Below are positions 1 through 64,000 of a DNA stretch of 64,000 bases, piece by piece. Below the pieces are notes generated by a model. The model had not been told where the DNA came from, did no database searches, and saw only the letters and a program-made list of their open reading frames with translations. Origin of the DNA: Pseudoduganella namucuonensis (GTDB lineage: Bacteria; Pseudomonadota; Gammaproteobacteria; Burkholderiales; Burkholderiaceae_D); NCBI RefSeq assembly GCF_900116645.1, contig NZ_FPBO01000010.1:1-64000 (forward strand). The letters run 5' to 3'. How positions within the stretch are numbered: the first letter of the stretch is position 1; the number at the start of each line of letters is the position of its first letter. The translations under genes were made by a program, and so were the position numbers.

Positions 1-244
1 GATTGAACGTTTTGCGGCACGCCCGACACCGGTAGCGTGGAAGCCCGTGAGCCTGGCCATGTCGGTATAGCTCGGCCCCTCCACAATGAGGACAGCTCGT
101 GCACGTGGTGGCGAGCATATCCCGGATCTCCCCAGCTTCAGCTCCCTTGCTCCATTCATTCAGCATTTCACGAATGACGCCCCGCTGCTCCGGTGACAGC
201 TCAATTAATTGTGCCGCTAGCGCACTGAACTCACTCTTCTTCAT
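1..244 (-). CDS. IS1595-type transposase, N-terminal part (runs off the window)
   Basis: The frame reads leftward and leaves the window after about 81 codons. The start at 244 is preceded by a good ribosome binding site (GGGAGG). The N-terminus is helical (MKKSEFSALAAQLIELSPEQ) and is followed by a zinc ribbon with two CxxC pairs (CTSCPHCGG, then RCRACRKTF). That layout is typical of IS1595/ISXO2-like transposases, which have a DDE catalytic domain further on, outside the window. Completeness and activity cannot be judged. It is convergent with nothing and lies beyond the terminator of the cstA operon. Confidence 0.7.
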   Translation of the reverse strand, partial: MKKSEFSALAAQLIELSPEQRGVIREMLNEWSKGAEAGEIRDMLATTCTSCPHCGGAELYRHGQAHGLPRYRCRACRKTFN

Positions 245-305
245 CGCCGCCTCCCATGTCTGCAAGTACTTGTCAGACCTGAGTTTGGGCGGGCAGTTCC
301 ACACC
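1..305 (-). mobile_element. Edge of an IS1595-family insertion sequence
   Basis: The transposase start lies about 60 bases inside a sequence that on the minus strand begins GGTGTGGAACTGCCCGCCC (near 305), a plausible left terminal inverted repeat. The other end and any target duplication are outside the window, so the boundary is a guess. Confidence 0.4.
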
Positions 306-321
306 TAGCCGCGACATAGCC

Positions 322-352
322 AAAAAAAACGCCCCGCGGAAGGCGGGGCGTT
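322..352 (-). terminator. Rho-independent terminator of the cstA-ybdD operon
   Basis: A perfect 10-bp stem (328-337 with 343-352) with a five-base loop is followed, on the minus strand, by eight T residues. It sits 15 bases past the ybdD stop codon. Confidence 0.9.
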
Positions 353-366
353 CGGTGGTGGTGGGC

Positions 367-567
367 TCAGCAGCAGCCGCCGCGCTTGCCGGCGCCGCCG
401 TAGCGGGCCTCCTGGCGTTCGCGGAAGAACTCCTCGTAGCTCATCATCGGCTGGTCCGGATGGATCCTCTCGTGATGCGCCACATACGTGTCGTATTCCG
501 GCAGCCCCACCATCAGGCGCATGCTTTGCCCGAGGTAGCGGCCGGCCTGGACCAGCTCGTCGAACAT
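367..567 (-). CDS. ybdD: YbdD/YjiX family small protein
   Basis: This 66-residue protein belongs to the YbdD/YjiX (DUF466) family, which almost always follows cstA/btsT. The family signatures [22 protein letters not shown] and a C-terminal CC are visible. Family knowledge says the small partner supports CstA-type peptide/pyruvate transporters, but the mechanism is unclear. Its ATG overlaps the TAA of cstA by one base (TAATG), so translation is probably coupled. A strong terminator follows directly. Confidence 0.93.
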
Positions 568-2627
568 TATTGCACCGCCGGCATGGCGACCATCGGGCTT
601 TCGTTCGCGGTCGGATGGGCCGCGGCGCGGGCGGCCAGCGCGGCGCGCACGCCGAAGCACAGCACGCTCAGCACCACCAGCATGAAGAAGCCGGCCAGCG
701 ACGCGTCCAGGTAGTCGTTGAAGACGATCTGGTGCATCTGCGCCATCGACTTGGCCGGGGCCAGCACCTTGTCCTCGGCGATGGCCGCCGAGTACTTGGC
801 GGCGTGCGCCAGGAAGCCGATTTTCGGGTTGGCGTCGAAGATCTTCTGGTAGCCGGCGGTCAGCGTGCACAGCAGCAGCCACACGGTCGGCGCCATGGTC
901 ACCCAGGCGTAGCGGCCGCGCTTCATCTTGAACAGCACGCAGGTCGCCAGGATCAGCGCGATTCCGGCCAGCATCTGGTTGGCGATGCCGAACAGCGGCC
1001 ACAGCGTGTTGATGCCGCCCAGCGGATCGACCACGCCCTGATACAGGAAGTAGCCCCAGGCCGCCACGCAGATCGCGGTGGCGGTCAGGCCGGCGAAGAC
1101 GTTGCGCGAATCCTTCATCGACGGCGCGAACGCGCCCAGCAGGTCCTGCAGCATGTAGCGGCCGGCGCGGGTGCCCGCGTCCACGGCGGTCAGGATGAAC
1201 AGCGCCTCGAACAGGATGGCGAAGTGGTACCAGAAGGCCATCATGGCCTTGCCGCCGATGACGTTGGACAGGATGTGGGCCATGCCCACCGCCAGGGTCG
1301 GGGCGCCGCCGGCGCGCGAGATGATGGAGTGCTCGCCGACGTCCTTGGCGGTCTGGGTCAGCATCTCGGGCGTGATGTGGAAGCCCCAGCCGGAGATCAC
1401 GGCCGCGGCCGCCTCGGGCGTGGTGCCCAGCAGCGCGGCCGGGCTGTTCATGGCGAAATAGATGCCCGGGTCGATGGTGGACGCGGCCACCAGCGCCATG
1501 ATGGCGACGAAGGACTCCATCAGCATGGCGCCGTAGCCGATGAAGCGGGCGTGGGCCTCGTTCTCGATCATCTTCGGCGTGGTGCCGGACGAGATCAGCG
1601 CGTGGAAGCCGGACACGGCGCCGCAGGCGATGGTGATGAACAGGAAGGGGAACATATTGCCCGACCATACCGGGCCGGTGCCGTCGACGAACTTGGTCAC
1701 GGCCGGCATCTGCAGGTAGGGGGCGACGATGACGATGCCCAGCGCCAGGCCGGCGATGGTGCCGATCTTGAGGAAGGTGGACAGGTAGTCGCGCGGCGCC
1801 AGCAGCAGCCACACCGGCAGCACCGAGGCGACGAAGCCGTAGCCGACCAGCATCCAGGTCAGCTCGGTGCCGGTGAAGTCGAACAGCGGCGCCAGCGCCG
1901 GGTTCTCCTGCACGAACTGGCCGCCGACGATGGCCAGCATCAGCAGCACGAAGCCGATGATGGAGACCTCGCCGATGCGGCCGACGCGGATGTAGCGCGA
2001 ATACACGCCCATGAACAGCGCGATCGGTATCGTGGCCATCACGGTGAAGCTGCCCCACGGCGAGTGGGTCAGGGCCTTCACCACGATCAGCGCCAGCACC
2101 GCCAGGATGATCACCATGATCATGAAGGTGCCCAGCAGCGCGATGTTGCCGGGGATGGGCCCCAGCTCGGACTTGATCAGGTCGCCCAGCGAGCGGCCGT
2201 CGCGGCGCATGGAGATGAACAGGATGATGAAGTCCTGCACCGCGCCGGCGAACACCACGCCGGACAGGATCCACAGCATGCCGGGCAGGTAGCCCATCTG
2301 CGCGGCCAGCACCGGGCCGACCAGCGGACCGGCGCCGGCGATGGCGGCGAAGTGGTGGCCGAACAGCACGTTCTTGTTGGTGGGCACGTGGTCCAGGCCA
2401 TCGTTGAACTTGTAGGCCGGGGTCATGCGGCCGGCGTCCAGGCCGATCACCTTGGTGGCGATGAACAGGCTGTAAAAGCGGTAGGCGATCAGGTACACGC
2501 AGACCGCCGCGACGACGATCCAGACGGCGTTGATGCTCTCGCCCCGTTTCAGGGCGATGAAGCCGAGGGCGCCGGCGCCCAGCAGCGATAGCGCCGCCCA
2601 GCCGGCGCGGCTCAGGTTTTTGTTCAT
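567..2627 (-). CDS. cstA: CstA-type carbon starvation / pyruvate transporter
   Basis: This 686-residue polytopic inner-membrane protein belongs to the CstA/BtsT family; E. coli members import pyruvate or peptides with protons during carbon limitation. The family signature [16 protein letters not shown] lies at about residues 90-105, and hydrophobic segments run throughout. The start at 2627 is chosen because GGAGGAAGC precedes it; an in-frame upstream ATG has no such site. The gene forms an operon with ybdD and is divergent from a Cache-domain two-component system, which may control it. Confidence 0.95.
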
Positions 2628-2791
2628 GCTTCCTCCAAGATGGTGTGTGGTTGTGCGCGCCGTTGTCGGACCCATGCACGGCTTATGGACAGTATTCAGG
2701 AATCAAATATCTGCCACAAGCGCAGCACTACGCAGTTGGGCTACGTACAAATACGGAGGGGGAGCAAGCCCGCCCGGCGTACAATTCGGCC
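2628..2791. promoter_or_regulatory. Divergent promoter region between cstA and the sensor kinase
   Basis: This 164-base non-coding gap must hold both promoters. It contains a direct repeat, CTACGCA (2728-2734) and CTACGTA (2741-2747), 13 bases apart, which could bind the NarL-type regulator encoded next door. No convincing -10/-35 pair was assigned. Confidence 0.35.
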
Positions 2792-4162
2792 ATGAAACTG
2801 CGCCAAAAAGTCATCTTCCTCGCGATCGTCCCGCTGGTCCTGGCGCTGTTCGCGATCGCCCTCACGGTGCGGCACCAGGTCAACATCCTCGGCCAGCAGC
2901 AGCGCGATACCATCCAGCAAGCCTACTTGGCCAGCAAGGAGGCCGAGCTCGAGCACTACGTGACCCTGGCCAGGCACTCCATCAAGCGCCTGTACGAATC
3001 CGGCCGCGACGACCCGGCCACCCTGGACGAGGCCAAGCGCATCCTCGGCTCGCTCAGTTTCGGCGACGATGGCTATTTCTTTGTCTACGACATGCAGGGC
3101 CACGCGCTGATGCACCCGCGCCAGCCCGAGCTGGTGGGCCAAAACCTGTGGTCGCTGAAGGACCAGAACGGCACGCCGACCATCCAGCGCCTGCTGGCGC
3201 GGGCGAAGGAGGGCGGCGGTTTCGAGCGCTACTACTGGGTCAAACCGTCCAGCCACCAGGCCGCGCCCAAGCTGGGCTATGTGATCCCGATGGAAAAGTG
3301 GGGCTGGATGCTGGGCACCGGCATCTACCTGGACGACGTCGACCGGGCGCTGGCCAAGATAGACACCCAGCAGCGCGGCAACATCCAGGGCACCATGCTG
3401 TGGATCGCCTTCATCGCCACCGCCGCCGCCGTGGTGGTCGGCATCTCCGGCCTGGCGCTCAACATCAGCGAGTCGCGCGTGGCCGACGCCAAGCTGAAGG
3501 CGCTGGCCCAGCGCGTGGTGGAGTCGCAGGAGGAGGAGCGGGCGCGGCTGTCGCGCGACCTGCACGACGGCATTTCCCAATGGCTGGTGTCGATCAAGCT
3601 GCAGATCGAGGCCGGCATCATCCGCCTCGGCGGAAAGGCCGAGCAGCGCGAGAAGGCCCAGGCCGTGTTCGAGCACACGGCCGAGCAGCTGAACAACGTG
3701 CTGGGCGAGGTGCGGCGCATCTCGCACAACCTGCGCCCGGCCATCCTGGACGATCTGGGCCTGGCGGCCGCGCTGGACCACTTGGCCGAGGAATTCCGCG
3801 AAGGCAGCGCCATCCCCGTGCTGTTCACCACCGACGGCTGCACCGAGGAACTGGCGGACGTCGCCAACACGGTGCTGTTCCGCATCGCCCAGGAGGCGCT
3901 GACCAACATCGAGCGCCACGCCGGCGCCAGCCACATCGAAATCAGCCTGGTCGAGGACGTCCGCGACGAGCGCCGCGGCGTCACCCTGCGCATCGCCGAC
4001 GACGGCCACGGTTTCGACGCCGACGGCATCGCGGTCCATCCCAAGCGCGGCATCGGATTGCGCAATATGATGGAGCGCATGGACGCGATCGGCGGAAAAT
4101 TCAGCATCGCCTCCTCGCCGGGCGGCACCGTGGTGCTGGCCCATGTCGCCAACGAAACCTGA
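2792..4162 (+). CDS. Cache-domain sensor histidine kinase (HisKA_3 type)
   Basis: This 456-residue membrane sensor has TM1 at about 7-26, a periplasmic single-Cache-like domain (about 30-190, containing DDGYFFVYDMQG and GWMLGTGIYLDD), and TM2 at about 200-222. A NarX/DegS-type dimerisation domain follows with phospho-acceptor H258 in RDLHDGISQW. It ends in an ATPase domain with N box (EALTNIERHAG) and G box (DDGHGFD). Cache domains of this kind bind small organic acids. It lies 24 bases upstream of its response regulator and divergent from cstA, so a role in sensing a carboxylate and inducing uptake is inferred. The start at 2792 directly precedes TM1; the ribosome binding site is weak. Confidence 0.92.
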   Translation: MKLRQKVIFLAIVPLVLALFAIALTVRHQVNILGQQQRDTIQQAYLASKEAELEHYVTLARHSIKRLYESGRDDPATLDEAKRILGSLSFGDDGYFFVYDMQGHALMHPRQPELVGQNLWSLKDQNGTPTIQRLLARAKEGGGFERYYWVKPSSHQAAPKLGYVIPMEKWGWMLGTGIYLDDVDRALAKIDTQQRGNIQGTMLWIAFIATAAAVVVGISGLALNISESRVADAKLKALAQRVVESQEEERARLSRDLHDGISQWLVSIKLQIEAGIIRLGGKAEQREKAQAVFEHTAEQLNNVLGEVRRISHNLRPAILDDLGLAAALDHLAEEFREGSAIPVLFTTDGCTEELADVANTVLFRIAQEALTNIERHAGASHIEISLVEDVRDERRGVTLRIADDGHGFDADGIAVHPKRGIGLRNMMERMDAIGGKFSIASSPGGTVVLAHVANET

Positions 4163-4186
4163 ACGCCAACGAACCTGAAGCGGCCC

Positions 4187-4807
4187 ATGACGATCAAGAT
4201 ACTTCTGGTGGATGACCACCCACTTGTGCGGGACGGCCTGCGGGCCCGCCTGGAAGCCGTGCCCCAGTTCGAAGTCGTGGCCGAGGCCGGCGGCGCGCAG
4301 GAGGCGCTGGAGCAGGCGCGGCACTGCGCCATCGACCTGGTGCTGATGGATATCAATATGCGCGGCGGCAACGGCATCGAGGCCACCGCCCAGTTCCGCC
4401 AGCTGTTTCCCGCCATCGCCGTGCTGATCCTGTCCATGCACGACAAGCTCGAATACGTGTCCCAGGCGATCCAGGCCGGCGCCCGCGGCTACGTGCTCAA
4501 GGACGCGCCCGGCAAGGACATCGTGGTCGCCATCGAGACCGTCATGTCCGGCGGCATCTATTACAGCACCGCGCTGGCGCGCCAGCTGGCCAAGCCGCTG
4601 ACCCAGGACTCCCAGCTCACCTCGCGCGAGCACCAGGTGCTGCAGCACATCGCCAACGGCCAGTCCAACAAGCAGATCGCGCGCGACCTCGACCTGTCGG
4701 TGCGCACGGTGGAGACCCACCGCCTGAACATCAAGCGCAAGCTCGGCATCGAGGGCCAGGCTGAACTGATCCGCTACGCCGTCCAGTTCGCCAGCGGCCA
4801 GCCCTGA
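4187..4807 (+). CDS. NarL/LuxR-type response regulator
   Basis: This 206-residue regulator has a receiver domain (residues 3-120) with acidic pocket D9-D10, phospho-acceptor D55 (LVLMDINMRG) and K106-region YVLKDAP. A LuxR-type helix-turn-helix follows (about 143-205; LTSREHQVL, SNKQIARDLDLSVRTVETH). It is the partner of the kinase immediately upstream, and probable targets include the divergent cstA operon. An imperfect GC-rich hairpin follows the stop without a clear T tract. Confidence 0.94.
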   Translation: MTIKILLVDDHPLVRDGLRARLEAVPQFEVVAEAGGAQEALEQARHCAIDLVLMDINMRGGNGIEATAQFRQLFPAIAVLILSMHDKLEYVSQAIQAGARGYVLKDAPGKDIVVAIETVMSGGIYYSTALARQLAKPLTQDSQLTSREHQVLQHIANGQSNKQIARDLDLSVRTVETHRLNIKRKLGIEGQAELIRYAVQFASGQP

Positions 4808-4967
4808 GCGGGGAGCGCGCACGCCAGCGCGCAAAACCTGTCCAATCAGCAATTTCTGATATATTCCTGCATCTTGATTCCCAAGAATATAGATTGATTG
4901 TTCGCATAGGATTGTGTGTTGCTTTTTGGTAAGCAAAATATTGCCTATCGTCAATATTTGTACTACC

Positions 4968-6170
4968 ATGACAGACACTGCCAACACCGAGATACCGATG
5001 TCTTCGTCCGAACCGAGCCCGTTTCCGTTGGTGGGCCTCCAAGCGGTGTCCAACGCTCAGAACGAGTGGGTGGCGCTGTCTTTCCGCGTTCCGGCCGCCC
5101 CCGGCGACGCCCTGGCTGCGTTGCTGGCGGCGCTGGCGTATCCCGACGTCCACGCCGCGCTGGCGCCGCTGGACTACGTCGTCTCGCTGCCCGACCCGCT
5201 GGCGCTGGACGCCACCCACCTGGAACAACTGCCGCCGGCGCGCGTGGTGCTGGTGGTGCCGGCCGCCGCCTGCGCCGAGCCCGCCGTGCAGGCGCGCTGC
5301 AAGCAACTGGCCGAGCGGGGCTACCGCGTGCTGGTCGACGGCGAGGCCGGGATCCACGCCGGGCGCTGCGCCATCCGCGGCATGGCCCACGACTGCGCCC
5401 GGGAACTGCCGGGCCCGCTCGCCATGCTGACCATGTCCGGCCCCAACCTGGCGCGCAACGTCGGCGACGCGGCGCGGCTGGCCGAGGCGCGCCAGGCCGG
5501 ATTCGACTGGTTCAGCGGCGACTACGCCCTGCATCCCGAGCGCGACGGCAACGGCGGCGACGGCACCTCGCGCAAGCGCCTGCTGGCGCTGCTCGGCCTG
5601 CTGGCGCGCGACGCCGACTCGCGCGAACTGGAAATCCTGCTCAAGCAAGACCCGGCGCTGGCCTACCACCTGCTCAAGGTGGTCAACTCCGCCGCGTTCG
5701 CCCCCAGCTCCCCGATCCACAGCTTCGGCCAGGCCATCAACGTGCTGGGCCGGCGCCAGCTGCAGCGCTGGCTGCAACTGCTGCTGTACGCGCGCCAGGC
5801 CGAGGACGGCGCCGCCAACGCGCTGCTGCCGCTGGCGGCCGTGCGCGCCGCGCAGATGGAGGCGCTGGTCAAGCAGCGCGGCGGCGACCGCGACCAGCAA
5901 GACATGGCCTTCGTGGTCGGCGTCTTCTCGCTGCTCGACGTGTTGCTCGACATGCCGATGACCGAGATCGTCAGCGCCCTCAGCCTGGACCTGGAAGTGG
6001 TGATGGCGCTGCTCGACCGCGCCGGCGCGCTGGGCGAGCTGCTGGCGCTGGTCGAACGCGACATCGCCGACGGCGGCGCGCTGCGCGGACTGGGGCTGGA
6101 CCACGAAAGCTGGTGGGCCAGCCAACTGCAAGCCCACCACTGGGCCATCCAGGTCAGCAGGAACCTCTAA
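4968..6170 (+). CDS. HDOD domain protein with degenerate EAL-like N-terminus (YuxH-like)
   Basis: The 400-residue protein has a C-terminal HDOD region (about 190-370; LLKQDPALAYHLLKVVNSAAF, GQAINVLGRRQLQRWLQL). The N-terminal half resembles the EAL fold of YuxH proteins but keeps no EAL catalytic signature. Such proteins are usually non-enzymatic signalling scaffolds. It ends two bases before the c-di-GMP enzyme downstream, so the two are probably co-transcribed. The start is uncertain: ATG 4968 or the in-frame ATG 4998; neither has a strong ribosome binding site. The AT-rich upstream region (4850-4960) probably carries the promoter. Confidence 0.8.
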   Translation: MTDTANTEIPMSSSEPSPFPLVGLQAVSNAQNEWVALSFRVPAAPGDALAALLAALAYPDVHAALAPLDYVVSLPDPLALDATHLEQLPPARVVLVVPAAACAEPAVQARCKQLAERGYRVLVDGEAGIHAGRCAIRGMAHDCARELPGPLAMLTMSGPNLARNVGDAARLAEARQAGFDWFSGDYALHPERDGNGGDGTSRKRLLALLGLLARDADSRELEILLKQDPALAYHLLKVVNSAAFAPSSPIHSFGQAINVLGRRQLQRWLQLLLYARQAEDGAANALLPLAAVRAAQMEALVKQRGGDRDQQDMAFVVGVFSLLDVLLDMPMTEIVSALSLDLEVVMALLDRAGALGELLALVERDIADGGALRGLGLDHESWWASQLQAHHWAIQVSRNL

Positions 6171-6172
6171 CC

Positions 6173-8215
6173 ATGCTAGCGCACCCGGTCGCCGACTTCC
6201 TCAGCAGCAGCGCAGCCTTGTGCGACGCGGTGCTGCGCCTGCGCGGCGCCGCGCTGGCCGACGAGTTGGGCCGGATCGCGCGCGGCGTCGTCAACAGCCC
6301 CGAGGGGCGCTACGTGGCCGCCGGCAGCGAAGCGCAGGCGCCCTACCAGGGCAGCCTGGTGCAGGAAATCCAGTTCGAGGACCAATACTTCGGCCACTTC
6401 GAAGTGGGCGGGCGCGCCCACTACAGCGACAGCGAGCGCCAGCACCTGGCCAGCCTGGCCACCCTGGCCGCCAGCGTGCTGCAAGTGCACTCCATCGCCC
6501 AGCGCAGCGCGCACGCCTACGTGCAGGTCGAGGCTCAACTGCAACACCAGTCCCAGATCCTCGACCAGATCCACGAATCCGTGCTCACGATGGACCTGAA
6601 CGGCTTCATCACCAGCTGGAACAAGGGCGCCGAGCGGCTGTTCGGCTACAGCCCGGTGGAAGCGCTGGGGCGCAACATCCTGTTCCTGTACGACGACGAG
6701 GACATGGGCTTCCACGACGCCTTCCTCGAGCAGGGCGGGCGGCTGATGGAGGTGCGGCGCAAAAAGAAGTCCGGCGAAGTGTTCTGGGCCAGCCTGTCGC
6801 TGTCCACGCTGCACGACCAGGACAACAAGCCGGTGGGCCTGATCGCCTACCTGACCGACATCACCGAGCGCAAGCTGGCCGAGGAGCGCATCCACCACCT
6901 GGCCTACTACGACGCGCTGACCAACCTGCCCAACCGCACCCTGCTGACCAAGCTGGTCGACCAATCGCTGACGGCCGCGCAGCGCAACAAGACGCACGGC
7001 TGCCTGCTGTTCATCGACCTCAACCGCTTCAAGCTGATCAACGACACGCTGGGACGGCGGGTGGGCGACGAACTGCTGCGCGAAGTCGCGCAGCGCTTCC
7101 GGGTCGCGCTGCGCGACCAAGACCTGGTGGCGCGGCTGGGCGGCGACGAATTCGCCGTGGGGCTGTTCGACATCCACCAGCACTACGAAGCCAGCATGGT
7201 CGCGCAAAAGCTGCTCGCCACCCTGAGCGAGCCGTTCCTGATCGGCGGACAAGACCTGCGCGTGGGCGCCAGCATCGGCATCAGCGTCTTCCCGCAGGAC
7301 GGCGCCGACGCCGAGACCTTGCTGAGGCTGGCCGACATCGCCATGTACCGCGCCAAGCAGCAGGGCGGCGACACCGATGGCGAGCACGTCGCCTTCTACA
7401 GCCGCGACATGAACCAAGGCATGCAAGAGCGCATGCGCATCGAAAGCGGGCTGCGCGCCGCGCTGGGCAGCGGCCAACTCGAACTGCACTACCAGCCCAA
7501 GTTCTCGATTTCCAGCGGACAAATCATCGGCGCCGAAGCGCTGGTGCGGTGGCGGCATCCCGAGCGCGGGCTGGTGCCGCCGGCCGAATTCATCCCCCTG
7601 GCCGAAGCCACGGGGCTGGTGGTGCAGGTGGGCGAATGGGTGCTCGAAGCCGCGTGTTCGCAGGCGCAGACGTGGAAGCAGGCGGGGCTGCCGCCGATAC
7701 GGCTGGCCGTCAACGTCTCCGCGCGCGAATTCACCTCCGCCTTGCCCGGGCGGGTGACCGAGACGCTGAAGCGCTACGGACTCGAGCCGTCCTGGCTCGA
7801 GCTCGAGATCACCGAAAGCACGCTGATGCACAACATCGACCGGGTGATCGGCATCATGGACCGCATCACGGCGCTGGGCGTGACGTTATCGCTGGACGAC
7901 TTCGGCACCGGCTATTCGAGCCTGTCATATCTGAAGCGGTTCCCGATCGACACCCTGAAGATCGACCGCTCCTTCACCACCGGCATCCCGAGCGACGCCA
8001 ACGACTGCGCGATCGCCAGCACCATCATCAGCATCGCCCAGCAGCTCAAGCACAAAGTGATCGCCGAAGGGGTGGAGACGGTGGAGCAGCTCGCGTTCCT
8101 CAAGACATCCGGATGCGACGAAGTGCAAGGGTACTTGTTCTCCAAGCCCTTGCCGGCGGTCGAGTTCGAGAAGGCGCTCAGGGAGAATTGGACGCCGGTG
8201 CAAGTCCCTGTATAA
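6173..8215 (+). CDS. PAS-GGDEF-EAL cyclic-di-GMP synthase/phosphodiesterase
   Basis: The 680-residue protein has a GAF-like N-terminus (about 1-120), a PAS sensor with PAC segment (about 130-240), a GGDEF domain with an intact G323-G-D-E-F327 active site, and an EAL domain with intact E455-A-L457 and the DDFGTGYSSL loop. Both catalytic signatures are preserved, so it may make and degrade c-di-GMP, with PAS/GAF input deciding the balance. No membrane segment is seen, so it is cytoplasmic. It starts two bases after the HDOD gene stop and ends 12 bases before tRNA-Ser. Confidence 0.92.
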   Translation: MLAHPVADFLSSSAALCDAVLRLRGAALADELGRIARGVVNSPEGRYVAAGSEAQAPYQGSLVQEIQFEDQYFGHFEVGGRAHYSDSERQHLASLATLAASVLQVHSIAQRSAHAYVQVEAQLQHQSQILDQIHESVLTMDLNGFITSWNKGAERLFGYSPVEALGRNILFLYDDEDMGFHDAFLEQGGRLMEVRRKKKSGEVFWASLSLSTLHDQDNKPVGLIAYLTDITERKLAEERIHHLAYYDALTNLPNRTLLTKLVDQSLTAAQRNKTHGCLLFIDLNRFKLINDTLGRRVGDELLREVAQRFRVALRDQDLVARLGGDEFAVGLFDIHQHYEASMVAQKLLATLSEPFLIGGQDLRVGASIGISVFPQDGADAETLLRLADIAMYRAKQQGGDTDGEHVAFYSRDMNQGMQERMRIESGLRAALGSGQLELHYQPKFSISSGQIIGAEALVRWRHPERGLVPPAEFIPLAEATGLVVQVGEWVLEAACSQAQTWKQAGLPPIRLAVNVSAREFTSALPGRVTETLKRYGLEPSWLELEITESTLMHNIDRVIGIMDRITALGVTLSLDDFGTGYSSLSYLKRFPIDTLKIDRSFTTGIPSDANDCAIASTIISIAQQLKHKVIAEGVETVEQLAFLKTSGCDEVQGYLFSKPLPAVEFEKALRENWTPVQVPV

Positions 8216-8227
8216 TGCTGCGGTCTA

Positions 8228-8317
8228 GGAAACGTGGCCGAGTGGTTGAAGGCAACAGTCTTGAAAACTGTCGACGGGGAGACCTGTTCGTGAGTTCGAA
8301 TCTCACCGTTTCCGCCA
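8228..8317 (+). tRNA. tRNA-Ser (anticodon UGA)
   Basis: A 90-nt class II tRNA: acceptor GGAAACG (8228-8234) pairs with CGTTTCC (8307-8313), with discriminator G and encoded CCA. The anticodon loop CTTGAAA contains TGA. It has a long variable arm (about GACGGGGAGACCTGTTC) and T-arm GTGAG-TTCGAAT-CTCAC. Confidence 0.96.
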
Positions 8318-8330
8318 AGAAATAAAACAA

Positions 8331-8354
8331 AGCCGCGTCAGCGGCTTTTTTTTA
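8331..8354 (+). terminator. Terminator of tRNA-Ser
   Basis: Stem AGCCGC (8331-8336) / GCGGCT (8341-8346), loop GTCA, followed by a run of eight T. Confidence 0.88.
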
Positions 8355-8360
8355 TTCTCT

Positions 8361-8408
8361 TGGCGGAAACGAGCAGGGCGCCTGCGCGCCCTGCGCGTGA
8401 GATTCGAA
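8361..8408 (-). repeat. Inverted partial copy of the tRNA-Ser 3' end, split by a hairpin
   Basis: TGGCGGAAACG (8361-8371) and GTGAGATTCGAA (8397-8408) are together the exact reverse complement of the tRNA 3' end (8295-8317). They are separated by a 25-base insert (8372-8396) that holds a perfect 9-bp stem, GCAGGGCGC / GCGCCCTGC. It is not a functional tRNA. Confidence 0.8.
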
Positions 8409-8743
8409 GGTCCCGAGCGTACTCGCGAGGGGCCGCTCCGAATCGCCCAATTGCTGCCCGCGGGGCGGGCAGCTTCGCGCGCCGAGGGCGCGCGTCGTAT
8501 CCCCTGACTTTCGGCCGCGCCAGCGGCAGTTTTTCCAAATAACAACAATTCCGACGCCATAGCCGGATGCTCGTCAAATCGAGCCTTAGCGCCATAACGG
8601 GTGATTTAACGAGCATGAAAGTGCGACAGTCGGCGGTACTCAGCACGAATGACGCCTTCGACATCGAGCAACGATGACGACCACTTGCGTAACCAAGACA
8701 AAGTGTCTACTGGTGGGGATGCCGATCCCAAGGGGCGCGAATG
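8409..8743. other. Non-coding stretch between tRNA-Ser and the SGNH hydrolase gene
   Basis: The first part is GC-rich with short palindromes continuing the tRNA-derived repeat. The second part (about 8540-8740) is lower in GC. Open frames on both strands lack a ribosome binding site and recognisable protein features. I see no gene here; it may be degraded mobile DNA next to a tRNA integration target. Confidence 0.5.
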
Positions 8744-8772
8744 AAAAATGCCCGGAGATACCGGGCATTTTT
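8744..8772 (-). terminator. Terminator after the SGNH hydrolase gene
   Basis: An 11-bp stem (AAAATGCCCGG 8745-8755 with 8761-8771), loop AGATA, flanked by A and T runs so it can act on both strands. It sits 21 bases past the SGNH stop codon. Confidence 0.85.
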
Positions 8773-8793
8773 GATTTCGCCGGGGTGATGGCT

Positions 8794-9624
8794 TCACTGA
8801 TCCATTTTCTTCAACAGCTTCGCCACCACATTCGCCGCCTTCTTCGCGGTAGCCTGATCCGGATGCAGCCCATCGCCGATATGCGTAAAGTCCCGCCACA
8901 TATCCACCACAACCGCGTTCGGCAACTCATCCTCCAAGCGGGTGCGAACCAGATCCCTGAGCAAATTGTAATCCTGCTCCCCGATCACCCAGGCCACCCC
9001 TGAAGAAGAGTGAAACAGCGGCAAATTCAAATCCTCATACTTCGGATACACATCAAAAATAGGCGTCAACCCCTTCGAGACAGCGAACTCCCCCAGCGCC
9101 ACCAGCCGATCGGCAACCGCGTGCAACTCACCCAGCGAGCACGGAGCCGACTGCGGCTGCGGCACCCCCGCCCCGCCCGCGTGCAGACAATCATTACTGA
9201 TGGTAATCACCACATACTTCGCGTTAAAGCTGGCGAAAGTCGGCGGCAGCGCCACGCGCGCCAGCGCCCGCTGAAGCTGGGTCTGATAACCGTCCCAAGC
9301 CGCCGGCCCGCAAGTCGGCGACCCCGGGGGGCACTGCAAACGATCAAAAGTCCCCGCGCCCGCCTGCGCCTCGTTGACGACATACCCCGGCAGTTGCTGG
9401 TCGCGCGTCAGCGCCTGTCCCAAGCTCAGATAAGTGCCGAACGCCACGGCCCCGCCGCCGCGCGGCGCGATGCCATTATTAAACGGCGTCTTGCCCTCGG
9501 AATAAGAGGCCCCGATCACCAGCAAAGGCAGTTGCGACGGCTTTTGCGACGCCGCCTGCTGCGCGACCGCGCCATGCATTGCCAGCACACTGAAAACGGC
9601 GACAGACCATTTTTTGATTTGCAT
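8794..9624 (-). CDS. Secreted SGNH/GDSL-type hydrolase
   Basis: The 276-residue protein has a Sec signal peptide (MQIKKWSVAVFSVLAMHGAVA), so it is periplasmic or secreted. Block I is GASYSEG (nucleophile Ser), a block with VITISND carries the oxyanion Asn, and the C-terminal block DGLHPDQA carries the catalytic Asp-His. These mark an SGNH esterase/lipase-like fold; the substrate cannot be told. The start at 9624 is chosen because it opens the signal peptide; an upstream in-frame ATG (9657) would add a non-hydrophobic extension without a ribosome binding site. The upstream gap to 9797 is AT-rich and probably holds its promoter. Confidence 0.85.
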   Translation of the reverse strand: MQIKKWSVAVFSVLAMHGAVAQQAASQKPSQLPLLVIGASYSEGKTPFNNGIAPRGGGAVAFGTYLSLGQALTRDQQLPGYVVNEAQAGAGTFDRLQCPPGSPTCGPAAWDGYQTQLQRALARVALPPTFASFNAKYVVITISNDCLHAGGAGVPQPQSAPCSLGELHAVADRLVALGEFAVSKGLTPIFDVYPKYEDLNLPLFHSSSGVAWVIGEQDYNLLRDLVRTRLEDELPNAVVVDMWRDFTHIGDGLHPDQATAKKAANVVAKLLKKMDQ

Positions 9625-9797
9625 TTTTATAATCCCCCATGGTGGTGACTGCTCCATGACCGACGTTTGTCATGAACAGTAATAATGACACCAAGGAAAC
9701 GAAGATTGATAAAAATCAACACAAAAAACATGTATGTTGGCAACAGACAAGTGGCTAATCTTATGCTAGGGAGCTCGGCCAAAGCGCGCTGCGCGCC

Positions 9798-12545
9798 TCA
9801 GCGGCTGCGCAGCGACACCGCCGTCCCCCGCAACCCGTCCGCCTCCGCGCGCACGGTGATGGCGCCGGCGGTTCCCGGCTTGGCGCGCACGATGGCCAGC
9901 ACGTGGCCGTTGAAGGCGCGCCGCGCCGGCGACTGGAAGGGCTCGAAGCTGGTCGGATCGCCGTTGTCGGTGGCGACGATCTCGCCCGGCCCCTCGACGC
10001 TGAAGCGCACGCTCTGGCTGGCGCGCGGCGCCGTGCGGCCGTCCCGGTCCACCAGCCGCACGGTGACGAAGGACAGGTCCTTGCCGTCGCCGGCGATCTC
10101 GGCGCGGTCGGCCTCGGCCCGCAGCGCCGCCGGCTCCCGCGCCGTCCGCACGGCGTCCCGCGCCCACTCCTTGCCATCCTTGTACGCCACCACGCGCACC
10201 TCGCCCGGCGCGTAGGTCACGTAGTCCCAGCGCAGCCGGTACTCGTACGGCGCCTTCTTCTTGCGCCCCTGCGACTTGCCGTTGACGAACAGCTCGGCCT
10301 CGTCGCCGGACGTGAACACGTGCACCGGCGTCACCTCGCCCTCGCGTCCCGGCCAGGTCCAATGCGGCAGGATGTGCGCCATCGGCAAGTCCGGCCGCCA
10401 GCGCGACTGGTACAGATAGAAGCGGTCCTTCTTGAACCCGGCCAGGTCGATGATGCCCGAGTACGAGCTGCGCGCCGAATAATAGGGCGTGGGCTCGCCG
10501 ATGTAGTCGAAGCCGGTCCACACGAATTCGCCCGCCACGTAGGGATTCTGGTCCTGCGCCGCCCACGAACGGTCGGCCGAGCTGCCGAAGTCCGCCGCGA
10601 ACAACTCGTAGGCGCTGACCTGCGCCGTCTTCGGATCGCCGCCCGATCCCGGCCGCACCGGCGCGCTGTTCACGCCCGGCACCGGGAACTGGTACTCGCC
10701 CCGGCTGCTCAGCGCCGACGCGCTCTCGGCGGACAGGATCATCTTGTCCGGGAACCTGGCGCGGAAGGCCGGGAACTGGCCGGGGAAGGCGCGGATGCCG
10801 GCGCCCTGGTAGTTCAGGCTGATCACGTCCATCGTCGCCGGCAGCGGCATGTCGGCCTTGGCGAAGTTCATCGCCGTGGTGGCCGGGCGCGTCGGGTCCT
10901 CCTCGCGCGTGATGGCCACCAGCCTGCGGCCGATGGCGGCGCCGGCTTCGCCCGTGTACTGTTCGCCCACCTCGTTCCCCACGCTCCACATGATCACGGA
11001 CGGATGGTTGCGGTCGCGCCGCAGCATGGCGCGCAGGTCCTGCTCCTGCCAGTCCGGGAACAGCAGGTGGAAGTCGTGCGGCGTCTTCTTGCGCTCCCAG
11101 GAATCGAACACCTCGTCCATCACCAGGATGCCCATGCGGTCGGTCAGCTCCAGCAGTTCCGGCGCGGGCGGGTTGTGGCTCATGCGCAGGGCGTTGGCGC
11201 CCATCTCCCTCAGCAGCTCCAGCTGGCGCTCGGCCGCGCGCACGTTGAAGGCCGCGCCCAGCGCGCCCAGGTCGTGGTGGTTGTTGACGCCGTTGATCAT
11301 GACCTTCTGGCCGTTCACATGCAGGCCGTGGTCCGGATCGAAGCGCAGCGAGCGGATGCCGAACGGCGTCTCGTAGCGGTCCAGCGTCCGGCCGTCGCGC
11401 GACACGGTGGTCACCGCCACGTAGCGGTTGGGGCGCTGCTGCGGCGGCGGGCCCCACAGCTTGGGCCGCGCCACGCGCGCGGCGCCGTTGACGGTGGCGC
11501 TGGCGCCCGCGCCCACCCGCACGCGCTCGGGCGCGATGGCGGCGACGGCGTTGCCGGCCGGCTTGCCGTCCGCGCCCAGCTCGAAGATCCGGGTGGCCAC
11601 GTCCAGCTCGGCGGCGGCCGCGCCGTCGTTGTCCACCTTGACGGCCAGCTCCACGCGGGCCGCCTCCGCGGACACCTCCGGCGTGGTGACCACCGTGCCC
11701 CAGTGCGCCACGTGCACCGGCTGCGTCTTGGTCAGCCACACATTGCGGTACAGGCCCGCGCCGGGATACCAGCGCGCCGATTCGGCCGGGTTGTCCAGCC
11801 GGATGGCCAGCTGGTTCACGCCGCCCGGCACCACGTGCGGCGTCAGGTCGACGCGGAACGAGGCGTAGCCGTAAGGCCAGCCGCCCACCAGCCGGCCGTT
11901 GAGCCAGACCGTGGCGTGCGACATGGCGCCGTCGATGTCCAGGAACAGCGATTTGCCCTTGTCGCCGGCCGGGATGTCCAGCGCCTTGCGGTACCAGGCC
12001 GGCCCCCAAGTCTTGAGGCGGCCCATGCCGCCGTACGGCCCGCTCTCCAGGAACGGCCCGGCGATGGCCCAGTCGTGCGGCAGCGTGACGGCGCGCCACG
12101 CCTTGTCATCGAAATCGTGCCGGAGGTAGGAGACGTCGGGCGTGGGCGCAGCCGACGGCGGCCGCGCGCGGCGCGCGGGATCGGCCACGAAGGCGTTGCC
12201 GAAGGAGAGGACCCAGGGCTTCAACAGGCCCTCGGCGGGGCGCAGCGGCTTTTCCGCCTCGTCGGGCCGGGCGTCGGCCACCTTGCCGTCCGCGCTCTCC
12301 CGGATCTCCGGGCGCGTGTCGTACTGGAGCAGGGCGGCGGCGCCCTCCGGGTCGCCCATCTGGAAGCGCCAGCCCTCGTTGAGGGACAGGCGCTGGCGCG
12401 GACCGGCGGCCGGGGAATCCGCCAGCGACGCGGCGGCGGCGGGCCGGACGATCCAGCCGGCGCCGCCGTCGGGCAGGGCCAGCAGGCCGGAACAGGCGAG
12501 CAGGGCGAGTACCCCGCGCGCGGCGGGGACAGTGTAGGGTGTCAA
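9798..12545 (-). CDS. Glycoside hydrolase family 2 (beta-galactosidase-like)
   Basis: The 915-residue exported enzyme has an N-terminal GH2 sugar-binding domain (about 100-300; WRAVTLPHDWAI, YRNVWL), an immunoglobulin-like domain, a TIM barrel (about 400-700) and C-terminal beta domains. The predicted acid/base is E525 in SVGNEVGEQ and the predicted nucleophile is E607 in ILSAESASAL. The start is TTG at 12545, fixed by AAGGAGAGCCG just upstream. The N-terminus contains LLACSG (C18), a possible lipobox, so surface attachment is possible. Substrate is likely a beta-galactoside or related plant/exopolysaccharide unit; no sugar transporter is adjacent. Confidence 0.92.
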   Translation of the reverse strand: MTPYTVPAARGVLALLACSGLLALPDGGAGWIVRPAAAASLADSPAAGPRQRLSLNEGWRFQMGDPEGAAALLQYDTRPEIRESADGKVADARPDEAEKPLRPAEGLLKPWVLSFGNAFVADPARRARPPSAAPTPDVSYLRHDFDDKAWRAVTLPHDWAIAGPFLESGPYGGMGRLKTWGPAWYRKALDIPAGDKGKSLFLDIDGAMSHATVWLNGRLVGGWPYGYASFRVDLTPHVVPGGVNQLAIRLDNPAESARWYPGAGLYRNVWLTKTQPVHVAHWGTVVTTPEVSAEAARVELAVKVDNDGAAAAELDVATRIFELGADGKPAGNAVAAIAPERVRVGAGASATVNGAARVARPKLWGPPPQQRPNRYVAVTTVSRDGRTLDRYETPFGIRSLRFDPDHGLHVNGQKVMINGVNNHHDLGALGAAFNVRAAERQLELLREMGANALRMSHNPPAPELLELTDRMGILVMDEVFDSWERKKTPHDFHLLFPDWQEQDLRAMLRRDRNHPSVIMWSVGNEVGEQYTGEAGAAIGRRLVAITREEDPTRPATTAMNFAKADMPLPATMDVISLNYQGAGIRAFPGQFPAFRARFPDKMILSAESASALSSRGEYQFPVPGVNSAPVRPGSGGDPKTAQVSAYELFAADFGSSADRSWAAQDQNPYVAGEFVWTGFDYIGEPTPYYSARSSYSGIIDLAGFKKDRFYLYQSRWRPDLPMAHILPHWTWPGREGEVTPVHVFTSGDEAELFVNGKSQGRKKKAPYEYRLRWDYVTYAPGEVRVVAYKDGKEWARDAVRTAREPAALRAEADRAEIAGDGKDLSFVTVRLVDRDGRTAPRASQSVRFSVEGPGEIVATDNGDPTSFEPFQSPARRAFNGHVLAIVRAKPGTAGAITVRAEADGLRGTAVSLRSR

Positions 12546-12652
12546 ACGGCTCTCCTTTATGTGCGGCGTGCTACCAGCTCATAACAATTTATGATAGCGC
12601 AACCATTTTTGGAGTCTAAGCAGTTTGACCGGCGCTGTCAATCGGGAAGGGG

Positions 12653-13093
12653 TCAGTAGTCGAACTTCGTGCTGCGGCCGGCCTTGACGCGCCGGGGCCG
12701 CACGATTTCAGGCTCCGCGGCCGCCGCGGCGGCGGCCTGCAGCCGCTGGGCGCGGCGTTCCTCGCGCGCCTGCTCGCGCCGCGCGTTTTCCTCGTCGATG
12801 CGCTGGCGCACCTTGAGGCGGTCGCGGCAGTCGAGCAGCAGGTTCAGCTTCTGCATCAGCGCCGCCAGCCAGGCCAGCGCGAAGGCCAGCAGCGCCACGG
12901 CGTAACCGTTCTGCCACAGGCCGAAATTCTGGTCGATCATAGGAAAGATGGGGCGCGCCTGCTCCAGGCAATGCTGGCCGAAGATGGCCAGCGCGGCCGC
13001 CATCACGCCCCACATCACCGTGGTGACGATTTGCCAGCTGGTGGCTTTCAGGCGTTCCTCCAGCAGGAGGCAGGTTTCCGAGACGTGGTTCAT
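12653..13093 (-). CDS. Hypothetical membrane protein with charged C-terminal helix
   Basis: I do not recognise a family. The 146 residues show two hydrophobic segments (about 20-41 and 62-82), then a long Arg/Glu-rich helix with coiled-coil character (about 85-125) and an alanine run, ending in a basic tail (GRSTKFDY). A modest ribosome binding site (GGAACC) precedes the ATG. It stands alone between the GH2 gene and the divergent dehydrogenase gene. Confidence 0.75.
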   Translation of the reverse strand: MNHVSETCLLLEERLKATSWQIVTTVMWGVMAAALAIFGQHCLEQARPIFPMIDQNFGLWQNGYAVALLAFALAWLAALMQKLNLLLDCRDRLKVRQRIDEENARREQAREERRAQRLQAAAAAAAEPEIVRPRRVKAGRSTKFDY

Positions 13094-13244
13094 GGTTCCG
13101 GTGCGGCTAAAATAAAGCGTTCATGCGTGGGCAAATTATGTCACAAAATTGCCTATCCTTGAAGTAATGTTTCCTCGCGGAATTGATTTATATCGACCTC
13201 CACGCGCCGCGCCGTGCGACCATGGACGCCCACAAGGAGCCCCC

Positions 13245-14255
13245 ATGGACATCGCCGTCTTCAGTACCCAGCCCTACGACCGGCGCTTCCTCGACGAGGC
13301 GCTGCGCCACCACCACGGGGACGGCGGCGCCGTGGCGCTGCGCTACCACGAGGCGCGGCTGACGCTGGAGACGGCGGCGCTGGCGCGGCGGTGCGGCGCC
13401 GTGTGCGTGTTCGTTAACGACGCGCTCGACGCCGCCGTGCTGGAGGCGCTGGCGGCGCAGGGCGTGCGCGCGGTGCTGCTGCGCTGCGCCGGCTACAACC
13501 AGCTGGACGTGGAGGCGGCCCGCCGGCTCGGCCTGTTCGTCGCCCGCGTGCCAAGCTATTCGCCCGAGGCGGTGGCCGAATTCACGCTGGCGCTGGTGCT
13601 CACCCTCAACCGCCACACGCACCGCGCCTACGCCCGCGTCCGGGAAGGCAACTTCGCGCTGGACGGGCTGTTGGGCAGCAATCTGCACGGCAAGACCGTG
13701 GGCCTGGTCGGCGTCGGCCAGATCGGGCTGGCGGCGGCACGCATCTTCCGCGGCTTCGGCTGCCGCGTGCTGGGCGCCGACCCGGCGCCGCTGCCGGAGT
13801 TCGCGGCGCTGGGCGAGCTGGTGCCGCTGCCGCGGCTGCTGGCGGAGTCGGACATCGTGTCGCTGCATTGTCCCTTGTTCCCCGAAACTCGCCACCTGAT
13901 CGACGCCGCCGCGCTGGAGCGGATGCGGCCGGGCGCCATGCTGGTCAACACCTCGCGCGGCGCGCTGGTCGACACGGCGGCCCTCGTCTCCGCGCTCAAG
14001 ACGCGCCACTTGGGCGCACTGGCGATCGACGTCTACGAGCAGGAGGCCGAGCTGTTTTTCCAGGACCGTTCGTCCGACATCATCCCGGACGACGTGTTCC
14101 AGCGCCTGCTGACCTTCCCCAACGTGCTGGTGACCGGCCACCAAGGCTTCTTCACCATCGAGGCGATGCGCGAAATCGCCGACGCCACCTTCCGCAACCT
14201 GGCCTGCCACCTGGCCGGCGCGCCTTGCGCCCACCGCGTGCCCGGCACTTGCTAG
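13245..14255 (+). CDS. 2-hydroxyacid dehydrogenase, D-lactate dehydrogenase (LdhA)-like
   Basis: The 336-residue NAD-dependent enzyme is the length of fermentative LdhA. The Rossmann motif GLVGVGQIG lies near residue 150. Catalytic Arg is in NTSRGALVD, Glu follows AIDVYEQEAEL, and His is in TGHQGFFT. The LdhA-specific loop QDRSSDIIPDDVF is present, supporting pyruvate to D-lactate over other family substrates. The start at 13245 is set by AAGGAGCCCCC; longer in-frame extensions lack a site. Probably cytosolic and used under low oxygen; the regulator is not evident. Confidence 0.9.
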   Translation: MDIAVFSTQPYDRRFLDEALRHHHGDGGAVALRYHEARLTLETAALARRCGAVCVFVNDALDAAVLEALAAQGVRAVLLRCAGYNQLDVEAARRLGLFVARVPSYSPEAVAEFTLALVLTLNRHTHRAYARVREGNFALDGLLGSNLHGKTVGLVGVGQIGLAAARIFRGFGCRVLGADPAPLPEFAALGELVPLPRLLAESDIVSLHCPLFPETRHLIDAAALERMRPGAMLVNTSRGALVDTAALVSALKTRHLGALAIDVYEQEAELFFQDRSSDIIPDDVFQRLLTFPNVLVTGHQGFFTIEAMREIADATFRNLACHLAGAPCAHRVPGTC

Positions 14256-14420
14256 GGCCTGCTCTTACAAGCAGGGTAGGCATAATCCGATAGCTGCCTT
14301 GCCCGACTGGCCGCATGATGGGGTTACCGGAACGTATCCGCGAAGCGGACTAGCGCAGCTCATCCCTTCGCCGATGCGACTCCGGCCACTGACTGTCTCA
14401 ACACTTCCAAGGAGAGCATC

Positions 14421-14642
14421 ATGGCATCGTCGAAAAAATCCAGCGGCAAATCCAGCGGCAAATCCAGCAGCGCCAGCAAACAAAGCGCCGGCGGCGGCAA
14501 CAGCCAGTCCGGCGACAAGGGCTCGGGCTCGGGCACCCAGGGCGGCACCCACGAGCAGCACGTGGCGGCCGGCAAGCAGAGCCACAAGAACGACGCCGGC
14601 AAGCAGTCCTCGTCCGGCTCCCGCTCCGGCGGCAAGCGCTGA
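14421..14642 (+). CDS. Small Ser/Gly/Lys-rich basic protein
   Basis: The 73-residue protein is almost entirely Ser, Gly, Lys, Gln and Asn, with tandem SSGKSSGKSS repeats at the N-terminus and a GGTHEQHVAAGKQSHKND segment that faintly resembles KGG stress-protein repeats. It has an excellent ribosome binding site (AAGGAGAGCATC) and compact spacing, which supports real translation despite low complexity. It is likely disordered and could bind nucleic acid or act in stress. The 165 bases upstream contain no other gene. Confidence 0.7.
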   Translation: MASSKKSSGKSSGKSSSASKQSAGGGNSQSGDKGSGSGTQGGTHEQHVAAGKQSHKNDAGKQSSSGSRSGGKR

Positions 14643-14655
14643 GAGGCTGATTCCA

Positions 14656-14674
14656 GGGGGCGTGCCACGCCCCC
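14656..14674. terminator. GC hairpin after the small basic protein gene
   Basis: Perfect 8-bp stem GGGGGCGT / ACGCCCCC with a GCC loop, but without a T tract, so termination is uncertain. Confidence 0.35.
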
Positions 14675-14752
14675 GCACGCTTGAACACGGCAGGTCCGCG
14701 ACGGGCCTGCTCATGTAAAATTCCCTCACCTGCCCCTACCGTCCGAACCATC

Positions 14753-16363
14753 ATGCAAGCCGACGCCGCTCCATGTTCCGTACTGCTGATCGACGATGAA
14801 CCGTTGGCGCAGCATTTCGTCCAGCGCGGACTGGAGAGCTGCGAGGGCGCCATCCTGCATTTCGACAGTTCCCCCGAGCGCGTGGTCGAGCGCGTGAAGG
14901 CGCTCGACGCCACCGTGGTGCTGGTGGACCTGCGCATGCCGGGCGCCGACGGCTTCGACGTGATCCGCTGGCTGCGCGCCGACCGCGACACCGAGCACGT
15001 GCCGGTGATCCTGATGTCGTCCGAGGAGGACCCCGAGATCAAGGCGCGCGCCTTCGACGCCGGCGCCAACGACTACCTGGTGAAATGGCCGGACCCGCGC
15101 GAGCTGGCCGCGCGCCTGCGCTACCACAGCGGCGCCTACCTGGCGCGCATGCAGCGCGACGCGGCCTTCCTGTCGCTGCGGCGCAGCCAGGACGAGCTGC
15201 GCGCCAGCCAGGCCGCGCTGCACCACGCGCAAAAGATGGAGGCGATCGGCCAGCTGACCGGCGGCGTCGCCCACGACTTCAACAACGTGCTGCAGATCAT
15301 CGGCGGCAACCTGCAGCTGGCCAAGATGATCGGCACCGTCAGCGACGACGCGCGCGCCCGCATCGACCTGGCGCTGGGCGGCGTGGAGCGGGGCGCCCGT
15401 CTGGCCTCGCACCTGCTGGCGTTCGCGCGCCGCCAGCCGCTGCAGGCGGTGGTGACCAACCCCGGCACCGTGCTGCGCGACATGCAGGACATGCTGAACC
15501 ATGCGCTCGGCCCGCGCACCACCATCGTCACCGACATCGCCGAGCCGCTGTGGAACACGCTGGTCGACGCCGGCCAGCTGCAGAACGTGATCCTGAACCT
15601 GGCCATCAACGCGCGCGACGCGATGGGGCAGGGCGGGATACTGACGCTGCGCGCCCGCAACGTGCCGCACAGCGCGCCGGCGCCGGCGGCGGCCTCCGGC
15701 GGCGACCACGTGCTGATCGAGATGGCCGACAACGGCGCGGGCATGACGCCGGCCGTGCTGGAGCGGGCCTTCGAGCCCTTCTTCACCACCAAGCGGCACG
15801 GCGAGGGCACGGGCCTGGGGCTGAGCATGGCGTACGGCTTCGTCAAGCAGTCCGGCGGCGAGATCACGCTGGACAGCACCGAGGGCGTGGGCACCTGCGT
15901 GCGCATCTATCTGCGCCGCTGCCACGAGGTGGCGCGCGAGGAGGACATGGACGCCGACCACACGCTGGTGGGCGGCATGGAGACCATCCTGGTGGTGGAG
16001 GACGAGGAGGCGGTGCGCACCGCCACCGTGGACCTGCTGTCGGCGCTGGGCTACAAGGTGCTGGCGGCCGCCACGGCCGACGAGGCGGTGGAGCTGGTGC
16101 GCTCCGACACGCCCATCGACCTGCTGTTCACCGACGTGATCATGCCCGGCCGGATGAGCTGCATGGAGCTGAGCGACGAGGTGCGGCGCCTGCGGCCGGA
16201 CACGCAGATCCTGTTCACCTCCGGCTACCTGGAGGGCGTGCTGGCGCACCAGGGCCAGCTGGACCCGTCCATCAGCCTGCTGCAAAAACCGTACGGCGCC
16301 GACGTGCTGAGCGCGCGCATCCGCCACCTGCTGCGCCGCGCGCGCCGCAAGGACGCCGCCTAG
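14753..16363 (+). CDS. Hybrid two-component kinase: REC-HisKA-HATPase-REC
   Basis: The 536-residue cytoplasmic protein starts with a receiver domain (phospho-acceptor D59, [10 protein letters not shown]), a short helix, a dimerisation domain with H174 ([12 protein letters not shown]), an ATPase domain ([27 protein letters not shown]) and a second receiver domain ([10 protein letters not shown]). It has no membrane segment or DNA-binding domain, so it probably relays signals from another kinase. An upstream in-frame ATG at 14681 is less likely; ATG 14753 begins just before the receiver domain. It is convergent with the chemoreceptor gene, with 22 bases between stops. Confidence 0.9.
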
Positions 16364-16385
16364 GCGAGGCGGCGCGCGCCCGGCT

Positions 16386-18398
16386 TCACGCCGTCCGGGC
16401 CTTGCCCACCAGCGCGAGCTGGCGCGTGGCGGGCCGCGCGGCGGGCGCCGCGGCGCCGGCCTCGCTTTCCAGCAAGGTAAACACCCCCACCGCCTCCGAC
16501 AGGGCGCCGGCCTGCCGCTTCAGGCTCTCCGACGCCGCCGCCGCCTGTTCCACCAGCGCGGCGTTCTGCTGCGTCATCTCGTCGATCTGCGTGATGGCCT
16601 GGTTGACCTGCTCGATGCCGGCGCTCTGCTCCTGCGCCGCCAGCACGATCTCGGACATGATGGCCGTGATGCGCTCCACGCTGGTGACCACGTTGCCCAT
16701 GGCCTTGCCGGCGTCGGCCGCCAGCGCGTTGCCGGCGTCGACCTTCTGCACGCTGTCGTTGATCAGGTCCTTGATCTCCTTGGCGGCGCTGGCGCTGCGC
16801 TGCGCCAGGTTGCGCACCTCGGAGGCCACCACCGCGAAGCCGCGCCCCTGTTCGCCGGCGCGCGCCGCCTCCACCGCCGCGTTCAGCGCCAGGATGTTGG
16901 TCTGGAAGGCGATGCCGTCGATGACGCTGATGATGTCGACGATCTTGCGCGAGCTGTCGTTGATGGCGCCCATGGTCTGCACCACCTGCGCCACCACCTT
17001 GCCGCCGTTGCTGGCCACGCTGCTGGCGCTGTTGACCAGTTGGTCCGCCTGGCGCGCGTTGTCGGCGCTCTGGCGCACGGTGGAGGTGATCTGCTCCATC
17101 GAGGCCGCCGTCTGCTCCAGGTTGGAGGCCTGCGCCTCGGTGCGGGCCGACAGGTCCGAATTGCCGCTGGCGATGTCGGTGGAGGCGTGGCCGATGGTGT
17201 CGATGCTGCCGCGCACGCTGCTGACGATGTCGACCAGGCTGTCGTTCATGGTCTTGAGCGCCGCCATCAGCTGCGCCGTTTCGCTTTTCCCGCCCGATTT
17301 GAAGCGCGCCGTCAGGTCGCCCTGCGCGATGCGCTGTGAAATCCGGACCGCCTCGGACAGCGGCTCGCTGACCGAGCGCGCGATCATGCGGGCGATCAGG
17401 CCGGCCAGCGCCAGCAGGCCCAGCATGGCGCCTATCATCGTCCAGCGCGTCGCGCGCAGGTCGCCCGCCCGATCGACGAGCATGGTTTCCAGCTCCTTGC
17501 TGGCGGCCTGGTTGACGCTGAATTGCGCGTCGATGGCCCGGGTGGTCTGGGCCACGTAATCGACCGACGAATAGTCCAGCGTTTCCGGGCGCACGATATG
17601 GTCGGTGGCGATCTGCATGACCTTGCTGGTCATGTCGTTCGCCTCCTGCCACTGCGCCTCGAGCCTGGCCTTGAGCGCGGGATGGGCGGCGGCGGCCTTG
17701 TGGAAGGCGGTGCCGGTCTGCAGCAGCCGGTCGTGCACGCGCGCCACGATGGCGGCCAGCACCTGGCGGTCCTCCATCGTCGCTTCCTTCTTCACCAGCA
17801 GGCCGGCGCCCTTGGCGCGCATCTTGCCGGTTTCCTCGGCCAGGTAGGGCAGCTGGTAATACATGGACTGGATCAACTGGTAGCTGGCCACCTCCGGGTC
17901 CAGGCTCAGGCCGAACAGGTCGCCCGTCAGGTCGTTGACCACCAGCAGCTTGGGCACCAGGGCCGTGTGGGCGGCGTAGCTTTCCGGCACGGTGATGCCG
18001 CCGCTGGCGACGCGCGCGCGCAGCGCCGCCCAGTCGCGCTTGGGACCCTCCCACGCCTGTTCGATGGCCTTGTCGTTGAAGCCGCGCACCAGCGCATCCA
18101 TTTTCTCGTAGGCCTGGTCGGCCTCGCGCTGCTTGGCGTCGCGCTTGTCCTTCGCCTCGGCCACGCCGCCCAGCACCAGGGCCGACAGGCCGCGGTGCTG
18201 CTGGGTGTACTGGATGACCTGGAGGATGGTGGCGGTCGGCGCCAGCCCCGCGATTTCCGTTTGCGCCGCCACCAGCGATTTATTGGCCTCGCGCAGATAC
18301 AGGGCGGTGGGGATGCTGGCGAGCGCCAGCCCGATCACGCTGAGGATGATGAACTTCTGCCATAGCAACAGCCTGTCGAGCATCGAATGGATGTCCAC
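16386..18398 (-). CDS. Methyl-accepting chemotaxis protein
   Basis: The 670-residue receptor has TM1 at about 13-34, a helical periplasmic domain of about 275 residues containing [12 protein letters not shown] (similar to nitrate/nitrite-sensor-type bundles), TM2 at about 315-335, a HAMP domain, then a long signalling coiled coil with the conserved hairpin tip around residues 505-535 ([20 protein letters not shown]). The start is GTG at 18398, chosen because AAGGGGA lies at good spacing upstream. The ligand is unknown. No che genes are nearby. Confidence 0.9.
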
Positions 18399-18525
18399 GA
18401 TGTATCCCCTTAAACGTTTATATGATTATTTTTTATGGGTCCAGCTGTTTAAATTGATTCTAGGCTTATTTCCCCGGGAATACGAGCGGGGTGTTGTATT
18501 GTCGCTAGGCAATATGCCGGCCGGC

Positions 18526-19227
18526 TCAAATCCGGTCGCTTTCCTTGCGCACCACGCGGCCGATGATGATGCAGTCGTTGCCGCGGCAGACCTTGCGGTG
18601 GTATTTGCGCTGGTCCGGATTGTCCGACGTGAGCCACCACTGGCCGGCGTCGCGCGACATGCGCTTGACCACCGGCTCGCCCTCGTAGTTGACGGCGAAC
18701 ACGGCGCCGTCCACCGGCTTGTTGTCGGCGGTGTTGATGATGACCAGGTCGTCCTCGTACAGCGAGGGCTCCATGCTCTCGCCGCGCACCTTCACGCCGA
18801 TCAGCCGCTCGGGTATGTAGCCGTTGCGGTCGGCCCAGTGGCGCGGCACGCTGACGGTGCTGCCGTCGTAGGTTTCCGGTTCCACCGCGAAGCCGCTGAT
18901 GCCGGCCGACAGGCGCAGCCTGACCTTCTGGATCTGGTAAAAGCGCGTGTCGTCCTCCGGCGCGACCACCACTTGCGAGAACGACGCGGGCGCCGCCGCC
19001 GCCGCGCCGCGCTCGCGCTGGCCGATGCCCTCGTGCAGCCACTCGAAGGTGACGTTGCAGGCGCTCGCCAGTTGCACCAGCGTGTGCGCCTCCGGCCCCT
19101 TCTTGCCGACACCGTTGAGGATGCGATTGATGGTGGGTTGCGGCACGCCGGAGGCGCGCGCGAGCGCGCTCTGCGATTCGAAACCCGCTGCTTTCATGGC
19201 TGAGTCCAGCCGGCTAGAGATGTCCAT
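18526..19227 (-). CDS. S24 (LexA/CI-type) self-cleaving repressor, PrtR-like
   Basis: The 233-residue repressor has an N-terminal Cro/CI helix-turn-helix (about 16-42, SALARASGVPQPTINRIL) and a C-terminal S24 protease domain with catalytic S151 (VRGESMEPSL) and K188 (VVKRMS), 37 residues apart as in LexA. A candidate self-cleavage bond is A109-G110 (RLSAGISGF). RecA-stimulated cleavage would release the neighbouring genes after DNA damage. The start is ATG 19227, which coincides with the predicted transcription start, so the message is probably leaderless like that of lambda cI. It is divergent from the activator-like gene and is the master switch of the tailocin by analogy with PrtR. Confidence 0.9.
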   Translation of the reverse strand: MDISSRLDSAMKAAGFESQSALARASGVPQPTINRILNGVGKKGPEAHTLVQLASACNVTFEWLHEGIGQRERGAAAAAPASFSQVVVAPEDDTRFYQIQKVRLRLSAGISGFAVEPETYDGSTVSVPRHWADRNGYIPERLIGVKVRGESMEPSLYEDDLVIINTADNKPVDGAVFAVNYEGEPVVKRMSRDAGQWWLTSDNPDQRKYHRKVCRGNDCIIIGRVVRKESDRI

Positions 19228-19310
19228 ACACGTACTATACATCCTCGTATAGGACAAGGCAACTATTATCCATTCGGGTATTGATGATCTATTCATTCTC
19301 GTATATATTG
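19225..19310. promoter_or_regulatory. Operator/promoter switch region between repressor and activator-like gene
   Basis: Minus strand: -35 TTGCCT, 17-base spacer, -10 TATAGT (19234-19239), leading straight into the repressor ATG. Plus strand: -35 TTGATG (19281-19286), 17 bases, -10 TATATT (19304-19309). Two direct copies of ATYCTCGTATA (19241-19251, 19295-19305) and a weaker ATTCGGGTATT (19272-19282) overlap these elements and are candidate repressor operators. Confidence 0.65.
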
Positions 19311-19346
19311 TTCTTTATGGCAAGCACTTATCAGGAGGACAAGGGG

Positions 19347-20018
19347 ATGACTATGGCTATGGATATCGTAAGCAAGGATGTAAACCAGGACGCGATTTTC
19401 ACCAGCGCGGGACAGGCGGTGCACGTCGCCTACATGATCACGGGGCAGGACGCGCCGCAGGACGCGCCGCTGCGCAAGATGCTGATACGGATGCTGGAAA
19501 GCGCGCCGCACACCGGCAGCGAGCAGCGGGAGTGGCTGGAGCAGTTGCGCGGCGCGCCGTCGCGCCGCGTCAACTTCGCGGGACTGAGCCCGCTGGAGGT
19601 GCGCGCCCAGTGCGCGCTGATCGTACTGGCGGTGCGGAGCAAGCTGCCGTGCACGGAGATGTGGGCGCTGCAGGCGCGCTACGGCCACACCGACATGGAG
19701 GACGAGGACGGCGAGCGCCGCTTCGCCTTCTCGGCCGAGCGCATCGCCGCCATCAAGGGACTGTCCGACTGGCTGGCGCCGTCGTTCCCGGCGGTGCGGC
19801 CCTTCGCCGTGGACTGCATGATCGGCAAGCTGTACGCGAACCACAAGAAGATGGAGATCAGCTTCCGCGAACTAGCGGGCAATTTCGGCGGCAACCATAT
19901 GACGTACGCGCGCGCCTATGAAAAAATGCGCGGCCGCCTGCGCGAACTGGAGCAACTGGCGCTGGACCGCCTGGAGCCCTATCTGCGCGAGCAGGGCGTG
20001 GTCGGCGACTTTTTTTGA
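19347..20018 (+). CDS. Candidate tailocin transcription activator / antiterminator
   Basis: I do not recognise a named family. The 223-residue soluble protein ends in a helical region (about 160-215, ISFRELAGNFGGNHMTYARAYEKM) that could be a DNA-binding helix-turn-helix. The start at 19347 is fixed by AGGAGGACAAGGGG; an ATG 30 bases upstream lacks a site. It is transcribed away from the S24 repressor and directly towards the tail operon, the position held by prtN in pyocin loci. Its promoter carries the candidate repressor operators. Activation of the promoter at 20038 or readthrough of the two following terminators are both possible. Confidence 0.72.
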   Translation: MTMAMDIVSKDVNQDAIFTSAGQAVHVAYMITGQDAPQDAPLRKMLIRMLESAPHTGSEQREWLEQLRGAPSRRVNFAGLSPLEVRAQCALIVLAVRSKLPCTEMWALQARYGHTDMEDEDGERRFAFSAERIAAIKGLSDWLAPSFPAVRPFAVDCMIGKLYANHKKMEISFRELAGNFGGNHMTYARAYEKMRGRLRELEQLALDRLEPYLREQGVVGDFF

Positions 20019-20037
20019 GGAATGTTGAAAATAGTGC

Positions 20038-20067
20038 TTGACGGACTTGTTACAGCGCATATATGAT
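20038..20067 (+). promoter_or_regulatory. Promoter of the tail operon
   Basis: -35 TTGACG (20038-20043), 18-base spacer, -10 TATGAT (20062-20067). It lies 20 bases after the activator-like gene and is followed by two terminators before the first tail gene. Confidence 0.6.
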
Positions 20068-20096
20068 TCAGTCATCATCGCAGTAATTGCATCAAA

Positions 20097-20121
20097 AGCT
20101 CGCCTAGGCGGGCTTTTTTAT
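20097..20121 (+). terminator. Leader terminator 1 of the tail operon
   Basis: 8-bp stem AGCTCGCC (20097-20104) / GGCGGGCT (20107-20114) with one G-T pair and a T run. It lies 30 bases downstream of the promoter -10 and upstream of the first tail gene. Confidence 0.75.
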
Positions 20122-20123
20122 TG

Positions 20124-20158
20124 ACCCCGCCCGGTTTCGCCGCGCGGGGTTTTTTTTC
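20124..20158 (+). terminator. Leader terminator 2 of the tail operon
   Basis: Stem ACCCCGC (20124-20130) / GCGGGGT (20144-20150) followed by eight more T. It is only 20 bases upstream of the first tail gene start, directly after leader terminator 1. Confidence 0.8.
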
Positions 20159-20177
20159 GTCTCAGGAGTCCGCCGAC

Positions 20178-20714
20178 GTGACCGACAAACTACACAACCT
20201 GGAACAGCTGCACGAGGCGATGCGCGCCGGCCTCGCCGCCAAGCTGCCCGACGTGCCCACCGTGGCGCATCATCCGGCGGAGGGCGCCGCGCCGGCGCTG
20301 CCCGCCATCCTCATCGAACTGGCGCGGCTGGAACCCGGTCGCGACCCCGGCAGCGGCCAGGCCGGGCTGCGCGGCCGCTTCGAGGCCCGCATCGTGGCCG
20401 ACGCGGCGGCGCCCGGCGCCGGCGCGCTGGTGCGCGAACTGGCGGCCCGGCTGGCGCTGGCGATCAAGGACGAGAACTGGGGCGTGCCGGCCGGCATGGC
20501 GCAATTCGCGCAGGCCGCGCCGGACACGTTGGTCGAGGCCGGCCGGGTGGCCTGGCGGCTGGAATGGACCCAGGAATTCGAGCTGGGCGAACCGGCCTGG
20601 CCCTATCCGGACAGCGGCGGCGCCGCGCTGATGCTGGGCCTGGACCCGGACACGGGGCCAGGCCACGAGGCGCGCTACTGGCAGGCCGGCGCCGAGCCGG
20701 CCGCCGCGGCTTGA
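20178..20714 (+). CDS. Tail terminator/completion-like protein (Gp37/DUF1834-like)
   Basis: The 178-residue protein is the first gene after the leader terminators. It starts with GTG at 20178, preceded by CAGGAG. Its alpha/beta composition (LPAILIELARLEP, RFEARIVADAA, WRLEWTQEFELGE) resembles the Gp37/DUF1834 tail proteins of Mu- and P2-like phages, which cap the tube or help tail assembly. The assignment is by shape and gene order rather than a diagnostic motif. It ends 11 bases before the spike gene. Confidence 0.65.
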   Translation: MTDKLHNLEQLHEAMRAGLAAKLPDVPTVAHHPAEGAAPALPAILIELARLEPGRDPGSGQAGLRGRFEARIVADAAAPGAGALVRELAARLALAIKDENWGVPAGMAQFAQAAPDTLVEAGRVAWRLEWTQEFELGEPAWPYPDSGGAALMLGLDPDTGPGHEARYWQAGAEPAAAA

Positions 20715-20725
20715 AGGGGGCGGGT

Positions 20726-21280
20726 ATGGACTATCCCATAGCGGAACTGGACCGCCGCCTGGCCGCGCTGATACAGGCGGGCGTGGTGGCCGAGGTCGAC
20801 CACGCCTCCGCGCGCTGCCGCGTGCGGGTGGGCGAGTGGGTGTCGGCGCTGCTGCCCTGGCTCAGCCTGGGCGCCGGCGAGGCGCGCCACTGGCGCCCGC
20901 CGTCGGTGGGCGAGCAGGCCTTGCTGGTCTCGCCGTCCGGCGAACCGGCCGCCGGCTTCGTGCTGCCGGGCTTCTACGCCGCGGGCCACGGCCAGGCCGG
21001 CGACCGGCGCGCCAAGGCCGTGGCCTGGCGCATGCCGGACGGCTGCCTGCTGGAGTACGACTGGGAGGCCGGCGCGCTGAGGGCCACGGGCTGCGAGACG
21101 GTCAGCGTGGAGGCCAGCGGCGAGATCACGCTCAAATGCGCGTCGCTGCTGGTGGACGCGCCGCGGGTCAGCTTCAAGGGCGATGTCAGCATCGCAGGTA
21201 ACGTCAAGGCCGGCGGCGACGTCGACGCCGCCGGCGCCGTCATGGATGGCGGCGGCAACAGCAACCACCACGTGCATTAA
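20726..21280 (+). CDS. Baseplate spike protein, gpV-like
   Basis: The 184-residue protein has an N-terminal OB-fold region (about 20-95, VDHASARCRVRVGEW, SLGAGEARHWRPPSVGEQALL) and a repetitive beta-helix (about 125-175, alternating VSVEASGEITLKCAS, VSIAGNVKAGGDV). It ends in NHHVH, matching the HxH metal-binding apex of P2 gpV spikes. The trimer would form the membrane-piercing needle at the tip of the tube. The ATG at 20726 follows GGGGGCGGG. Confidence 0.88.
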   Translation: MDYPIAELDRRLAALIQAGVVAEVDHASARCRVRVGEWVSALLPWLSLGAGEARHWRPPSVGEQALLVSPSGEPAAGFVLPGFYAAGHGQAGDRRAKAVAWRMPDGCLLEYDWEAGALRATGCETVSVEASGEITLKCASLLVDAPRVSFKGDVSIAGNVKAGGDVDAAGAVMDGGGNSNHHVH

Positions 21281-21300
21281 CAACGCTTCATCCCCAACCA

Positions 21301-21325
21301 AGGCCCGCCCGCGCGGGCCTTTTTC
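21301..21325 (+). terminator. Internal terminator after the spike gene
   Basis: 8-bp stem AGGCCCGC (21301-21308) / GCGGGCCT (21313-21320) with a T run, then the ribosome binding site of the next gene. It could lower downstream expression. Confidence 0.75.
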
Positions 21326-21342
21326 ATTTCAAGGAGAAAAAC

Positions 21343-21537
21343 ATGGCGAAAGCCGCACCCAAAACCCCCATCGTGTTCCGCGACACCGCGTTCAAGAGCC
21401 GCGGCATCGTGCTGGCCGACGGCACCATGCACCGCGTGGTGCAAGGCCACATCACCGCCGCCAGTCCCGAACTGATCGCCCACCTGGACCGCCACGCCGA
21501 ATTCGAGCGCGTGCCGGTCGTGCGCGCGGCGGCCTGA
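21343..21537 (+). CDS. Small tail-cluster protein of unknown function
   Basis: This 64-residue protein has a strong ribosome binding site (AAGGAGAAAAAC) and lies between spike and W-like genes, two bases before the next ATG. It has no signal peptide or membrane segment. Sequence (IVFRDTAFKSRGIVLADGT, ASPELIAHLDRHAEF) suggests a small alpha/beta fold; similar small proteins sit in baseplate operons of other contractile tails. I cannot name a function. Confidence 0.7.
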   Translation: MAKAAPKTPIVFRDTAFKSRGIVLADGTMHRVVQGHITAASPELIAHLDRHAEFERVPVVRAAA

Positions 21538-21539
21538 CC

Positions 21540-21872
21540 ATGGCCATCGCCGGCATGGACAGGCAAACCGGCCAGCCCCTGGGCGGCGTGGCCCACCTGC
21601 TGCAGAGCGTGCGCGACATCCTGACCACGCCGCAGGGCAGCCGCCGCGAGCGGCCCGAGTACGGTTCGGACCTGCCGCGCATGGTGGACCTGCCGCTGAC
21701 GCCGGGCTGGAAGTCCTCGGTGCAGGCCGAGGTGGCGCGCGCGCTGGGCCGCTGGGAGCCGCGCCTGGAACTGCGCTCGGTGACGGTGGAGTCGGTGATC
21801 GACGGCAGCGTCACGCTGAAGCTGCGCGGCGAGTTCCTCGGCACCGCCATGATTATGGAAGTGAACACATGA
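21540..21872 (+). CDS. Baseplate wedge protein, gpW/gp25 family
   Basis: The 110-residue protein has the GPW/gp25 signature: DILTTPQGSRRERPEYGSDLP followed by a C-terminal strand-rich half (LELRSVTVESVIDGSVTLKLRGEF). In P2 and T4 it initiates sheath assembly on the baseplate. The ATG overlaps the spacing of the previous stop (TGACCATGG), and its 3' end overlaps gpJ by four bases (ATGA), so translation is coupled. Confidence 0.92.
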   Translation: MAIAGMDRQTGQPLGGVAHLLQSVRDILTTPQGSRRERPEYGSDLPRMVDLPLTPGWKSSVQAEVARALGRWEPRLELRSVTVESVIDGSVTLKLRGEFLGTAMIMEVNT

Positions 21873-22714
21873 GCATCATCGACCTCACACAACTGCCTCC
21901 GCCCGACGTGGTGGAGGCGCTCGATTTCGAGCGCATCTACCAGGACATGCTGTCCGGCTTCCGCGCCTCCATGGGCGAGGGCTGGAACGCGGCCCTGGAG
22001 TCGGACCCGGTGGTCAAGCTGCTGCAGCTGGCCGCCTACCGCGAACTGCAGGTGCGGGCCCGCGTCAACGACGCGGCGCGCGCCAACCTGATCGCCTTCG
22101 CCGAGGGCGGCGACCTGGATCACGCGGCGGCCTTTTACAACGTTGAACGGCTGCGCGACGAGGCCGGCCAGGAAGAGGACGACGAGCGCCTGCGCCTGCG
22201 CACGCAGCTGCGGGTGGCCGCGCTGGCGGCCAACGGCACGCCGGAACAGTACCGCCACGTGGCGCTGTCGGCCAGCCTGGAAGTGCGCGACGCGGGCATC
22301 ATGCCCTCGCCGCCGGGCAGCGTGGCGCTGGCGGTGTGGCCGCAATCGGGCGCCGACGCCGGCGCCGTGCTGGCCGACGTGCGGCGCGCCTTCGCGGCGG
22401 ACGACGCCAAGCCGCTGGGCGTGCCGCTGTCCGTGGCGCTGGCGCTGCCGCGGGCGGTGGACGTGACAGCCACCGTGTACCGCGAAAGCACGGCGCCGCC
22501 GGACCTGGTGGCGCGACTGCGGGAGGCGCTGCCGCCGCAGATCGCCGCGCACGCCAGGCTGGGGCGCGACGTGCCGGCGTCCTGGATCTCCAGCCGCCTG
22601 CACGCGCAGGGCGTGTCGCGCGTGCAGCTCGACAGCGGCGGCGTCGCGGTGGCGCCGAACGAGTACGCGGCGGCCGGCGCGATCCAGGTGCTGGACGGGG
22701 GTGTCGCATGGTAG
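21869..22714 (+). CDS. Baseplate wedge protein, gpJ family
   Basis: The 281-residue protein follows the gpJ pattern: N-terminal SIIDLTQLPPPDVVEALDFERIYQDML, then SDPVVKLLQLAAYRELQVRARVNDAARA and a beta-rich C-terminus. gpJ forms the wedge of the P2-type baseplate together with I and W. It overlaps both neighbours (ATGA at the start, ATGGTAG at the end). Confidence 0.93.
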   Translation: MSIIDLTQLPPPDVVEALDFERIYQDMLSGFRASMGEGWNAALESDPVVKLLQLAAYRELQVRARVNDAARANLIAFAEGGDLDHAAAFYNVERLRDEAGQEEDDERLRLRTQLRVAALAANGTPEQYRHVALSASLEVRDAGIMPSPPGSVALAVWPQSGADAGAVLADVRRAFAADDAKPLGVPLSVALALPRAVDVTATVYRESTAPPDLVARLREALPPQIAAHARLGRDVPASWISSRLHAQGVSRVQLDSGGVAVAPNEYAAAGAIQVLDGGVAW

Positions 22715-23940
22715 CGGCGGCGCTGGACGACGCGCCGGCGGACGCGGCGCGCCTGCTGCCATCGAACGGCACGCCGCTGGAGCGCGCGCTGGCGCGCGCC
22801 GCGTCGCGCGCCGCGCTCGACACGCTGGCCGACGCGCCGGCCGGCCTGCGCCACACCCGTCCGGCGGGCGTCGCGCCCTGGCAGGCGGCCGAGTGGCGGC
22901 TGGCCGAGTTCGCGCGCTATTTCGGCGGCACGGAGGAGCTGATCGCGCAGGGCCTGCCCTGGCTGCGGCAGCGCGGCAGCGCGGCGTCCGTCAAGCGGGC
23001 CTTGTCGTGGATAGGCTTCGACGCCGCCGTCGGCGAGGACGACCCCCATCTGCAGCTCGACCCCGGCGCGGCGGACGCCCCCGCGCGGCTGGCCGACATC
23101 CGCCACCTGGCGGAGGCCTCGCTGCCGGCGCACGTGCGGCTGTACCGGCTGTACCACGGCTACGACCTGCGGCGCGCCCGGTTGTCCGGCGCGACGGCGA
23201 TGGACGCGGCCATGCTGTCCGACGATTCGGGCGTGTGGCGGGACGGCGTCAAGCTGTCCTTCGGCAGCGTGCACCGGGCCGGCGTGGACGCGGCGGCGGG
23301 CCGGCGCATCGCGCTGGGCCGCACCGACGGCCGGCTGGACCGCCTCTACATCGAGGACCAGTCGCGCCTGTCGGTGTCGCCGTACGACGTGGCGCCGGTG
23401 CTGAACCACCGCATCCTGGCGGGCCAGCTGATCACGGTCAGCAATCCGCGCCCGCTGGAGAACCCGGATTCGATCTCGCGGCGGCGCAACATCCGGCGCG
23501 CCAACATCGCGCTGTCCGACAGCGACGAGATCGGCGCCATCAACGCCGTGTTCCAGCGCGACTACTGGCACCAGCCGCCGGAGGTCATGCGCCTGTCGGC
23601 CGCGCCCCTGTCCGCCTACGACGGCCGCATCGAGCGGCGCCCGGTGGACGAGATCAGCACGCTGTACGCGGGCGCGCTGTCGTTCTCCGACGTGGGCGGC
23701 GCGCTGGCCTCGTTCGCGGTGGTGGAGGTGCGCTCGATCGGCGCGGTTCCGACCAACCAGCCGACGGCGCAGCCGCGGGTGGGCGTGGAGTTCGTGCGGC
23801 CGTCGCTGAGCCGCTTCGGCGCGGTACTGAATCCGGCCCCCGCCATGTGGGCCTTCGAAGGCGCCGGCCCCTGGTCGCAGGACGCGGCCACCGGCTGGGA
23901 AGAAGCAACACCGTGGGGCTCCGGCCTGCGGCAAACATGA
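22708..23940 (+). CDS. Baseplate/tail protein gpI family, long form
   Basis: At 410 residues it is about twice the length of P2 gpI. The first 200 residues match the family (LLPSNGTPLERALARAASRAALDTL, ARYFGGTEELIAQGLPWLRQRGSAASVKRALSWIG). The C-terminal half (about 200-410) is a beta-rich extension not present in P2, perhaps an attachment platform for the unusual fibre proteins that follow. It overlaps gpJ by seven bases. Confidence 0.85.
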   Translation: MVAAALDDAPADAARLLPSNGTPLERALARAASRAALDTLADAPAGLRHTRPAGVAPWQAAEWRLAEFARYFGGTEELIAQGLPWLRQRGSAASVKRALSWIGFDAAVGEDDPHLQLDPGAADAPARLADIRHLAEASLPAHVRLYRLYHGYDLRRARLSGATAMDAAMLSDDSGVWRDGVKLSFGSVHRAGVDAAAGRRIALGRTDGRLDRLYIEDQSRLSVSPYDVAPVLNHRILAGQLITVSNPRPLENPDSISRRRNIRRANIALSDSDEIGAINAVFQRDYWHQPPEVMRLSAAPLSAYDGRIERRPVDEISTLYAGALSFSDVGGALASFAVVEVRSIGAVPTNQPTAQPRVGVEFVRPSLSRFGAVLNPAPAMWAFEGAGPWSQDAATGWEEATPWGSGLRQT

Positions 23941-23966
23941 ACCTGATTTTTCACAAGGAGTTTTGA

Positions 23967-24449
23967 ATGGCGATATTGACTTCCTCGGGTCGCGCGGCCG
24001 TCGCCGCGTCGATCAAGGCCATGCCCCTGCACCTGGCGTGGGGCGCGGGCCTGCCCTCGTGGGACGCGACCCCCGAACCCGAACCGGTGCTGGCCACCGC
24101 GCTGCAAAGCGAAATCGGCCGCCGCGAACTGACGCAGGCGCTGTTCTGCGTGCCGGACGCGAACGGCGAGGTGATCGTGCCGACCGGCCGCTTCTCGATC
24201 AGCAACGAGCCGACCAACAACCTGTACCTGCGCTTCAACTTCGACTTCGCCGACGCGGCCTCGTCGGACATCCGCGAGGTGGGCGTGTTCGTCGGCACCG
24301 TCGTCAAGAGCGGCCTGCCGCCGGGCCAGAAGTACTTCACGCTGGCCGAGCTGCAGCAGCACGGCCAGCTGCTGGCGCTGGAGCGCCTGCCCAAGTTCAG
24401 CCGCAACGCGGCGGTGCGGCAGACGTTCGAATTCGTGATCACGTTCTAA
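23967..24449 (+). CDS. Tail-associated protein of unknown function (160 aa)
   Basis: The ATG follows AAGGAGTTTTGA. The 160-residue sequence is soluble and beta-rich (LPLHLAWGAGLPSWD near the start, TNNLYLRFNFDFADA, REVGVFVGTV) with no membrane segment. It lies between gpI and a DUF4815-like protein, where P2 would have the fibre gene H, so a baseplate-fibre adaptor is plausible. I do not recognise a family with certainty. Confidence 0.7.
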   Translation: MAILTSSGRAAVAASIKAMPLHLAWGAGLPSWDATPEPEPVLATALQSEIGRRELTQALFCVPDANGEVIVPTGRFSISNEPTNNLYLRFNFDFADAASSDIREVGVFVGTVVKSGLPPGQKYFTLAELQQHGQLLALERLPKFSRNAAVRQTFEFVITF

Positions 24450-24458
24450 GGGAAAACC

Positions 24459-26408
24459 ATGGCTGAAAATCTGTTACACCATTACGACCGCCACGACCCG
24501 GCGCGCAACTACGAGAAGCACCTGTTCCGCGCCGGCTACGTGCTGCAATCGGCGGAGCTGAACGAGATCCAGAGCGCCTCGCTGCAGCGCCTGAAGACCG
24601 TGGCCGACGCGCTGTTCAAGGACGGCGACATCATCCGCGACGCGCAGATCAACGTGAACCAGGCCACCGGCGTCACCAAGTGCGGCGCCGGCGCGGTCTA
24701 CCTGCGCGGCGCGGTGCGCGGCGTGGCGGCCAGCCAGGTCGCCATCCCGGTGGACAAGACCGTCTCCATCGGCATCTACCTGGTGGAGCGCGTGGTCACC
24801 GAGCTGCAGGACCCGGCGCTGCGCGACCCGGCCTCCGAGGTGCGCAACTACCAGGAGCCGGGCGCCGGCCGCCTGGAGGTGTCGACCGCGTGGGGCTGGC
24901 AGGCGGCGGGCCAGACCGACGGCAAGGTGGGCGAGTTCTATCCGGTGTACGCGGCCGACATGGGCGTGCTGCGCTCGAAGTCCACGCCGCCGCAGCTCGA
25001 TTCGCTGTCGCAGGCCATCGCCCGCTACGACCGCGATTCCACCGGCGGCGACTACGTCGTCAACGGCCTGAAGGTGACCATGCTGCCGGACCTGAACGGC
25101 GTGCAGCAGTACAGCGCCGACGCCGGCTCGGCGCGCGTGAACGGCTTCGCGGTCGAGATCCCGGCCTCGCGCCGGCTGCCGTACAGCGCCGCGCCGGACA
25201 TCAAGTTCATCGATTCCGAACCGTGGCTGTCGACCACCATCGGCGCGCAGCGCGTCACCTTCGACCGCACGCCGGTGCAGAACATCACGCAGGTGCGCGT
25301 CACGGCCGAGAAAAGCGCCGAGATCGTGCACGGTTCCTTCCTCGGCTCGCAGGACGCGCTGCCGAACAGCTCCATCGTCGAGATCGTGGAGGTGAAGCAG
25401 GGCGGCACCACCTACGCGCAAGGCGTGGACTACAAGCTGACCGGCCAGAAGATCGACTGGAGCCTGGACGGCGCCGAACCGTCCATCGGCTCGACCTACA
25501 CCGTCAAGTTCCGCCACATCGCCTCGGTCTCGCCGACGGCGGTGGACGAAACCGGCTACACGGTGACCGGCGCCGTGGTGGGCACGCTGATACAGACCTC
25601 GTACAACGTCAAGTTGCCGCGGGTGGACCGCCTGTGCCTGACGCAGGAGGGCGTGTTCGAATGGGTGCGCGGCACCTCGACCGACTTCGATCCCGTGCCG
25701 CCGCCGGTGCCCAACCAGTTCCTGCCGCTGGCGCTGGTGCGCCAGACCTGGTCGTCCGACCGCGGCCTGCAGAACGACGGCCTGCGCGTGGTGCCGATGA
25801 AGGACCTGGAGGAGATCAATTCCCGGCTGGACCTGATCACCGACATGATCGCCCAGCAGCGCCTGACATCGGACGCCAACGCCCGCGACGGCGCGGCCAA
25901 GAAGGGCATGTTCGTCGATCCCTTCCTGAACGACAACCTGCGCGACGCGGGCATCGCGCAGACGGCCGCCATCGTGCGCGGCGAGTTGATGCTGCCGATC
26001 TCCGCCACCTTCCTCCGTCCAAGCGCGGACGTGACCGCGCCGCTGGTGTTGAACGGCGCCCCGACCACGGTGTTCCAGCAGGGCGCGATGACGGGCTCGA
26101 TGCTGATCAATCCATACCAGGCGTTCGAACCGATTCCCGCCACCGTGCGCCTCGATCCGCCGGCGGACCGCTTCACCGTGACCAACACCTCCTGGACCAG
26201 CGCCGCGACCGAAGTGATGTTCACCGGCGGCGGCCTGCTAACGCAGACGCTGGTCAACACGACGACGCAGGTGGTGTCGAGCAGCACGCGGGCGCTGGAA
26301 TACCTGCGGCCGATCGAGGTCGCCTTCCAGATCGACGGCATGGCGGCCGGCGAGACGCTGACATCGTTCACCTTCGACGGCGTGACCGTCACCCCAGTCG
26401 CAGTTTAA
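24459..26408 (+). CDS. DUF4815-like structural tail protein
   Basis: The 649-residue protein opens with a segment I associate with DUF4815 phage proteins (HYDRHDPARNYEKHLFRAG, then QSAELNEIQSASLQRLK) and continues as a long beta-rich chain with no signal peptide. Such proteins accompany the fibre module of some contractile tails, but the role is not established. It probably connects the baseplate to the fibre. It is 9 bases after the previous gene and 12 before the next. Confidence 0.72.
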   Translation: MAENLLHHYDRHDPARNYEKHLFRAGYVLQSAELNEIQSASLQRLKTVADALFKDGDIIRDAQINVNQATGVTKCGAGAVYLRGAVRGVAASQVAIPVDKTVSIGIYLVERVVTELQDPALRDPASEVRNYQEPGAGRLEVSTAWGWQAAGQTDGKVGEFYPVYAADMGVLRSKSTPPQLDSLSQAIARYDRDSTGGDYVVNGLKVTMLPDLNGVQQYSADAGSARVNGFAVEIPASRRLPYSAAPDIKFIDSEPWLSTTIGAQRVTFDRTPVQNITQVRVTAEKSAEIVHGSFLGSQDALPNSSIVEIVEVKQGGTTYAQGVDYKLTGQKIDWSLDGAEPSIGSTYTVKFRHIASVSPTAVDETGYTVTGAVVGTLIQTSYNVKLPRVDRLCLTQEGVFEWVRGTSTDFDPVPPPVPNQFLPLALVRQTWSSDRGLQNDGLRVVPMKDLEEINSRLDLITDMIAQQRLTSDANARDGAAKKGMFVDPFLNDNLRDAGIAQTAAIVRGELMLPISATFLRPSADVTAPLVLNGAPTTVFQQGAMTGSMLINPYQAFEPIPATVRLDPPADRFTVTNTSWTSAATEVMFTGGGLLTQTLVNTTTQVVSSSTRALEYLRPIEVAFQIDGMAAGETLTSFTFDGVTVTPVAV

Positions 26409-26420
26409 TCCGGAGCAGAC

Positions 26421-27629
26421 ATGGCGTTAATCGCAAACAACCAAGGCCGCATCAACGGCAAATTCACCATCCCGGCCAATGTGCCGGCCGGCCGCAAGGA
26501 AGTGGCCATCGGCGGCTCGCAGGGCAACCGGGGCACGGCCATGTTCGTGGGCGAGGGCAGCGTCACCGAGCAAGTGCTGCGCTCCTTCACCACGATCAAC
26601 TTCAACCGCTACGACCCGCTGGCGCAGAGCTTCTCGCTGCTGCAGGCCGAGCAGGTGAAAGCCATCGACCTGTTCATCGTCGCCAAGGGCGTCAAGCCGG
26701 TGCGCGTGCAGATACGCGAGACCGCGTTCGGCGTGCCGACTCAGACGGTGCTGAGCGAGGCGGTGCTGATCGCCTCGGCCATCAGCGCCGGCGCGTGGAA
26801 CCGCTTCGAGTTCCCGTCGCCGGTCAGCCTGTCGCCCAACGTGGAGTACGCGATGGTGGTGCTGAGCGAGGAGGCCACGCCGGCGCTGGGCATCGCGGAA
26901 CTGGGCAAGTACGATTCCGCCGCCGCGCGCTGGGTCACCAGCCAGCCCTACCAGGTCGGCGTGCTGCTGTCGTCGTCCAACGCGTCGACGTGGACGCCCC
27001 ACCAAGACCGCGACATGGCCTTCCGCATCGTCGGCCAGCGCTATTCGGAGTCCAGCCGCAAGGTGGACCTGGGCGTCATCAACGTCGGCAACGTGACCGA
27101 GTTCCGCCTGCAGGGCCTGATCGAGGCGCCGGTGGCCGGCGCGACCGGCGACTATGAACTGGAGTTCCCCGACGGCCGCGTGGTCAGGCTGGGCAATGGC
27201 CAGATCGTGTCGCTGGCGTCGCCGGTGACAGGCGTGGTCAAGGTGCGCGCCGCGGTCTCCGCCACCGCCGCGCATTCGGCCGTGCTGCACCCCGGCACCT
27301 TCGTCGCCGCCGGCAATATCGCCAGCTCGGCCGAGTACGTGACCCGCGCCATCGACGCCGACGCGCTGGGAGCCGACGTGCGGGTGGTGTTCGACGCCAT
27401 CATCCCGTCCGGCGCCACCGTCAAGGCCTACCACAAGGGGCTGGACGCGGGCGACAACTGGGTCGAGATGGCGCTGGCCGGCACGCCCAAACCGCTGGAC
27501 GACAAGCTGTATGAATTCAGCTTCGCCAGCAACGACGTGATGGAGGCGCGCCTGCGCATCAAGCTGGTGCTGACCGGCTCCCCGGCCGCGCGGCCGCGCG
27601 TGCGCAACCTGCGGGTCACTGTGCTTTAA
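26421..27629 (+). CDS. Tail fibre-module structural protein (402 aa)
   Basis: The 402-residue beta-rich protein (NFNRYDPLAQSFSLLQAEQVKAIDLFIV, PNVEYAMVVLSEEATPALGIA) has an adhesin-like or fibre-adaptor character, and has no signal peptide or membrane segment. Its C-terminal domain (about 300-402) looks like a jelly-roll (IPSGATVKAYHK, DKLYEFSFASNDVMEARLRIKLVLTG). It is probably a structural partner of the DUF4815-like protein and fibre. No named family is recognised. Confidence 0.7.
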   Translation: MALIANNQGRINGKFTIPANVPAGRKEVAIGGSQGNRGTAMFVGEGSVTEQVLRSFTTINFNRYDPLAQSFSLLQAEQVKAIDLFIVAKGVKPVRVQIRETAFGVPTQTVLSEAVLIASAISAGAWNRFEFPSPVSLSPNVEYAMVVLSEEATPALGIAELGKYDSAAARWVTSQPYQVGVLLSSSNASTWTPHQDRDMAFRIVGQRYSESSRKVDLGVINVGNVTEFRLQGLIEAPVAGATGDYELEFPDGRVVRLGNGQIVSLASPVTGVVKVRAAVSATAAHSAVLHPGTFVAAGNIASSAEYVTRAIDADALGADVRVVFDAIIPSGATVKAYHKGLDAGDNWVEMALAGTPKPLDDKLYEFSFASNDVMEARLRIKLVLTGSPAARPRVRNLRVTVL

Positions 27630-27641
27630 CCTGGACCAGAC

Positions 27642-30600
27642 ATGATCGATCAAAAAACCCCCCATCAGAGCTATCCGCTGCCGCACGCGGATAACGCGCT
27701 GGGCTTCGACGTGGCCCGCGTGCGGGACGCCGTCGCGGCCATCGATGGCGACGTGTTCCTGGCGACGTCGATCGCCACCGCCGCCAAGCAACTGGTCGAT
27801 GGCGTGATCGCGAACACGGTGGCCGCCGCGCAGCCGGGCAAGGTGCTCAAGCTCGACGCCAACGCCGCGTTGCCGGCCAACGTGACCGGCAACGCAGGCT
27901 CGGCGTCCAGGCTGGAGACCGCCCGCACCATCGGGCTGTCCGGCGACGCCAGCGGCCAGGCCGGTTTCGACGGCACGGGCAACATCACCATCCCGGTGAC
28001 CATCGCCGACGACAGCCACCTGCACGCCTTCGGCAACCTGACCGGCAAGCCGGCCACGCTGCTGGGCTACGGCATCGTCGACGCCTACACCAAGACCGAG
28101 GTGGACAACCTGGTCACGGGCCTGGACATGAAGGAATCGGTGCGCGCGGCGACCACCGGCAACATCACCCTGTCCGGCCTGCAGACGGTGGACGGCGTGG
28201 CGCTGGCGGCGGGCGACCGCGTGCTGGTGAAGCAGCAGTCCACCGCCGCGCAGAACGGCATCTACCGCGCCGCCGCCGGCGCCTGGACCCGCGCCACCGA
28301 CGCCGACAGCAACGCCAAGGTCACCTCGGGCATGTATGTGTTCGTCGAGGACGGCACGGCCAACGCCAGCGCGGGCTGGGTGCTCGCCACGCGCAACCCG
28401 ATCGCGCTGGGCACCACCGCGCTGTCCTTCGTGCAGTTCAATGGCCTGGGCCAGGTGGGCGCGGGCACGGGGCTGGCCAAGGCCGGCAACACCATGAGCC
28501 TGGCCAACACGGCGGTGACGCCGGCCGCCTACGGCTCCGGCACGCAGACGCCGACCTTCAGCGTGGACGCGCAAGGCCGGCTGACCGCGGCCGGCGCCGT
28601 GACCACGGCGCCCAGCTGGATCAACGTGGCCGACAAGCCCGCCACGCTGGGCGGCTACGGCATCACCGACGCGGCGGCGGCGGGCCACAGCCACGCGCTG
28701 GCCATCGGCGACGGCACGATACAGAAGCTGACGGTGGCGACCAACGAGCGGCTGGACCTGGTGGCCGGCTCCAATGTCTCGCTGTCGTACAACGACGCGG
28801 GCAACGCCATCACGATCTCCACCAGCGGCCAATTGTCGGGCAACGTGGAAACCGCGACGCGCCTGCAATCGTCGCGCACCATCTCGCTGTCCGGCGACGC
28901 CACCGGGCAGGTGGACTTCGACGGCGCGGGCAATGTGACGCTGCCGGTGACAGTCGCCAACGACAGCCACACGCACGCGTTCACCAACCTGACCGGCAGG
29001 CCCAGCACGCTGCTGGGCTACGGCATCGGCGACGCCTACACCAAGACCGAGGTGGACAACCTCGTCACGGGTCTGGACATGAAGGCCTCGGTGCGCGTTG
29101 CCAGCACGGGTAACCTGGCGTTGACTGGCCTGCAGACGGTTGATGGCGTTGCGCTGGTCGCCGGCGACCGCGTGCTGGTGAAGGACCAGGCCACCGCGTC
29201 GCAGAACGGCATCTACGCGGCCTCCGCCTCCGCGTGGACGCGGGCCGCGGACGCCGACGTCAACGCCGAGGTCACGTCGGGCATGTACGTGTTCGTCGAG
29301 GACGGCACGGTCAACGCCAACGCAGGCTGGGTGCTGTCCACCAAGGGCGCCATCGCGGTCGGCACGACGGCGCTGGCCTTCGTCCAGTTCAACGGCCTGG
29401 GGCAGGCCAACGCCGGCACGGGGCTGGTCAAGTCGGGCAACACGCTCGGCATGGCCAACACGGCGGTCGCCCCGGCGGCGTATGGCTCGGCGACCTCGAC
29501 GCCGACCTTCACGGTCGATGCGCAGGGCCGGTTGACCGCGGCCGGCGCGGTGACGCCGACGCCGTCGTGGAACAACCTGCTCGACCGGCCCACGCTGCTG
29601 TCGCAAACGAGCATCGGCGACGTCTACACCAAGACCGAGGTGGACAACCTTGTCACGGGCCTGGAGATGAAGGCGTCGGTGCGCGCCGCCACCACGGCCA
29701 ACATCGCGCTGACCGGCGCGCAGACCGTGGACGGCGTGGCGCTGGTGGCGAACGACCGCGTGCTGGTCAAGGACCAGGGCACCGCGTCGCAGAACGGCAT
29801 CTACGTCGTGGCGGGCGGCGCCTGGGCGCGCGCGGCGGACGCCAACAGCAACAACGAGCTGGGTTCGGGCAGCTACGTGTTTGTGGAGGAGGGCGCGGTC
29901 AACGACAACTCCGGCTGGGTGCTGGCGACGAACGGCCCCATCGCGCTGGGCACGACGGCGCTGAGCTTCGTCCAGTTCAACGGGCTGGGACAGGTGACGG
30001 CGGGCACGGGCCTGCAAAAGTCCGGCAACACCATCGGCCTGGCCAACACCGGCGTCGGCGCGGGCCAGTACGGCGGCGCCACGGTCGCGCCGGTGATCAC
30101 CGTGGACGCGCAAGGCCGCGTGACGGCGATGTCGACGGCGACCATCGCGCCGCCATGGTCGGCGATCACCGGCAAGCCCACGCTGCTGGGCGACTACGGC
30201 ATCACGGACGCGCAGCCCAAGTCCGCCGAGCTGACGGCCGAATCCGGCTTGGCCGCGACGGGCCTGATCGCCCGCACGGCCGCCGGCCAACGCGCCGCCC
30301 GCGCGCTGACGGCCGGCACCGGCATCACGGTGGCCAACGGCGACGGCGTGGCCGGCAATCCGTCGGTCACGCTGGCCAATACGACGGTGGCGGCGGGCGC
30401 ATATGGCAACGCGACATCGGCCGCGACCTTCACGGTGGATGCGCAGGGTCGCCTGACAGCTGCAAGCAGTACGCTGATCACACCGGCCTGGGGTTCGGTC
30501 CAAGGCAAGCCTACAACGCTGGGAGGCTACAGCATCACCGATGCGCAGCCGTTAAATGCCAACTTGACCGCAGTGTCGGGAGTGGCCGCCAACGGTATGA

Positions 30601-32732
30601 TGGCTCGGACTGGCGGCACGACGGCGGCTGCTCGCACGCTGACGGCCAGTACTGGAATCACTGTCAGTAATGGCGACGGCGTGGCCGGCAACCCCATCAT
30701 CGGGTTGACGAATACCTCCGTGCCAGCCGGATCTTATGGTTCCGCGACTGCTGTTGCCGCGTTCACTGTCGACGCGCAGGGACGGCTCACCGCCGCTTCC
30801 AGTGTCCCGATTACAGCGCCTAGTTGGGCGGCTATCAATTCTAAGCCGACAACGCTGGCTGGCTTTGGGATTACAGATGCGTTACCCGCTTCGTCAGGCT
30901 CGACGTACGCGAGCTTGGCAGGTGCGGCCTTTACAGGACTGGTAACACTGTCGGCTGATCCAACGAGTAATCTACATGCGGCAACGAAGCAATATGTCGA
31001 CAAGGCGTCATCTAACGGAAGTGTCAACACTCAAACAATAGGCTCCGCTCTGGTATTAAACGGAAGCGCGGCAAGGTTGCAAAGGCTGACACCTAACTCC
31101 ACCGGTTTGGATGTTTTGTTGCCTGATGCCACATCGATCAGCTCAGGCCACAGCATTTATAAGATCAAGAACTTAGGTGCGCCCGCATTGGGTTGTTGCG
31201 ATCAGTCCGGAGCGCCAATCGGCTACTTGCGGAGTGGTGATGATGTTGTGTTTGATCTGATCGCGAATACGACTTCGGCAGGTGTGTGGGAGGCTAACTC
31301 AGGTGCGCCACTCGATGTTGCCGATGCTGTTAGTTCGATAGGGGGAGGCGGCAGCAATGGTGGGGGACATGAAAGACTTCAAAGCATCGCCTTGACGTCA
31401 AGCCTTGGATTGGTTGTGTATGTCAACAGTACAGGAAATACATGCGTGGTCGCGGTAGATATGCAAAATGGAACCCTCGGAGTGCCGCTTGCCATAAACG
31501 GCGACGGAACTTCGATAAGTCAAGACTGTGGATTGTTTTATTTGAATTCCACGCAAGCGCTGCTTATCTATAATCAAAAGCGAATGGTGGTTCTTACAGT
31601 TTCCGGCTTGTCAGTAACGTCTGGGATATCCGTGAATTTAAATTCGTCATACGGGCTTTTTTACGCATCTCCGATAGGCGGGTCCAGTGCAAATATAGTA
31701 AGGCTATCATCATCTACGTTCTTAACGGTGGGAGGCTGGGGAGGGCGGCCCACCGTTACTTGCATAAGTATTTCAGGTTCTGCAATTTCGCAGTCAACAA
31801 CGGACATCCCTTATGTCAGCGAAATATGGTACGGGTCTTATGCATGGGCGCCATTAAGTTCATCGACAGCGGTACTGTCGATGATGACAGCTACTGGTAA
31901 CAGCTCTCCCTATTCAAGCCTTGCATGTGTAATTACCGTTACCGGAGGTGTGCCGGCATATGGAGGAACATATTTTAATACGCCCGCGAATACGCAAAGT
32001 TATCCGGATGTGCTCATTCCATATAGTAGTACAAAAGTGTTGCAGGTTTGTGCACCGTCCAACTCCAATACGTATGCTAGGGTGTTAACAATATCCGGAA
32101 CGGCCATCACGTCGGGTGGAGATGTGTTGATTCGATCGGATGGCGACGGAAGCGGGGCTTCCGGTTCTATAATTCCGAGCGCGACATACAATTCTGGGGT
32201 GTGGAGCTCATTACGATATTACTCGGCGTTTCCGATTGGAGGTACTTACTTCGCATCGATAACAAAGAGCGGCTATTTGGATTTATTGAATGTTAATTTT
32301 TCCACTGGTGCAATTGCTGTATCCACCATCGCTTTGCCTGCAGATAAATACCTCTTGATGGACTCGGGAATTATTTTTGCTATGAAGTACAACAGCGGCG
32401 TGCTTTCGGCAACCAGGTACCAGTTGAACGCATCAGGGGCGACGGCCTTGGGAACAATTTCTGTGGCCGCACGAGATGCAAGTTTTTTTGCATATAGCGT
32501 AGGAAAATACTACGTCTATGCGGTTGGGGCATCCCCATCTGGAACGAACGTTTCATATACGTTCTTGTTCTCGGAGAATTCATTGAAGGGAAGCGCGCGA
32601 TATAGGCTAGGGCAGGTAGCGACGACATTGAGATCAGCCACCGAATATCCTTTGCAGTTCCCAGTGGGGGGCAGAATTTTTGCAACTCAATCGACAAACA
32701 GCGGAGTGGTATCGATTTCCCGTCTATTGTGA
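27642..32732 (+). CDS. Very large modular tail fibre with exchangeable receptor-binding tip
   Basis: At 1,696 residues it dominates the cluster. After an N-terminal attachment region (about 1-140), three long modules begin YTKTEVDNLVTGL (residues about 148, 465 and 662), each with a VDGVALxxxDRVLVK strand and a TFxVDAQGRLTAA repeat. Shorter GYGITDA/AQGRLTAA repeats follow to about 1100. The classic fibre motif NLHAATKQYVDK comes next at about 1111. The C-terminal 570 residues are a different, Ser/Tyr-rich sequence encoded by visibly AT-richer DNA, as expected for a receptor-binding domain acquired by exchange. No chaperone gene follows. Confidence 0.92.
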   Translation: MIDQKTPHQSYPLPHADNALGFDVARVRDAVAAIDGDVFLATSIATAAKQLVDGVIANTVAAAQPGKVLKLDANAALPANVTGNAGSASRLETARTIGLSGDASGQAGFDGTGNITIPVTIADDSHLHAFGNLTGKPATLLGYGIVDAYTKTEVDNLVTGLDMKESVRAATTGNITLSGLQTVDGVALAAGDRVLVKQQSTAAQNGIYRAAAGAWTRATDADSNAKVTSGMYVFVEDGTANASAGWVLATRNPIALGTTALSFVQFNGLGQVGAGTGLAKAGNTMSLANTAVTPAAYGSGTQTPTFSVDAQGRLTAAGAVTTAPSWINVADKPATLGGYGITDAAAAGHSHALAIGDGTIQKLTVATNERLDLVAGSNVSLSYNDAGNAITISTSGQLSGNVETATRLQSSRTISLSGDATGQVDFDGAGNVTLPVTVANDSHTHAFTNLTGRPSTLLGYGIGDAYTKTEVDNLVTGLDMKASVRVASTGNLALTGLQTVDGVALVAGDRVLVKDQATASQNGIYAASASAWTRAADADVNAEVTSGMYVFVEDGTVNANAGWVLSTKGAIAVGTTALAFVQFNGLGQANAGTGLVKSGNTLGMANTAVAPAAYGSATSTPTFTVDAQGRLTAAGAVTPTPSWNNLLDRPTLLSQTSIGDVYTKTEVDNLVTGLEMKASVRAATTANIALTGAQTVDGVALVANDRVLVKDQGTASQNGIYVVAGGAWARAADANSNNELGSGSYVFVEEGAVNDNSGWVLATNGPIALGTTALSFVQFNGLGQVTAGTGLQKSGNTIGLANTGVGAGQYGGATVAPVITVDAQGRVTAMSTATIAPPWSAITGKPTLLGDYGITDAQPKSAELTAESGLAATGLIARTAAGQRAARALTAGTGITVANGDGVAGNPSVTLANTTVAAGAYGNATSAATFTVDAQGRLTAASSTLITPAWGSVQGKPTTLGGYSITDAQPLNANLTAVSGVAANGMMARTGGTTAAARTLTASTGITVSNGDGVAGNPIIGLTNTSVPAGSYGSATAVAAFTVDAQGRLTAASSVPITAPSWAAINSKPTTLAGFGITDALPASSGSTYASLAGAAFTGLVTLSADPTSNLHAATKQYVDKASSNGSVNTQTIGSALVLNGSAARLQRLTPNSTGLDVLLPDATSISSGHSIYKIKNLGAPALGCCDQSGAPIGYLRSGDDVVFDLIANTTSAGVWEANSGAPLDVADAVSSIGGGGSNGGGHERLQSIALTSSLGLVVYVNSTGNTCVVAVDMQNGTLGVPLAINGDGTSISQDCGLFYLNSTQALLIYNQKRMVVLTVSGLSVTSGISVNLNSSYGLFYASPIGGSSANIVRLSSSTFLTVGGWGGRPTVTCISISGSAISQSTTDIPYVSEIWYGSYAWAPLSSSTAVLSMMTATGNSSPYSSLACVITVTGGVPAYGGTYFNTPANTQSYPDVLIPYSSTKVLQVCAPSNSNTYARVLTISGTAITSGGDVLIRSDGDGSGASGSIIPSATYNSGVWSSLRYYSAFPIGGTYFASITKSGYLDLLNVNFSTGAIAVSTIALPADKYLLMDSGIIFAMKYNSGVLSATRYQLNASGATALGTISVAARDASFFAYSVGKYYVYAVGASPSGTNVSYTFLFSENSLKGSARYRLGQVATTLRSATEYPLQFPVGGRIFATQSTNSGVVSISRLL
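28080..29990 (+). repeat. Three long direct repeats inside the fibre gene
   Basis: Near-identical DNA blocks begin at about 28080, 29032 and 29625 with ACGCCTACACCAAGACCGAG or a one-base variant. Each encodes a module of about 120 residues ending near QFNGLGQ. The unequal spacing (about 950 and 590 bases) comes from a longer insert in module 1. They are long enough to recombine. Confidence 0.85.
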
Positions 32733-32798
32733 CTGAATGCTTCAATATTGACTTGTCATGTGGGCGGCAGCAGACCTTGCTTGACCATTTTTTTTGCC

Positions 32799-32822
32799 AA
32801 CCCGCCCCGTGCGGGTTTTTTC
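32799..32822 (+). terminator. Terminator between fibre and sheath genes
   Basis: Stem AACCCGC / GCGGGTT with a CCCGT loop and a T tract, directly upstream of the sheath ribosome binding site. Confidence 0.75.
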
Positions 32823-32840
32823 ATTTTTAGGAGATACACA

Positions 32841-34010
32841 ATGCCAGCAGCATCCTTCTTTCACGGCGTAACCGTCACCCTGGTCGACACCGGCCCGCGT
32901 TCCATCGCCACGCCATCGAGCTCGGTCATCGGCCTGGTGGACAGCTACACCCCCGGCGCCGGCCTGGCCGCCGCCAACACGCCTGTGAAGATCACCTCGC
33001 TGCGAGAGGCGGCAGCCGCCTTCGGCGCCGACAGCGCCATCTACAAATCCCTGCGCGCCATCTACGCCCGCACCAGCGCCGTGGTGGCCGCCATCGGCGT
33101 GGCCAAGGCGGCGGACGCGGCGGCGCAGGCCACGGCCGTCGTCGGCGGCGTCACCGCCCAGGGCGCCCGCACCGGCCTGCAGGCGCTGCTGGACGCCAAG
33201 TCCACGCTGGGCCTGCATCCGCGCCTGCTGGCCGCGCCCGGCCACTCGGCCACGCTGGCCGTGGCCGCCGAGATGGACGCCATCGCCGGCAAGCTGCGCG
33301 CGGTCGCCATCGTGGACGGCCCCAACACCACCGACGACGCGGCCATCGCCCACGCGCTCAACTTCGGCAGCAAGCGCCTGTACATGGTGGACCCCGGCGT
33401 CAAGGTGTGGGACGCGGCCGCCGGCGCGGCGGTCGACGCCCCGGCCTCGGCCGCCGCCGCCGGCCTGTTCGCCTGGACCGACGCCGAATACGGCTTCTGG
33501 GTCTCGCCATCCAACAAGGAGATGGCGGGCGTGGTCGGCACCAGGCGTCCGGTCGAGTTCCTGGACGGCGACGCGACCTGCCGAGCCAACCTGCTGAACC
33601 AGGCCAACATCGCCACCATCATCCGCGACGGCGGCTTCCGCCTGTGGGGCAACCGCACGCTGTCGGCCGATCCGAAGTGGGCCTTCGTGACCCGCGTGCG
33701 CACCACCGACATGGTGATGGACGCCATCCTGTACGCCCACAAGTGGGCGGTGGACCGCGGCATCACCAAGACCTATGTGAAGGACGTGACCGAGGGCCTG
33801 AACGCCTTCATGCGCGACCTGCGCAACGCCGGCTGCATCATCAACTTCGAGGTGTACCCGGACCCGGACCTGAACTCGGCCAGCCAGCTGGAGCAGGGCA
33901 AGGTGTACTGGAACATCCGCTTCACCGACGTGCCGCCGGCCGAGAACCCGAACTTCCGCGTCGAGGTGACCAACCAGTGGGTCACCGAGGTGCTGGATTC
34001 CGCAAACTGA
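32841..34010 (+). CDS. Contractile tail sheath protein (FI-like)
   Basis: The 389-residue protein has the sheath N-terminus (FFHGVTVTLVDTGPRSIATPSSSVIGLVD) and the C-terminal half typical of P2 FI (NRTLSADPKWAFVTRVRTTDMVMDAI, VTEGLNAFMRDLRNAGCIINFEVYPDPDLN). It polymerises around the tube and contracts to drive it through the target envelope. AGGAGATACACA precedes the ATG. Confidence 0.95.
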   Translation: MPAASFFHGVTVTLVDTGPRSIATPSSSVIGLVDSYTPGAGLAAANTPVKITSLREAAAAFGADSAIYKSLRAIYARTSAVVAAIGVAKAADAAAQATAVVGGVTAQGARTGLQALLDAKSTLGLHPRLLAAPGHSATLAVAAEMDAIAGKLRAVAIVDGPNTTDDAAIAHALNFGSKRLYMVDPGVKVWDAAAGAAVDAPASAAAAGLFAWTDAEYGFWVSPSNKEMAGVVGTRRPVEFLDGDATCRANLLNQANIATIIRDGGFRLWGNRTLSADPKWAFVTRVRTTDMVMDAILYAHKWAVDRGITKTYVKDVTEGLNAFMRDLRNAGCIINFEVYPDPDLNSASQLEQGKVYWNIRFTDVPPAENPNFRVEVTNQWVTEVLDSAN

Positions 34011-34043
34011 TCGACCATCCCCAACCAACACAAGGACCACAAC

Positions 34044-34547
34044 ATGATTCCCCAGACTCTCTACAACTTCAACCTGTTCGTCGACGGCTCCAGCTACGCG
34101 GGCGTGGTCACCCAACTGACCCTGCCCAAGCTGAAGGTCAAGACCGAGGATTACCGCGCCGGCGGCATGGACGCCCCGGTCAAGATGGACATGGGCCTGG
34201 AGGCGATGGACGCGGCCTTCTCGATGAGCGGCGTGGCCAAGGACGTGCTGAAGTACTTCGGCGTGGCCGACGGCACCGGCTTCAAGGGCACCTTCCGCGG
34301 CGCGTTCAAGGACCAGAAGGGCGCCGTGGTGGCGGCCGTGGCGACCTTCAACGGCATGCTGCAGGAGGTGGACATGGGCGACTGGAAAACCGGCGAGAAG
34401 GGCGAGACCAAGTACACCGTCAACTGCGGCTATTACAAGCTGGAGGTGGACGGCGCGGCCGTGATCGAGATCGATCCGGTGGCCGGCATCCGCGTCGTGA
34501 ACGGCGAGGACCAGCTGGCGGGGGTGCGCGCGGCGGTCGGCATGTAA
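34044..34547 (+). CDS. Tail tube protein (FII-like)
   Basis: The 167-residue protein matches P2 FII in length and pattern (LYNFNLFVDGSSYAGVVTQLTLPKLKVKTEDYRAGGMDAPVKMDMGLEAMDA). Hexameric rings form the inner tube within the sheath. It lies 33 bases after the sheath gene with an AAGGACCACAAC site, and a GC hairpin follows. Confidence 0.94.
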   Translation: MIPQTLYNFNLFVDGSSYAGVVTQLTLPKLKVKTEDYRAGGMDAPVKMDMGLEAMDAAFSMSGVAKDVLKYFGVADGTGFKGTFRGAFKDQKGAVVAAVATFNGMLQEVDMGDWKTGEKGETKYTVNCGYYKLEVDGAAVIEIDPVAGIRVVNGEDQLAGVRAAVGM

Positions 34548-34572
34548 GCCCGGCCCTTCCCGTATGACCACG

Positions 34573-34598
34573 CGCCCGGCCATCGCGCCGGGCGTTTT
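34573..34598 (+). terminator. Hairpin terminator after the tube gene
   Basis: 8-bp stem CGCCCGGC / GCCGGGCG with a six-base loop and four T. It would set sheath/tube messages above downstream genes. Confidence 0.65.
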
Positions 34599-34618
34599 CA
34601 CTTTTTGCGAGAGAACAC

Positions 34619-34960
34619 ATGGATAAAAACACCGTACCCGCCTGGCTGCGTCCAGGCACCGACGCCATCACCGTCACGCTGTCGCGCGCGGAGGCCTTCA
34701 ACGGCGTGAAGACCAACCAGCTGGTGCTGCGCGCGCCCACCGTGCGCGACATGCGCGGCGCGCAGAAGCTGCATCCGGACGACGTGGAGGAGCGCGAGCT
34801 GGCGCTGTTCGCGAGCCTGGCGCAGGTGGCGCCGGCGGACCTGGAACAGCTCAAGCTGACCGATTACAACCGCCTGCAGGACGCCTATTTTCGCCTGGTT
34901 TCCGATGCTGCGACTGAGTCCGCGGCAGGTGCGCGGCCTGGCCACGCGGCTGGCGCGTGA
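34619..34960 (+). CDS. Tail assembly chaperone, gpE-like
   Basis: The 113-residue protein resembles the E subunit of the P2 gpE/gpE+E' pair (AITVTLSRAEAFNGVKTNQLVLRAPTVRDM). The last part overlaps a second open frame that encodes E'. In P2-like phages a ribosomal frameshift fuses the two to make a tape-measure chaperone. Confidence 0.85.
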   Translation: MDKNTVPAWLRPGTDAITVTLSRAEAFNGVKTNQLVLRAPTVRDMRGAQKLHPDDVEERELALFASLAQVAPADLEQLKLTDYNRLQDAYFRLVSDAATESAAGARPGHAAGA

Positions 34961-35051
34961 GTACGGATTCCAGCCGTCCGAGATCGATCGCATGACGCTG
35001 GACGACATGCTGTGGTGGCTGGATGACCAGGCCAAGGAAGGAGGTGCTTGA
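34905..35051 (+). CDS. Tail assembly chaperone extension, gpE' (frameshift product)
   Basis: A second frame, +1 relative to gpE, is open from 34860 to 35051 and encodes LRLSPRQVRGLATRLAREYG then FQPSEIDRMTLDDMLWWLDD, the conserved GpE-family C-terminus. The first ATG in this frame (34905) has no ribosome binding site, favouring fusion by frameshift over separate initiation. A plausible +1 site is TTT-C at 34889-34892 (Phe tRNA can re-pair TTT to TTC); a -2 slip would also reach this frame. The stop overlaps the tape-measure ATG. Confidence 0.7.
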   Translation: MLRLSPRQVRGLATRLAREYGFQPSEIDRMTLDDMLWWLDDQAKEGGA

Positions 35052-37459
35052 TGGCGAACGAAGAGCGGGACGGCGAAGCCCTGGAGCGGGGCAAGGCCCT
35101 GGGCGACGCGGGCAAGAGCGTCGGCGCGGCGCTGATGAAGACGGTGGGCGCGTCGGCCGAATATCAATCCATCCTGCGCGACATCGCGAAGCCGGCGGGG
35201 CCGGAAGACAAGGTGGATGAAAAGAAGGTCGCCACGCGGTTGGCGGACATGTCCGCCGAAAACGGCATGGACGCGGTGGTGCTGGGCAAGGCGGTCCGGC
35301 GGATGATGGACGACGGCGTCGAGCGGCAGGCGGCGCTGGCGGCGGCGCCGGTGCTGGCCCGCTTCTCGGTGGGCCAGGGCGCCGACGCCGACGACAGCGC
35401 GAAGCTGGTGAGCGCCCTGAGCCGGAAAGCGGGCATCCCGGTGGAGCGGATGGAGGCCGCGCTGGGCAGCGTGGCCAAGTTCGGCAACGACAACAACATC
35501 AGCCGCGCCGACATGGCCAAGGTGCTGCCGGGCATGTTGCGCGATCTGGAAAGCCTGGGCATCACCGGCATGGACGCGGTGCACCAGGCCAACGCGGTGC
35601 TGAAGGCGCAGTTGGGCGACAGCGCCGATCCGAAGGAGATCGCCAAGCACTTCCATGCGCAGGCGGTGAAGCTGCGCGGCAACGGCAGCGAGGCGGACAT
35701 CGCCAAGGGGGCGGCCACCGTCAGGAAGCTCGTGCCGGTGGGGCTGGTCGAGCAAGCCGAGCCGGACTACCTCGAGCGGGACGTGCGGCATGAGCGGGAC
35801 AAGTCCGAAACGAAATGGAGCGAGGCGGGCCGGGCGGGACAGGGCGTGTCGATCGCCATCGGCGACGCCTTGCGTCCGGCCAGCGATTTCGCCGCCGAGC
35901 AGCTGACCGCGCTGGGCAACGGCGCGGCCTCGCTCGCGAGGGCGTTTCCGGCGGCGGTGGTGGCGCTCACTGGCGCGCTGGCGGTGGGCGCGACGGTGGC
36001 CGCCGCGAGGACGCTGCCCAAGGCCGGCAAGGCCGCATGGAATACCGCCAAGACTTATCTGCTGGGGAAGGGCGGCGAGCCGGGCGCGGCGCCGGAGGCG
36101 GGAAGCGACGCGCCGGCGGGCGGTGTGCAGCGTGTGTTCGTCACCAACTGGCGCGATGAGGGACAGCATGACGGGCCCGGCGGAACCGGCGACGGCGCCG
36201 GTGAGCGACGCGGACGCGGCAGGCGCGGCGGACCAGGCGGACCAGGCGGACGAGGCGGACGAGGCGGCAGGAGCGGGAACGGGAACGGGAACGGGAACGG
36301 GAACGGCGGGAGTGGCGGGAGTGGCGGAAGCGGAGGAAGCGGAGGAAGCGGCGGGCCCGGGCGCGGTGGCGGTCCCGCGGCCGGGCAGGGCGGCGCGGGC
36401 AGGCCGGGCTTGCTGCGCCGCGGCTGGTCGGCGATCCGCGATTCCGGCGCCGTCGGCCGGGTGGCGTCGGTGGGCAGGGCGGTCGCGCCAGCGGCGCTCG
36501 GCCTGGCGCGGACAGCGGCCGGGATAGGCCTGGCTTATCAGGGCCTGAGTCTCATCAAGGCGCTGGCCGGCGGTACGCCGACGGAGCGGATGCGTGAATT
36601 CGGCGGTCTGCTGGCCGCGGGGGCCGGAGCCGCCGTCGGGCGGGTCGGCGGGGCGCTGGCCGTGCGCGCCGTTGGTGGCGCGCTCGCGGCGCGCGTCGTT
36701 GGCGGCGGCTTGGGGGCGCTGCTCGGGCCCGCCGGCATGTACGCGGGGATGACCGCCGCCCATTTCCTCTGGGCGAAGTATGGGGACACGGCGGTCGAAT
36801 GGTTCAACAAGCCCCGCCCGCAAGTCCAGGCGGCCACGCCCGCCCCGGTCCCGGCGGGGTTCGGCAAGGCGCCCAACGCCTTTCAGAATCTGGCCGCGCA
36901 ACATGGCGCGGCGGCCGGAAGCGGCGTCCCCGGTCTGCTGCCCGGCCTGCTGACGGCGGCGCCACCCGCGTTGACGCCGTTGCTGTCATCGCAGCCGGTG
37001 GCGTGGGCGCCGGCCGTTGCGGCAGTCAGCTTTTCCACGACGCGGCGTCCGGCCCATGCGCCTTTGTCGACAACGCCGGACAACGCCGCGGAGCTGACGG
37101 CCGCCGCCGATGCCGCGGCGCGCGGCGCGACGGCCGGCACGGCGGCAGCTGTGGCCGCGGCGGCGAAGGCGGCAACGGCGACAACGGCGGCGGCGGCTAC
37201 CGCGGCTGCGGCCGTGGCGCCGCCGGGCGTCGCCGCGAGCGCGCGGCGCGCCGGCCCGGGGGCACCGGCGCCCGCGCCGGTTCCCCAGCAATTCAATTTC
37301 AAACCCAACGTGATGATCACCGTGCAGGGCGACGCGCGCGATCCGCTCGGGATCGCCAACGAACTAATGCCGCACCTGCGGCTGCTGTTCGAGCAATTCC
37401 AGGCGCAGCAGCGGCGCGACGCCATGCACGATCCAGTAACGAGTTTAGGAGGTTCTTGA
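35051..37459 (+). CDS. Tail tape measure protein with glycine-rich linker
   Basis: The 802-residue protein sits in the tape-measure position after gpE/E' and sets tube length. Residues 1-260 are helical (repeats of PVLARFSVGQGADADDS type) and residues about 290-335 are hydrophobic. Residues 370-450 are a low-complexity linker of Gly, Ser, Arg and Asn (GNGNGNGNG, GGSGGSGGSGG). A second hydrophobic helical region (about 465-590) follows, then an Ala/Pro-rich stretch and a C-terminal helix (LRLLFEQFQAQQRRDAM). It starts with ATG 35051 behind AAGGAGG; the stop overlaps gpU. Confidence 0.9.
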   Translation: MANEERDGEALERGKALGDAGKSVGAALMKTVGASAEYQSILRDIAKPAGPEDKVDEKKVATRLADMSAENGMDAVVLGKAVRRMMDDGVERQAALAAAPVLARFSVGQGADADDSAKLVSALSRKAGIPVERMEAALGSVAKFGNDNNISRADMAKVLPGMLRDLESLGITGMDAVHQANAVLKAQLGDSADPKEIAKHFHAQAVKLRGNGSEADIAKGAATVRKLVPVGLVEQAEPDYLERDVRHERDKSETKWSEAGRAGQGVSIAIGDALRPASDFAAEQLTALGNGAASLARAFPAAVVALTGALAVGATVAAARTLPKAGKAAWNTAKTYLLGKGGEPGAAPEAGSDAPAGGVQRVFVTNWRDEGQHDGPGGTGDGAGERRGRGRRGGPGGPGGRGGRGGRSGNGNGNGNGNGGSGGSGGSGGSGGSGGPGRGGGPAAGQGGAGRPGLLRRGWSAIRDSGAVGRVASVGRAVAPAALGLARTAAGIGLAYQGLSLIKALAGGTPTERMREFGGLLAAGAGAAVGRVGGALAVRAVGGALAARVVGGGLGALLGPAGMYAGMTAAHFLWAKYGDTAVEWFNKPRPQVQAATPAPVPAGFGKAPNAFQNLAAQHGAAAGSGVPGLLPGLLTAAPPALTPLLSSQPVAWAPAVAAVSFSTTRRPAHAPLSTTPDNAAELTAAADAAARGATAGTAAAVAAAAKAATATTAAAATAAAAVAPPGVAASARRAGPGAPAPAPVPQQFNFKPNVMITVQGDARDPLGIANELMPHLRLLFEQFQAQQRRDAMHDPVTSLGGS

Positions 37460-38373
37460 TGAGCATCACTTCATGGATCAGCCAAGCCACCGGCGAGGTG
37501 GCCCGCGCCGCCGAGCGCGTGAACAAGGCGGAGTCGGAACTGGCGCGGCGCGTCGAACGCCAGGCGGTCAAGCTCACGACGGCGGCGGACCAGGCCGTCG
37601 GCCATATCGAAAACGCGGCCAGGCTGGTGGCTTCCGCCGCCGGAACGGTGACCCGCGCGCTGCCTTTGCTGGAGGGCGACGTGGTGCGCCGCGGCATCGG
37701 CGTGATCGGCGCCGCCGCCGGCAAGCTGGCGGCCAGCCGCATCGAGGCGGTGCGGGGCGCGGCGGCCACGCTGCGGGGCGCCGTCGCCGGCCTGGAGCAA
37801 AAGGTGGGCGCGCTGGGCGGCGTGGGCGCGGCGGCGCAGGCGCCGCCCGTCGTGCCGTCGTCCACGCTCAAGACGGCGCCCACGGCGGCCGACACACCGG
37901 CCGCGGCGGCCGCCATGAAGCACCTGCTGGTGCTGTGCGCGGACGACGGCGCGCGCTACCACTTCGGCCTGTCGTCGTCGGCGTTCGACTCCTTGCGGCG
38001 GCAATCGACCTTCGGCATCGAAGGCGTGCCGCGGCTGGGCAGGCGGGACGCGACGCAGGCGGTGGGCCAGGGCTCGGAATCGCTGTCGCTGTCCGGCACG
38101 GTGTTCGTGTCGAAACTGGCGGCGCGGGAGGCGGCCGCGACGGGCCCGTACGCGGACCTGGAGCAGGACGTCGCCGAGCTGGACAAACTGCGCCGGATCG
38201 GCCTGGCCCTGCGGCCGCTGCTGCTGACCACCGGCTATGGTGACGTGCTGGGCCGCTGGTACATGGGCGCGCTGACCGAGGAGCAGGGCGGCCTGCGCGC
38301 GGGCGGCCACGCGAGGAAGCAAACCTTTACTTTGGAGTTCAAACGCTATGGCGATGATTATCAGAAGCGCTGA
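37459..38373 (+). CDS. Tail protein gpU with helical N-terminal extension
   Basis: The 304-residue protein is about twice P2 gpU. The C-terminal half (about 150-304; FGLSSSAFDSLRRQSTFGIEGVPRLGRRDATQ, LRPLLLTTGYGDVLGRWYMGAL) matches the gpU family, which finishes the tube end. The N-terminal 150 residues are amphipathic helix with an Ala/Val-rich segment, like part of a tape measure. It starts on the A of the previous TGA and overlaps gpX by 26 bases. Confidence 0.85.
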   Translation: MSITSWISQATGEVARAAERVNKAESELARRVERQAVKLTTAADQAVGHIENAARLVASAAGTVTRALPLLEGDVVRRGIGVIGAAAGKLAASRIEAVRGAAATLRGAVAGLEQKVGALGGVGAAAQAPPVVPSSTLKTAPTAADTPAAAAAMKHLLVLCADDGARYHFGLSSSAFDSLRRQSTFGIEGVPRLGRRDATQAVGQGSESLSLSGTVFVSKLAAREAAATGPYADLEQDVAELDKLRRIGLALRPLLLTTGYGDVLGRWYMGALTEEQGGLRAGGHARKQTFTLEFKRYGDDYQKR

Positions 38374-38554
38374 CGGCGACGTGCTGGACAGCCTGTGCCA
38401 CGCGCACTACGGCCGGCTGGCGGGGACGGTGGAGGCGGTGTACGCGGCCAATCCCGGCCTGGCGGCCAGGCCGCAGCCGTTCGCGGCGGGCGTGGTGATA
38501 CGCCTGCCGGACCTGGTCCCGCCGCGCGCCGACGTGGTGCGCCTATGGACTTGA
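38348..38554 (+). CDS. Tail protein X (LysM-like)
   Basis: The 68-residue protein has the gpX/LysM form: GDVLDSLCHAHYG near the N-terminus and VEAVYAANPGLAA followed by GVVIRLPDL. In P2 it acts at the tail tip. The start lies within the 3' end of gpU. Confidence 0.9.
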   Translation: MAMIIRSADGDVLDSLCHAHYGRLAGTVEAVYAANPGLAARPQPFAAGVVIRLPDLVPPRADVVRLWT

Positions 38555-38563
38555 GGAGCGGAC

Positions 38564-39595
38564 ATGCGCGCTGAATTCCAGGTGCTGGCCGACGGCAGCG
38601 ACATCTCGCCGCTGCTGCGAGACCGGCTGATCAGCATCCAGATCACCGACAAACCCGGCCTGGCGGCCGACACTTGCGAGATCCGCATCGACGACCGCGA
38701 CGGCAAGGTGGCGGTGCCGCCCAAGGGCGCCAGCCTGCGGGTGTCGCTGGGCTGGGCCGGCCGCGGCCTGTCGGCCATGGGCACCTTCAAGATCGACGAG
38801 GTCACGCTGGAGAGTTCGCCGATGACGCTGACGCTGCACGGCCGGAGCGCGGACTTGCGCAAGGGCGCCAAGTCGCAGCGCAGCGAGGGCTACGAGGCCA
38901 CCACGCTGGCGGCCATCGTCGGGCAGGTGGCGCGGCGCCAGGGCTGGAAGCCGGAGTGCCGGGTGGAGGCCGCGGTGCCGCGCGCTGACCAGATCAACGA
39001 GAGCGATCTGCATTTCATCACGCGGATGGCGCTCGCCCACGGCGCGACGGCGGCGGTGAAGGCGGGCCGGCTGCTGGTGCTGCCGCGCGGCGGCGGCAAG
39101 TCCGCCGGCGGCGCGGCCCTGCCGGTGACCACCCTGATGCCCTACATGCTGTCGCACTACCGCTTCACCTTCGCGGACCGGGCCAGCGTGGGGGCGGTGA
39201 AAACCGTGTCGCACGACGCCGCCACCGGCCGGCAGGCGGTGGCCGTGGCGGGCAACGCCGGCGGCGCGGCCGATGGCGCCGTGCTGATCGAGCGCCATGT
39301 GTGCGGCAGCCCGCAGGCCGCGCAGGCGTCGGCCTCGGCGCGGCTGGCGGCGCTGAACCGGGCCACGGCCAGCGGCGTGCTGACCATGTCCGGCCGCGCC
39401 GACATCGGCGCGGAGTGCAGGCTGGCGCTGGAAGACTTCAAGGCCGAGCTGAACGGCGTGTACCTGGTGGAGTCGGTGACCCACATCCACGACGGCAAGT
39501 CGTGGCGGATGCAGGTGGCCGTCAACGCCGACAACGGCGGCAAGACCGGCGCCGCGACAGGGAAAGGAAAGGAGGGACCCGCGCTGGTGGCCTGA
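38564..39595 (+). CDS. Baseplate hub protein gpD
   Basis: The 343-residue protein is the gpD (late control D) hub: DRLISIQITDKPGLAADTCE, VRIDDRDGKVAVP, GRSADLRKGAKSQRSEGYEATTLAAIVGQ and ESDLHFITRMALAHGA. It forms the central hub holding the spike. The name reflects P2 genetics, not a regulatory function. It is the last structural gene, followed by the lysis cassette. Confidence 0.93.
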   Translation: MRAEFQVLADGSDISPLLRDRLISIQITDKPGLAADTCEIRIDDRDGKVAVPPKGASLRVSLGWAGRGLSAMGTFKIDEVTLESSPMTLTLHGRSADLRKGAKSQRSEGYEATTLAAIVGQVARRQGWKPECRVEAAVPRADQINESDLHFITRMALAHGATAAVKAGRLLVLPRGGGKSAGGAALPVTTLMPYMLSHYRFTFADRASVGAVKTVSHDAATGRQAVAVAGNAGGAADGAVLIERHVCGSPQAAQASASARLAALNRATASGVLTMSGRADIGAECRLALEDFKAELNGVYLVESVTHIHDGKSWRMQVAVNADNGGKTGAATGKGKEGPALVA

Positions 39596-39613
39596 AAACC
39601 GGGCCCGCGCAAC

Positions 39614-39639
39614 GCCGCCCCCGGGCGGCATTCTTTTTT
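39614..39639 (+). terminator. Hairpin terminator between gpD and the lysis genes
   Basis: 7-bp stem GCCGCCC / GGGCGGC followed by ATTCTTTTTT. The next gene's ribosome binding site follows at once. Confidence 0.7.
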
Positions 39640-39652
39640 GAAAGGAGAGCAT

Positions 39653-40027
39653 ATGACAGAACCCGCAAGCTCGACCGCGTCGATCGCCATCGCCGCCGGC
39701 ACCATCACGCTGAGCGGTTCCGTGTTCGGCGTGCAGTACGACGCGCTGCTGGCCGGCTTTTTCGGCGGCCTGGTGTCGTTGGCCTACCTGCCGGCCATGT
39801 CGGCGCTGAAGGTCGCCAGCACGGTGGCCGGCTCGGCGCTGGTGGCCGGCTTCTTCGCGCCCGTCATCGCGGCCACTGCGCTGCACTATTTCCCCTGGCT
39901 GCTCAGCGTGGGCGACTTCATGCGCCTGGCCGGCGGCGCCGCACTGGGCATCGCGTCCCAGGTGCTGATCCCCGCCGCGCTGAAACGCCTGCGCGGCTTT
40001 ATCACCAAACAAGGAGACATCCCATGA
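39653..40027 (+). CDS. Holin-like membrane protein 1
   Basis: The 124-residue protein has three hydrophobic segments (about 10-30, 40-58, 62-85) and a basic tail (KRLRGFITKQGDIP), fitting a holin. It sits two genes before the lysozyme. ATG 39653 follows AAAGGAGAGC; the stop overlaps the next ATG (ATGA). Confidence 0.8.
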   Translation: MTEPASSTASIAIAAGTITLSGSVFGVQYDALLAGFFGGLVSLAYLPAMSALKVASTVAGSALVAGFFAPVIAATALHYFPWLLSVGDFMRLAGGAALGIASQVLIPAALKRLRGFITKQGDIP

Positions 40028-40497
40028 TACTTTCCCTGCTTTCCATGCTGGGCGGCGGCCTGCTGCGCCTGCTGCCCGAGCTGTTCACCATCCTCGGCAA
40101 GAAAACCGATTACGCGCACGAACTGGCGATGCTGGACCGCCAGTGCCAGCTGGAGCGGACGCGCGCGGCCGGCCGCCAGGCGCTGGCGGAATACCAGGGC
40201 GGCGTGGCCGAGACGCTGGCGCTGCTGGACGCGCAGCAGTCCGCGCTGCGCGGCCAGATGCGCCCGCTGGGCATGCGCTGGGTGGACGCGCTGAACTTCC
40301 TGGTGCGCCCGCTGGCCACGTATTACGTGCTGGCGCTGTACGGCCTGGCCAAGCTGGCGATGTACATGACGGCGACCGCTGCCGGCATTTCCGGCTGGGA
40401 CGCGATCCTGCGCATCTACGACGCGGAGGACCGCGCCATCCTGTCCGGCATCCTGGCGTTCTGGTTCGTCGGCCGCGTGTTCGACCGGCGCAAATGA
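40024..40497 (+). CDS. Holin-like membrane protein 2 (3-TM type)
   Basis: The 157-residue protein has an N-terminal hydrophobic stretch, a charged helical loop (about 30-85), two more hydrophobic segments (about 95-115 and 135-150) and a basic end. The segment NFLVRPLATYYVLALYGLAK resembles the three-TM holin family first described in gene-transfer agents. Whether both membrane proteins are needed for lysis, or one is an antiholin, cannot be told. Confidence 0.75.
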   Translation: MILSLLSMLGGGLLRLLPELFTILGKKTDYAHELAMLDRQCQLERTRAAGRQALAEYQGGVAETLALLDAQQSALRGQMRPLGMRWVDALNFLVRPLATYYVLALYGLAKLAMYMTATAAGISGWDAILRIYDAEDRAILSGILAFWFVGRVFDRRK

Positions 40498-40970
40498 CGA
40501 TGGCGGAGAACGATCATCCGGAGGCGCTGCTGGCCGCGCTGGCGCTGATACGCCGTTTCGAGGGCTGCCGCCTGCGCGCCTACCAGGACGTGGCGGGCGT
40601 CTGGACCATAGGCTGGGGCGAGACGCTGGACGTGCGCCCCGGCATGGTGTGGACGCGGGGCGAGGCCGATGCGCGATTGCTGGCGCGCGTGGCCGAGTTC
40701 ATGCTGGCGGTGCTGCGGCGCTGTCCGGCGCTGCACCTGGAGCCGCCGCCGCGGCTGGCCGCGTGCACGTCGCTGGCGTACAACATCGGCGTCGGCGCGT
40801 TCGGGGCCAGCTCGGTTTGCCGCCGGCTCATGAACGGCGACGGCGCCGGCGCGGCCGACGGTTTCCTGCTGTGGAACAAGGCTGGCGGGCGCGTGGTGGC
40901 GGGACTGGCCCGCAGGCGCGAGGCGGAACGCGCGCTGTATCTGTCTTGCGACGACGCGCACATTGTTTAA
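40494..40970 (+). CDS. Endolysin, T4-type lysozyme (GH24)
   Basis: The 158-residue muramidase has the T4 triad E23-D32-T38 with exact T4 spacing (RRFEGCRLRAYQDVAGVWTIGWGE), and an SLAYNIGVGAFGASS block. No signal peptide or SAR segment is seen, so it needs a holin. It would release particles by lysing the producer. It overlaps the previous gene (ATGA) and is the last gene of the cluster; no spanin gene is visible. Confidence 0.9.
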   Translation: MTMAENDHPEALLAALALIRRFEGCRLRAYQDVAGVWTIGWGETLDVRPGMVWTRGEADARLLARVAEFMLAVLRRCPALHLEPPPRLAACTSLAYNIGVGAFGASSVCRRLMNGDGAGAADGFLLWNKAGGRVVAGLARRREAERALYLSCDDAHIV

Positions 40971-41068
40971 GCTGGATCAAGGCGGACTGTGCGACGTTGC
41001 GCAATGCCATCGCTATACTGCAAAGATCGCGCGGCGTTTTCACGGCCGCCGTTCTTGGGAGAACCGTC

Positions 41069-41593
41069 ATGCGCCCGCATCCCGTCAATGCGTGCATCTG
41101 GGAGCGCCTGCAAAAGCTCAGGGGCCTGGAACAGCGCCTGGTCGCCATCGGCCTGCCCGGTTTCCTGGCGCGCGTGCCCTACTGGCTGTTTTCCCTTCAG
41201 TACTGTTACGAGATGGAAGCGAAAATCGCCCGCATCCGCCGCATTTCCCACCGCATCCGCAGCTGGCACGATTCGATGCAGACCCTGTGCACGCGCGAGG
41301 GCGCCGAGCTGGAACTGATCGACATCGGCCTGGGCATGCGCGACGACATCGAATCCACCAAGCGCACGCTGGCCGACCTGCGCGAGATCTGCATGGATGT
41401 GACGCGGCTGTTCGGCGGCGTCGGCTACAGTTCGCGCCGGCTGTTGCGCATGGAGGACGATTTCGTCGGGCTGCTGTCGCAGTCCTACGAGACGGCCAAC
41501 GCCCTGCAGAGTTTGCTGGCCGACCACGACCGGAAGGCGCTGGCCATGCTGCGCCAGCAGCACGACGCGGCCGCCGCGCAGGAACGCGCTTAA
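41069..41593 (+). CDS. Hypothetical helical protein downstream of the tailocin
   Basis: I do not recognise this 174-residue protein. It is mostly helical and charged, with heptad-like patterns (about 45-75 and 110-165). One moderate hydrophobic stretch (PGFLARVPYWLFSLQY, about 30-47) could contact membrane. The ATG follows TTGGGAGAACCGTC, and TATACT (41014-41019) in the 98-base gap could be a -10, so it may have its own promoter. Its stop overlaps the convergent oxidoreductase stop by four bases. Confidence 0.75.
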   Translation: MRPHPVNACIWERLQKLRGLEQRLVAIGLPGFLARVPYWLFSLQYCYEMEAKIARIRRISHRIRSWHDSMQTLCTREGAELELIDIGLGMRDDIESTKRTLADLREICMDVTRLFGGVGYSSRRLLRMEDDFVGLLSQSYETANALQSLLADHDRKALAMLRQQHDAAAAQERA

Positions 41594-42603
41594 AACCCCT
41601 CCAGCACGATCTTGCCCTTGGCGCGGTTGCTCTCGATCAGCGCGTGCGCGCGCTTCAGGTTGGCCGCGTTGATGGTTCCGTAGCGTTCGCCCAGCGTGGT
41701 CTTCAGCACGCCGCTGTCGACCAGTTGCGCCACGTCGTTGAGCAGCGCGTGCTGCTTCGCCATGTCGGCGGTCTCGAACATCGAGCGGGTGAACATGAAT
41801 TCCCAGTGCAGCGACACGCTCTTGCGCTTGAGCAGGCGCACGTCCAGCGCGGCCGGGTCGTCGATCAGGGCCAGCTTGCCTTGCGGCGCGATCAGTTCGG
41901 CGATGGCGGCGAAATGGGCGTCGGTCTGGTTCAGCGCCGCCACATAATTCACCAGCGGCAGGCCCAGGCGCTTGATCTCCCGGTCCAGCGGCTGGCCGTG
42001 GTCGATCACGTGGTGGGCGCCCAGGCCTTCGACCCAGGCCGCCGTGTCCGGGCGGGAGGCGGTGGCGATCACGGTCAGCCCGGTCAGCTGGCGCGCCAAC
42101 TGCACCAGGATGGAACCGACGCCGCCGGCGGCGCCGATCACCAGCAGCGACTGGCCGCGCGCGTCCGGCGCCCGGGCCACCTCCAGCCGGTCGAACAGCA
42201 ATTCCCAGGCGGTGATGGCGGTCAAGGGCAGGGCGGCGGCCTGGCCGAAGTCCAGCGTCCTCGGCTTGTGGCCGGCGATGCGCTCGTCCACCAGGTGCAG
42301 CTCGCTGTTGGTGCCGGCGCGCGTCAGCGAACCGGCGTACCAGACCTCGTCGCCCGGCTTGAACAGGGTCACGTCCGGCCCCACGGCCTTGACCACGCCG
42401 GCGGCGTCCCAGCCGATGACTTTCAGCTCGCCCTCCGCGGGCGCGACATTCCTGCGGATCTTGGTGTCGACCGGATTGACGGACACCGCCCTCACCTCCA
42501 CCAGCAGGTCGCGCCCGGACGCTTGCGGCGCCGGCAGTTCGACGTCGATCAGCGCGTCGTCGTGGGTGATGGGGTGGGAGGCGCGGTAGGCGACGGCTTT
42601 CAT
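41590..42603 (-). CDS. Zinc-type alcohol dehydrogenase-like / quinone oxidoreductase
   Basis: The 337-residue MDR-family NADPH enzyme opens MKAVAYRASHPITHDDALIDVELP and has a GAAGGVGS nucleotide-binding loop. It lacks the Cys/His zinc ligands of classic alcohol dehydrogenases, as in ZADH/YhdH-like quinone reductases. ATG 42603 follows AGGAGTATCACCTT. It is divergent from a LysR regulator across about 100 bases, the usual arrangement for control by that regulator in response to electrophiles. Confidence 0.9.
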   Translation of the reverse strand: MKAVAYRASHPITHDDALIDVELPAPQASGRDLLVEVRAVSVNPVDTKIRRNVAPAEGELKVIGWDAAGVVKAVGPDVTLFKPGDEVWYAGSLTRAGTNSELHLVDERIAGHKPRTLDFGQAAALPLTAITAWELLFDRLEVARAPDARGQSLLVIGAAGGVGSILVQLARQLTGLTVIATASRPDTAAWVEGLGAHHVIDHGQPLDREIKRLGLPLVNYVAALNQTDAHFAAIAELIAPQGKLALIDDPAALDVRLLKRKSVSLHWEFMFTRSMFETADMAKQHALLNDVAQLVDSGVLKTTLGERYGTINAANLKRAHALIESNRAKGKIVLEGF

Positions 42604-42705
42604 AAGGTGATACTCCTGTCGTTTGTTCAATACGGGTATCATCATTTATTTGCCGGCGAAGAAAAAGAGCCTTATCCGTGAAACACTTTCAAAGGAATCG
42701 AGAGA

Positions 42706-43605
42706 ATGCTGCGGCTGGATGATTTGACCGTGTTCGTGCGCACCGCCGACCTGGGCAGCCTGTCGGCGGCGGCGCGCAGCCTGGAGATCTCGCCGGCGCT
42801 GGCCAGCGCCGCGCTCAAGCGGCTGGAGACGGAACTGGGCCTGCGCCTGTTCGCGCGCACCACGCGCTCGCTGCGCTTGACGGATGAGGGGGAGCAATAC
42901 CTGCGGCAGGCGCGCGAGGCGCTGCGCCTGTTGAAGGAGGGGCGCGACAATCTGATGCAGCGCATGGAGGCGCAGGGCGGCACGCTGAAGATCGCGATGC
43001 CGTCCGACCTGGGCCGCAACGTGCTGCTGCCGTGGCTGGACAAGTTCCAGGCCCGCTATCCCAAGGTGCACTACCAGATCAGCGTCAGCGACCGGCAGGC
43101 CGACATGTACCGGCAACCGGTGGACCTGGCGCTGCGCTATGGCAGGCAGGACGACTCCAGCCTGATCGCCATGCCGATCGCGCCGGACAACCGGCGCGTG
43201 CTGGCGGCGTCGCCGGACTATCTCCGCAAGCACGGCGGCCTGGCCTCGCTCGACGAGCTGGGGCGCCACAACTGCCTGTGCTACGCGCTGGACGACGTGG
43301 TCCACGACCGCTGGACCTTCCACCCGCCCGACGGCGCGGGGCCGGTGACGGTGGCCGTGCGCGGCGACCGCTGCGCCGACGACGCCGACCTGGTGCGCCG
43401 CTGGGCCGTGGCCGGCGCGGGCATCGCCTACAAATCGAGGATGGACCTGTCCGAGGATCTGCGCGCCGGCCGGCTGCAAGCGCTGCTGCCCGATATCCCG
43501 GGCGAACCGACGCCGCTGCACCTGGTCTGCACGCACCGCTCGCAAGTGACGCCGACGGTGCTGCTGTTGCGCGACTTTCTCAGGGCGCAGTACCAGCAAA
43601 TGTAG
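42706..43605 (+). CDS. LysR-family transcription regulator
   Basis: The 299-residue protein has an N-terminal winged helix (about 3-62, LSAAARSLEISPALASAALKRLETELGLRLF) and a C-terminal periplasmic-binding-type effector domain with a YGRQDDSSLIA pocket segment. It likely regulates the divergent oxidoreductase. The ATG follows AAAGGAATCGAGAGA. It ends 15 bases before the convergent small gene. Confidence 0.92.
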   Translation: MLRLDDLTVFVRTADLGSLSAAARSLEISPALASAALKRLETELGLRLFARTTRSLRLTDEGEQYLRQAREALRLLKEGRDNLMQRMEAQGGTLKIAMPSDLGRNVLLPWLDKFQARYPKVHYQISVSDRQADMYRQPVDLALRYGRQDDSSLIAMPIAPDNRRVLAASPDYLRKHGGLASLDELGRHNCLCYALDDVVHDRWTFHPPDGAGPVTVAVRGDRCADDADLVRRWAVAGAGIAYKSRMDLSEDLRAGRLQALLPDIPGEPTPLHLVCTHRSQVTPTVLLLRDFLRAQYQQM

Positions 43606-43620
43606 GGGAGCGGCGCCGCC

Positions 43621-43845
43621 TTAATGGGCGCGGGACAGGATCAGCAGCCAGCGGCGCAGCAACAGGATCTCCACGTGGCCGGCCTGCACGCCGGTGTCGC
43701 ATTCGATGAGCGGGTTGACGGCGTAGTAGCGCTTGCGGAAGTCGCGGCAGACCAGCACTTCGCGCTTGCCGAAGCGCGCCAGGAAGGACGTAGGGGCATA
43801 TTCCAGGCCAAAACGGGAGCCGAAGCCGCTGTTAAGAGTAGTCAT
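43621..43845 (-). CDS. Small protein behind two LexA boxes, possible SOS gene
   Basis: I do not recognise this 74-residue protein (MTTLNSGFGSRFGLEYAPTS at the N-terminus). It is basic (REVLVCRDFRKRYYA), then has a hydrophobic C-terminal segment (HVEILLLRRWLLILSRAH) that could be amphipathic or membrane-associated. AAGGAACAGCG precedes the ATG. Its promoter region holds two overlapping sequences that fit the LexA consensus, so it may be DNA-damage induced. Small SOS proteins are often division inhibitors or toxins, but that is inference. Confidence 0.75.
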   Translation of the reverse strand: MTTLNSGFGSRFGLEYAPTSFLARFGKREVLVCRDFRKRYYAVNPLIECDTGVQAGHVEILLLRRWLLILSRAH

Positions 43846-43895
43846 CGCTGTTCCTTTGTGTGTTGATCATTAACGAGCCACCACTGTATCACAAC

Positions 43896-43933
43896 TACTG
43901 TTTGAAAACACAGTACTGTATGAAATATCAGTA
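43896..43933. promoter_or_regulatory. Two overlapping LexA-box-like sites
   Basis: Site 1, 43896-43915, reads TACTGT-N8-ACAGTA, a perfect match to CTGT-N8-ACAG. Site 2, 43914-43933, reads TACTGT-N8-TCAGTA, one mismatch, sharing two bases with site 1. The region is AT-rich and lies 51 bases from the small gene's start (minus strand) and about 95 from the catalase-like gene (plus strand). Confidence 0.75.
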
Positions 43934-44027
43934 GAATTAAACAACTGTTGTTTTTTTATGTGCGCTGGCCAACGGACATGCCGCCCGGCATTATCCAGAA
44001 TGCATGGACACACCAGCGGAGCGCACC

Positions 44028-44753
44028 ATGAACGCCAACAACCACAGCCCGATCCACACCGACACCGGCCACGGCCTCCTGCAAGCGGAACTGCATGTGC
44101 TGGACGGCCTGCCGCCGGAACTGGCGCAGGGCATGTTCGCCGGCGCGGCCGCGTATCCCACGCTGATGCGCCTGTCCGGCGCGCCGGGGTCGCGCGCCAT
44201 GTCGATCAAGGTGCTGGGCCTGGACCGCGGGTCCATGCCGGGCGCGGCCGGCCAGCGCGTCCAGGACTTCGTGCTGGGCGGCGAACCGGACCACTACCTG
44301 CTGGGCGAAACCTATTTCAGCCAGGCCCGCATCCTGTTCGGCGCCCGCATCGCCCAGGTCTGCGTGACGCCGGTCTCGGCCGCCTCCACCAAGGCGCCGG
44401 ACGGCCCGGCGCTGCGCGAGGCCATGGTCGAGCATTTCGCCCGCTTCGGCGCGGAATGGGAGTTGCGCGTGTCGATCGAGGACGGTCCCTTCGGCTGGCT
44501 GGAGGACGCCAGGCGCTACCGCGCCGTGGCGCGCATCGTCGCCCGTCCGCAGCCGGCGTGGAGCAGCGCGCTGGCGCGCGTGGTGGAGCGGGGCATGTCC
44601 TTCAGCCCCTGGCATTGCGTGGCCGCGCACCAGCCCATGGGCGCCATCCTGCGCGGACGCCGCGACGGCTACGGCGCGGCGGCGCGCTTCCGCGGCGAGC
44701 GGCCGCGGGTTAACATGCGGGAACCCTACAATGCCTGCCTGCTCCCATCTTGA
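44028..44753 (+). CDS. Catalase-superfamily-like protein, short form
   Basis: At 241 residues it covers the conserved part of heme catalase-family proteins (LLQAELHVLDGLPPELAQGMF, AMSIKVLGLDRG, QRVQDFVLGGEP, then SPWHCVAAHQPMGAILRGRRDG) but is shorter than most. The catalytic His/Asn/Tyr set is not clearly preserved, so peroxide-splitting activity is doubtful. ATG 44028 follows GGAGCGCACC; an in-frame ATG at 44004 lacks a site. It overlaps the PAP2 gene by four bases, suggesting one operon. Confidence 0.78.
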   Translation: MNANNHSPIHTDTGHGLLQAELHVLDGLPPELAQGMFAGAAAYPTLMRLSGAPGSRAMSIKVLGLDRGSMPGAAGQRVQDFVLGGEPDHYLLGETYFSQARILFGARIAQVCVTPVSAASTKAPDGPALREAMVEHFARFGAEWELRVSIEDGPFGWLEDARRYRAVARIVARPQPAWSSALARVVERGMSFSPWHCVAAHQPMGAILRGRRDGYGAAARFRGERPRVNMREPYNACLLPS

Positions 44754-45475
44754 AGCCATCCGCGCGATCCAGACTATTCCGCTTTATCGAAGCCCGGCTC
44801 ACCCCGGGCGGTGAGTTCGGCCTGCACCTGACCGCGGGCGTGGCCCTGCTGGTGGCCGCCGTCGCGCTGTTCGGCGAGGTGGCCGAGGACATGGCCGAAC
44901 TGGACGGCCTGGCCGCGTTCGACCGCCACGTGTCCGATTGGATGCACGGCCACGCGCGCGAGCCGTACACCAGCCTCATGCTGCTGCTCACGCATATGCA
45001 CAGCGTGGCGGGCATGGCGGTGCTGGTGTCGCTGCTGGCGCTGTACTTCTGGCGCCGCCGGGCGCGCTACTGGCTGCTGGCGCTGCTGTTGACGGTGCCC
45101 GGCGGCATGCTGCTGAACGTGCTGCTCAAGCATGTCTACCGGCGCGCGCGGCCCGTGTTCGAGGAGCCGCTGCTGGCGCTGCCCACCTACAGCTTTCCCA
45201 GCGGGCACACCGCCGCCGCCGCCCTGTTCTACGGCCTGCTGGCGGCCTATGTCGTGATGACGGCGCGGCGCTGGCGCGTGCGCGCGCTGGCCGTGGCGGG
45301 CGCGGCGGCGATGGTGGCGCTGGTGGCCGTCAGCCGCATCTACCTTGGCGTACACTATCCCACCGACACGCTGGCGGCGGCGCTGGAAAGCTGCGGCTGG
45401 ATGGCGGTGTGCATCACCGGCTGTTCCACGCTGCGGCGGCGCCGCGAGGCGCGGTCCTTGAAAGGGGAGACATGA
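44750..45475 (+). CDS. PAP2-family membrane phosphatase
   Basis: The 241-residue integral membrane protein carries the three PAP2 motifs: KHVYRRARP, SFPSGHT and SRIYLGVHYPTD. It would dephosphorylate phosphatidic acid, undecaprenyl-PP or a related lipid phosphate, with the site on the periplasmic face. The start is probably TTG at 44750 overlapping the previous stop (TTGA), as the first 35 residues have no ATG or GTG; this start is provisional. It is followed by a lipid kinase gene. Confidence 0.88.
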   Translation: MKPSARSRLFRFIEARLTPGGEFGLHLTAGVALLVAAVALFGEVAEDMAELDGLAAFDRHVSDWMHGHAREPYTSLMLLLTHMHSVAGMAVLVSLLALYFWRRRARYWLLALLLTVPGGMLLNVLLKHVYRRARPVFEEPLLALPTYSFPSGHTAAAALFYGLLAAYVVMTARRWRVRALAVAGAAAMVALVAVSRIYLGVHYPTDTLAAALESCGWMAVCITGCSTLRRRREARSLKGET

Positions 45476-46368
45476 TGGGCGACACGGTGGCCGTCATCAT
45501 CAACGCCGGCGCGGGGCTGGGCTATTGCGCCGACTGGTCGGCCCAACTGCGCGGCAAGTTCGCCGCGCACGGCATGGCGCCGGACATCACGCTGGCGCAA
45601 GGCGGCGCCGAGATGATCGCGGCGGCCGAGGCCGCCGTCCGGCGCGGCGCGCCGATGGTGGTGGCCGGCGGCGGCGACGGCACCGTCAACGCGGTGGCCT
45701 CGGTGCTGGTGGGAACGGACATCCCCTACGGCGTGCTGCCGCTGGGCACATTGAACCATTTCGCCAAGGACTTGAAGATCCCGCTGGAACTGGACGCGGC
45801 CATCGCCAACCTGGCGCGCGGCCGGCCGCGCAAGGTGGACGTGGGCGAGGTGAACGGCCGCATCTTCCTCAACAACTCCAGCCTGGGCCTGTACCCGGAC
45901 ATCGTGCGCGACCGCGAGCGCCAGCAGCGCCGCCTTGGGCGCGGCAAGTGGCTGGCGTTCAGCTGGGCGGCGCTCTCGGCCCTAAGGCGCTATCCTTTCC
46001 TCAGCGTGCGCCTGTCGGTGAACGGCGAGGCGCACGCCCGCCGCACGCCTTTCGTTTTCATCGGCAACAACGAGTACCTGATGCAGGGCTTTAACATCGG
46101 TGAACGGGCGCGGCTGGACGGCGGCACGCTGAGCCTGTACGTGGCGCAGCGGCCCTCGCGCCTGGGGCTGGCGCGGCTGGCCTGGCACGCGCTGACGGGC
46201 AGGCTGGCGCAGCAGCGCGATTTCGACGTGGTGCTGGCGTCCGAACTGGCGGTGGACACGCGCCACAAGCGCATCCGCGTGGCGACCGACGGCGAGGTCA
46301 CCGTGATGCAGACCCCGCTGGAGTACCGCCTGCGCACCGGCGCGCTGACGGTGATGGTGCCGTCTTAA
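45475..46368 (+). CDS. Diacylglycerol/lipid kinase family protein
   Basis: The 297-residue DAGK-fold protein has the nucleotide loop VVAGGGDGTVNAVASVLV and the PLGTLNHFAKDL segment. It would phosphorylate diacylglycerol or a similar lipid, opposite to the PAP2 enzyme beside it. Two adjacent ATGs are possible (45472 and 45475); the second has better spacing from AGGGGAG. It ends 14 bases before the phosphoesterase gene. Confidence 0.9.
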   Translation: MGDTVAVIINAGAGLGYCADWSAQLRGKFAAHGMAPDITLAQGGAEMIAAAEAAVRRGAPMVVAGGGDGTVNAVASVLVGTDIPYGVLPLGTLNHFAKDLKIPLELDAAIANLARGRPRKVDVGEVNGRIFLNNSSLGLYPDIVRDRERQQRRLGRGKWLAFSWAALSALRRYPFLSVRLSVNGEAHARRTPFVFIGNNEYLMQGFNIGERARLDGGTLSLYVAQRPSRLGLARLAWHALTGRLAQQRDFDVVLASELAVDTRHKRIRVATDGEVTVMQTPLEYRLRTGALTVMVPS

Positions 46369-46382
46369 CCTGGAGAAGCTGT

Positions 46383-47225
46383 ATGCGAACGATAGTGCAT
46401 CTTTCGGACCTGCATTTCGGCCGTGTCGACGAGGCCCTGCTGGCGCCGCTGCGGCGCTGCGTGGAGGGCTTGCGGCCGCACGTGGTGGTGGCCTCGGGCG
46501 ACCTGACGCAGCGGGCCCGCAGCGCCCAGTTCAAGGCCGCCAAGGCGTGGCTGGACACGCTGCCCCAGCCGCAGATCATCGTGCCGGGCAACCACGACAT
46601 CCCGCTCTACAATGTCGCCGCGCGCTTCCTGACGCCGCTGGTCAAGTACCGGCGCCACGTCACGCCCAACCTCGCGCCCGAGCACGTGGACGACGAGATC
46701 GCCGTGCTGGGCCTGAACACGGCGCGCTCGCTGACCTTCAAGGACGGGCGCGTCAACGAGGAGCAGATCGCGCGCCTGCGCCGGCGCTTCGCCGCGCTGC
46801 CGGCGCGCCTGACGCGCGTGGTGGTCACCCACCACCCCTTCGACCTGCCGGAACACCACGACGAGGACGACCTGGTGGACCGCGCGCCGATGGCGATGAC
46901 GGCCTTCTCGCAATGCGGCGTCGACCTGCTGCTGGCGGGCCACCTGCATTCCAGCCACGCGGGCAACAGCGCGCAGCGCCACAAGATCGCCGGCTACGCG
47001 GCGCTGGTGGTGCAGGCCGGCACGGCCACCTCGACCCGCAAGCGCGGCGAGGAAAACTCCTTCAACGCCATCCACGTCGAGCACGACCGCATCACGGTGG
47101 ACCGCTACAGCTGGCGCGAGGAGGAGGCCAGGTTCCACCCCGGCCGCTCGGAGACCTTCGTGCGCACCGGCGAGGTCTGGCTGCCGGAGCGGCCGCCGGA
47201 AGCCGTCACAGCCAATAATCCATAA
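46383..47225 (+). CDS. Calcineurin-like metallophosphoesterase
   Basis: The 280-residue protein has the metal-binding blocks HLSDLHFG, ASGDLTQ, PGNHD, VVTHHP and LAGHLHSS in order. No signal peptide, so it is cytosolic. The substrate (nucleotide or lipid-derived) is unknown, but it is in an operon with the lipid kinase. Its last 20 bases overlap the 3' end of the convergent phospholipase D gene. Confidence 0.92.
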   Translation: MRTIVHLSDLHFGRVDEALLAPLRRCVEGLRPHVVVASGDLTQRARSAQFKAAKAWLDTLPQPQIIVPGNHDIPLYNVAARFLTPLVKYRRHVTPNLAPEHVDDEIAVLGLNTARSLTFKDGRVNEEQIARLRRRFAALPARLTRVVVTHHPFDLPEHHDEDDLVDRAPMAMTAFSQCGVDLLLAGHLHSSHAGNSAQRHKIAGYAALVVQAGTATSTRKRGEENSFNAIHVEHDRITVDRYSWREEEARFHPGRSETFVRTGEVWLPERPPEAVTANNP

Positions 47226-48594
47226 ACCGCGCCGACCATTCCTTGACGCGCATGCTCCACGGGCGCTTGCGCCAGCCTTCCCTGGTGACCTGGGTGGAGT
47301 TGCGCACGTCCTCGCGGAAGGCGCGCTCCATCTCCTCGCCGAAGCCGGCCCCCATGACGATCACGCTGACCTCGCTGTTGTGCAGGAAGCTGCGCGTGTC
47401 CAGGTTGGTCGAGCCCACGGTCGACCAGACGCCGTCGATCACCGCCGTCTTCGAGTGCAGCACGGCCAGCTTCAGCTCGTGGATCTTCACGCCCGCCTCC
47501 AGCAGTTCGTCGTAGAAGGCGCGGCCGGCGTGGAACACCAGGCCGCTGTCGGACACGCTGGGCAGCACCAGGCTGACGTCCACGCCCCGCTTCGCCGCGT
47601 CCACCAGCGCGGCCAGGGTCTGGTCGTCCGGCACGAAATAGGCCATCGTGATGTGGATGGATTTCTTGGCCTCCCGCATGGCCAGCAGGTAGGCCTTGAA
47701 GATCTCGAACTTGCCGCCCGGCTTGCTGCCCAGCACGCGCACGATGCGGTCGCCCGCCACCACCGGTTCCGGGAAGTAGTCGGCCTCGCGCAGGTCGTCC
47801 ACGTCCTGGCCGGTCCAGGCCTGGATGAACAGCCACTGGAGGGCGGCCACGGCCGGGCCCTCGATCTTCACGTGGGTGTCGCGCCAGCCCACCTGCGACT
47901 GGTCGGTGGACTTGTTCTTGGAGCGGAAGGGCGAACTCTTGGAATAGGTGTCGCTGATGTTGATGCCGCCGGTGAAGGCGACCTTGCCGTCCACGATCAG
48001 GATCTTGCGGTGGTCGCGGTTGTTCACCTTCCAGCCGTTGCCGCGCACCTTGGCCGGGTTGACCGGGTTGAAGGCCACCAGCTTGATGCCGCCCTCGCGC
48101 ATGCGGTCGAAGAACTTCTGCGGCACGCCGAGGGTGCCCACGCTGTCGTAGATGATGTTGACCGTCACGCCCTGGCGCTGCTTGTCGATCAGCAGGTCGG
48201 CGAACTGGTTGCCCAGCTCGTCCTCGTCGAAGATGTAGGTCTCGAAATTGATGTTGTTGCGCGCCGCCGCGATGGCCGCGATCATTTCCTTCATCGTGGC
48301 CGGGCCGTCGAACAGCAGCTGCACCTTGTTGCCGGCGATCAGGGGCACGCCGGTGGCCGCCTCCTCCAGCTTGGCCTGCTGCGCCAGGTCCAGCGCGCCC
48401 TTGGCCCAGCGTTTGCGTAGCAGCGAGGCGCCGGCGTCGGCCGGCAGCTTGCCGTCGGCGCCCTGGATCAGCGGCTTGGCCGGGGCCTGCGCCTTGGCGA
48501 TGTCGGCCTCGACGGTGGGCAGCGAGGCGCACGCCACCAGGGACCAGCAAGTCATCAGGGTCGCCAGCCAGTAGCGCGCGCGGGTGGGGTTCAT
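47206..48594 (-). CDS. Phospholipase D / cardiolipin synthase-like lipoprotein
   Basis: The 462-residue protein has a lipoprotein signal (LVACAS, Cys22) and two intact HKD motifs: H195-RKILIVD and H380-SKTAVID. It would transfer or hydrolyse phosphatidyl groups, facing the periplasm. Its ATG overlaps the stop of the Gcr-type gene (ATGA), so they are co-translated. The ribosome binding site is weak, consistent with coupling. Confidence 0.91.
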   Translation of the reverse strand: MNPTRARYWLATLMTCWSLVACASLPTVEADIAKAQAPAKPLIQGADGKLPADAGASLLRKRWAKGALDLAQQAKLEEAATGVPLIAGNKVQLLFDGPATMKEMIAAIAAARNNINFETYIFDEDELGNQFADLLIDKQRQGVTVNIIYDSVGTLGVPQKFFDRMREGGIKLVAFNPVNPAKVRGNGWKVNNRDHRKILIVDGKVAFTGGINISDTYSKSSPFRSKNKSTDQSQVGWRDTHVKIEGPAVAALQWLFIQAWTGQDVDDLREADYFPEPVVAGDRIVRVLGSKPGGKFEIFKAYLLAMREAKKSIHITMAYFVPDDQTLAALVDAAKRGVDVSLVLPSVSDSGLVFHAGRAFYDELLEAGVKIHELKLAVLHSKTAVIDGVWSTVGSTNLDTRSFLHNSEVSVIVMGAGFGEEMERAFREDVRNSTQVTREGWRKRPWSMRVKEWSARFMDYWL

Positions 48595-50645
48595 TTTTGT
48601 CTCGTGGTTGTCATCTCGTCCGGCGATACGGGGGCCGTGTCCCTGGCCCCGAGGAAGAAGTCGACCGGCGCGGCCAGGAAGCGCCGCCCCAGCGTTTTGA
48701 GCAGGGCGTAGCCGTGCCTGAAACGCACTTGCCGGGAGCGCAGCGCCACCCACAGGGCGAGGCTGAAACTGACCAGCAGGTTGACCGCGCCGATGGCCAG
48801 GAAACCCGACACGGACTTCAACACCAGTTGCCAGCTTACATTGTGGTCCAAGGCCACGATTGCTGTCGCAAAGTTGGCCGATGAGAACGTCACGTGCCGG
48901 ATGTCGATGGGCAGGCCGAGCAGGAAGCCCAGCGTGCCGATGGTGCCGAGCAGGATGCCGAAGCACAGATTGCCCATCAGGCCGCCCAGGTTGTTCTCCA
49001 GGTACAGGCCGAGGCGGTCCAGCCGGTGCTGGCCGATCAGCCGGCCCGGGCCGCGCAGCTGCGACACGCGCCGCGCCCAGCGCGTGTACAGCGCCTGGTT
49101 GTCGTAGTAGCCCGAGATCAGTCCCGCCAGGAACAGGCAGACGCCGGCGATGGCCGCGTACGCCAGCGCGGGGCCGCCGACGGGATCGATGTCGCGCAGC
49201 AGGTGCATGGCCTTGTCGGGCGTCACCAGGTGCGCGCCGGCGAGGCGCCGCCAGCTCCAGGCGATCAGCCAGGCGCAGGGGATGGCGGTGGCCAGGTTGC
49301 CCAGCACGGCCACCAGCTGGGTGCGGAACACCTTGTTGACCAGTTCGGCCATGCTGTCGGTGTCGAGGTGCTTGCCGTCCTTGCTTTGCAGGCCGGCGGC
49401 GATGCGCGAGGCCGTCATCGCCGGCTGCTTGGTCGCCACCGTGAAATGCAGCAGGTGGATCAGCATGAAACCCAGCGAATAGTTCATGCTGAACAGGAAG
49501 GCCTCCACCAGCGGCGCCGCGCGCAGCTTGCCCATCAGGATCTTGATCAGCGCCATGAAGCCGATCACCAGGCCGGCGCCGGCCGAGGACAGGAACATGC
49601 CGGCCAGCTGGGCGCGGTTGTCCGCCACGTAGTGCTCGCCGGTGCGGCTGGCGTTCTCCGTCACGTTGCGCGCCAGCAGGTGGACGTTGTCGGCCAGCAG
49701 TTCGCGCACGCGGTATTTCTTGTTGTGCGCCTCGATCAGTTCCAGCGCCAGCGCAACGCCGGCCGCGCGGCGCAGGCTGGAGGGCGCGCGCGGCGAGCGG
49801 TGCGGCGGCGTCACCGCCTCCGACACGGCGCGCACGTCGAGCGTGGGCGCGCTGGGCAGTTCGCCCGAGGTGTCGACCAGGAACAGCAGCTTGCGCAGGC
49901 GGTCTATGCTTTGCGTCAAGGTCACTAGCAGGTAGGTCAGGGCGATGCTGGTGCCCTGCGCCAGCGCCTTCTTGCGGATCTTGGCGACCACCGCGTCGCA
50001 CTGGTCCAGCATCACCAGCAGGTGGCGGGCGTCGTCCACGCGGCCGTCGAGGTAGGCCTGCACTTCGCGGTTCTGCTCGGTGAACGGGGAATCGAACACC
50101 TCCATCTCGGTGTGGAAATTGGTCAGCTTCGGTTCCAGGCCGATGGCGGCCACGCGGTAGGACAAGGTGCGGATCGCCTCCAGCAGGCCGGGCAGCATCA
50201 CATTGGCCATGCCGGGGATGGGCGTGAAGATGGTGTCGAACAAGGCCAGCCAGTCGGCGGCGGGCACGGCGCGTATCCACAGGTAGTCGGTGTCCAGGAA
50301 CATCAACTGGTCGACGGCGTCGCTCAGGTACTCGTCGCCCAGCGCCGGCGGCAGCACGCGGTAGGCGACGCGGCGCTTGAGTTCGGAGAAGAAGCCGTCG
50401 TTCGACAGCACGCCGATTTCCGTGTACAGGCTGGCGTGGCGGCGACTGGTGAGCAGGCGCAGCATATAGTCGCGCAGCGTCCGCGCCTGGCGCGGATCGG
50501 CCTTCAGCAGGCGGGTCAGCGTGCGCACCCGTTCGGTCGCCGCGCCAGTGTCGGCGGGGCGTTCGGGGCGCAGCGTGTGGAAAAGCCGGACCAGCGCGTC
50601 GATGCCGGTGGTCGCATCGGAGATGCTTTCAAGGATGTCTAGCAT
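48591..50645 (-). CDS. Gcr-family membrane protein (annotated 'site-specific recombinase')
   Basis: The 684-residue protein belongs to PF10136, named for the gonococcal gcr recombinase, but it has at least six transmembrane segments in the C-terminal half (e.g. MFLSSAGAGLVIGFMALIKI, LSVSGFLAIGAVNLLVSFSLALW) and no recombinase active site. I therefore doubt the recombinase name. The N-terminal 300 residues are helical and soluble. It is upstream of, and translationally coupled to, the phospholipase-D lipoprotein, pointing to a membrane lipid or envelope role. Confidence 0.87.
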   Translation of the reverse strand: MLDILESISDATTGIDALVRLFHTLRPERPADTGAATERVRTLTRLLKADPRQARTLRDYMLRLLTSRRHASLYTEIGVLSNDGFFSELKRRVAYRVLPPALGDEYLSDAVDQLMFLDTDYLWIRAVPAADWLALFDTIFTPIPGMANVMLPGLLEAIRTLSYRVAAIGLEPKLTNFHTEMEVFDSPFTEQNREVQAYLDGRVDDARHLLVMLDQCDAVVAKIRKKALAQGTSIALTYLLVTLTQSIDRLRKLLFLVDTSGELPSAPTLDVRAVSEAVTPPHRSPRAPSSLRRAAGVALALELIEAHNKKYRVRELLADNVHLLARNVTENASRTGEHYVADNRAQLAGMFLSSAGAGLVIGFMALIKILMGKLRAAPLVEAFLFSMNYSLGFMLIHLLHFTVATKQPAMTASRIAAGLQSKDGKHLDTDSMAELVNKVFRTQLVAVLGNLATAIPCAWLIAWSWRRLAGAHLVTPDKAMHLLRDIDPVGGPALAYAAIAGVCLFLAGLISGYYDNQALYTRWARRVSQLRGPGRLIGQHRLDRLGLYLENNLGGLMGNLCFGILLGTIGTLGFLLGLPIDIRHVTFSSANFATAIVALDHNVSWQLVLKSVSGFLAIGAVNLLVSFSLALWVALRSRQVRFRHGYALLKTLGRRFLAAPVDFFLGARDTAPVSPDEMTTTRQK

Positions 50646-50722
50646 CCCCGCAGTCTAGCCGAAATGCTGCGACCGCACATTTCCGCAGGCGCGCCGCGCG
50701 CCCGCGCCGGGCCCTGTTCGCC

Positions 50723-52027
50723 TCAGCAGAGGTTGATCTTGGCGGCGGCGGCGCGCAGCTCGGCGCGGAAGTCCGGGTGGGCGATGCCGATCAGCGCGTC
50801 GGCGCGCTGGCGGGCCGACTTGCCGCGCAGCTGGGCCACGCCGTACTCGGTCACCACGTAGTTGACGTCGTTCTTGCTGGTGGTGACGTGCGTGCCGGCC
50901 GAGAGCGTGGGGACGATGCGGCTGATGGCGCCGTCCTTGGCGGTCGAGGGCAGCACGATGAAGGCCTTGCCGCCGCGCGAGCGGTTGGCGGCGCGCACGA
51001 AGTCGACCTGGCCGCCGGTGCCGGAATAGGGCAGGTGGGCGATGCTCTCGGAGCCGCACTGGCCCAGCAGGTCCACCTGCAGGCTGGCGTTGATGGCGAC
51101 CAGGTTGTCGTTCTGGCCGGCCGTCCACGGGTCGTTGGTGAAGTTCACCGGGTGCATCTCGAGCATGGGGTTGTGGTGCATGAAGTCGTACAGCCGCTTC
51201 GATCCCAGCGCGAAGGTGGCCACCATCTTGCCGGGCAGGTGGGTCTTGCGGCGGTTGGTCACCACGCCGGCCTCGACCAGCTTGAGGATGCCGTCGCCTA
51301 TCATTTCGGTGTGGATGCCGAGGTCGCGCTTGTCCGTCAGCTGCATGACGACGGCGTCGGGGATGCCGCCGTAGCCGATCTGCAAGGTCGAGCCGTCGTC
51401 TATCATGTCGGCCACGTATTTGCCGATCGCCTCCTGCACCGGGCCGATCTTGGGCAGGCCGACCTCGAACACGGGCTCGGCGCTTTCCACCAGCGCCGCC
51501 ACCTGCGAGATGTGGATGTGGCACTGGCCGTGCGCGAAGGGGACGTTGGGGTTGACCTCGAGCACGACGGCGCGCGCCTTCGCCACGGCGGCCATGGTGT
51601 AATCGGCGCCCAGGCTGAGCGACAAATAGCCGTGCTCGTCCATCGGCGAGGCCATCGAGAACACCACGTCGGAGGCGATGTGGCCGCGCTCGATCAGGCC
51701 GGGCAGTTCGGAGAAGTAGGCGGGGATGAAATCGGCCCAGCCGGCCTGCCCGGCGGCGCGCGAGGCGCCGCCGAAGAACAGCGCCACGTGGCGCACGTGG
51801 CCGACCGTGTCGCAGTCGAAGTAGCCGTATTTGCGCAGCGCGAGGATTTGCGCGACCTTGACGTCGCGGTAGTCGCGTCGCCGCTCGGACAATGCGCCCA
51901 GCAGCGTGGGCGGCTCGCCGGCGCCCGAGGGCACGATGATGAAGTCGCCGTCGCGCACGTGGCGGATGGCGTCGTCGGCGGACATGCGCTTGTCGTCGTA
52001 CAGCGCCCGGGCGGTGGGGTGGGTCAT
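50723..52027 (-). CDS. Acetyl-CoA hydrolase/transferase family CoA-transferase
   Basis: The 434-residue protein is of the class including 4-hydroxybutyrate CoA-transferase. Conserved blocks are FAHGQCHIHISQVAAL, LQIGYGGIPDAVV, GIHTEMIGDGI and PYSGTGGQVDFVRAA. It swaps CoA between acetyl- or butyryl-CoA and short organic acids. ATG 52027 follows AGGAGACC; an in-frame extension upstream is unlikely. Not clearly in an operon. Confidence 0.9.
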   Translation of the reverse strand: MTHPTARALYDDKRMSADDAIRHVRDGDFIIVPSGAGEPPTLLGALSERRRDYRDVKVAQILALRKYGYFDCDTVGHVRHVALFFGGASRAAGQAGWADFIPAYFSELPGLIERGHIASDVVFSMASPMDEHGYLSLSLGADYTMAAVAKARAVVLEVNPNVPFAHGQCHIHISQVAALVESAEPVFEVGLPKIGPVQEAIGKYVADMIDDGSTLQIGYGGIPDAVVMQLTDKRDLGIHTEMIGDGILKLVEAGVVTNRRKTHLPGKMVATFALGSKRLYDFMHHNPMLEMHPVNFTNDPWTAGQNDNLVAINASLQVDLLGQCGSESIAHLPYSGTGGQVDFVRAANRSRGGKAFIVLPSTAKDGAISRIVPTLSAGTHVTTSKNDVNYVVTEYGVAQLRGKSARQRADALIGIAHPDFRAELRAAAAKINLC

Positions 52028-52120
52028 GGTCTCCTGCCTTTCAGTTTGAATGTTTTGATTCACTATACGCGCGGCGCACCTTGAGGAATGTCAACGGGAC
52101 GACACTCATCTTGCAAGTGT

Positions 52121-52134
52121 GTGTGTCGTCGCAC
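52121..52134. promoter_or_regulatory. GTGCG-type palindrome, variant (porin promoter)
   Basis: GTGTG-TCGT-CGCAC, one base off the GTGCG-N4-CGCAC pattern, 69 bases upstream of the porin ATG. It lies in a GTGTGTGT run, so this is the weakest of the seven sites. Confidence 0.35.
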
Positions 52135-52203
52135 AGATCGCTGATATTTCGCAGATGTAAGCTGGAGGTAAGCTTTAACAGTTCAGACGCCATCGAGAAC
52201 ATC

Positions 52204-53280
52204 ATGAAGACCCCGTACTGGATGCTCGCACTACTGAGTCCGCTGGCGGCCGGCGCGCAGAACCCGTCGGCCGTCACCGTGTACGGCGTGCTGGACGCGG
52301 GCGTGGTGGCCGAGCGCGGCTGCGCCGGCGAGTGCGCCGGCGCGCGCATCGGCGGCGGCGTGGCGAGCGAGTCGCGGCTGGGCGTGCGCGGCCGCGAGGC
52401 GCTGAACCAGGACGTGGCGGCGGTGTTCACGCTGGAGGCCGGCGTGCAGGCCGACACCGGCGCCTCCGACCCCGACGGCAAGCTGTTCGGCCGCCAGGCC
52501 TTCGTCGGCCTGGACAGCCGCTGGGGCGCGCTGACCCTGGGCCGCCAATACAACCTGCAGTACGAGACGCTGGTGGAGGTGGCCGATCCCTTCCACGGCG
52601 GCATGGCGGGCACGGCGACCAACCTGGCCGGCTACGTGCAGCGCCGCTACGACAACACCATCAAGTACGTGACGCCCACCGTGCGCGGCTGGAGCGCCGG
52701 CGCGATCTACGCGTTCGGCGAGTCGCCCTATAGCAGCAAGTTCAACCGCGCCTACGGCGCCACCATCGGCTACGAGCACGCGCCGTTCAACATCCGCATC
52801 GCCCACCAGCGCAAATACAACCTGTCCGACGCCACCGGCGTGGTGCCGGCGGTCGACTACTCGTCGCGCAACACGCTGGTCGCCGCCAACGTGGTGTTCA
52901 AGTCCGCCACGCTGTACGCGGCCTACGGCGTCAACCGGGGCATCGGCAGTTCGCCCTGGGACCCCTCCTATCCCTACGGCGCGCTGGTGGTGCCGAGCGC
53001 GTCGGACCGCAGCCACGACATCATCACCGGCGTGTCGCTGCCGAGGGGGGCGGCCACGTTCATGGTGTCGTACATCCACAAGAACGACCGCACCCTGGCC
53101 AACCGCGACGCCGACCAGCTGGCGGCCGGCGTCAGCTACGCGATGTCGCGCCGCACCAGCGTCTACGCCGCCTACGCCCGGATCAAGAACCGCAACGGCG
53201 CCGGCTACACGGTGGGCAACGCCTCCAGCGGCGGGCGCGGCGACAGCGCCGTCAACGTCGGGCTGCGCCACGCCTTCTGA
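52204..53280 (+). CDS. Gram-negative outer-membrane porin
   Basis: The 358-residue trimeric beta-barrel porin has a signal peptide (MKTPYWMLALLSPLAAGA), SAVTVYGVLDAGV at the mature start, alternating amphipathic strands and C-terminal phenylalanine (GLRHAF). The constriction-loop segment is around FGRQAFVGLDSRWGALTLGRQYN. This betaproteobacterial family passes small anions or organic acids. An in-frame extension upstream (41 codons) is not a signal peptide, so 52204 is preferred. Confidence 0.92.
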   Translation: MKTPYWMLALLSPLAAGAQNPSAVTVYGVLDAGVVAERGCAGECAGARIGGGVASESRLGVRGREALNQDVAAVFTLEAGVQADTGASDPDGKLFGRQAFVGLDSRWGALTLGRQYNLQYETLVEVADPFHGGMAGTATNLAGYVQRRYDNTIKYVTPTVRGWSAGAIYAFGESPYSSKFNRAYGATIGYEHAPFNIRIAHQRKYNLSDATGVVPAVDYSSRNTLVAANVVFKSATLYAAYGVNRGIGSSPWDPSYPYGALVVPSASDRSHDIITGVSLPRGAATFMVSYIHKNDRTLANRDADQLAAGVSYAMSRRTSVYAAYARIKNRNGAGYTVGNASSGGRGDSAVNVGLRHAF

Positions 53281-53304
53281 CGCGGGGCCCGCGCCGGCGC
53301 GGCC

Positions 53305-53856
53305 CTACTTGGCGGGCGCCTTGCCGCCGCAATCGGCGCCCAGCCACCGTCCCGTGCTTTCCACCGCCATCGTCTCCGGCTTGCCGCGCGCGCTGCTGGT
53401 GACGTTCATGTTCATCGTGTAGCCGGTCTCGCCCTGCAGGCGCACCTGTCCGGTGCCGCTGGACGGCGGCTTGGCGCATTGGAAGCTGACGTTCATGCCG
53501 CCGGCGACCGGCGTGCTGGTGGAGGTGCATTGCTCGCCCTGGCCGGTCGGCAGTTCCTTGCGCTCGGCCATCTCCCTGGTCATGCAGTAGGTGATGCGGA
53601 CGCCGCCGTCGCTGCCCATGGTCATGCCGACGCCCTGCTTGGCCATCATGTCTTCGATCATCTTGCGTTGTTCAGGGGGGAGGTTGGCCAACTGCTTTTG
53701 CGCCTCGGCCATGGCGGCCGTGGCCTGGCTGTCGCCGGATTTGACCTTGCTGTTCATTTCCCACAGGCCGGGGCGCATGGAGGTCGTGGCGGCGGAGCAG
53801 AAAGCGGCGCTGGCCGCGAGAGCGGCGGCCAGGACCAGTTGACGTTTGTGTTTCAT
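53305..53856 (-). CDS. DUF3617-family periplasmic protein
   Basis: The 183-residue protein has a signal peptide (KRQLVLAAALAASAAFCSA) and the DUF3617 opening MRPGLWEMNSKVKSGD. It then carries a Met/Gln-rich helix and paired cysteines (TYCMTREMAE, EQCTSTST, QCAKPPSS, ADCGGK). Function unknown. It stands alone, convergent with the porin gene. Confidence 0.88.
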   Translation of the reverse strand: MKHKRQLVLAAALAASAAFCSAATTSMRPGLWEMNSKVKSGDSQATAAMAEAQKQLANLPPEQRKMIEDMMAKQGVGMTMGSDGGVRITYCMTREMAERKELPTGQGEQCTSTSTPVAGGMNVSFQCAKPPSSGTGQVRLQGETGYTMNMNVTSSARGKPETMAVESTGRWLGADCGGKAPAK

Positions 53857-53930
53857 GGCAACTCCCGGGGTTGGAAGCCGCCAGCATACTCCAGATTCCG
53901 GGGGCGGGGTGCGCTGCCATGATGGCAGCG

Positions 53931-54077
53931 CTAGATGCCTCTTCCGCTGATCAGGCGCAGCAGCACCATGACGATGGCCACAACCAGCAGGATGTGGATG
54001 AAGCCGCCGATCGTGTACGAGGTCACGATACCGAGCAGCCAGAGAATAATCAGTACGACAGCGATAGTGTAGAGCAT
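53931..54077 (-). CDS. Tiny two-TM membrane protein, lmo0937/DUF5670-like
   Basis: A 48-residue protein, two hydrophobic helices (YTIAVVLIILWLLGIVTSYT and GGFIHILLVVAIVMVLLRLI) ending in SGRGI, the pattern of the lmo0937-type family. The ATG follows GAGAGGACACTATC. Such proteins are stress-associated; it lies in a stress cluster and has a GTGCG-type site 70 bases upstream. Confidence 0.85.
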   Translation of the reverse strand: MLYTIAVVLIILWLLGIVTSYTIGGFIHILLVVAIVMVLLRLISGRGI

Positions 54078-54146
54078 GATAGTGTCCTCTCGAATCGGAT
54101 GTTTATGTAGGAGATTTCATTATCGTGCCGGCACGTTTTCTGATCT

Positions 54147-54160
54147 GTTCGTTGCCGTAC
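54147..54160. promoter_or_regulatory. GTGCG-type palindrome, variant
   Basis: GTTCG-TTGC-CGTAC, between the 72-residue membrane protein and the tiny two-TM gene, 70 bases before the latter's start. Confidence 0.5.
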
Positions 54161-54167
54161 ACACCAT

Positions 54168-54386
54168 TCACTTCTTGGCGCCGAGCCGGGCGGCGGGGCC
54201 CGGTATCCAGCCCAGCAAGCCCACCAGGCCGGTCGCGCCCAGCAGGCCGATCAGCAAGCCGCCCGTCAGCAGCAGCGTGGCGGTGATTTCCGGCGATTGC
54301 GTCTCCGGCGCGTAGATCTCGTTGTACCCCATCCGCGCCAGCAGCAGTCCGGCCAGGATGGTCCAAGCCCAAAATACTTTACCCAT
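54168..54386 (-). CDS. Small two-TM hypothetical membrane protein (72 aa)
   Basis: No family recognised. Two hydrophobic segments (about 4-19 and 34-60, the second very Gly/Leu-rich) are joined by a short acidic loop, ending RLGAKK. The ATG follows AAGGGGATAATAAA. A GTGCG-type site lies about 80 bases upstream. Confidence 0.75.
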   Translation of the reverse strand: MGKVFWAWTILAGLLLARMGYNEIYAPETQSPEITATLLLTGGLLIGLLGATGLVGLLGWIPGPAARLGAKK

Positions 54387-54467
54387 TTTATTATCCCCTT
54401 TAGTGAAAAGCGGACGCCTTGTGTCACGGCGTAAGACCATTGTCGGGGGGCATGAGAAAGATGCTCT

Positions 54468-54481
54468 GTGCGATATCACAC
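54468..54481. promoter_or_regulatory. GTGCG-type palindrome
   Basis: GTGCG-ATAT-CACAC, a near-perfect inverted repeat 82 bases upstream of the 72-residue membrane-protein start. Confidence 0.6.
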
Positions 54482-54488
54482 ATACCGT

Positions 54489-54531
54489 AAAAAAGCCCGG
54501 AGCCTGGCCACAAAGCGGCCAGGGTCCGGGC
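54489..54531 (-). terminator. Terminator of the glycine-zipper gene
   Basis: A long hairpin with two stem blocks (GCCCGGA, GCCTGGCC) and an A/T run downstream on the minus strand. It follows the glycine-zipper gene 54559-55227. Confidence 0.8.
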
Positions 54532-54558
54532 AGGTCCCAGGGGAGGACAGGAGCCGGT

Positions 54559-55227
54559 TCAGCCCGCGCGCAGCGCGCCCTTGACGACACGCACCTGGTC
54601 GCCGTTGCGCCAGCCCGGCGGGGTGCTTTGATGGAAGGTGCGGGTGGCGCCGTTGTCCATGCGCACGGTGATGGTGTAGCTGCGCGTGGCGCGCACATTG
54701 CCCTCCACCTGGTTGCCCAGCACGGCGCCGCCGACGGCGCCGGCCACGGTGGCGATCTGGCGTCCGCTGCCGCCGCCGATCTGGTGGCCCAGCAGGCCGC
54801 CGACCACGGCGCCGGCGCCGGCGCCCAGGCCGCTGCCCTCGGCGCGCTTGGTGGTTTCACGCACGCTCTCGACCACGCCGCAGTTCTTGCAGACGGCGGG
54901 CGGCGGCGCGATGCGTTCGCGTTCGCGCACGGGGGCCGGCGCGGCTTGCGCCATCACCGGTTCGACGCGGCGCTCGGGCGCCGGCACATATTGGGTTTGC
55001 GACCGGGACGTCGATGCCGGCTCGGGCGCGACGGCGCCCAGGGCGGCCGCGCCGCCGTTGGCCGAGGTGCTCGACAGCGCGGGGGCGGCGCTGTAGCCGC
55101 CGCCGGTCGACGAGGGCAGCCAGCCCAGCAGGGCGGCCACGCCCAGCGTGCAGAACAGCACGACGGCGACGGCGGCCGCCAGCAGCAGCGGATGGGTGCC
55201 CGGACGGGTGGTGGGATTGGTGCTCAT
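54559..55227 (-). CDS. Glycine-zipper 2TM (SlyB-like) membrane-anchored protein
   Basis: The 222-residue protein has one N-terminal TM (about 13-37) and a Pro/Ala-rich linker, then a glycine-zipper pair in the C-terminal half (GLGAGAGAVVGGLLGHQIGGG, VAGAVGGAVLGNQVEGN) followed by a small beta domain (SYTITVRMDNGATRTFHQ). Glycine-zipper proteins oligomerise in the envelope and often respond to stress. ATG 55227 follows GGAGAACCCC; a longer frame upstream has no site. The upstream region is shared with the Crp/Fnr-type regulator. Confidence 0.87.
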   Translation of the reverse strand: MSTNPTTRPGTHPLLLAAAVAVVLFCTLGVAALLGWLPSSTGGGYSAAPALSSTSANGGAAALGAVAPEPASTSRSQTQYVPAPERRVEPVMAQAAPAPVRERERIAPPPAVCKNCGVVESVRETTKRAEGSGLGAGAGAVVGGLLGHQIGGGSGRQIATVAGAVGGAVLGNQVEGNVRATRSYTITVRMDNGATRTFHQSTPPGWRNGDQVRVVKGALRAG

Positions 55228-55292
55228 GGGGTTCTCCTTTTCGGCATATCGGACTGATGCACGGATTCTGCTCCGCCAGCGCCTCCGGTTCC

Positions 55293-55306
55293 GTGCGTCA
55301 CCGTAC
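55293..55306. promoter_or_regulatory. GTGCG-type palindrome in the Crp/Fnr-regulator promoter
   Basis: GTGCG-TCAC-CGTAC, in the divergent region between the glycine-zipper gene and the Crp/Fnr-type gene, 71 bases before the latter's ATG. Confidence 0.6.
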
Positions 55307-55376
55307 ATACATGGGGATTCATAGCCATTACGCTCTAAGCCAATGATGAAGAAATGTTAACTGCCGACTCCAGCCC

Positions 55377-56123
55377 ATGAACCTGACCCACGACACCGCC
55401 TACGGCAGCTCCGGACCGCCGCCCCTGCAGGAGAATCGCCTGCTGGCGAGTCTGCCGGAGGACGACTTGCTGCATCTCGAATCCATGTGCGAGGCCGTGC
55501 ACATGGAGATGGGCGACGTGCTCTATGAACCGGGACAGGCCATCCAATACATCTACTTCCCCAGCGACAGCCTGATTTCCCTGCTGGCCGTGGCCGAGGG
55601 GCGCATGACGCTGGAGGTGGGCTCGGTGGGCCGCGAGGGCATGATAGGCTCGTCCGTCGCGCTGGGGCACCAGCTGGCGCAGGTGCGCGCCGTGGTGCAG
55701 CGGGCCGGCGGCGCGCTGCGCATCCACGCGGCCGACTTCTGCGCCGAGTTCACGCGCATGGAGTCGCTGCAGCGCCTGCTGTACCGCTACACCGACACCC
55801 TGCTGGCGCAGGCGATCCAGATCGCCGTGTGCAGCCGCTTCCACGTGCTGGAGGCGCGCCTGGCGCGCTCGCTGCTGATCACGCGCGACCGCCTGCAGTC
55901 CGAGAAGTTCCACCTCACCCACGAGTTCCTGGCGCACGCGCTGGGCGTGCGGCGCGTGGGCGTGACCAAGGCCGCCAGCGCGCTGCAGAACCAGAAGCTG
56001 ATCACCTACAGCCGCGGCAACATCGAGATCCTCGATTCGGCCGGGCTGGAGGCCGTGTCCTGCCGCTGCTACGAGATGGTGAAGGACACCGGCAGCATCG
56101 GCATGGCCAACGTGTTCCTGTGA
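55377..56123 (+). CDS. Crp/Fnr-family transcription regulator
   Basis: The 248-residue regulator has a cyclic-nucleotide-binding-type domain (about 25-145; GDVLYEPGQAIQYIYFPSDSLISLL) and a C-terminal winged helix (about 165-230; HEFLAHALGVRRVGVTKAASALQ). It lacks the FNR cysteines and typical CRP arginine contacts, so the ligand is unknown. Its own promoter and several neighbouring ones carry the GTGCG-N4-CGCAC palindrome, which makes it the leading candidate to bind that site. A 40-base palindrome follows the stop. Confidence 0.9.
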   Translation: MNLTHDTAYGSSGPPPLQENRLLASLPEDDLLHLESMCEAVHMEMGDVLYEPGQAIQYIYFPSDSLISLLAVAEGRMTLEVGSVGREGMIGSSVALGHQLAQVRAVVQRAGGALRIHAADFCAEFTRMESLQRLLYRYTDTLLAQAIQIAVCSRFHVLEARLARSLLITRDRLQSEKFHLTHEFLAHALGVRRVGVTKAASALQNQKLITYSRGNIEILDSAGLEAVSCRCYEMVKDTGSIGMANVFL

Positions 56124-56136
56124 AAAAAAAGGAAGG

Positions 56137-56176
56137 CCCAAAAGACAACGGACCCGCGGGTCCGTTGTCTTTTGGG
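56137..56176. repeat. Perfect 40-base palindrome, likely bidirectional terminator
   Basis: Two exact 20-base arms with no loop (left arm CCCAAAAGACAACGGACCCG). It lies between the Crp/Fnr stop and the 3' end of a convergent gene, so it may end both transcripts. It may be a dispersed REP-like repeat. Confidence 0.85.
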
Positions 56177-56186
56177 ACGGGGACGA

Positions 56187-56399
56187 TCAACGCGGCGGCT
56201 TGTTGACCTGGTTGCCGATCACGCCGCCGACGGCCGCGCCGCCCACTGCGCCGGCGGTGCTGCCGCCGGTCAGCACGGAGCCGGCCACGCCGCCCACGGC
56301 GGCGCCGATGGCGGTGTTCTTGTCTTGCTGCGACATGCTGGAGCAGGCGCCCAGCGACAGGATGGCGGCGATGGCCGCGAGGTGTTTAATGGTTTGCAT
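56187..56399 (-). CDS. Glycine-zipper lipoprotein, OsmB-like
   Basis: The 70-residue lipoprotein has LGAC at the lipidation site and three glycine-zipper blocks (NTAIGAAVGGVAGSVLTGGS, AVGGAAVGGVIGNQVN). It resembles OsmB-type osmotic stress lipoproteins. The ATG follows AAGGAGAACCACC. Confidence 0.87.
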   Translation of the reverse strand: MQTIKHLAAIAAILSLGACSSMSQQDKNTAIGAAVGGVAGSVLTGGSTAGAVGGAAVGGVIGNQVNKPPR

Positions 56400-56420
56400 G
56401 GTGGTTCTCCTTGGGGTTGA

Positions 56421-56732
56421 TTACTTCAGACGCATGTCGTTGGTCACGCTCTTGACGCCGTTGATGCTGCGCGCCGCGGCCACCGCCTTGTCGATGTCCT
56501 CCTGCGAGGACACGAAGCCGCTCAACTGCACGGCGCCCTTGTAGGTCTCGACATTGATCTCCGAGGCCTTCAATTCGGGCTGCAGCACCATCGCGGCCTT
56601 GACGTTGGCGGTGACGACGCTGTCGTCGATGTATTCGCCGGTGCTCTCGGTCGTCGGGGTCGACGCGCAGGCCGCGAGGGCGCTGAGCGTCAGGGCGGAC
56701 AGCAGGGCGGGAAGGGATTTCACAATCTTCAT
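56421..56732 (-). CDS. BON-domain lipoprotein, paralogue 1
   Basis: The 103-residue protein has a lipobox (LAAC) and a single BON domain (about 35-103; GEYIDDSVVTANVKAAMV, GAVQLSGFVSSQEDIDKAV). BON domains bind membranes or phospholipid and occur in osmotic stress proteins. It is a close paralogue of the protein at 63497-63811. It is 21 bases upstream of the glycine-zipper lipoprotein, probably one operon. Confidence 0.9.
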   Translation of the reverse strand: MKIVKSLPALLSALTLSALAACASTPTTESTGEYIDDSVVTANVKAAMVLQPELKASEINVETYKGAVQLSGFVSSQEDIDKAVAAARSINGVKSVTNDMRLK

Positions 56733-56838
56733 GGCATGCTCCTGTTCTCGGAAAACGCGCCCGCGGGGAGCGCGGTACTGACAGGATCAGCTTACGTGCG
56801 CGGCGGCAAATGATCTGTTCGCCAGCGCACGGTGCGCC

Positions 56839-58890
56839 TTATTTGCGTTTGGCCGCCTGGCCGGGCGGCGGCGCCACCGGCTTGACGCGCGCCTGCCTGA
56901 GCAGCGCGGCGCATTCGCTGTTCTCGCCGGGGCCGGTGTTGATCAGGGGCAGCAGCGCCGCCGCCGGCGCCGCCACCACCGCCAGCGCCACCGCGCCGCC
57001 CGCCTTGAGCGCCAGCACGCCCTTGTCGACGCTGATGTCCGGGTCCTTGAACGTGCCCTTCACGTAGATCGGCGCGCGCAGCGAGATGATGCGCAGGCCC
57101 TTGCTGTCGGGCTTGAGCGTGAGGTCCAGCCGCTCGCTGGCGAGGTTGACGGCGCCGTCGACGTGGATGGTGGCGTCGTCGGTGTCGACCACGAACTGGC
57201 GCGTGCGCGCCAGGCCCTTGTCGACGGCGAAGTCGGCCGCCATGCAGTTGAGCTTGACCTGCTTGTCGCCGATCAGCTTGGTCAACACCACGCTGCCCAG
57301 GTTCAGGCCCATCTGCTCCAGCAGCAGCTTGCTGATGCTGCCCTGGTTGATCAGCGCCTTCAGTTCGCCGTTCGACGCGGCCAGCAGGGTCGCCACCGAA
57401 TTGCCGGTCGCGCTGAGCGAGGTGTCGGCGTTGATCTCGCCGACGCTGGCCTTCAGGCCGTCGAGCGAGGGGAACAGTTCCTTCAGTTTCAGGTGGCGCG
57501 CGCTGGCCTTGAGCTCGGCCCGGATCGCGTTCTTGCTGACATTGCCGCTGCCGTCCAGCTTGACGTTGGAGGCGAGCTTGCCGCCGGCCCAGTCGAAGTT
57601 CAGCGGCGTCAGCGCCAGCACGCCGTTCTTCAGGTGGAACTCGGTGTACAGGTTGGCGATCGGCAGCTGCTTTTCGCGCACGATGCGGTCGGCCTTGTAG
57701 CTGACGTCGGCGTCGATGCTGGTCCAGCGCTCGGTCTTGAAGGTCTCCACCGGCAGCAGCTTGTCGCCCGGCTGCACCGCCGGCAGGCCGCGCGCCCGCT
57801 TGCTGGCGTTGGAGTCGGCGCCCACCAGCGGCGCCAGGTCGGCGAACTGCAGCAGGCGCGAGCGCATCGCGCCGCCCAGGTGGTTGCGCGGTTGCTGTTG
57901 CTTGTATTCGAGCTTGCCGCCGATGTCGCTGGAACCGACCTTGCCGGTGAAACGGTCGTACACGTAGTGGCCGCCGTCCTTGCCCAGCGTGGCCGTCAGG
58001 TGGCCCTCGGTGCTGAACGGCGGCGTTTCCGGCAGCACGATGCCGGTCAGGCCGTACAAGCGCGCCATGCTGGGCGCGGACACCTTGAGTTTCATGTCCA
58101 GCGCGGCCAGCGCGGTGGGCTTGGTCAGCGTGCCCTCGACCGCGATGCGGGTGCCGCCCACGTTGACGTCGGCGGCGATGGGGAAGGGCGTGGTCTGCTG
58201 CCGCAGCGACAGCACGGCGCCGGCCTTGCCGCCGCCGGTGACGGGCGCGCCGTGCCAGTCGCCCTTGAGTTTCCAGGACACGCCGTAGGTCGGGTCGGCG
58301 TTGATGGTCTCGAGCTCGGCGGTGATGTCGGCCCTGCTCACCGCGTCGATGTATTGCACCGTGCCCTGGGTGAACACCACGCGCTGCAGGTCCAGCGTCC
58401 ACGGCGAGCGCTTGTCCTTCTTCTCGAAGGTCCAGTTGTTGGCGCCGTCGGCGGTGCGCTGCAGCAGCACGCTGGGCGACTCGAAGCGCAGCACCGGGAT
58501 CGAGATCTCCTTGCCCAGCAGGGCGAAGGGGTTCAGCGAGAACGAGAACTCGTCGACGCTGGCCATCTCGGGCGCCACCGGCGGCTCGGCCTTGGCGGCC
58601 AGCACGCTGTCCGGATTGCCGACGTGGACGTCGCGCGCCACCAGGTGCGGCCAGGGCAGGCGGTCGCGCCAGCCGCGCTGGGCCTCCGGCACGATCTGCT
58701 TTTCCCAGGTCAGCGACAGGTCGCCGCGGATGGCGAACGGGCGGCCGATGGCCTCGCTGGTCTTGGCGTTGAGCCAGGGCCGGGCACGGTTCCAGTCGTA
58801 ATTGAGCAGCACGATCAGCGCGACGGCGGGGATGGCGAGCAGGGCGGCGCCCGCCCCGAGGGCGATGCGGGTTTTGCGTGACAAGGTCAT
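56839..58890 (-). CDS. AsmA-family outer-membrane assembly/lipid-transport protein
   Basis: The 683-residue protein has an N-terminal TM (about 8-30) and a long periplasmic beta-rich chain with AsmA signatures (LNAKTSEAIGRPFAIRGDLSL near the start, GxLDLTL-type repeats, LDLTLKPDSKGLRIISLRAP near the end). AsmA-like proteins bridge the envelope and help phospholipid transport. ATG 58890 is followed by a clear membrane anchor (MTLSRKTRIALGAGAALLAI). It is divergent from the DUF4398 lipoprotein operon. Confidence 0.92.
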   Translation of the reverse strand: MTLSRKTRIALGAGAALLAIPAVALIVLLNYDWNRARPWLNAKTSEAIGRPFAIRGDLSLTWEKQIVPEAQRGWRDRLPWPHLVARDVHVGNPDSVLAAKAEPPVAPEMASVDEFSFSLNPFALLGKEISIPVLRFESPSVLLQRTADGANNWTFEKKDKRSPWTLDLQRVVFTQGTVQYIDAVSRADITAELETINADPTYGVSWKLKGDWHGAPVTGGGKAGAVLSLRQQTTPFPIAADVNVGGTRIAVEGTLTKPTALAALDMKLKVSAPSMARLYGLTGIVLPETPPFSTEGHLTATLGKDGGHYVYDRFTGKVGSSDIGGKLEYKQQQPRNHLGGAMRSRLLQFADLAPLVGADSNASKRARGLPAVQPGDKLLPVETFKTERWTSIDADVSYKADRIVREKQLPIANLYTEFHLKNGVLALTPLNFDWAGGKLASNVKLDGSGNVSKNAIRAELKASARHLKLKELFPSLDGLKASVGEINADTSLSATGNSVATLLAASNGELKALINQGSISKLLLEQMGLNLGSVVLTKLIGDKQVKLNCMAADFAVDKGLARTRQFVVDTDDATIHVDGAVNLASERLDLTLKPDSKGLRIISLRAPIYVKGTFKDPDISVDKGVLALKAGGAVALAVVAAPAAALLPLINTGPGENSECAALLRQARVKPVAPPPGQAAKRK

Positions 58891-58960
58891 GGCTTGGCCT
58901 TTCGGTATCTTCTTACTTGCAGTTTAGATGACAGCCTACACCAGCGCGTGGCGCCGCTAT

Positions 58961-58974
58961 GTGCGCCCGCGCAC
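58961..58974. promoter_or_regulatory. GTGCG-type palindrome, perfect copy
   Basis: GTGCG-CCCG-CGCAC, a perfect inverted repeat in the divergent region between AsmA and the DUF4398 operon, 41 bases from the second site. Confidence 0.65.
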
Positions 58975-59001
58975 CATGCCGGCGGACGATCGCCCGCCTA
59001 T

Positions 59002-59015
59002 GTGCGGCACCGTAC
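59002..59015. promoter_or_regulatory. GTGCG-type palindrome, second copy
   Basis: GTGCG-GCAC-CGTAC, 66 bases before the DUF4398 ATG. The 41-base offset from the first site puts both on about the same face of the helix. Confidence 0.6.
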
Positions 59016-59080
59016 TGAACCTCCGGCCCTTCGCGCCTATAACGTCACTACACCTTCCAAACCGTATGAGGAGAAGAACA

Positions 59081-59455
59081 ATGAACTCACGTATCTATGC
59101 ACTTGGGCTGGTGGCCGCGTTGGCTGCCGGCTGCGCCAGCCAGAAGGCGCCCGCCACCGCCGACGTCGCGGTGTCGCGCGCGGCGGTCGACAGCGCCACC
59201 TCGGCGGGCGGCGCCGAACTGGCGCCGGCCGAGATGACGGCGGCCCGCGAGAAGATGCTGCGCGCCAACCAGGCGCTGGCGGCCAAGGATTATCCGCTGG
59301 CGCGCGACCTGGCGTCGCAGGCCCAGGCCGACGCCAAGCTGGCGCAGAGCAAGGCCGGCTCGGCCAAGGCCAGCGCCGCGGCCGACGCGCTGCAGGACAA
59401 CATCCGCGTGCTGCGCGAAGAGCTGGACCGCGCCAACACCACCATCGTCAAATAA
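59081..59455 (+). CDS. DUF4398-like lipoprotein
   Basis: The 124-residue lipoprotein has a lipobox (AAGC) and a helical body (PAEMTAAREKMLRANQALAAKDYPLARDLASQAQADAKL), the DUF4398 pattern. The next gene begins 12 bases later and carries the same type of N-terminus fused to an OmpA domain. The start at 59081 follows GAGGAGAAGAACA; a longer in-frame extension has no signal features. Confidence 0.87.
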   Translation: MNSRIYALGLVAALAAGCASQKAPATADVAVSRAAVDSATSAGGAELAPAEMTAAREKMLRANQALAAKDYPLARDLASQAQADAKLAQSKAGSAKASAAADALQDNIRVLREELDRANTTIVK

Positions 59456-59467
59456 GGAGCCCGCATC

Positions 59468-60379
59468 ATGAAGAACCTGTTCAAACCCGCCGCGCTGGCG
59501 CTGGCCATCGCGCTGTCCGCCTGCAGCTCGGCGCCCACCACCACCAGCCTGCTGGACCAGGCGCGCGGCGACTACATGGCCGCCCAGAGCAACCCGTCGG
59601 TGGCGCAGTACGCGCCGGTCGAACTGCGCCAGGCCACCGCCGCGCTGGACCGCGCCAACGAGGCGGCCTCGCGCCAGGATAGCGCGGCCGAGGTGGACAA
59701 GCTGGCCTACCTGGCCAAGCAGCGCATCGGCGTGGCGCAGGAAGTGGCCAAGCAGAAGGCGGCCGAGGCCGCCGTGGCCGACTCGGCCCGCCAGCGCGAC
59801 CAGATCCGCCTGGAGGCGCGCACCGTCGAGGCCGACCAGGCCAAGCGCAGCGCCGAGCAGGCCAAGGCCGACGCCGACGCGGCGCGCGGCCAGGCCGACG
59901 CGGCCCGCATGGCGGCCGAGAGCCAGCTGGCCGCCACGCGCGACGCGCAGGCCAAGGCCGACGCGCTGGCCGCCCAACTGGCCGACCTGCAGGCCAAGCA
60001 GACCGAGCGCGGCATCGTCATGACCATGGGCGACGTGCTGTTCAACGTCGACCAGGCCGTGCTGACCGAGGGCGGCCAGCACACGCTGCGCAAGCTGGCC
60101 GACGTGATGCGCCAGAACCCGGACCGCAGCGTGATGGTCGAGGGCTTCACCGACAGCACCGGCAGCGCCGACCACAACCTGAGCCTGTCGCAACGCCGCG
60201 CCGAGGCCGTGCGTGGCGCGCTGATGGGCATGGGCATCGAGGGCACGCGCATCGCCACCCGCGGCTACGGCGAGGCCTATCCGGTGGCCGGCAACGACAC
60301 CGCCGGCAACCGCCAGCTGAACCGCCGCGTGGAGATCGTGCTGTCCGACGCGGGCCGCCAGATCAACGCGCGCCGCTGA
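59468..60379 (+). CDS. OmpA-family lipoprotein with DUF4398-like N-terminus
   Basis: The 303-residue lipoprotein has a lipobox (LSAC), a long coiled-coil (about 25-185, rich in Ala/Gln/Lys) and a C-terminal OmpA peptidoglycan-binding domain (about 190-300; VLFNVDQAVLTEGG, VEGFTDSTGSADHNLSLSQRRAEAVR, GYGEAYPVAGN). It links outer membrane and cell wall. It is in one operon with the DUF4398 lipoprotein and, probably, the ferritin-like gene 22 bases later. Confidence 0.92.
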   Translation: MKNLFKPAALALAIALSACSSAPTTTSLLDQARGDYMAAQSNPSVAQYAPVELRQATAALDRANEAASRQDSAAEVDKLAYLAKQRIGVAQEVAKQKAAEAAVADSARQRDQIRLEARTVEADQAKRSAEQAKADADAARGQADAARMAAESQLAATRDAQAKADALAAQLADLQAKQTERGIVMTMGDVLFNVDQAVLTEGGQHTLRKLADVMRQNPDRSVMVEGFTDSTGSADHNLSLSQRRAEAVRGALMGMGIEGTRIATRGYGEAYPVAGNDTAGNRQLNRRVEIVLSDAGRQINARR

Positions 60380-60401
60380 TTTACTTTGAAAAGGAAGCAT
60401 C

Positions 60402-60938
60402 ATGGCTGAATCCACACTGTCACCACCCGCCGGCATCGATACGGCAGCCATCCGCGCGGCCGCGCAAAACCTCGCCGACGGTCCCGTCACGGTCGGCTAC
60501 AAGGGCGACCGCGAGGCGGTCATCAAGCTGCTCAACGGCGCCCTGGCCACCGAACTGGTCTGCATCCTGCGCTACAAGCGCCACTATTACACGGTGACCG
60601 GCGCCCAGAACGCCGGCGTCAAGGCCGAATTCCTCGAGCATGCACTGGAGGAACAGGAACACGCGGATTGGCTGGCTGAGCGTATCATTCAGTTGAATGG
60701 CGAACCCGATTTTAATCCGGCAACATTGCTCGAGCGTAGCCATGCCGAGTATGATGAGTCAGGGGAGGTGCAATCGATGATACGCGCCAACCTGATCGCG
60801 GAAAGGGTGGCCATCGAGTCCTACCGCCAGATGATCGAGCAGATCGGCGACACCGATCCGACGACCCGCCAGTTGTTGATCAAAATCATGGCGGTGGAAG
60901 AGGAACACGCCGACGATATGCGCGACCTGCTGGCTTAG
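60402..60938 (+). CDS. Ferritin-like / bacterioferritin-type protein
   Basis: The 178-residue four-helix bundle has diiron ligands in pattern: ATELVCILRYKRHYY (helix A), EHALEEQEHADWLAERI (helix B), AERVAIESYRQMIEQI (helix C) and AVEEEHADDMRDLL (helix D). It likely stores iron or detoxifies peroxide during stress. AAGGAAGCATC precedes the ATG. A segment around 60650-60780 has lower GC and different codon use from its surroundings. Confidence 0.88.
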   Translation: MAESTLSPPAGIDTAAIRAAAQNLADGPVTVGYKGDREAVIKLLNGALATELVCILRYKRHYYTVTGAQNAGVKAEFLEHALEEQEHADWLAERIIQLNGEPDFNPATLLERSHAEYDESGEVQSMIRANLIAERVAIESYRQMIEQIGDTDPTTRQLLIKIMAVEEEHADDMRDLLA

Positions 60939-60994
60939 TTTTTCCCCGCGGTAACGGTTTCACCCACAACTCATCACAACGACAGGAGTCAATC

Positions 60995-61297
60995 ATGCTG
61001 GAAAATAATATCAGTACCGTGAACAATGACGTGAAAACTCTGGTCAAGGACGCGCAGGCCCTGTTCACCGCGGCCACCGCGCTGACGGGCGAAAAGGCCG
61101 AGGAGCTGCGCGGCCGCGGCATGCGCGCGCTGGACACGGCACTGGCCAAGGCCCACGAGGCGCAGCAAAGCGCGGTCGCCGCCGGCAAACAGGTGGCGCA
61201 ATCGACCGACGCCTACGTCAAGGAAAACCCGTGGCGTTCGATCGCGCTGGCGGCCGGCGTCGGCCTGCTGGTGGGCGTGATTGTGGGCCGCAAGTAA
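60995..61297 (+). CDS. ElaB/YqjD-family (DUF883) ribosome-associated membrane protein
   Basis: The 100-residue protein follows the YqjD/ElaB pattern: N-terminal helices (TLVKDAQALFTAATALTGEKAEELR), then VKENPWRSIALAAGVGLLVGVIVGRK, a C-terminal membrane anchor with the ENPW signature. E. coli homologues tether ribosomes to the membrane in stationary phase. First of a three-gene set matching yqjD-yqjE-yqjK. GACAGGAGTCAATC precedes the ATG. Confidence 0.92.
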   Translation: MLENNISTVNNDVKTLVKDAQALFTAATALTGEKAEELRGRGMRALDTALAKAHEAQQSAVAAGKQVAQSTDAYVKENPWRSIALAAGVGLLVGVIVGRK

Positions 61298-61318
61298 TCC
61301 GGCGTGGCAGGAGCTGAC

Positions 61319-61699
61319 ATGGAACAATCCGCGCCACCCCACCCCGGTCTGATCGGCTCCCTGGCCGGGGTCGCCCGCAACACCGCGCGGCTGGTCTTGT
61401 CGCGCATCGAACTGGCCGCGCTGGAATTGTCCGAGGCGCGCGGGCACTTGGGCGAGCTGGCCCTGGTGTGCGCGCTGGCGCTGCTGGCCGGCTGGTTCGC
61501 CATCGCCTTCACCACCGCCACCATCATTTTCCTCGCCTGGGAAGCCATGGGCTGGAAGATCCTGCTGGTGCTGGCGGGCGTGTTCATCGCCATCACGATC
61601 GCGCTGGTGATGTCCGCGCGCGGCATGCTCAAGCAGGGCAAGCTGGCGTTGCCGGTCACGATGTCGGAGCTCAAGGCCGACCGCGACATGTTGCTCTAA
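61319..61699 (+). CDS. YqjE-like phage-holin-superfamily membrane protein
   Basis: The 126-residue protein has two central TMs (about 49-70 and 73-95) and matches YqjE (holin_3_6-like) in position and pattern (GSLAGVARNTARLVLSRIELAALELSEAR). It is not a lysis holin. The start at 61319 is preferred over GTG 61304, because AGGAG then sits at proper spacing. Confidence 0.88.
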   Translation: MEQSAPPHPGLIGSLAGVARNTARLVLSRIELAALELSEARGHLGELALVCALALLAGWFAIAFTTATIIFLAWEAMGWKILLVLAGVFIAITIALVMSARGMLKQGKLALPVTMSELKADRDMLL

Positions 61700-61711
61700 C
61701 CGGGAGAGTCC

Positions 61712-62101
61712 ATGAGCAAGGAAAACGACGGCGCGGCCTTGTCCGCCGCCAAGGAAAAGCTGGTGCGCGAAGGCGAGCTGTACCGCGTCAGCGTGCTGCA
61801 CGCCCGGCACCAGGTGGCGCACGCGCTGCGCCCGGACCAGCTGGTGCACGGCGCGCTGGACCACGCGATCGGCGTGGTCCAGCACCGGCTGGCCGGTTTG
61901 CTGGGCAAGGGCGACGGCGCCCCCGCCGTCGGTGGCTTGGCGGGCATCGCCGGGCTGGCCGGTGGGCTGAGCCTGCCGAAGGTGCTGCCCTACGCGATCC
62001 GCATCGGCTCGTTCATCGTGCGGCGCCGGCTGATCAAGCCGGCGCTGGCGGTGGCCGCGGTGGCCGCGATCGGCGGCGCCTGGCTGATGCGGCGCAAATA
62101 G
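61712..62101 (+). CDS. YqjK-like protein
   Basis: The 129-residue protein has a charged N-terminus (AALSAAKEKLVREGELYRVSVLHAR), a glycine-rich stretch (about 70-95) and a C-terminal hydrophobic helix ending AWLMRRK. Its place after ElaB/YqjD and YqjE genes points to the YqjK slot, although sequence similarity is weak. A terminator follows. Confidence 0.78.
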   Translation: MSKENDGAALSAAKEKLVREGELYRVSVLHARHQVAHALRPDQLVHGALDHAIGVVQHRLAGLLGKGDGAPAVGGLAGIAGLAGGLSLPKVLPYAIRIGSFIVRRRLIKPALAVAAVAAIGGAWLMRRK

Positions 62102-62121
62102 CGGCGCCCGCGCGCGAGACT

Positions 62122-62154
62122 AGCCCTCCAGGCATGGCCTGGAGGGCTTTTTTC
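62122..62154 (+). terminator. Terminator of the elaB/yqjD-yqjE-yqjK operon
   Basis: Perfect 12-bp stem AGCCCTCCAGGC (62122-62133) / GCCTGGAGGGCT (62137-62148), ATG loop, six T. Confidence 0.9.
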
Positions 62155-62170
62155 CTTTGGGGAAGGAAGG

Positions 62171-62220
62171 AAAAAGGGGTCAGGTTCGGTATTTTTAAAT
62201 ACCGAACCTGACCCCTTTTT
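62171..62220. repeat. Near-perfect palindrome with GGGGTCAG ends (REP-like)
   Basis: 24-base arms (62171-62194 and 62197-62220), two-base loop, starting AAAAAGGGGTCAGGTTCGGT. It lies between the yqjK-like terminator and a convergent gene and would fold as a bidirectional terminator. Confidence 0.87.
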
Positions 62221-62225
62221 TTTGC

Positions 62226-62570
62226 TCAGCGGCCGCTGGTTTCGTAGCGTTGCATGTTGTTGGCGTCGGCGTGCAGCTGGCGCATATTGCCCATGTCGGC
62301 CTGGTAGGTGGCCTGGGCCTCGTGCATGCAGTCGCGGCGCTCGTCGGCCGGCATCTGCCGGCAGGCGGTGCGGGCCTCGGCCAGCGCGGCGCCGATCTCC
62401 TTGCGCAGCGTGCGCAGCTGCGCCGCCGTGGTGCGGTCCGCCTTGTGCCAGCGGGCGGGATCGCCGCGCTGGAGTTCCTGGCGTTGGTGGGCCGCCACTT
62501 CGGGCGGCGTGACTTGCGCCTGCGCGGCGCAGCAGGCGGCCAGCAGGGCCGCGGCGAGGATTTTGTTCAT
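62226..62570 (-). CDS. Hypothetical periplasmic helical protein (114 aa)
   Basis: Not a recognised family. It has a signal peptide (MNKILAAALLAACCAAQAQ) and a charged helical body with two cysteines (TACRQMPADERRDCMHEAQA). It is followed on the minus strand by the REP-like palindrome. The ATG follows AAGGGAGTTCCATC; it is 12 bases after the DUF3309 stop, so likely the same transcript. Confidence 0.78.
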   Translation of the reverse strand: MNKILAAALLAACCAAQAQVTPPEVAAHQRQELQRGDPARWHKADRTTAAQLRTLRKEIGAALAEARTACRQMPADERRDCMHEAQATYQADMGNMRQLHADANNMQRYETSGR

Positions 62571-62582
62571 GATGGAACTCCC

Positions 62583-62735
62583 TTAAAGTCGGCCGGTCAG
62601 CAGCATGACCAGCAGGATCAGCACGATGACGCCCGCGATGCCACTGGGCGCATAGCCCCAGTTGCGGCTGTGTGGCCAGGCCGGCAGCGCGCCGATCAAT
62701 AGCAGAACCAGAACGATGAGGATGATGGTGCCCAT
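62583..62735 (-). CDS. DUF3309-family small membrane protein
   Basis: A 50-residue protein, two hydrophobic segments (TIILIVLVLLLIGALPAW and GIAGVIVLILLVMLL) around HSRNWGYAPSG, the DUF3309 signature. The ATG follows GAAGGAGCAACGCC. Function unknown; common in stress clusters of Proteobacteria. Confidence 0.88.
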   Translation of the reverse strand: MGTIILIVLVLLLIGALPAWPHSRNWGYAPSGIAGVIVLILLVMLLTGRL

Positions 62736-62783
62736 GGCGTTGCTCCTTCAGTGTGGTGGCGGATGTCTTGCCGGTATGGGGTG

Positions 62784-63227
62784 TTAGTAACGGTAGACGC
62801 GGCCGTCGACCATGCGCACGCGGTTGCCCACGCGCAGGTCGTAGACGCTGTCCTGGTTCACGGTGCGGTAGTCGCCGTTGTCCATGCGCACGCTGATCTG
62901 GTAGGCGTCGTATGGCTGGTTGCGGTTGCGCTCCACGCTGTTGCCGACCACCGCGCCACCTATGGCGCCGGCGGCGGTGGCGGCCGTGCGGCCGCTGCCG
63001 GAACCGATCTGATTACCGGCCAGTGCGCCGATCAGGCCGCCGGCGACCGCGCCGACGCCACTGGTGGCGGGATCGATCCGGACCACCTGGATCGAGTCGA
63101 TCACCCCGTAGGTGGCGGCGTTGCCCATCGACGAGTAGTTGGTGTCGTACACCGGCTGGGAGGAGCAGCCTGCGAGCAGGGCCGAGGCGGCGATCATCAG
63201 GGCCGAAAGCGTGTGTGTAGTCTTCAT
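62784..63227 (-). CDS. Glycine-zipper 2TM (SlyB/PcP-like) lipoprotein
   Basis: The 147-residue lipoprotein has LLAGC at the lipidation site, a glycine-zipper pair (AVAGGLIGALAGNQIGSGSG, AGAIGGAVVGNSVE) and a C-terminal beta domain (DAYQISVRMDNGDYRTVNQD) like that of the protein at 54559-55227. It is probably outer-membrane anchored. The ATG follows AGGAGAACAAC. The promoter region holds a GTGCG-type site. Confidence 0.88.
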   Translation of the reverse strand: MKTTHTLSALMIAASALLAGCSSQPVYDTNYSSMGNAATYGVIDSIQVVRIDPATSGVGAVAGGLIGALAGNQIGSGSGRTAATAAGAIGGAVVGNSVERNRNQPYDAYQISVRMDNGDYRTVNQDSVYDLRVGNRVRMVDGRVYRY

Positions 63228-63496
63228 GTTGTTCTCCTGAAAAGTGTGTAGCCAGCATAGTCAGCCGCCGCACGACGGTCTGTGCGATGCCGCACCTAGT
63301 GCCCGGTGACTTTCCGGGCGCTTTGTGGCGTCCTTATCGAAAAAACATTTCTATGTTCGATACCGTACAGATAGCGCAAGCCAACTCGGTGACACTGCAT
63401 TCAAGGCCCGCGCTTCGCGGGCTGCAATGTCCCCAGTCCGGCTCAGGCCTGCTGGCTTACTGCTCTCGTGAGCACTGCTAACCAAGGAGAAACACC
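63228..63496. other. Divergent promoter region, 269 bases
   Basis: Non-coding stretch between the SlyB-like and BON genes. It contains the GTGCG-type palindrome at 63282-63295 and a GC hairpin (GCCCGC / GCGGGC) near 63408-63421. I see no gene or RNA in it. Confidence 0.6.
63282..63295. promoter_or_regulatory. GTGCG-type palindrome, perfect copy
   Basis: GTGCG-ATGC-CGCAC, a perfect inverted repeat in the divergent promoter between the SlyB-like lipoprotein gene and the BON-domain gene, 55 bases from the former's start. Confidence 0.65.
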
Positions 63497-63811
63497 ATGA
63501 AAATCACTCAAAAAATCGCCAGCGCCGTGTTTACCGCCGCCACCGTGTTCGCCGTCGTCGGCTGCGCCTCCACGCCCACCAAGGAAGGCACCGGCGAATA
63601 TGTCGACGACACCGTGCTGACCACCAAGGTGAAGGCCAGCATCTTCAACGAGCCGACCCTGAAAGCCACCGAGATCAACGTGGAAACCTTCAAGGGCACC
63701 GTGCAGCTGAGCGGTTTCGTGGCCCAGCCCGGCGACATCACCAAGGCCGGCGAGATCGCCCGCGGCGTCAAAGGCGTGAAGGAAGTGAAGAACGACATCC
63801 GCGTCAAGTAA
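63497..63811 (+). CDS. BON-domain lipoprotein, paralogue 2
   Basis: The 104-residue lipoprotein (lipobox VVGC) has one BON domain (GEYVDDTVLTTKVKASIF, GTVQLSGFVAQPGDITKAG) and ends IRVK. Residue-by-residue it is nearly the same as the BON protein at 56421-56732, so the two are recent or constrained paralogues. The ATG follows AAGGAGAAACACC. Confidence 0.92.
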   Translation: MKITQKIASAVFTAATVFAVVGCASTPTKEGTGEYVDDTVLTTKVKASIFNEPTLKATEINVETFKGTVQLSGFVAQPGDITKAGEIARGVKGVKEVKNDIRVK

Positions 63812-63873
63812 GCGGCGCGGCAAGCGGCCGGCGCGCCACCCCACCGCGCCGGCGGCTCAACAGGACCTACCCC

Positions 63874-64000
63874 ATGACGCCCGCAGAATCCGCCCCTCCC
63901 AGCAACGACGACACGACCCCGCCGCATTCCGGCCCCGTAGCCGACCCCTTGGCCGACCCCTTACCCGGCCCCTTACCCGGCCCCTTGGCCGATCCCGCCG
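63874..64000 (+). CDS. Start of a proline-rich protein (cut by the window end)
   Basis: An open frame begins ATGACGCCC with moderate spacing from AGGACC and runs off the window after 42 codons. The product so far is Pro/Asp-rich and low complexity, with repeats of DPLxxPLP. Proline-rich N-terminal tails occur before many membrane proteins, but the identity cannot be told. Confidence 0.45.
   Translation, partial: MTPAESAPPSNDDTTPPHSGPVADPLADPLPGPLPGPLADPA

Follow-up and report, generated by a model that had tools for sequence, protein, structure and literature searches.

In R-pyocins, the gene for PrtN is located next to the repressor gene and upstream of those for the tail. Antiterminators are proteins that let transcription run through stop signals. 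The available part of its description presents BceTMilo of Burkholderia cenocepacia as a betaproteobacterial tailocin related to P2 and R-pyocins and having a CI-like repressor, features that by this description it shares with the locus reported here, and as being induced in a RecA-dependent manner; unlike our locus, it is kin to phage KL3/P2 and possesses an Ogr transcription factor, a fibre with a chaperone, and spanin genes (PMC5411513). For enterocoliticin of Yersinia enterocolitica, the text to hand annotates the upstream region as encoding a CI repressor and two "antitermination proteins Q", an arrangement that its authors likened to phage Mu and R-pyocins; set beside our locus by description, it comes closest, as annotated, to a precedent for control of a tailocin by antitermination (PMC13030884). 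In the AlpR-AlpA-alpBCDE system for programmed lysis of P. aeruginosa, a cleavable repressor gives way to an antiterminator, which in turn acts on a target operon. As far as the accessible sections report, this system, like our locus, has a promoter element between –35 and –10 (printed as GGGACG) and intrinsic terminators preceding the target operon, but AlpA acts on lysis genes and the PA0807-0829 locus, whereas the target in our case would be the tail operon (PMC7969949, PMC9371919). The Caulobacter gene transfer agent is, in the portion of the report available, likewise a phage structure that has been domesticated and is turned on in part through antitermination, by GafYZ, and differs in being a gene transfer agent and in relying on other proteins (PMC11150451).

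We analysed a stretch of 64,000 nucleotides (the window) from a bacterium of the Massilia/Pseudoduganella group. Pfam and PHROGs matches showed that positions 18526-40970 contain genes for a repressor and a second regulator, then the 18 genes of a tail operon, arranged as in R-pyocins, and finally a lysis end. The repressor gene is on the minus strand, and all other genes as well as the late promoter, candidate pause sequence, and terminators described below are on the plus strand. The tail operon begins with a phrog_1072 gene (20178-20714), 35% identical to its counterpart in the R-pyocin record, followed by those for the gpV spike or baseplate assembly protein (20726-21280; PF04717), a small conserved protein (21343-21537; phrog_8063), the gpW/gp25 baseplate wedge (21540-21872; PF04965), the gpJ baseplate wedge (21869-22714; PF04865), and gpI, with a long variable COOH-terminal part (22708-23940; PF09684). 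After the four genes of the fibre module come those for an R-pyocin-type tail sheath (32841-34010; PF04984; PA0622 structure 3j9q, E = 1.6e-187), the tail tube (34044-34547; PF04985), tail assembly chaperone E (34619-34960; PF10109), an E'-like open reading frame (ORF) overlapping it in another frame (34905-35051; phrog_8286) with counterparts in the R-pyocin record and all eight relatives, a tape measure protein containing a glycine-rich stretch (35051-37459; PF10145, phrog_794), gpU (37459-38373; PF06995), gpX (38348-38554; PF05489), and the gpD baseplate hub (38564-39595; PF05954). The lysis end comprises a putative holin (39653-40027), matched weakly by PF16931 (E = 0.004, below the cut-off) and by the phrog_2359 holin family (E = 2e-4), a small protein with hydrophobic stretches that is perhaps part of lysis (40024-40497; phrog_6637), and a lysozyme or endolysin (40494-40970; PF00959, E = 1.8e-34). 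Neither a spanin gene nor a separate fibre chaperone was recognised between 18526 and 40970. The next ORF (41066-41593) belongs to the host, being present in 72 of 74 genomes of the genus, which places the right border of the element between 40970 and 41066.

The R-pyocin record OQ658366 (P. aeruginosa; deposited as a phage; sheath PA0622) is likewise without annotated head genes and shares with our locus the order V-W-J-I-fibre-sheath-tube-E-tape measure-U-X-D-lysis, with identities of 74% for the sheath, 65% for the tube, 64% for gpW, and 57% for E. The gene content thus marks the locus as an R-type tailocin of a known kind with two differences, in the fibre module and in the second regulator. 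The initial annotation had read 18526-40970 as a complete contractile tailocin equipped with control and lysis genes of its own. Its coordinates were correct, its gene order was recovered by the Pfam and PHROGs matches, and the gene content supports its reading; the tail, given there as of P2 order, is of the R-pyocin type by its sheath. The gene set is complete for a contractile phage tail without a head, a weapon that probably serves to kill rival bacteria.

Where R-pyocins have a fibre and chaperone, the locus has a module composed of a BW3TFN baseplate wedge or tail fibre network component (23967-24449; PF25691, E = 4.7e-53), a VrlC-like DUF4815 baseplate or fibre network protein (24459-26408; PF16075, E = 1.7e-170; PDB 9euf; phage records named "VrlC"), a phrog_5986 protein assigned with PHROGs (26421-27629) and matching the COOH-terminal part of phrog_877, a family of longer VrlC-type phage proteins, and a tail fibre of 1696 amino acids (27642-32732; phrog_27782 and others). 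The fibre consists of an NH2-terminal anchor, about three internal repeats, and a low-GC COOH-terminal part; the GC content of the last 1.5 kb of the slot is 0.48, and the COOH-terminal 596 amino acids matched nothing in phage records. The DUF4815/VrlC protein is 46% identical to that of Acidovorax phage Alfacinha1 and 40% to that of Wolbachia phage WO, but these are phages whose sheaths are just 36-40% identical to that of our locus. The fibre slot is hypervariable, with 0-53% shared while core DNA is 93-97% identical (genomes G070, G040, G059, and G048). In G044, the slot holds an ORF of 225 amino acids. No match to the R-pyocin fibre (H) or chaperone (G) was found in the viral-contig loci L136 (the window's own entry), L056-L060, or L137-L139. 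Sequence comparison indicates that this BW3TFN-DUF4815 (VrlC-like) module and hypervariable slot stand in place of the fibre and chaperone of R-pyocins, bearing out the earlier remark on a large, unusual fibre module.

The repressor (18526-19227) is of the LexA/CI type, with a helix-turn-helix and an S24 peptidase domain (PF00717, E = 1.4e-19; PF01381; phrog_4). Its putative cleavage site LSAG and its Ser/Lys motifs GESMEP and VVKR, which we take to be active-site motifs, are identical in all 11 aligned copies. Four promoter-like sites were detected in the region, compared with a shuffle mean of 0.4. Sequence and an alignment of nine elements suggest an operator-like inverted repeat, O1 (CTATAC-ATCCTC-GTATAG; 19235-19252), which covers the repressor's promoter-like site and is conserved only in part among relatives. 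Two further candidate operator-like sites are O2 (19267-19281) and O3 (19290-19305), the latter overlapping the promoter-like site of the second regulator's gene and containing CATTCTCGTATATATTG, which is invariant in all nine elements. The operator-like pattern occurs three times in the window compared with zero to two times in relatives, a difference that counts against the operator reading.

The second regulator (19347-20018) belongs to phrog_17923 (E = 7e-62), a family so far listed as of "unknown function", and had no Pfam family at E 0.01. Its profile matched AlpA (7xya) with a modest E value of 5.4e-8, over positions 76-208 only of the 209-position profile. Its predicted fold matched AlpA with a Z score of 14.4 and an rmsd of 2.7 over 146 residues, the next row having a Z score of 4.8; the mean pLDDT of the model was 76, with the NH2-terminal third being poor. 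Profile and predicted fold together indicate a relationship between the regulator and AlpA, an antiterminator of P. aeruginosa, and we assign the regulator as an AlpA-type (Q-like) transcription antiterminator, although sequence similarity to AlpA is only distant. Homologues precede terminase genes in the seven non-tailocin phage contexts read. In four prophages the homologue is flanked by replication-type genes on one side and, on the other, by terminases that Pfam confirmed and that belong to two different families, in two further prophages it has the same position as judged by reading, and in BgManors32 it is upstream of an annotated terminase. R-pyocin control by PrtR/PrtN was not recovered, given that the regulator matches AlpA and that the repressor, as well as the holin and lysozyme, had no tblastn match in OQ658366. 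The PrtR/PrtN-like switch of the initial annotation is therefore replaced by a LexA/CI-type repressor and an AlpA-type antiterminator.

Between the regulator gene and the first tail gene, a late promoter, TTGACG-N18-TATGAT (20038-20067), is followed by two terminators. The promoter emerged from the promoter scan, the sequence, the nine-element alignment, and a pattern search in which it occurred once in its own genome of 8.49 Mb and not at all in the control. Its spacer contains TGTTACAG (20048-20055), a candidate antiterminator-binding element. In sequence layout, the region matches a target promoter of AlpA- or Q-type antiterminators, in which a binding element lies between –35 and –10 and intrinsic terminators precede the first gene. 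In the initially transcribed region, CATCAT (20073-20078) is a candidate –10-like pause sequence by likeness to Q/AlpA promoters as partly described; it reads CATTCT in two relatives of the alignment. Terminator T1 (20097-20119; hairpin of –10.1 kcal/mol and six T) has a T-run interrupted in two elements (G037 and G051), and T2 (20124-20157; –19.6 kcal/mol and eight T) lies immediately beyond. The promoter, the TGTTACAG element, the T1 stem, and T2 align in all nine elements.

The same arrangement was apparent downstream of homologues in viral contigs: a promoter within 160 nt at 69 of 77 loci, a promoter whose –35 and –10 sequences flank a TGTTACAG-like element at 61, and a promoter followed by a terminator at 67, with the loci not being independent (55 distinct promoter sequences); 8 lacked a promoter by pattern and 16 the element. 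Without L263-L270, the corresponding values were 61, 53, and 59 of 69 loci. Random windows of the same loci yielded 15, 0, and 0 of 2730, and those following other coding-like ORFs 7, 0, and 0 of 972. Anchoring of the search at the in-frame stop rather than at the match end detected a promoter in only 45 of 76, probably because the gene's 3' end runs into the promoter at the remaining loci. Six homologue promoters contain TGGGACAG, a point in common with the AlpR-AlpA system and its GGGACG element.

We consider it unlikely that the regulator recruits polymerase as an ordinary activator of the PrtN or Ogr kind, with the two hairpins being incidental. In favour of such an activator, PrtN has the equivalent position in R-pyocins, adjoining the repressor gene and ahead of the tail operon, and a generic terminator scan was not above chance (one site versus a shuffle mean of 1.3). 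A stricter definition found two terminators in six of the nine elements and one in three, compared with two in 0 of 300 shuffles per element and at least one in 3-16 of 300. The lack of a Pfam family for the regulator, its profile and fold match to AlpA, a demonstrated antiterminator in the parts of the reports available (PMC7969949, PMC9371919), and the conservation of a –35/–10 promoter followed by terminators, which an activator would not need, all argue against this explanation. From its sequence, the "on" switch thus looks like a phage-type antiterminator rather than the activator of classic pyocins.

The element is common to 9 of 74 same-genus genomes, the eight others having it in the same order and adjoining the same right-hand host genes. 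Among 15 genomes of the genus that lack the tailocin, two retain a repressor-holin remnant, one has an empty site, and 12 have no tailocin gene there, with the remnants and the empty site indicating loss in places. Such losses, together with the fast divergence of the tape measure protein and gpU, would suit a decaying prophage remnant without present function, a reading we regard as very unlikely. The gene order is kept in nine genomes, fibres are exchanged while the core is kept, and ORF lengths of 21 genes are similar to those of three relatives except for gpI, the tape measure protein, and the DUF4815 protein of G044. Core dN/dS is well below 1 in comparison with the same three relatives (0.11-0.20 for the sheath), and between G040 and G048 it is at most 0.13 in all 18 genes tested, consistent with purifying selection. 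For fibre-module genes, dN/dS versus G044 is near 1.

No capsid, portal, terminase, integrase, or replication gene was recognised with Pfam or PHROGs in 18526-40970 or, among the flank matches listed, beside it. The latter matches (25 of 28 PHROG families) included no named head or packaging family for 81 flanking ORFs, chosen by hand on both strands and comprising nearly all those of at least 150 amino acids. Most PHROG families of these ORFs are undescribed. Genome-wide, the P2 capsid (PF05125), Terminase_6N (PF03237), GpA_ATPase (PF05876), TerL_ATPase (PF03354), and Phage_portal (PF04860) families had no match at E 0.001, whereas among 14 control genomes they were matched in 1, 6, 3, 3, and 4, respectively. 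The claim that no head or packaging genes accompany the tailocin is upheld by these results, and head genes adjacent to it, named in advance as grounds for abandoning the reading, were sought with Pfam and PHROGs and not found. Nor was a headed prophage recognisable at the same site in eight relatives, checked by tblastn order and reading of ORFs. A complete P2-like prophage was rejected because these searches recognised no head or packaging genes to accompany the tail.

An extracellular contractile injection system (eCIS) of the Afp/PVC type is defined by several sheath genes, an AAA+ ATPase, and effector cargo. The contractile sheath, spike, and hub are common to such systems, and the sheath weakly matches Afp and Pvc proteins, but delivery of a protein effector by an eCIS is highly improbable given the single sheath gene, by far closest to R-pyocin PA0622, the lysozyme and putative holin, and the lack of an effector or ATPase match among the element's genes. 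That the locus is a tail-supply cassette for a co-resident phage or satellite bringing its own head, to which another baseplate J locus in the genome (contig C77) might point, is hardly credible in light of the five unmatched capsid, terminase, and portal families and of the same right-hand host genes adjoining the element in nine genomes.

With sheath, tube, baseplate, tape measure, and spike genes present, and with a lysozyme and a weakly matched holin for release, we are confident that the locus is a resident R-type tailocin, a headless R-pyocin-type contractile tail that would be released by lysis and kill susceptible relatives, with a proposed antitermination switch. Judging from its S24 and helix-turn-helix domains and the operator-like repeats, the repressor would keep both its own promoter and the adjoining regulator's promoter shut, and DNA damage would, as in its family, trigger RecA-dependent self-cleavage. 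The freed gene would then yield the AlpA-type antiterminator, assigned by family and fold, which may load at TGTTACAG in the late promoter and allow RNA polymerase to pass T1 and T2. The layout suggests that tail and lysis genes would be expressed as one long operon. Homology and slot variability suggest that the tails would assemble with a VrlC-type fibre network whose exchangeable fibre chooses the target, and, by analogy with R-pyocins, holin and lysozyme would burst the producer and the tails would puncture target cells.

We tentatively suggest that AlpA-type antiterminators serve widely among phages as a switch for late genes, that bacteria have recruited them repeatedly for altruistic lysis, in AlpR-AlpA programmed death in Pseudomonas and in the Massilia-group tailocin, and that the shrunken repressor-holin pair of some relatives could be a minimal damage-triggered suicide module. 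The tailocin extends R-pyocin-type weapons to the Oxalobacteraceae and indicates that the whole receptor-binding module of such a weapon is replaceable by a VrlC/DUF4815 fibre network. Its sequence points to a simple antitermination switch for tailocin production, and phrog_17923 gains a likely function and a predicted binding element.

Gene calls, Pfam and PHROGs bore out the tailocin gene set claimed for positions 18526-40970: a repressor (18526-19227, reverse strand), a second regulator (19347-20018, forward strand), a tail operon starting at 20178, and lysis genes. The operon runs phrog_1072-V-small-W-J-I-BW3TFN-DUF4815-phrog_5986-fibre-sheath-tube-E/E'-tape measure-U-X-D, and after gpD come a weakly matched holin, a small uncharacterised protein and a lysozyme. 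E' (34905-35051) overlaps E in a different frame (+1 or -2), an arrangement that would fit either a programmed frameshift or a separate start. R-type tailocins are a well-known kind. The nearest sheath in the phage collection belongs to an 18.5-kb P. aeruginosa record, OQ658366, whose annotated content we read as an R-pyocin; it has the same gene order as the window element, with identities of 74% for the sheath, 65% for the tube, 64% for gpW, 57% for E, 55% for gpX and 46% for gpV. The best match to the sheath among solved structures was the pyocin sheath PA0622 (E 1.6e-187). OQ658366 is described in its deposit as a "complete" phage genome; the viral-contig catalogue includes IMGVR_UViG_2671180040_000002, a copy of the window tailocin whose sheath is identical. 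A contig from a Phycisphaerae-labelled MAG (L061) also carries a sheath that is 74% identical; this contig is possibly misbinned.

The window represents positions 1-64000 of contig C21 in a genome of 8.49 Mb and 103 contigs. To its left the element has a chemoreceptor gene, and to its right genes for an alcohol dehydrogenase and a LysR regulator (Pfam), all ordinary chromosome; a tRNA-Ser gene in the left flank (8228-8317) does not adjoin it. The absence of head genes stated in the initial annotation was upheld: 81 flank ORFs matched 28 PHROG families, the 25 displayed including none named for head or packaging, and the five families sought genome-wide (P2 capsid, Terminase_6N, GpA_ATPase, TerL_ATPase and Phage_portal) had no match anywhere. 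In PHROGs, the tube carries the label "head closure", and several fibre and BW3TFN families are filed under "head and packaging"; given that Pfam identifies Phage_tube and BW3TFN and that the fibre hits are located on its repeats, we read these labels as belonging to tube, baseplate and fibre proteins. No head genes were noticed at the same site when parts of the loci of eight relatives were read by eye. The portal, terminase and capsid proteins of phage Alfacinha1, a probe without a positive control, matched none of 160 sheath-related loci. Readings of the locus as an eCIS, a decaying prophage or a tail-supply cassette were rejected. Elsewhere in the genome, the 32.8-kb contig C77 contains a second baseplate J gene (3493-3960), and contig C26 has two weak matches to a sheath close together, both within long frames (289713-290405 and 292535-292924); such pairs, found also in three relatives (G048, G052 and G069), possibly represent another contractile system.

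The second regulator had been labelled PrtN-like, and this label did not hold, given that both its profile and its predicted fold match AlpA; a PrtN-like activator was therefore rejected. A profile of 19 regulator homologues matched P. aeruginosa AlpA at E 5.4e-8. The AlphaFold model (mean pLDDT 76, 36 sequences) superimposed on two AlpA structures with Z scores of 14.4 and 13.9 (2.7-2.8 A over 146-148 residues), compared with 4.8 for the next row, and AlpA was the sole Foldseek match below E 0.001. Phage 21 Q aligned to the model (VIA-align) with a Z score of 4.7, no higher than unrelated helical rows.

Homologues of the regulator were found in 25 of 392 family genomes, comprising nine tailocin carriers, 15 others and one marginal case (G015). 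No tailocin tail protein was matched in the 15 non-carrier loci, two of which span just 3.6 and 5 kb. In four genomes (G232, G227, G218 and G030), the homologue is flanked on one side by a replication gene of DUF5906 or VapE type and on the other by a terminase gene confirmed with Pfam, TerL in two and GpA in two; the same position was read by eye in G282 and G170, and Burkholderia phage BgManors32 has the homologue ahead of its annotated terminase gene. The interval between replication genes and terminase is the usual place of a phage late-gene antiterminator. In the sheath-related loci L061-L215 (155 in all), the profile matched only two, L138 and L139, both from the window's group; some of these loci stop short on the upstream side, gpV being contained in 135 of the 151 loci outside that group. 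Matches in G124, G206, G169 and viral contigs such as L318 and L322 fall into two blocks of one frame or extend over a longer stretch, which suggests an insertion of roughly 60-110 amino acids in the middle of the protein.

Between the regulator stop codon and the first tail gene, we found a promoter, TTGACG-N18-TATGAT (20038-20067), with a spacer element, TGTTACAG, followed by two terminator hairpins (20097-20119 and 20124-20157). All nine elements can be aligned across the promoter, the spacer element, both stems and a conserved stretch that is transcribed early. In one relative (G059), an insertion of approximately 0.85 kb separates the regulator gene from the late promoter, and promoter and terminators still precede the tail operon. 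Downstream promoters were counted for 77 of 80 viral contigs with a homologue, three being skipped for too little DNA. A promoter was present within 160 nt of the end of the homologue match in 69 of the 77 loci, with the spacer element in 61 (10 bases from the start of TTGAC in 54, nine in six and seven in one) and followed by a terminator in 67. Omission of eight loci (L263-L270) with a regulator at least 75% identical, which we take to be tailocins, left corresponding values of 61, 53 and 59 out of 69. Random windows from the same loci gave 15, zero and zero of 2730, and windows after other coding-like ORFs gave seven, zero and zero of 972. With the search anchored at the stop codon, the promoter was found in 45 of 76 loci. 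In PMC7969949 and PMC9371919, alp promoters are described with an element between -35 and -10, alpB with one terminator starting 54 nt past the start site, and PA0807 with two upstream terminators, the first 26 bp past the start site. Six homologue promoters contain TGGGACAG, which is close to the AlpA element GGGACG published there. Given that the promoter pattern occurs once in the genome, the tail operon is probably the sole target of the antiterminator.

The repressor contains HTH and S24 domains (Pfam), and the motifs LSAG, GESMEP and VVKR are identical in all 11 copies; we infer RecA-dependent cleavage. The two divergent promoter-like sites of the window each coincide in part with operator-like repeats. 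One 17-base stretch of the operator region is invariant in all nine elements, and the repeat pattern occurs three times in the window and zero to two times per relative.

The sheath was detected at an identity of at least 86% in nine of 74 same-genus genomes, including that of the window. A scan of genome contigs named five relatives, Massilia sp. Root418, Pseudoduganella rivuli, Rugamonas rubra, Pseudoduganella violacea and Massilia sp. BJB1822, so that the host is probably a member of this group of Oxalobacteraceae. All eight other carriers retain the gene order and have g24 (41066-41593), the dehydrogenase and the LysR gene on the right; the left-hand chemoreceptor is common to two of the eight, and six have extra genes between lysozyme and g24. 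The latter is a host gene, given its presence in 72 of 74 genomes. The site was also inspected in 15 tailocin-free genomes chosen from the better g24 matches, with matches above 30% identity and 35% coverage shown. No tailocin gene was matched at g24 in 12 of them, in 11 of which the dehydrogenase does not adjoin g24; in G005, chemoreceptor, g24 and dehydrogenase occur without a tailocin gene between them. All that is left at the tailocin site of G021 and G043 is an intact repressor gene with its operator region and, immediately behind it, a holin gene that is also intact; the two may be a relic or a minimal lysis module triggered by damage. Holin matches were confined to 12 of the 74 genomes, namely the nine carriers, G021, G043 and G055, the last an incomplete genome.

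Ratios of dN/dS between the relatives G040 and G048 were at most 0.13 in all 18 genes tested, a set that left out gpI, E, the small g5 protein and the fibre. In comparisons of 21 genes each between the window and G044, G036 and G048, values were 0.11-0.20 for the sheath, 0.13-0.19 for the repressor and 0.15-0.27 for the antiterminator. Ratios against G044 of 0.96-1.12 for BW3TFN, DUF4815 and phrog_5986 led us to read its module as a different allele; its DUF4815 frame, of 1160 amino acids, is probably fused with phrog_5986. The tape measure (35051-37459), which carries a long Gly-rich stretch, is 35-37% identical to those of three relatives with sheaths 86-90% identical.

As to precedents, PMC13030884 gives enterocoliticin as an annotated case of antitermination control in a tailocin, and PMC11150451 provides an analogue in a Caulobacter gene transfer agent. 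Neither a tailocin of Massilia and its kin nor an AlpA-controlled tailocin was seen in the literature covered, which lacks most subscription journals, and the literature searched likewise showed no system in which an R-pyocin tail is joined with a VrlC fibre network and a switch of AlpA type.

BW3TFN, DUF4815 and phrog_5986 are present in all nine elements. Among 160 sheath-related loci (the best 80 of 174 and the best 80 of at least 575 from two scans), they were found only in nine (L056-L060 and L136-L139), all from the window's bacterial group or from the window; of the other 151, 126 have matches of R-pyocin-like fibre or chaperone type. DUF4815 proteins occur in VrlC-bearing phages including Alfacinha1, Wolbachia WO and many others, and solved structures include one 1152-residue relative. 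The COOH-terminal part of the 1696-residue fibre (27642-32732) had no relative in phage records and only the window's own entry in viral contigs; folded alone, this domain gave a mean pLDDT of 35. Several fibres in the slot between phrog_5986 and the sheath start with a similar NH2-terminal stretch, and the GC content of the G070 slot is 0.37. Given that the DNA of four carriers (G070, G040, G059 and G048) is 93-97% identical in the sheath, V-W-J and lysis blocks and that their hypervariable slot is alignable over only 0-53%, the variability of the slot is the pattern expected of an exchanged specificity module.
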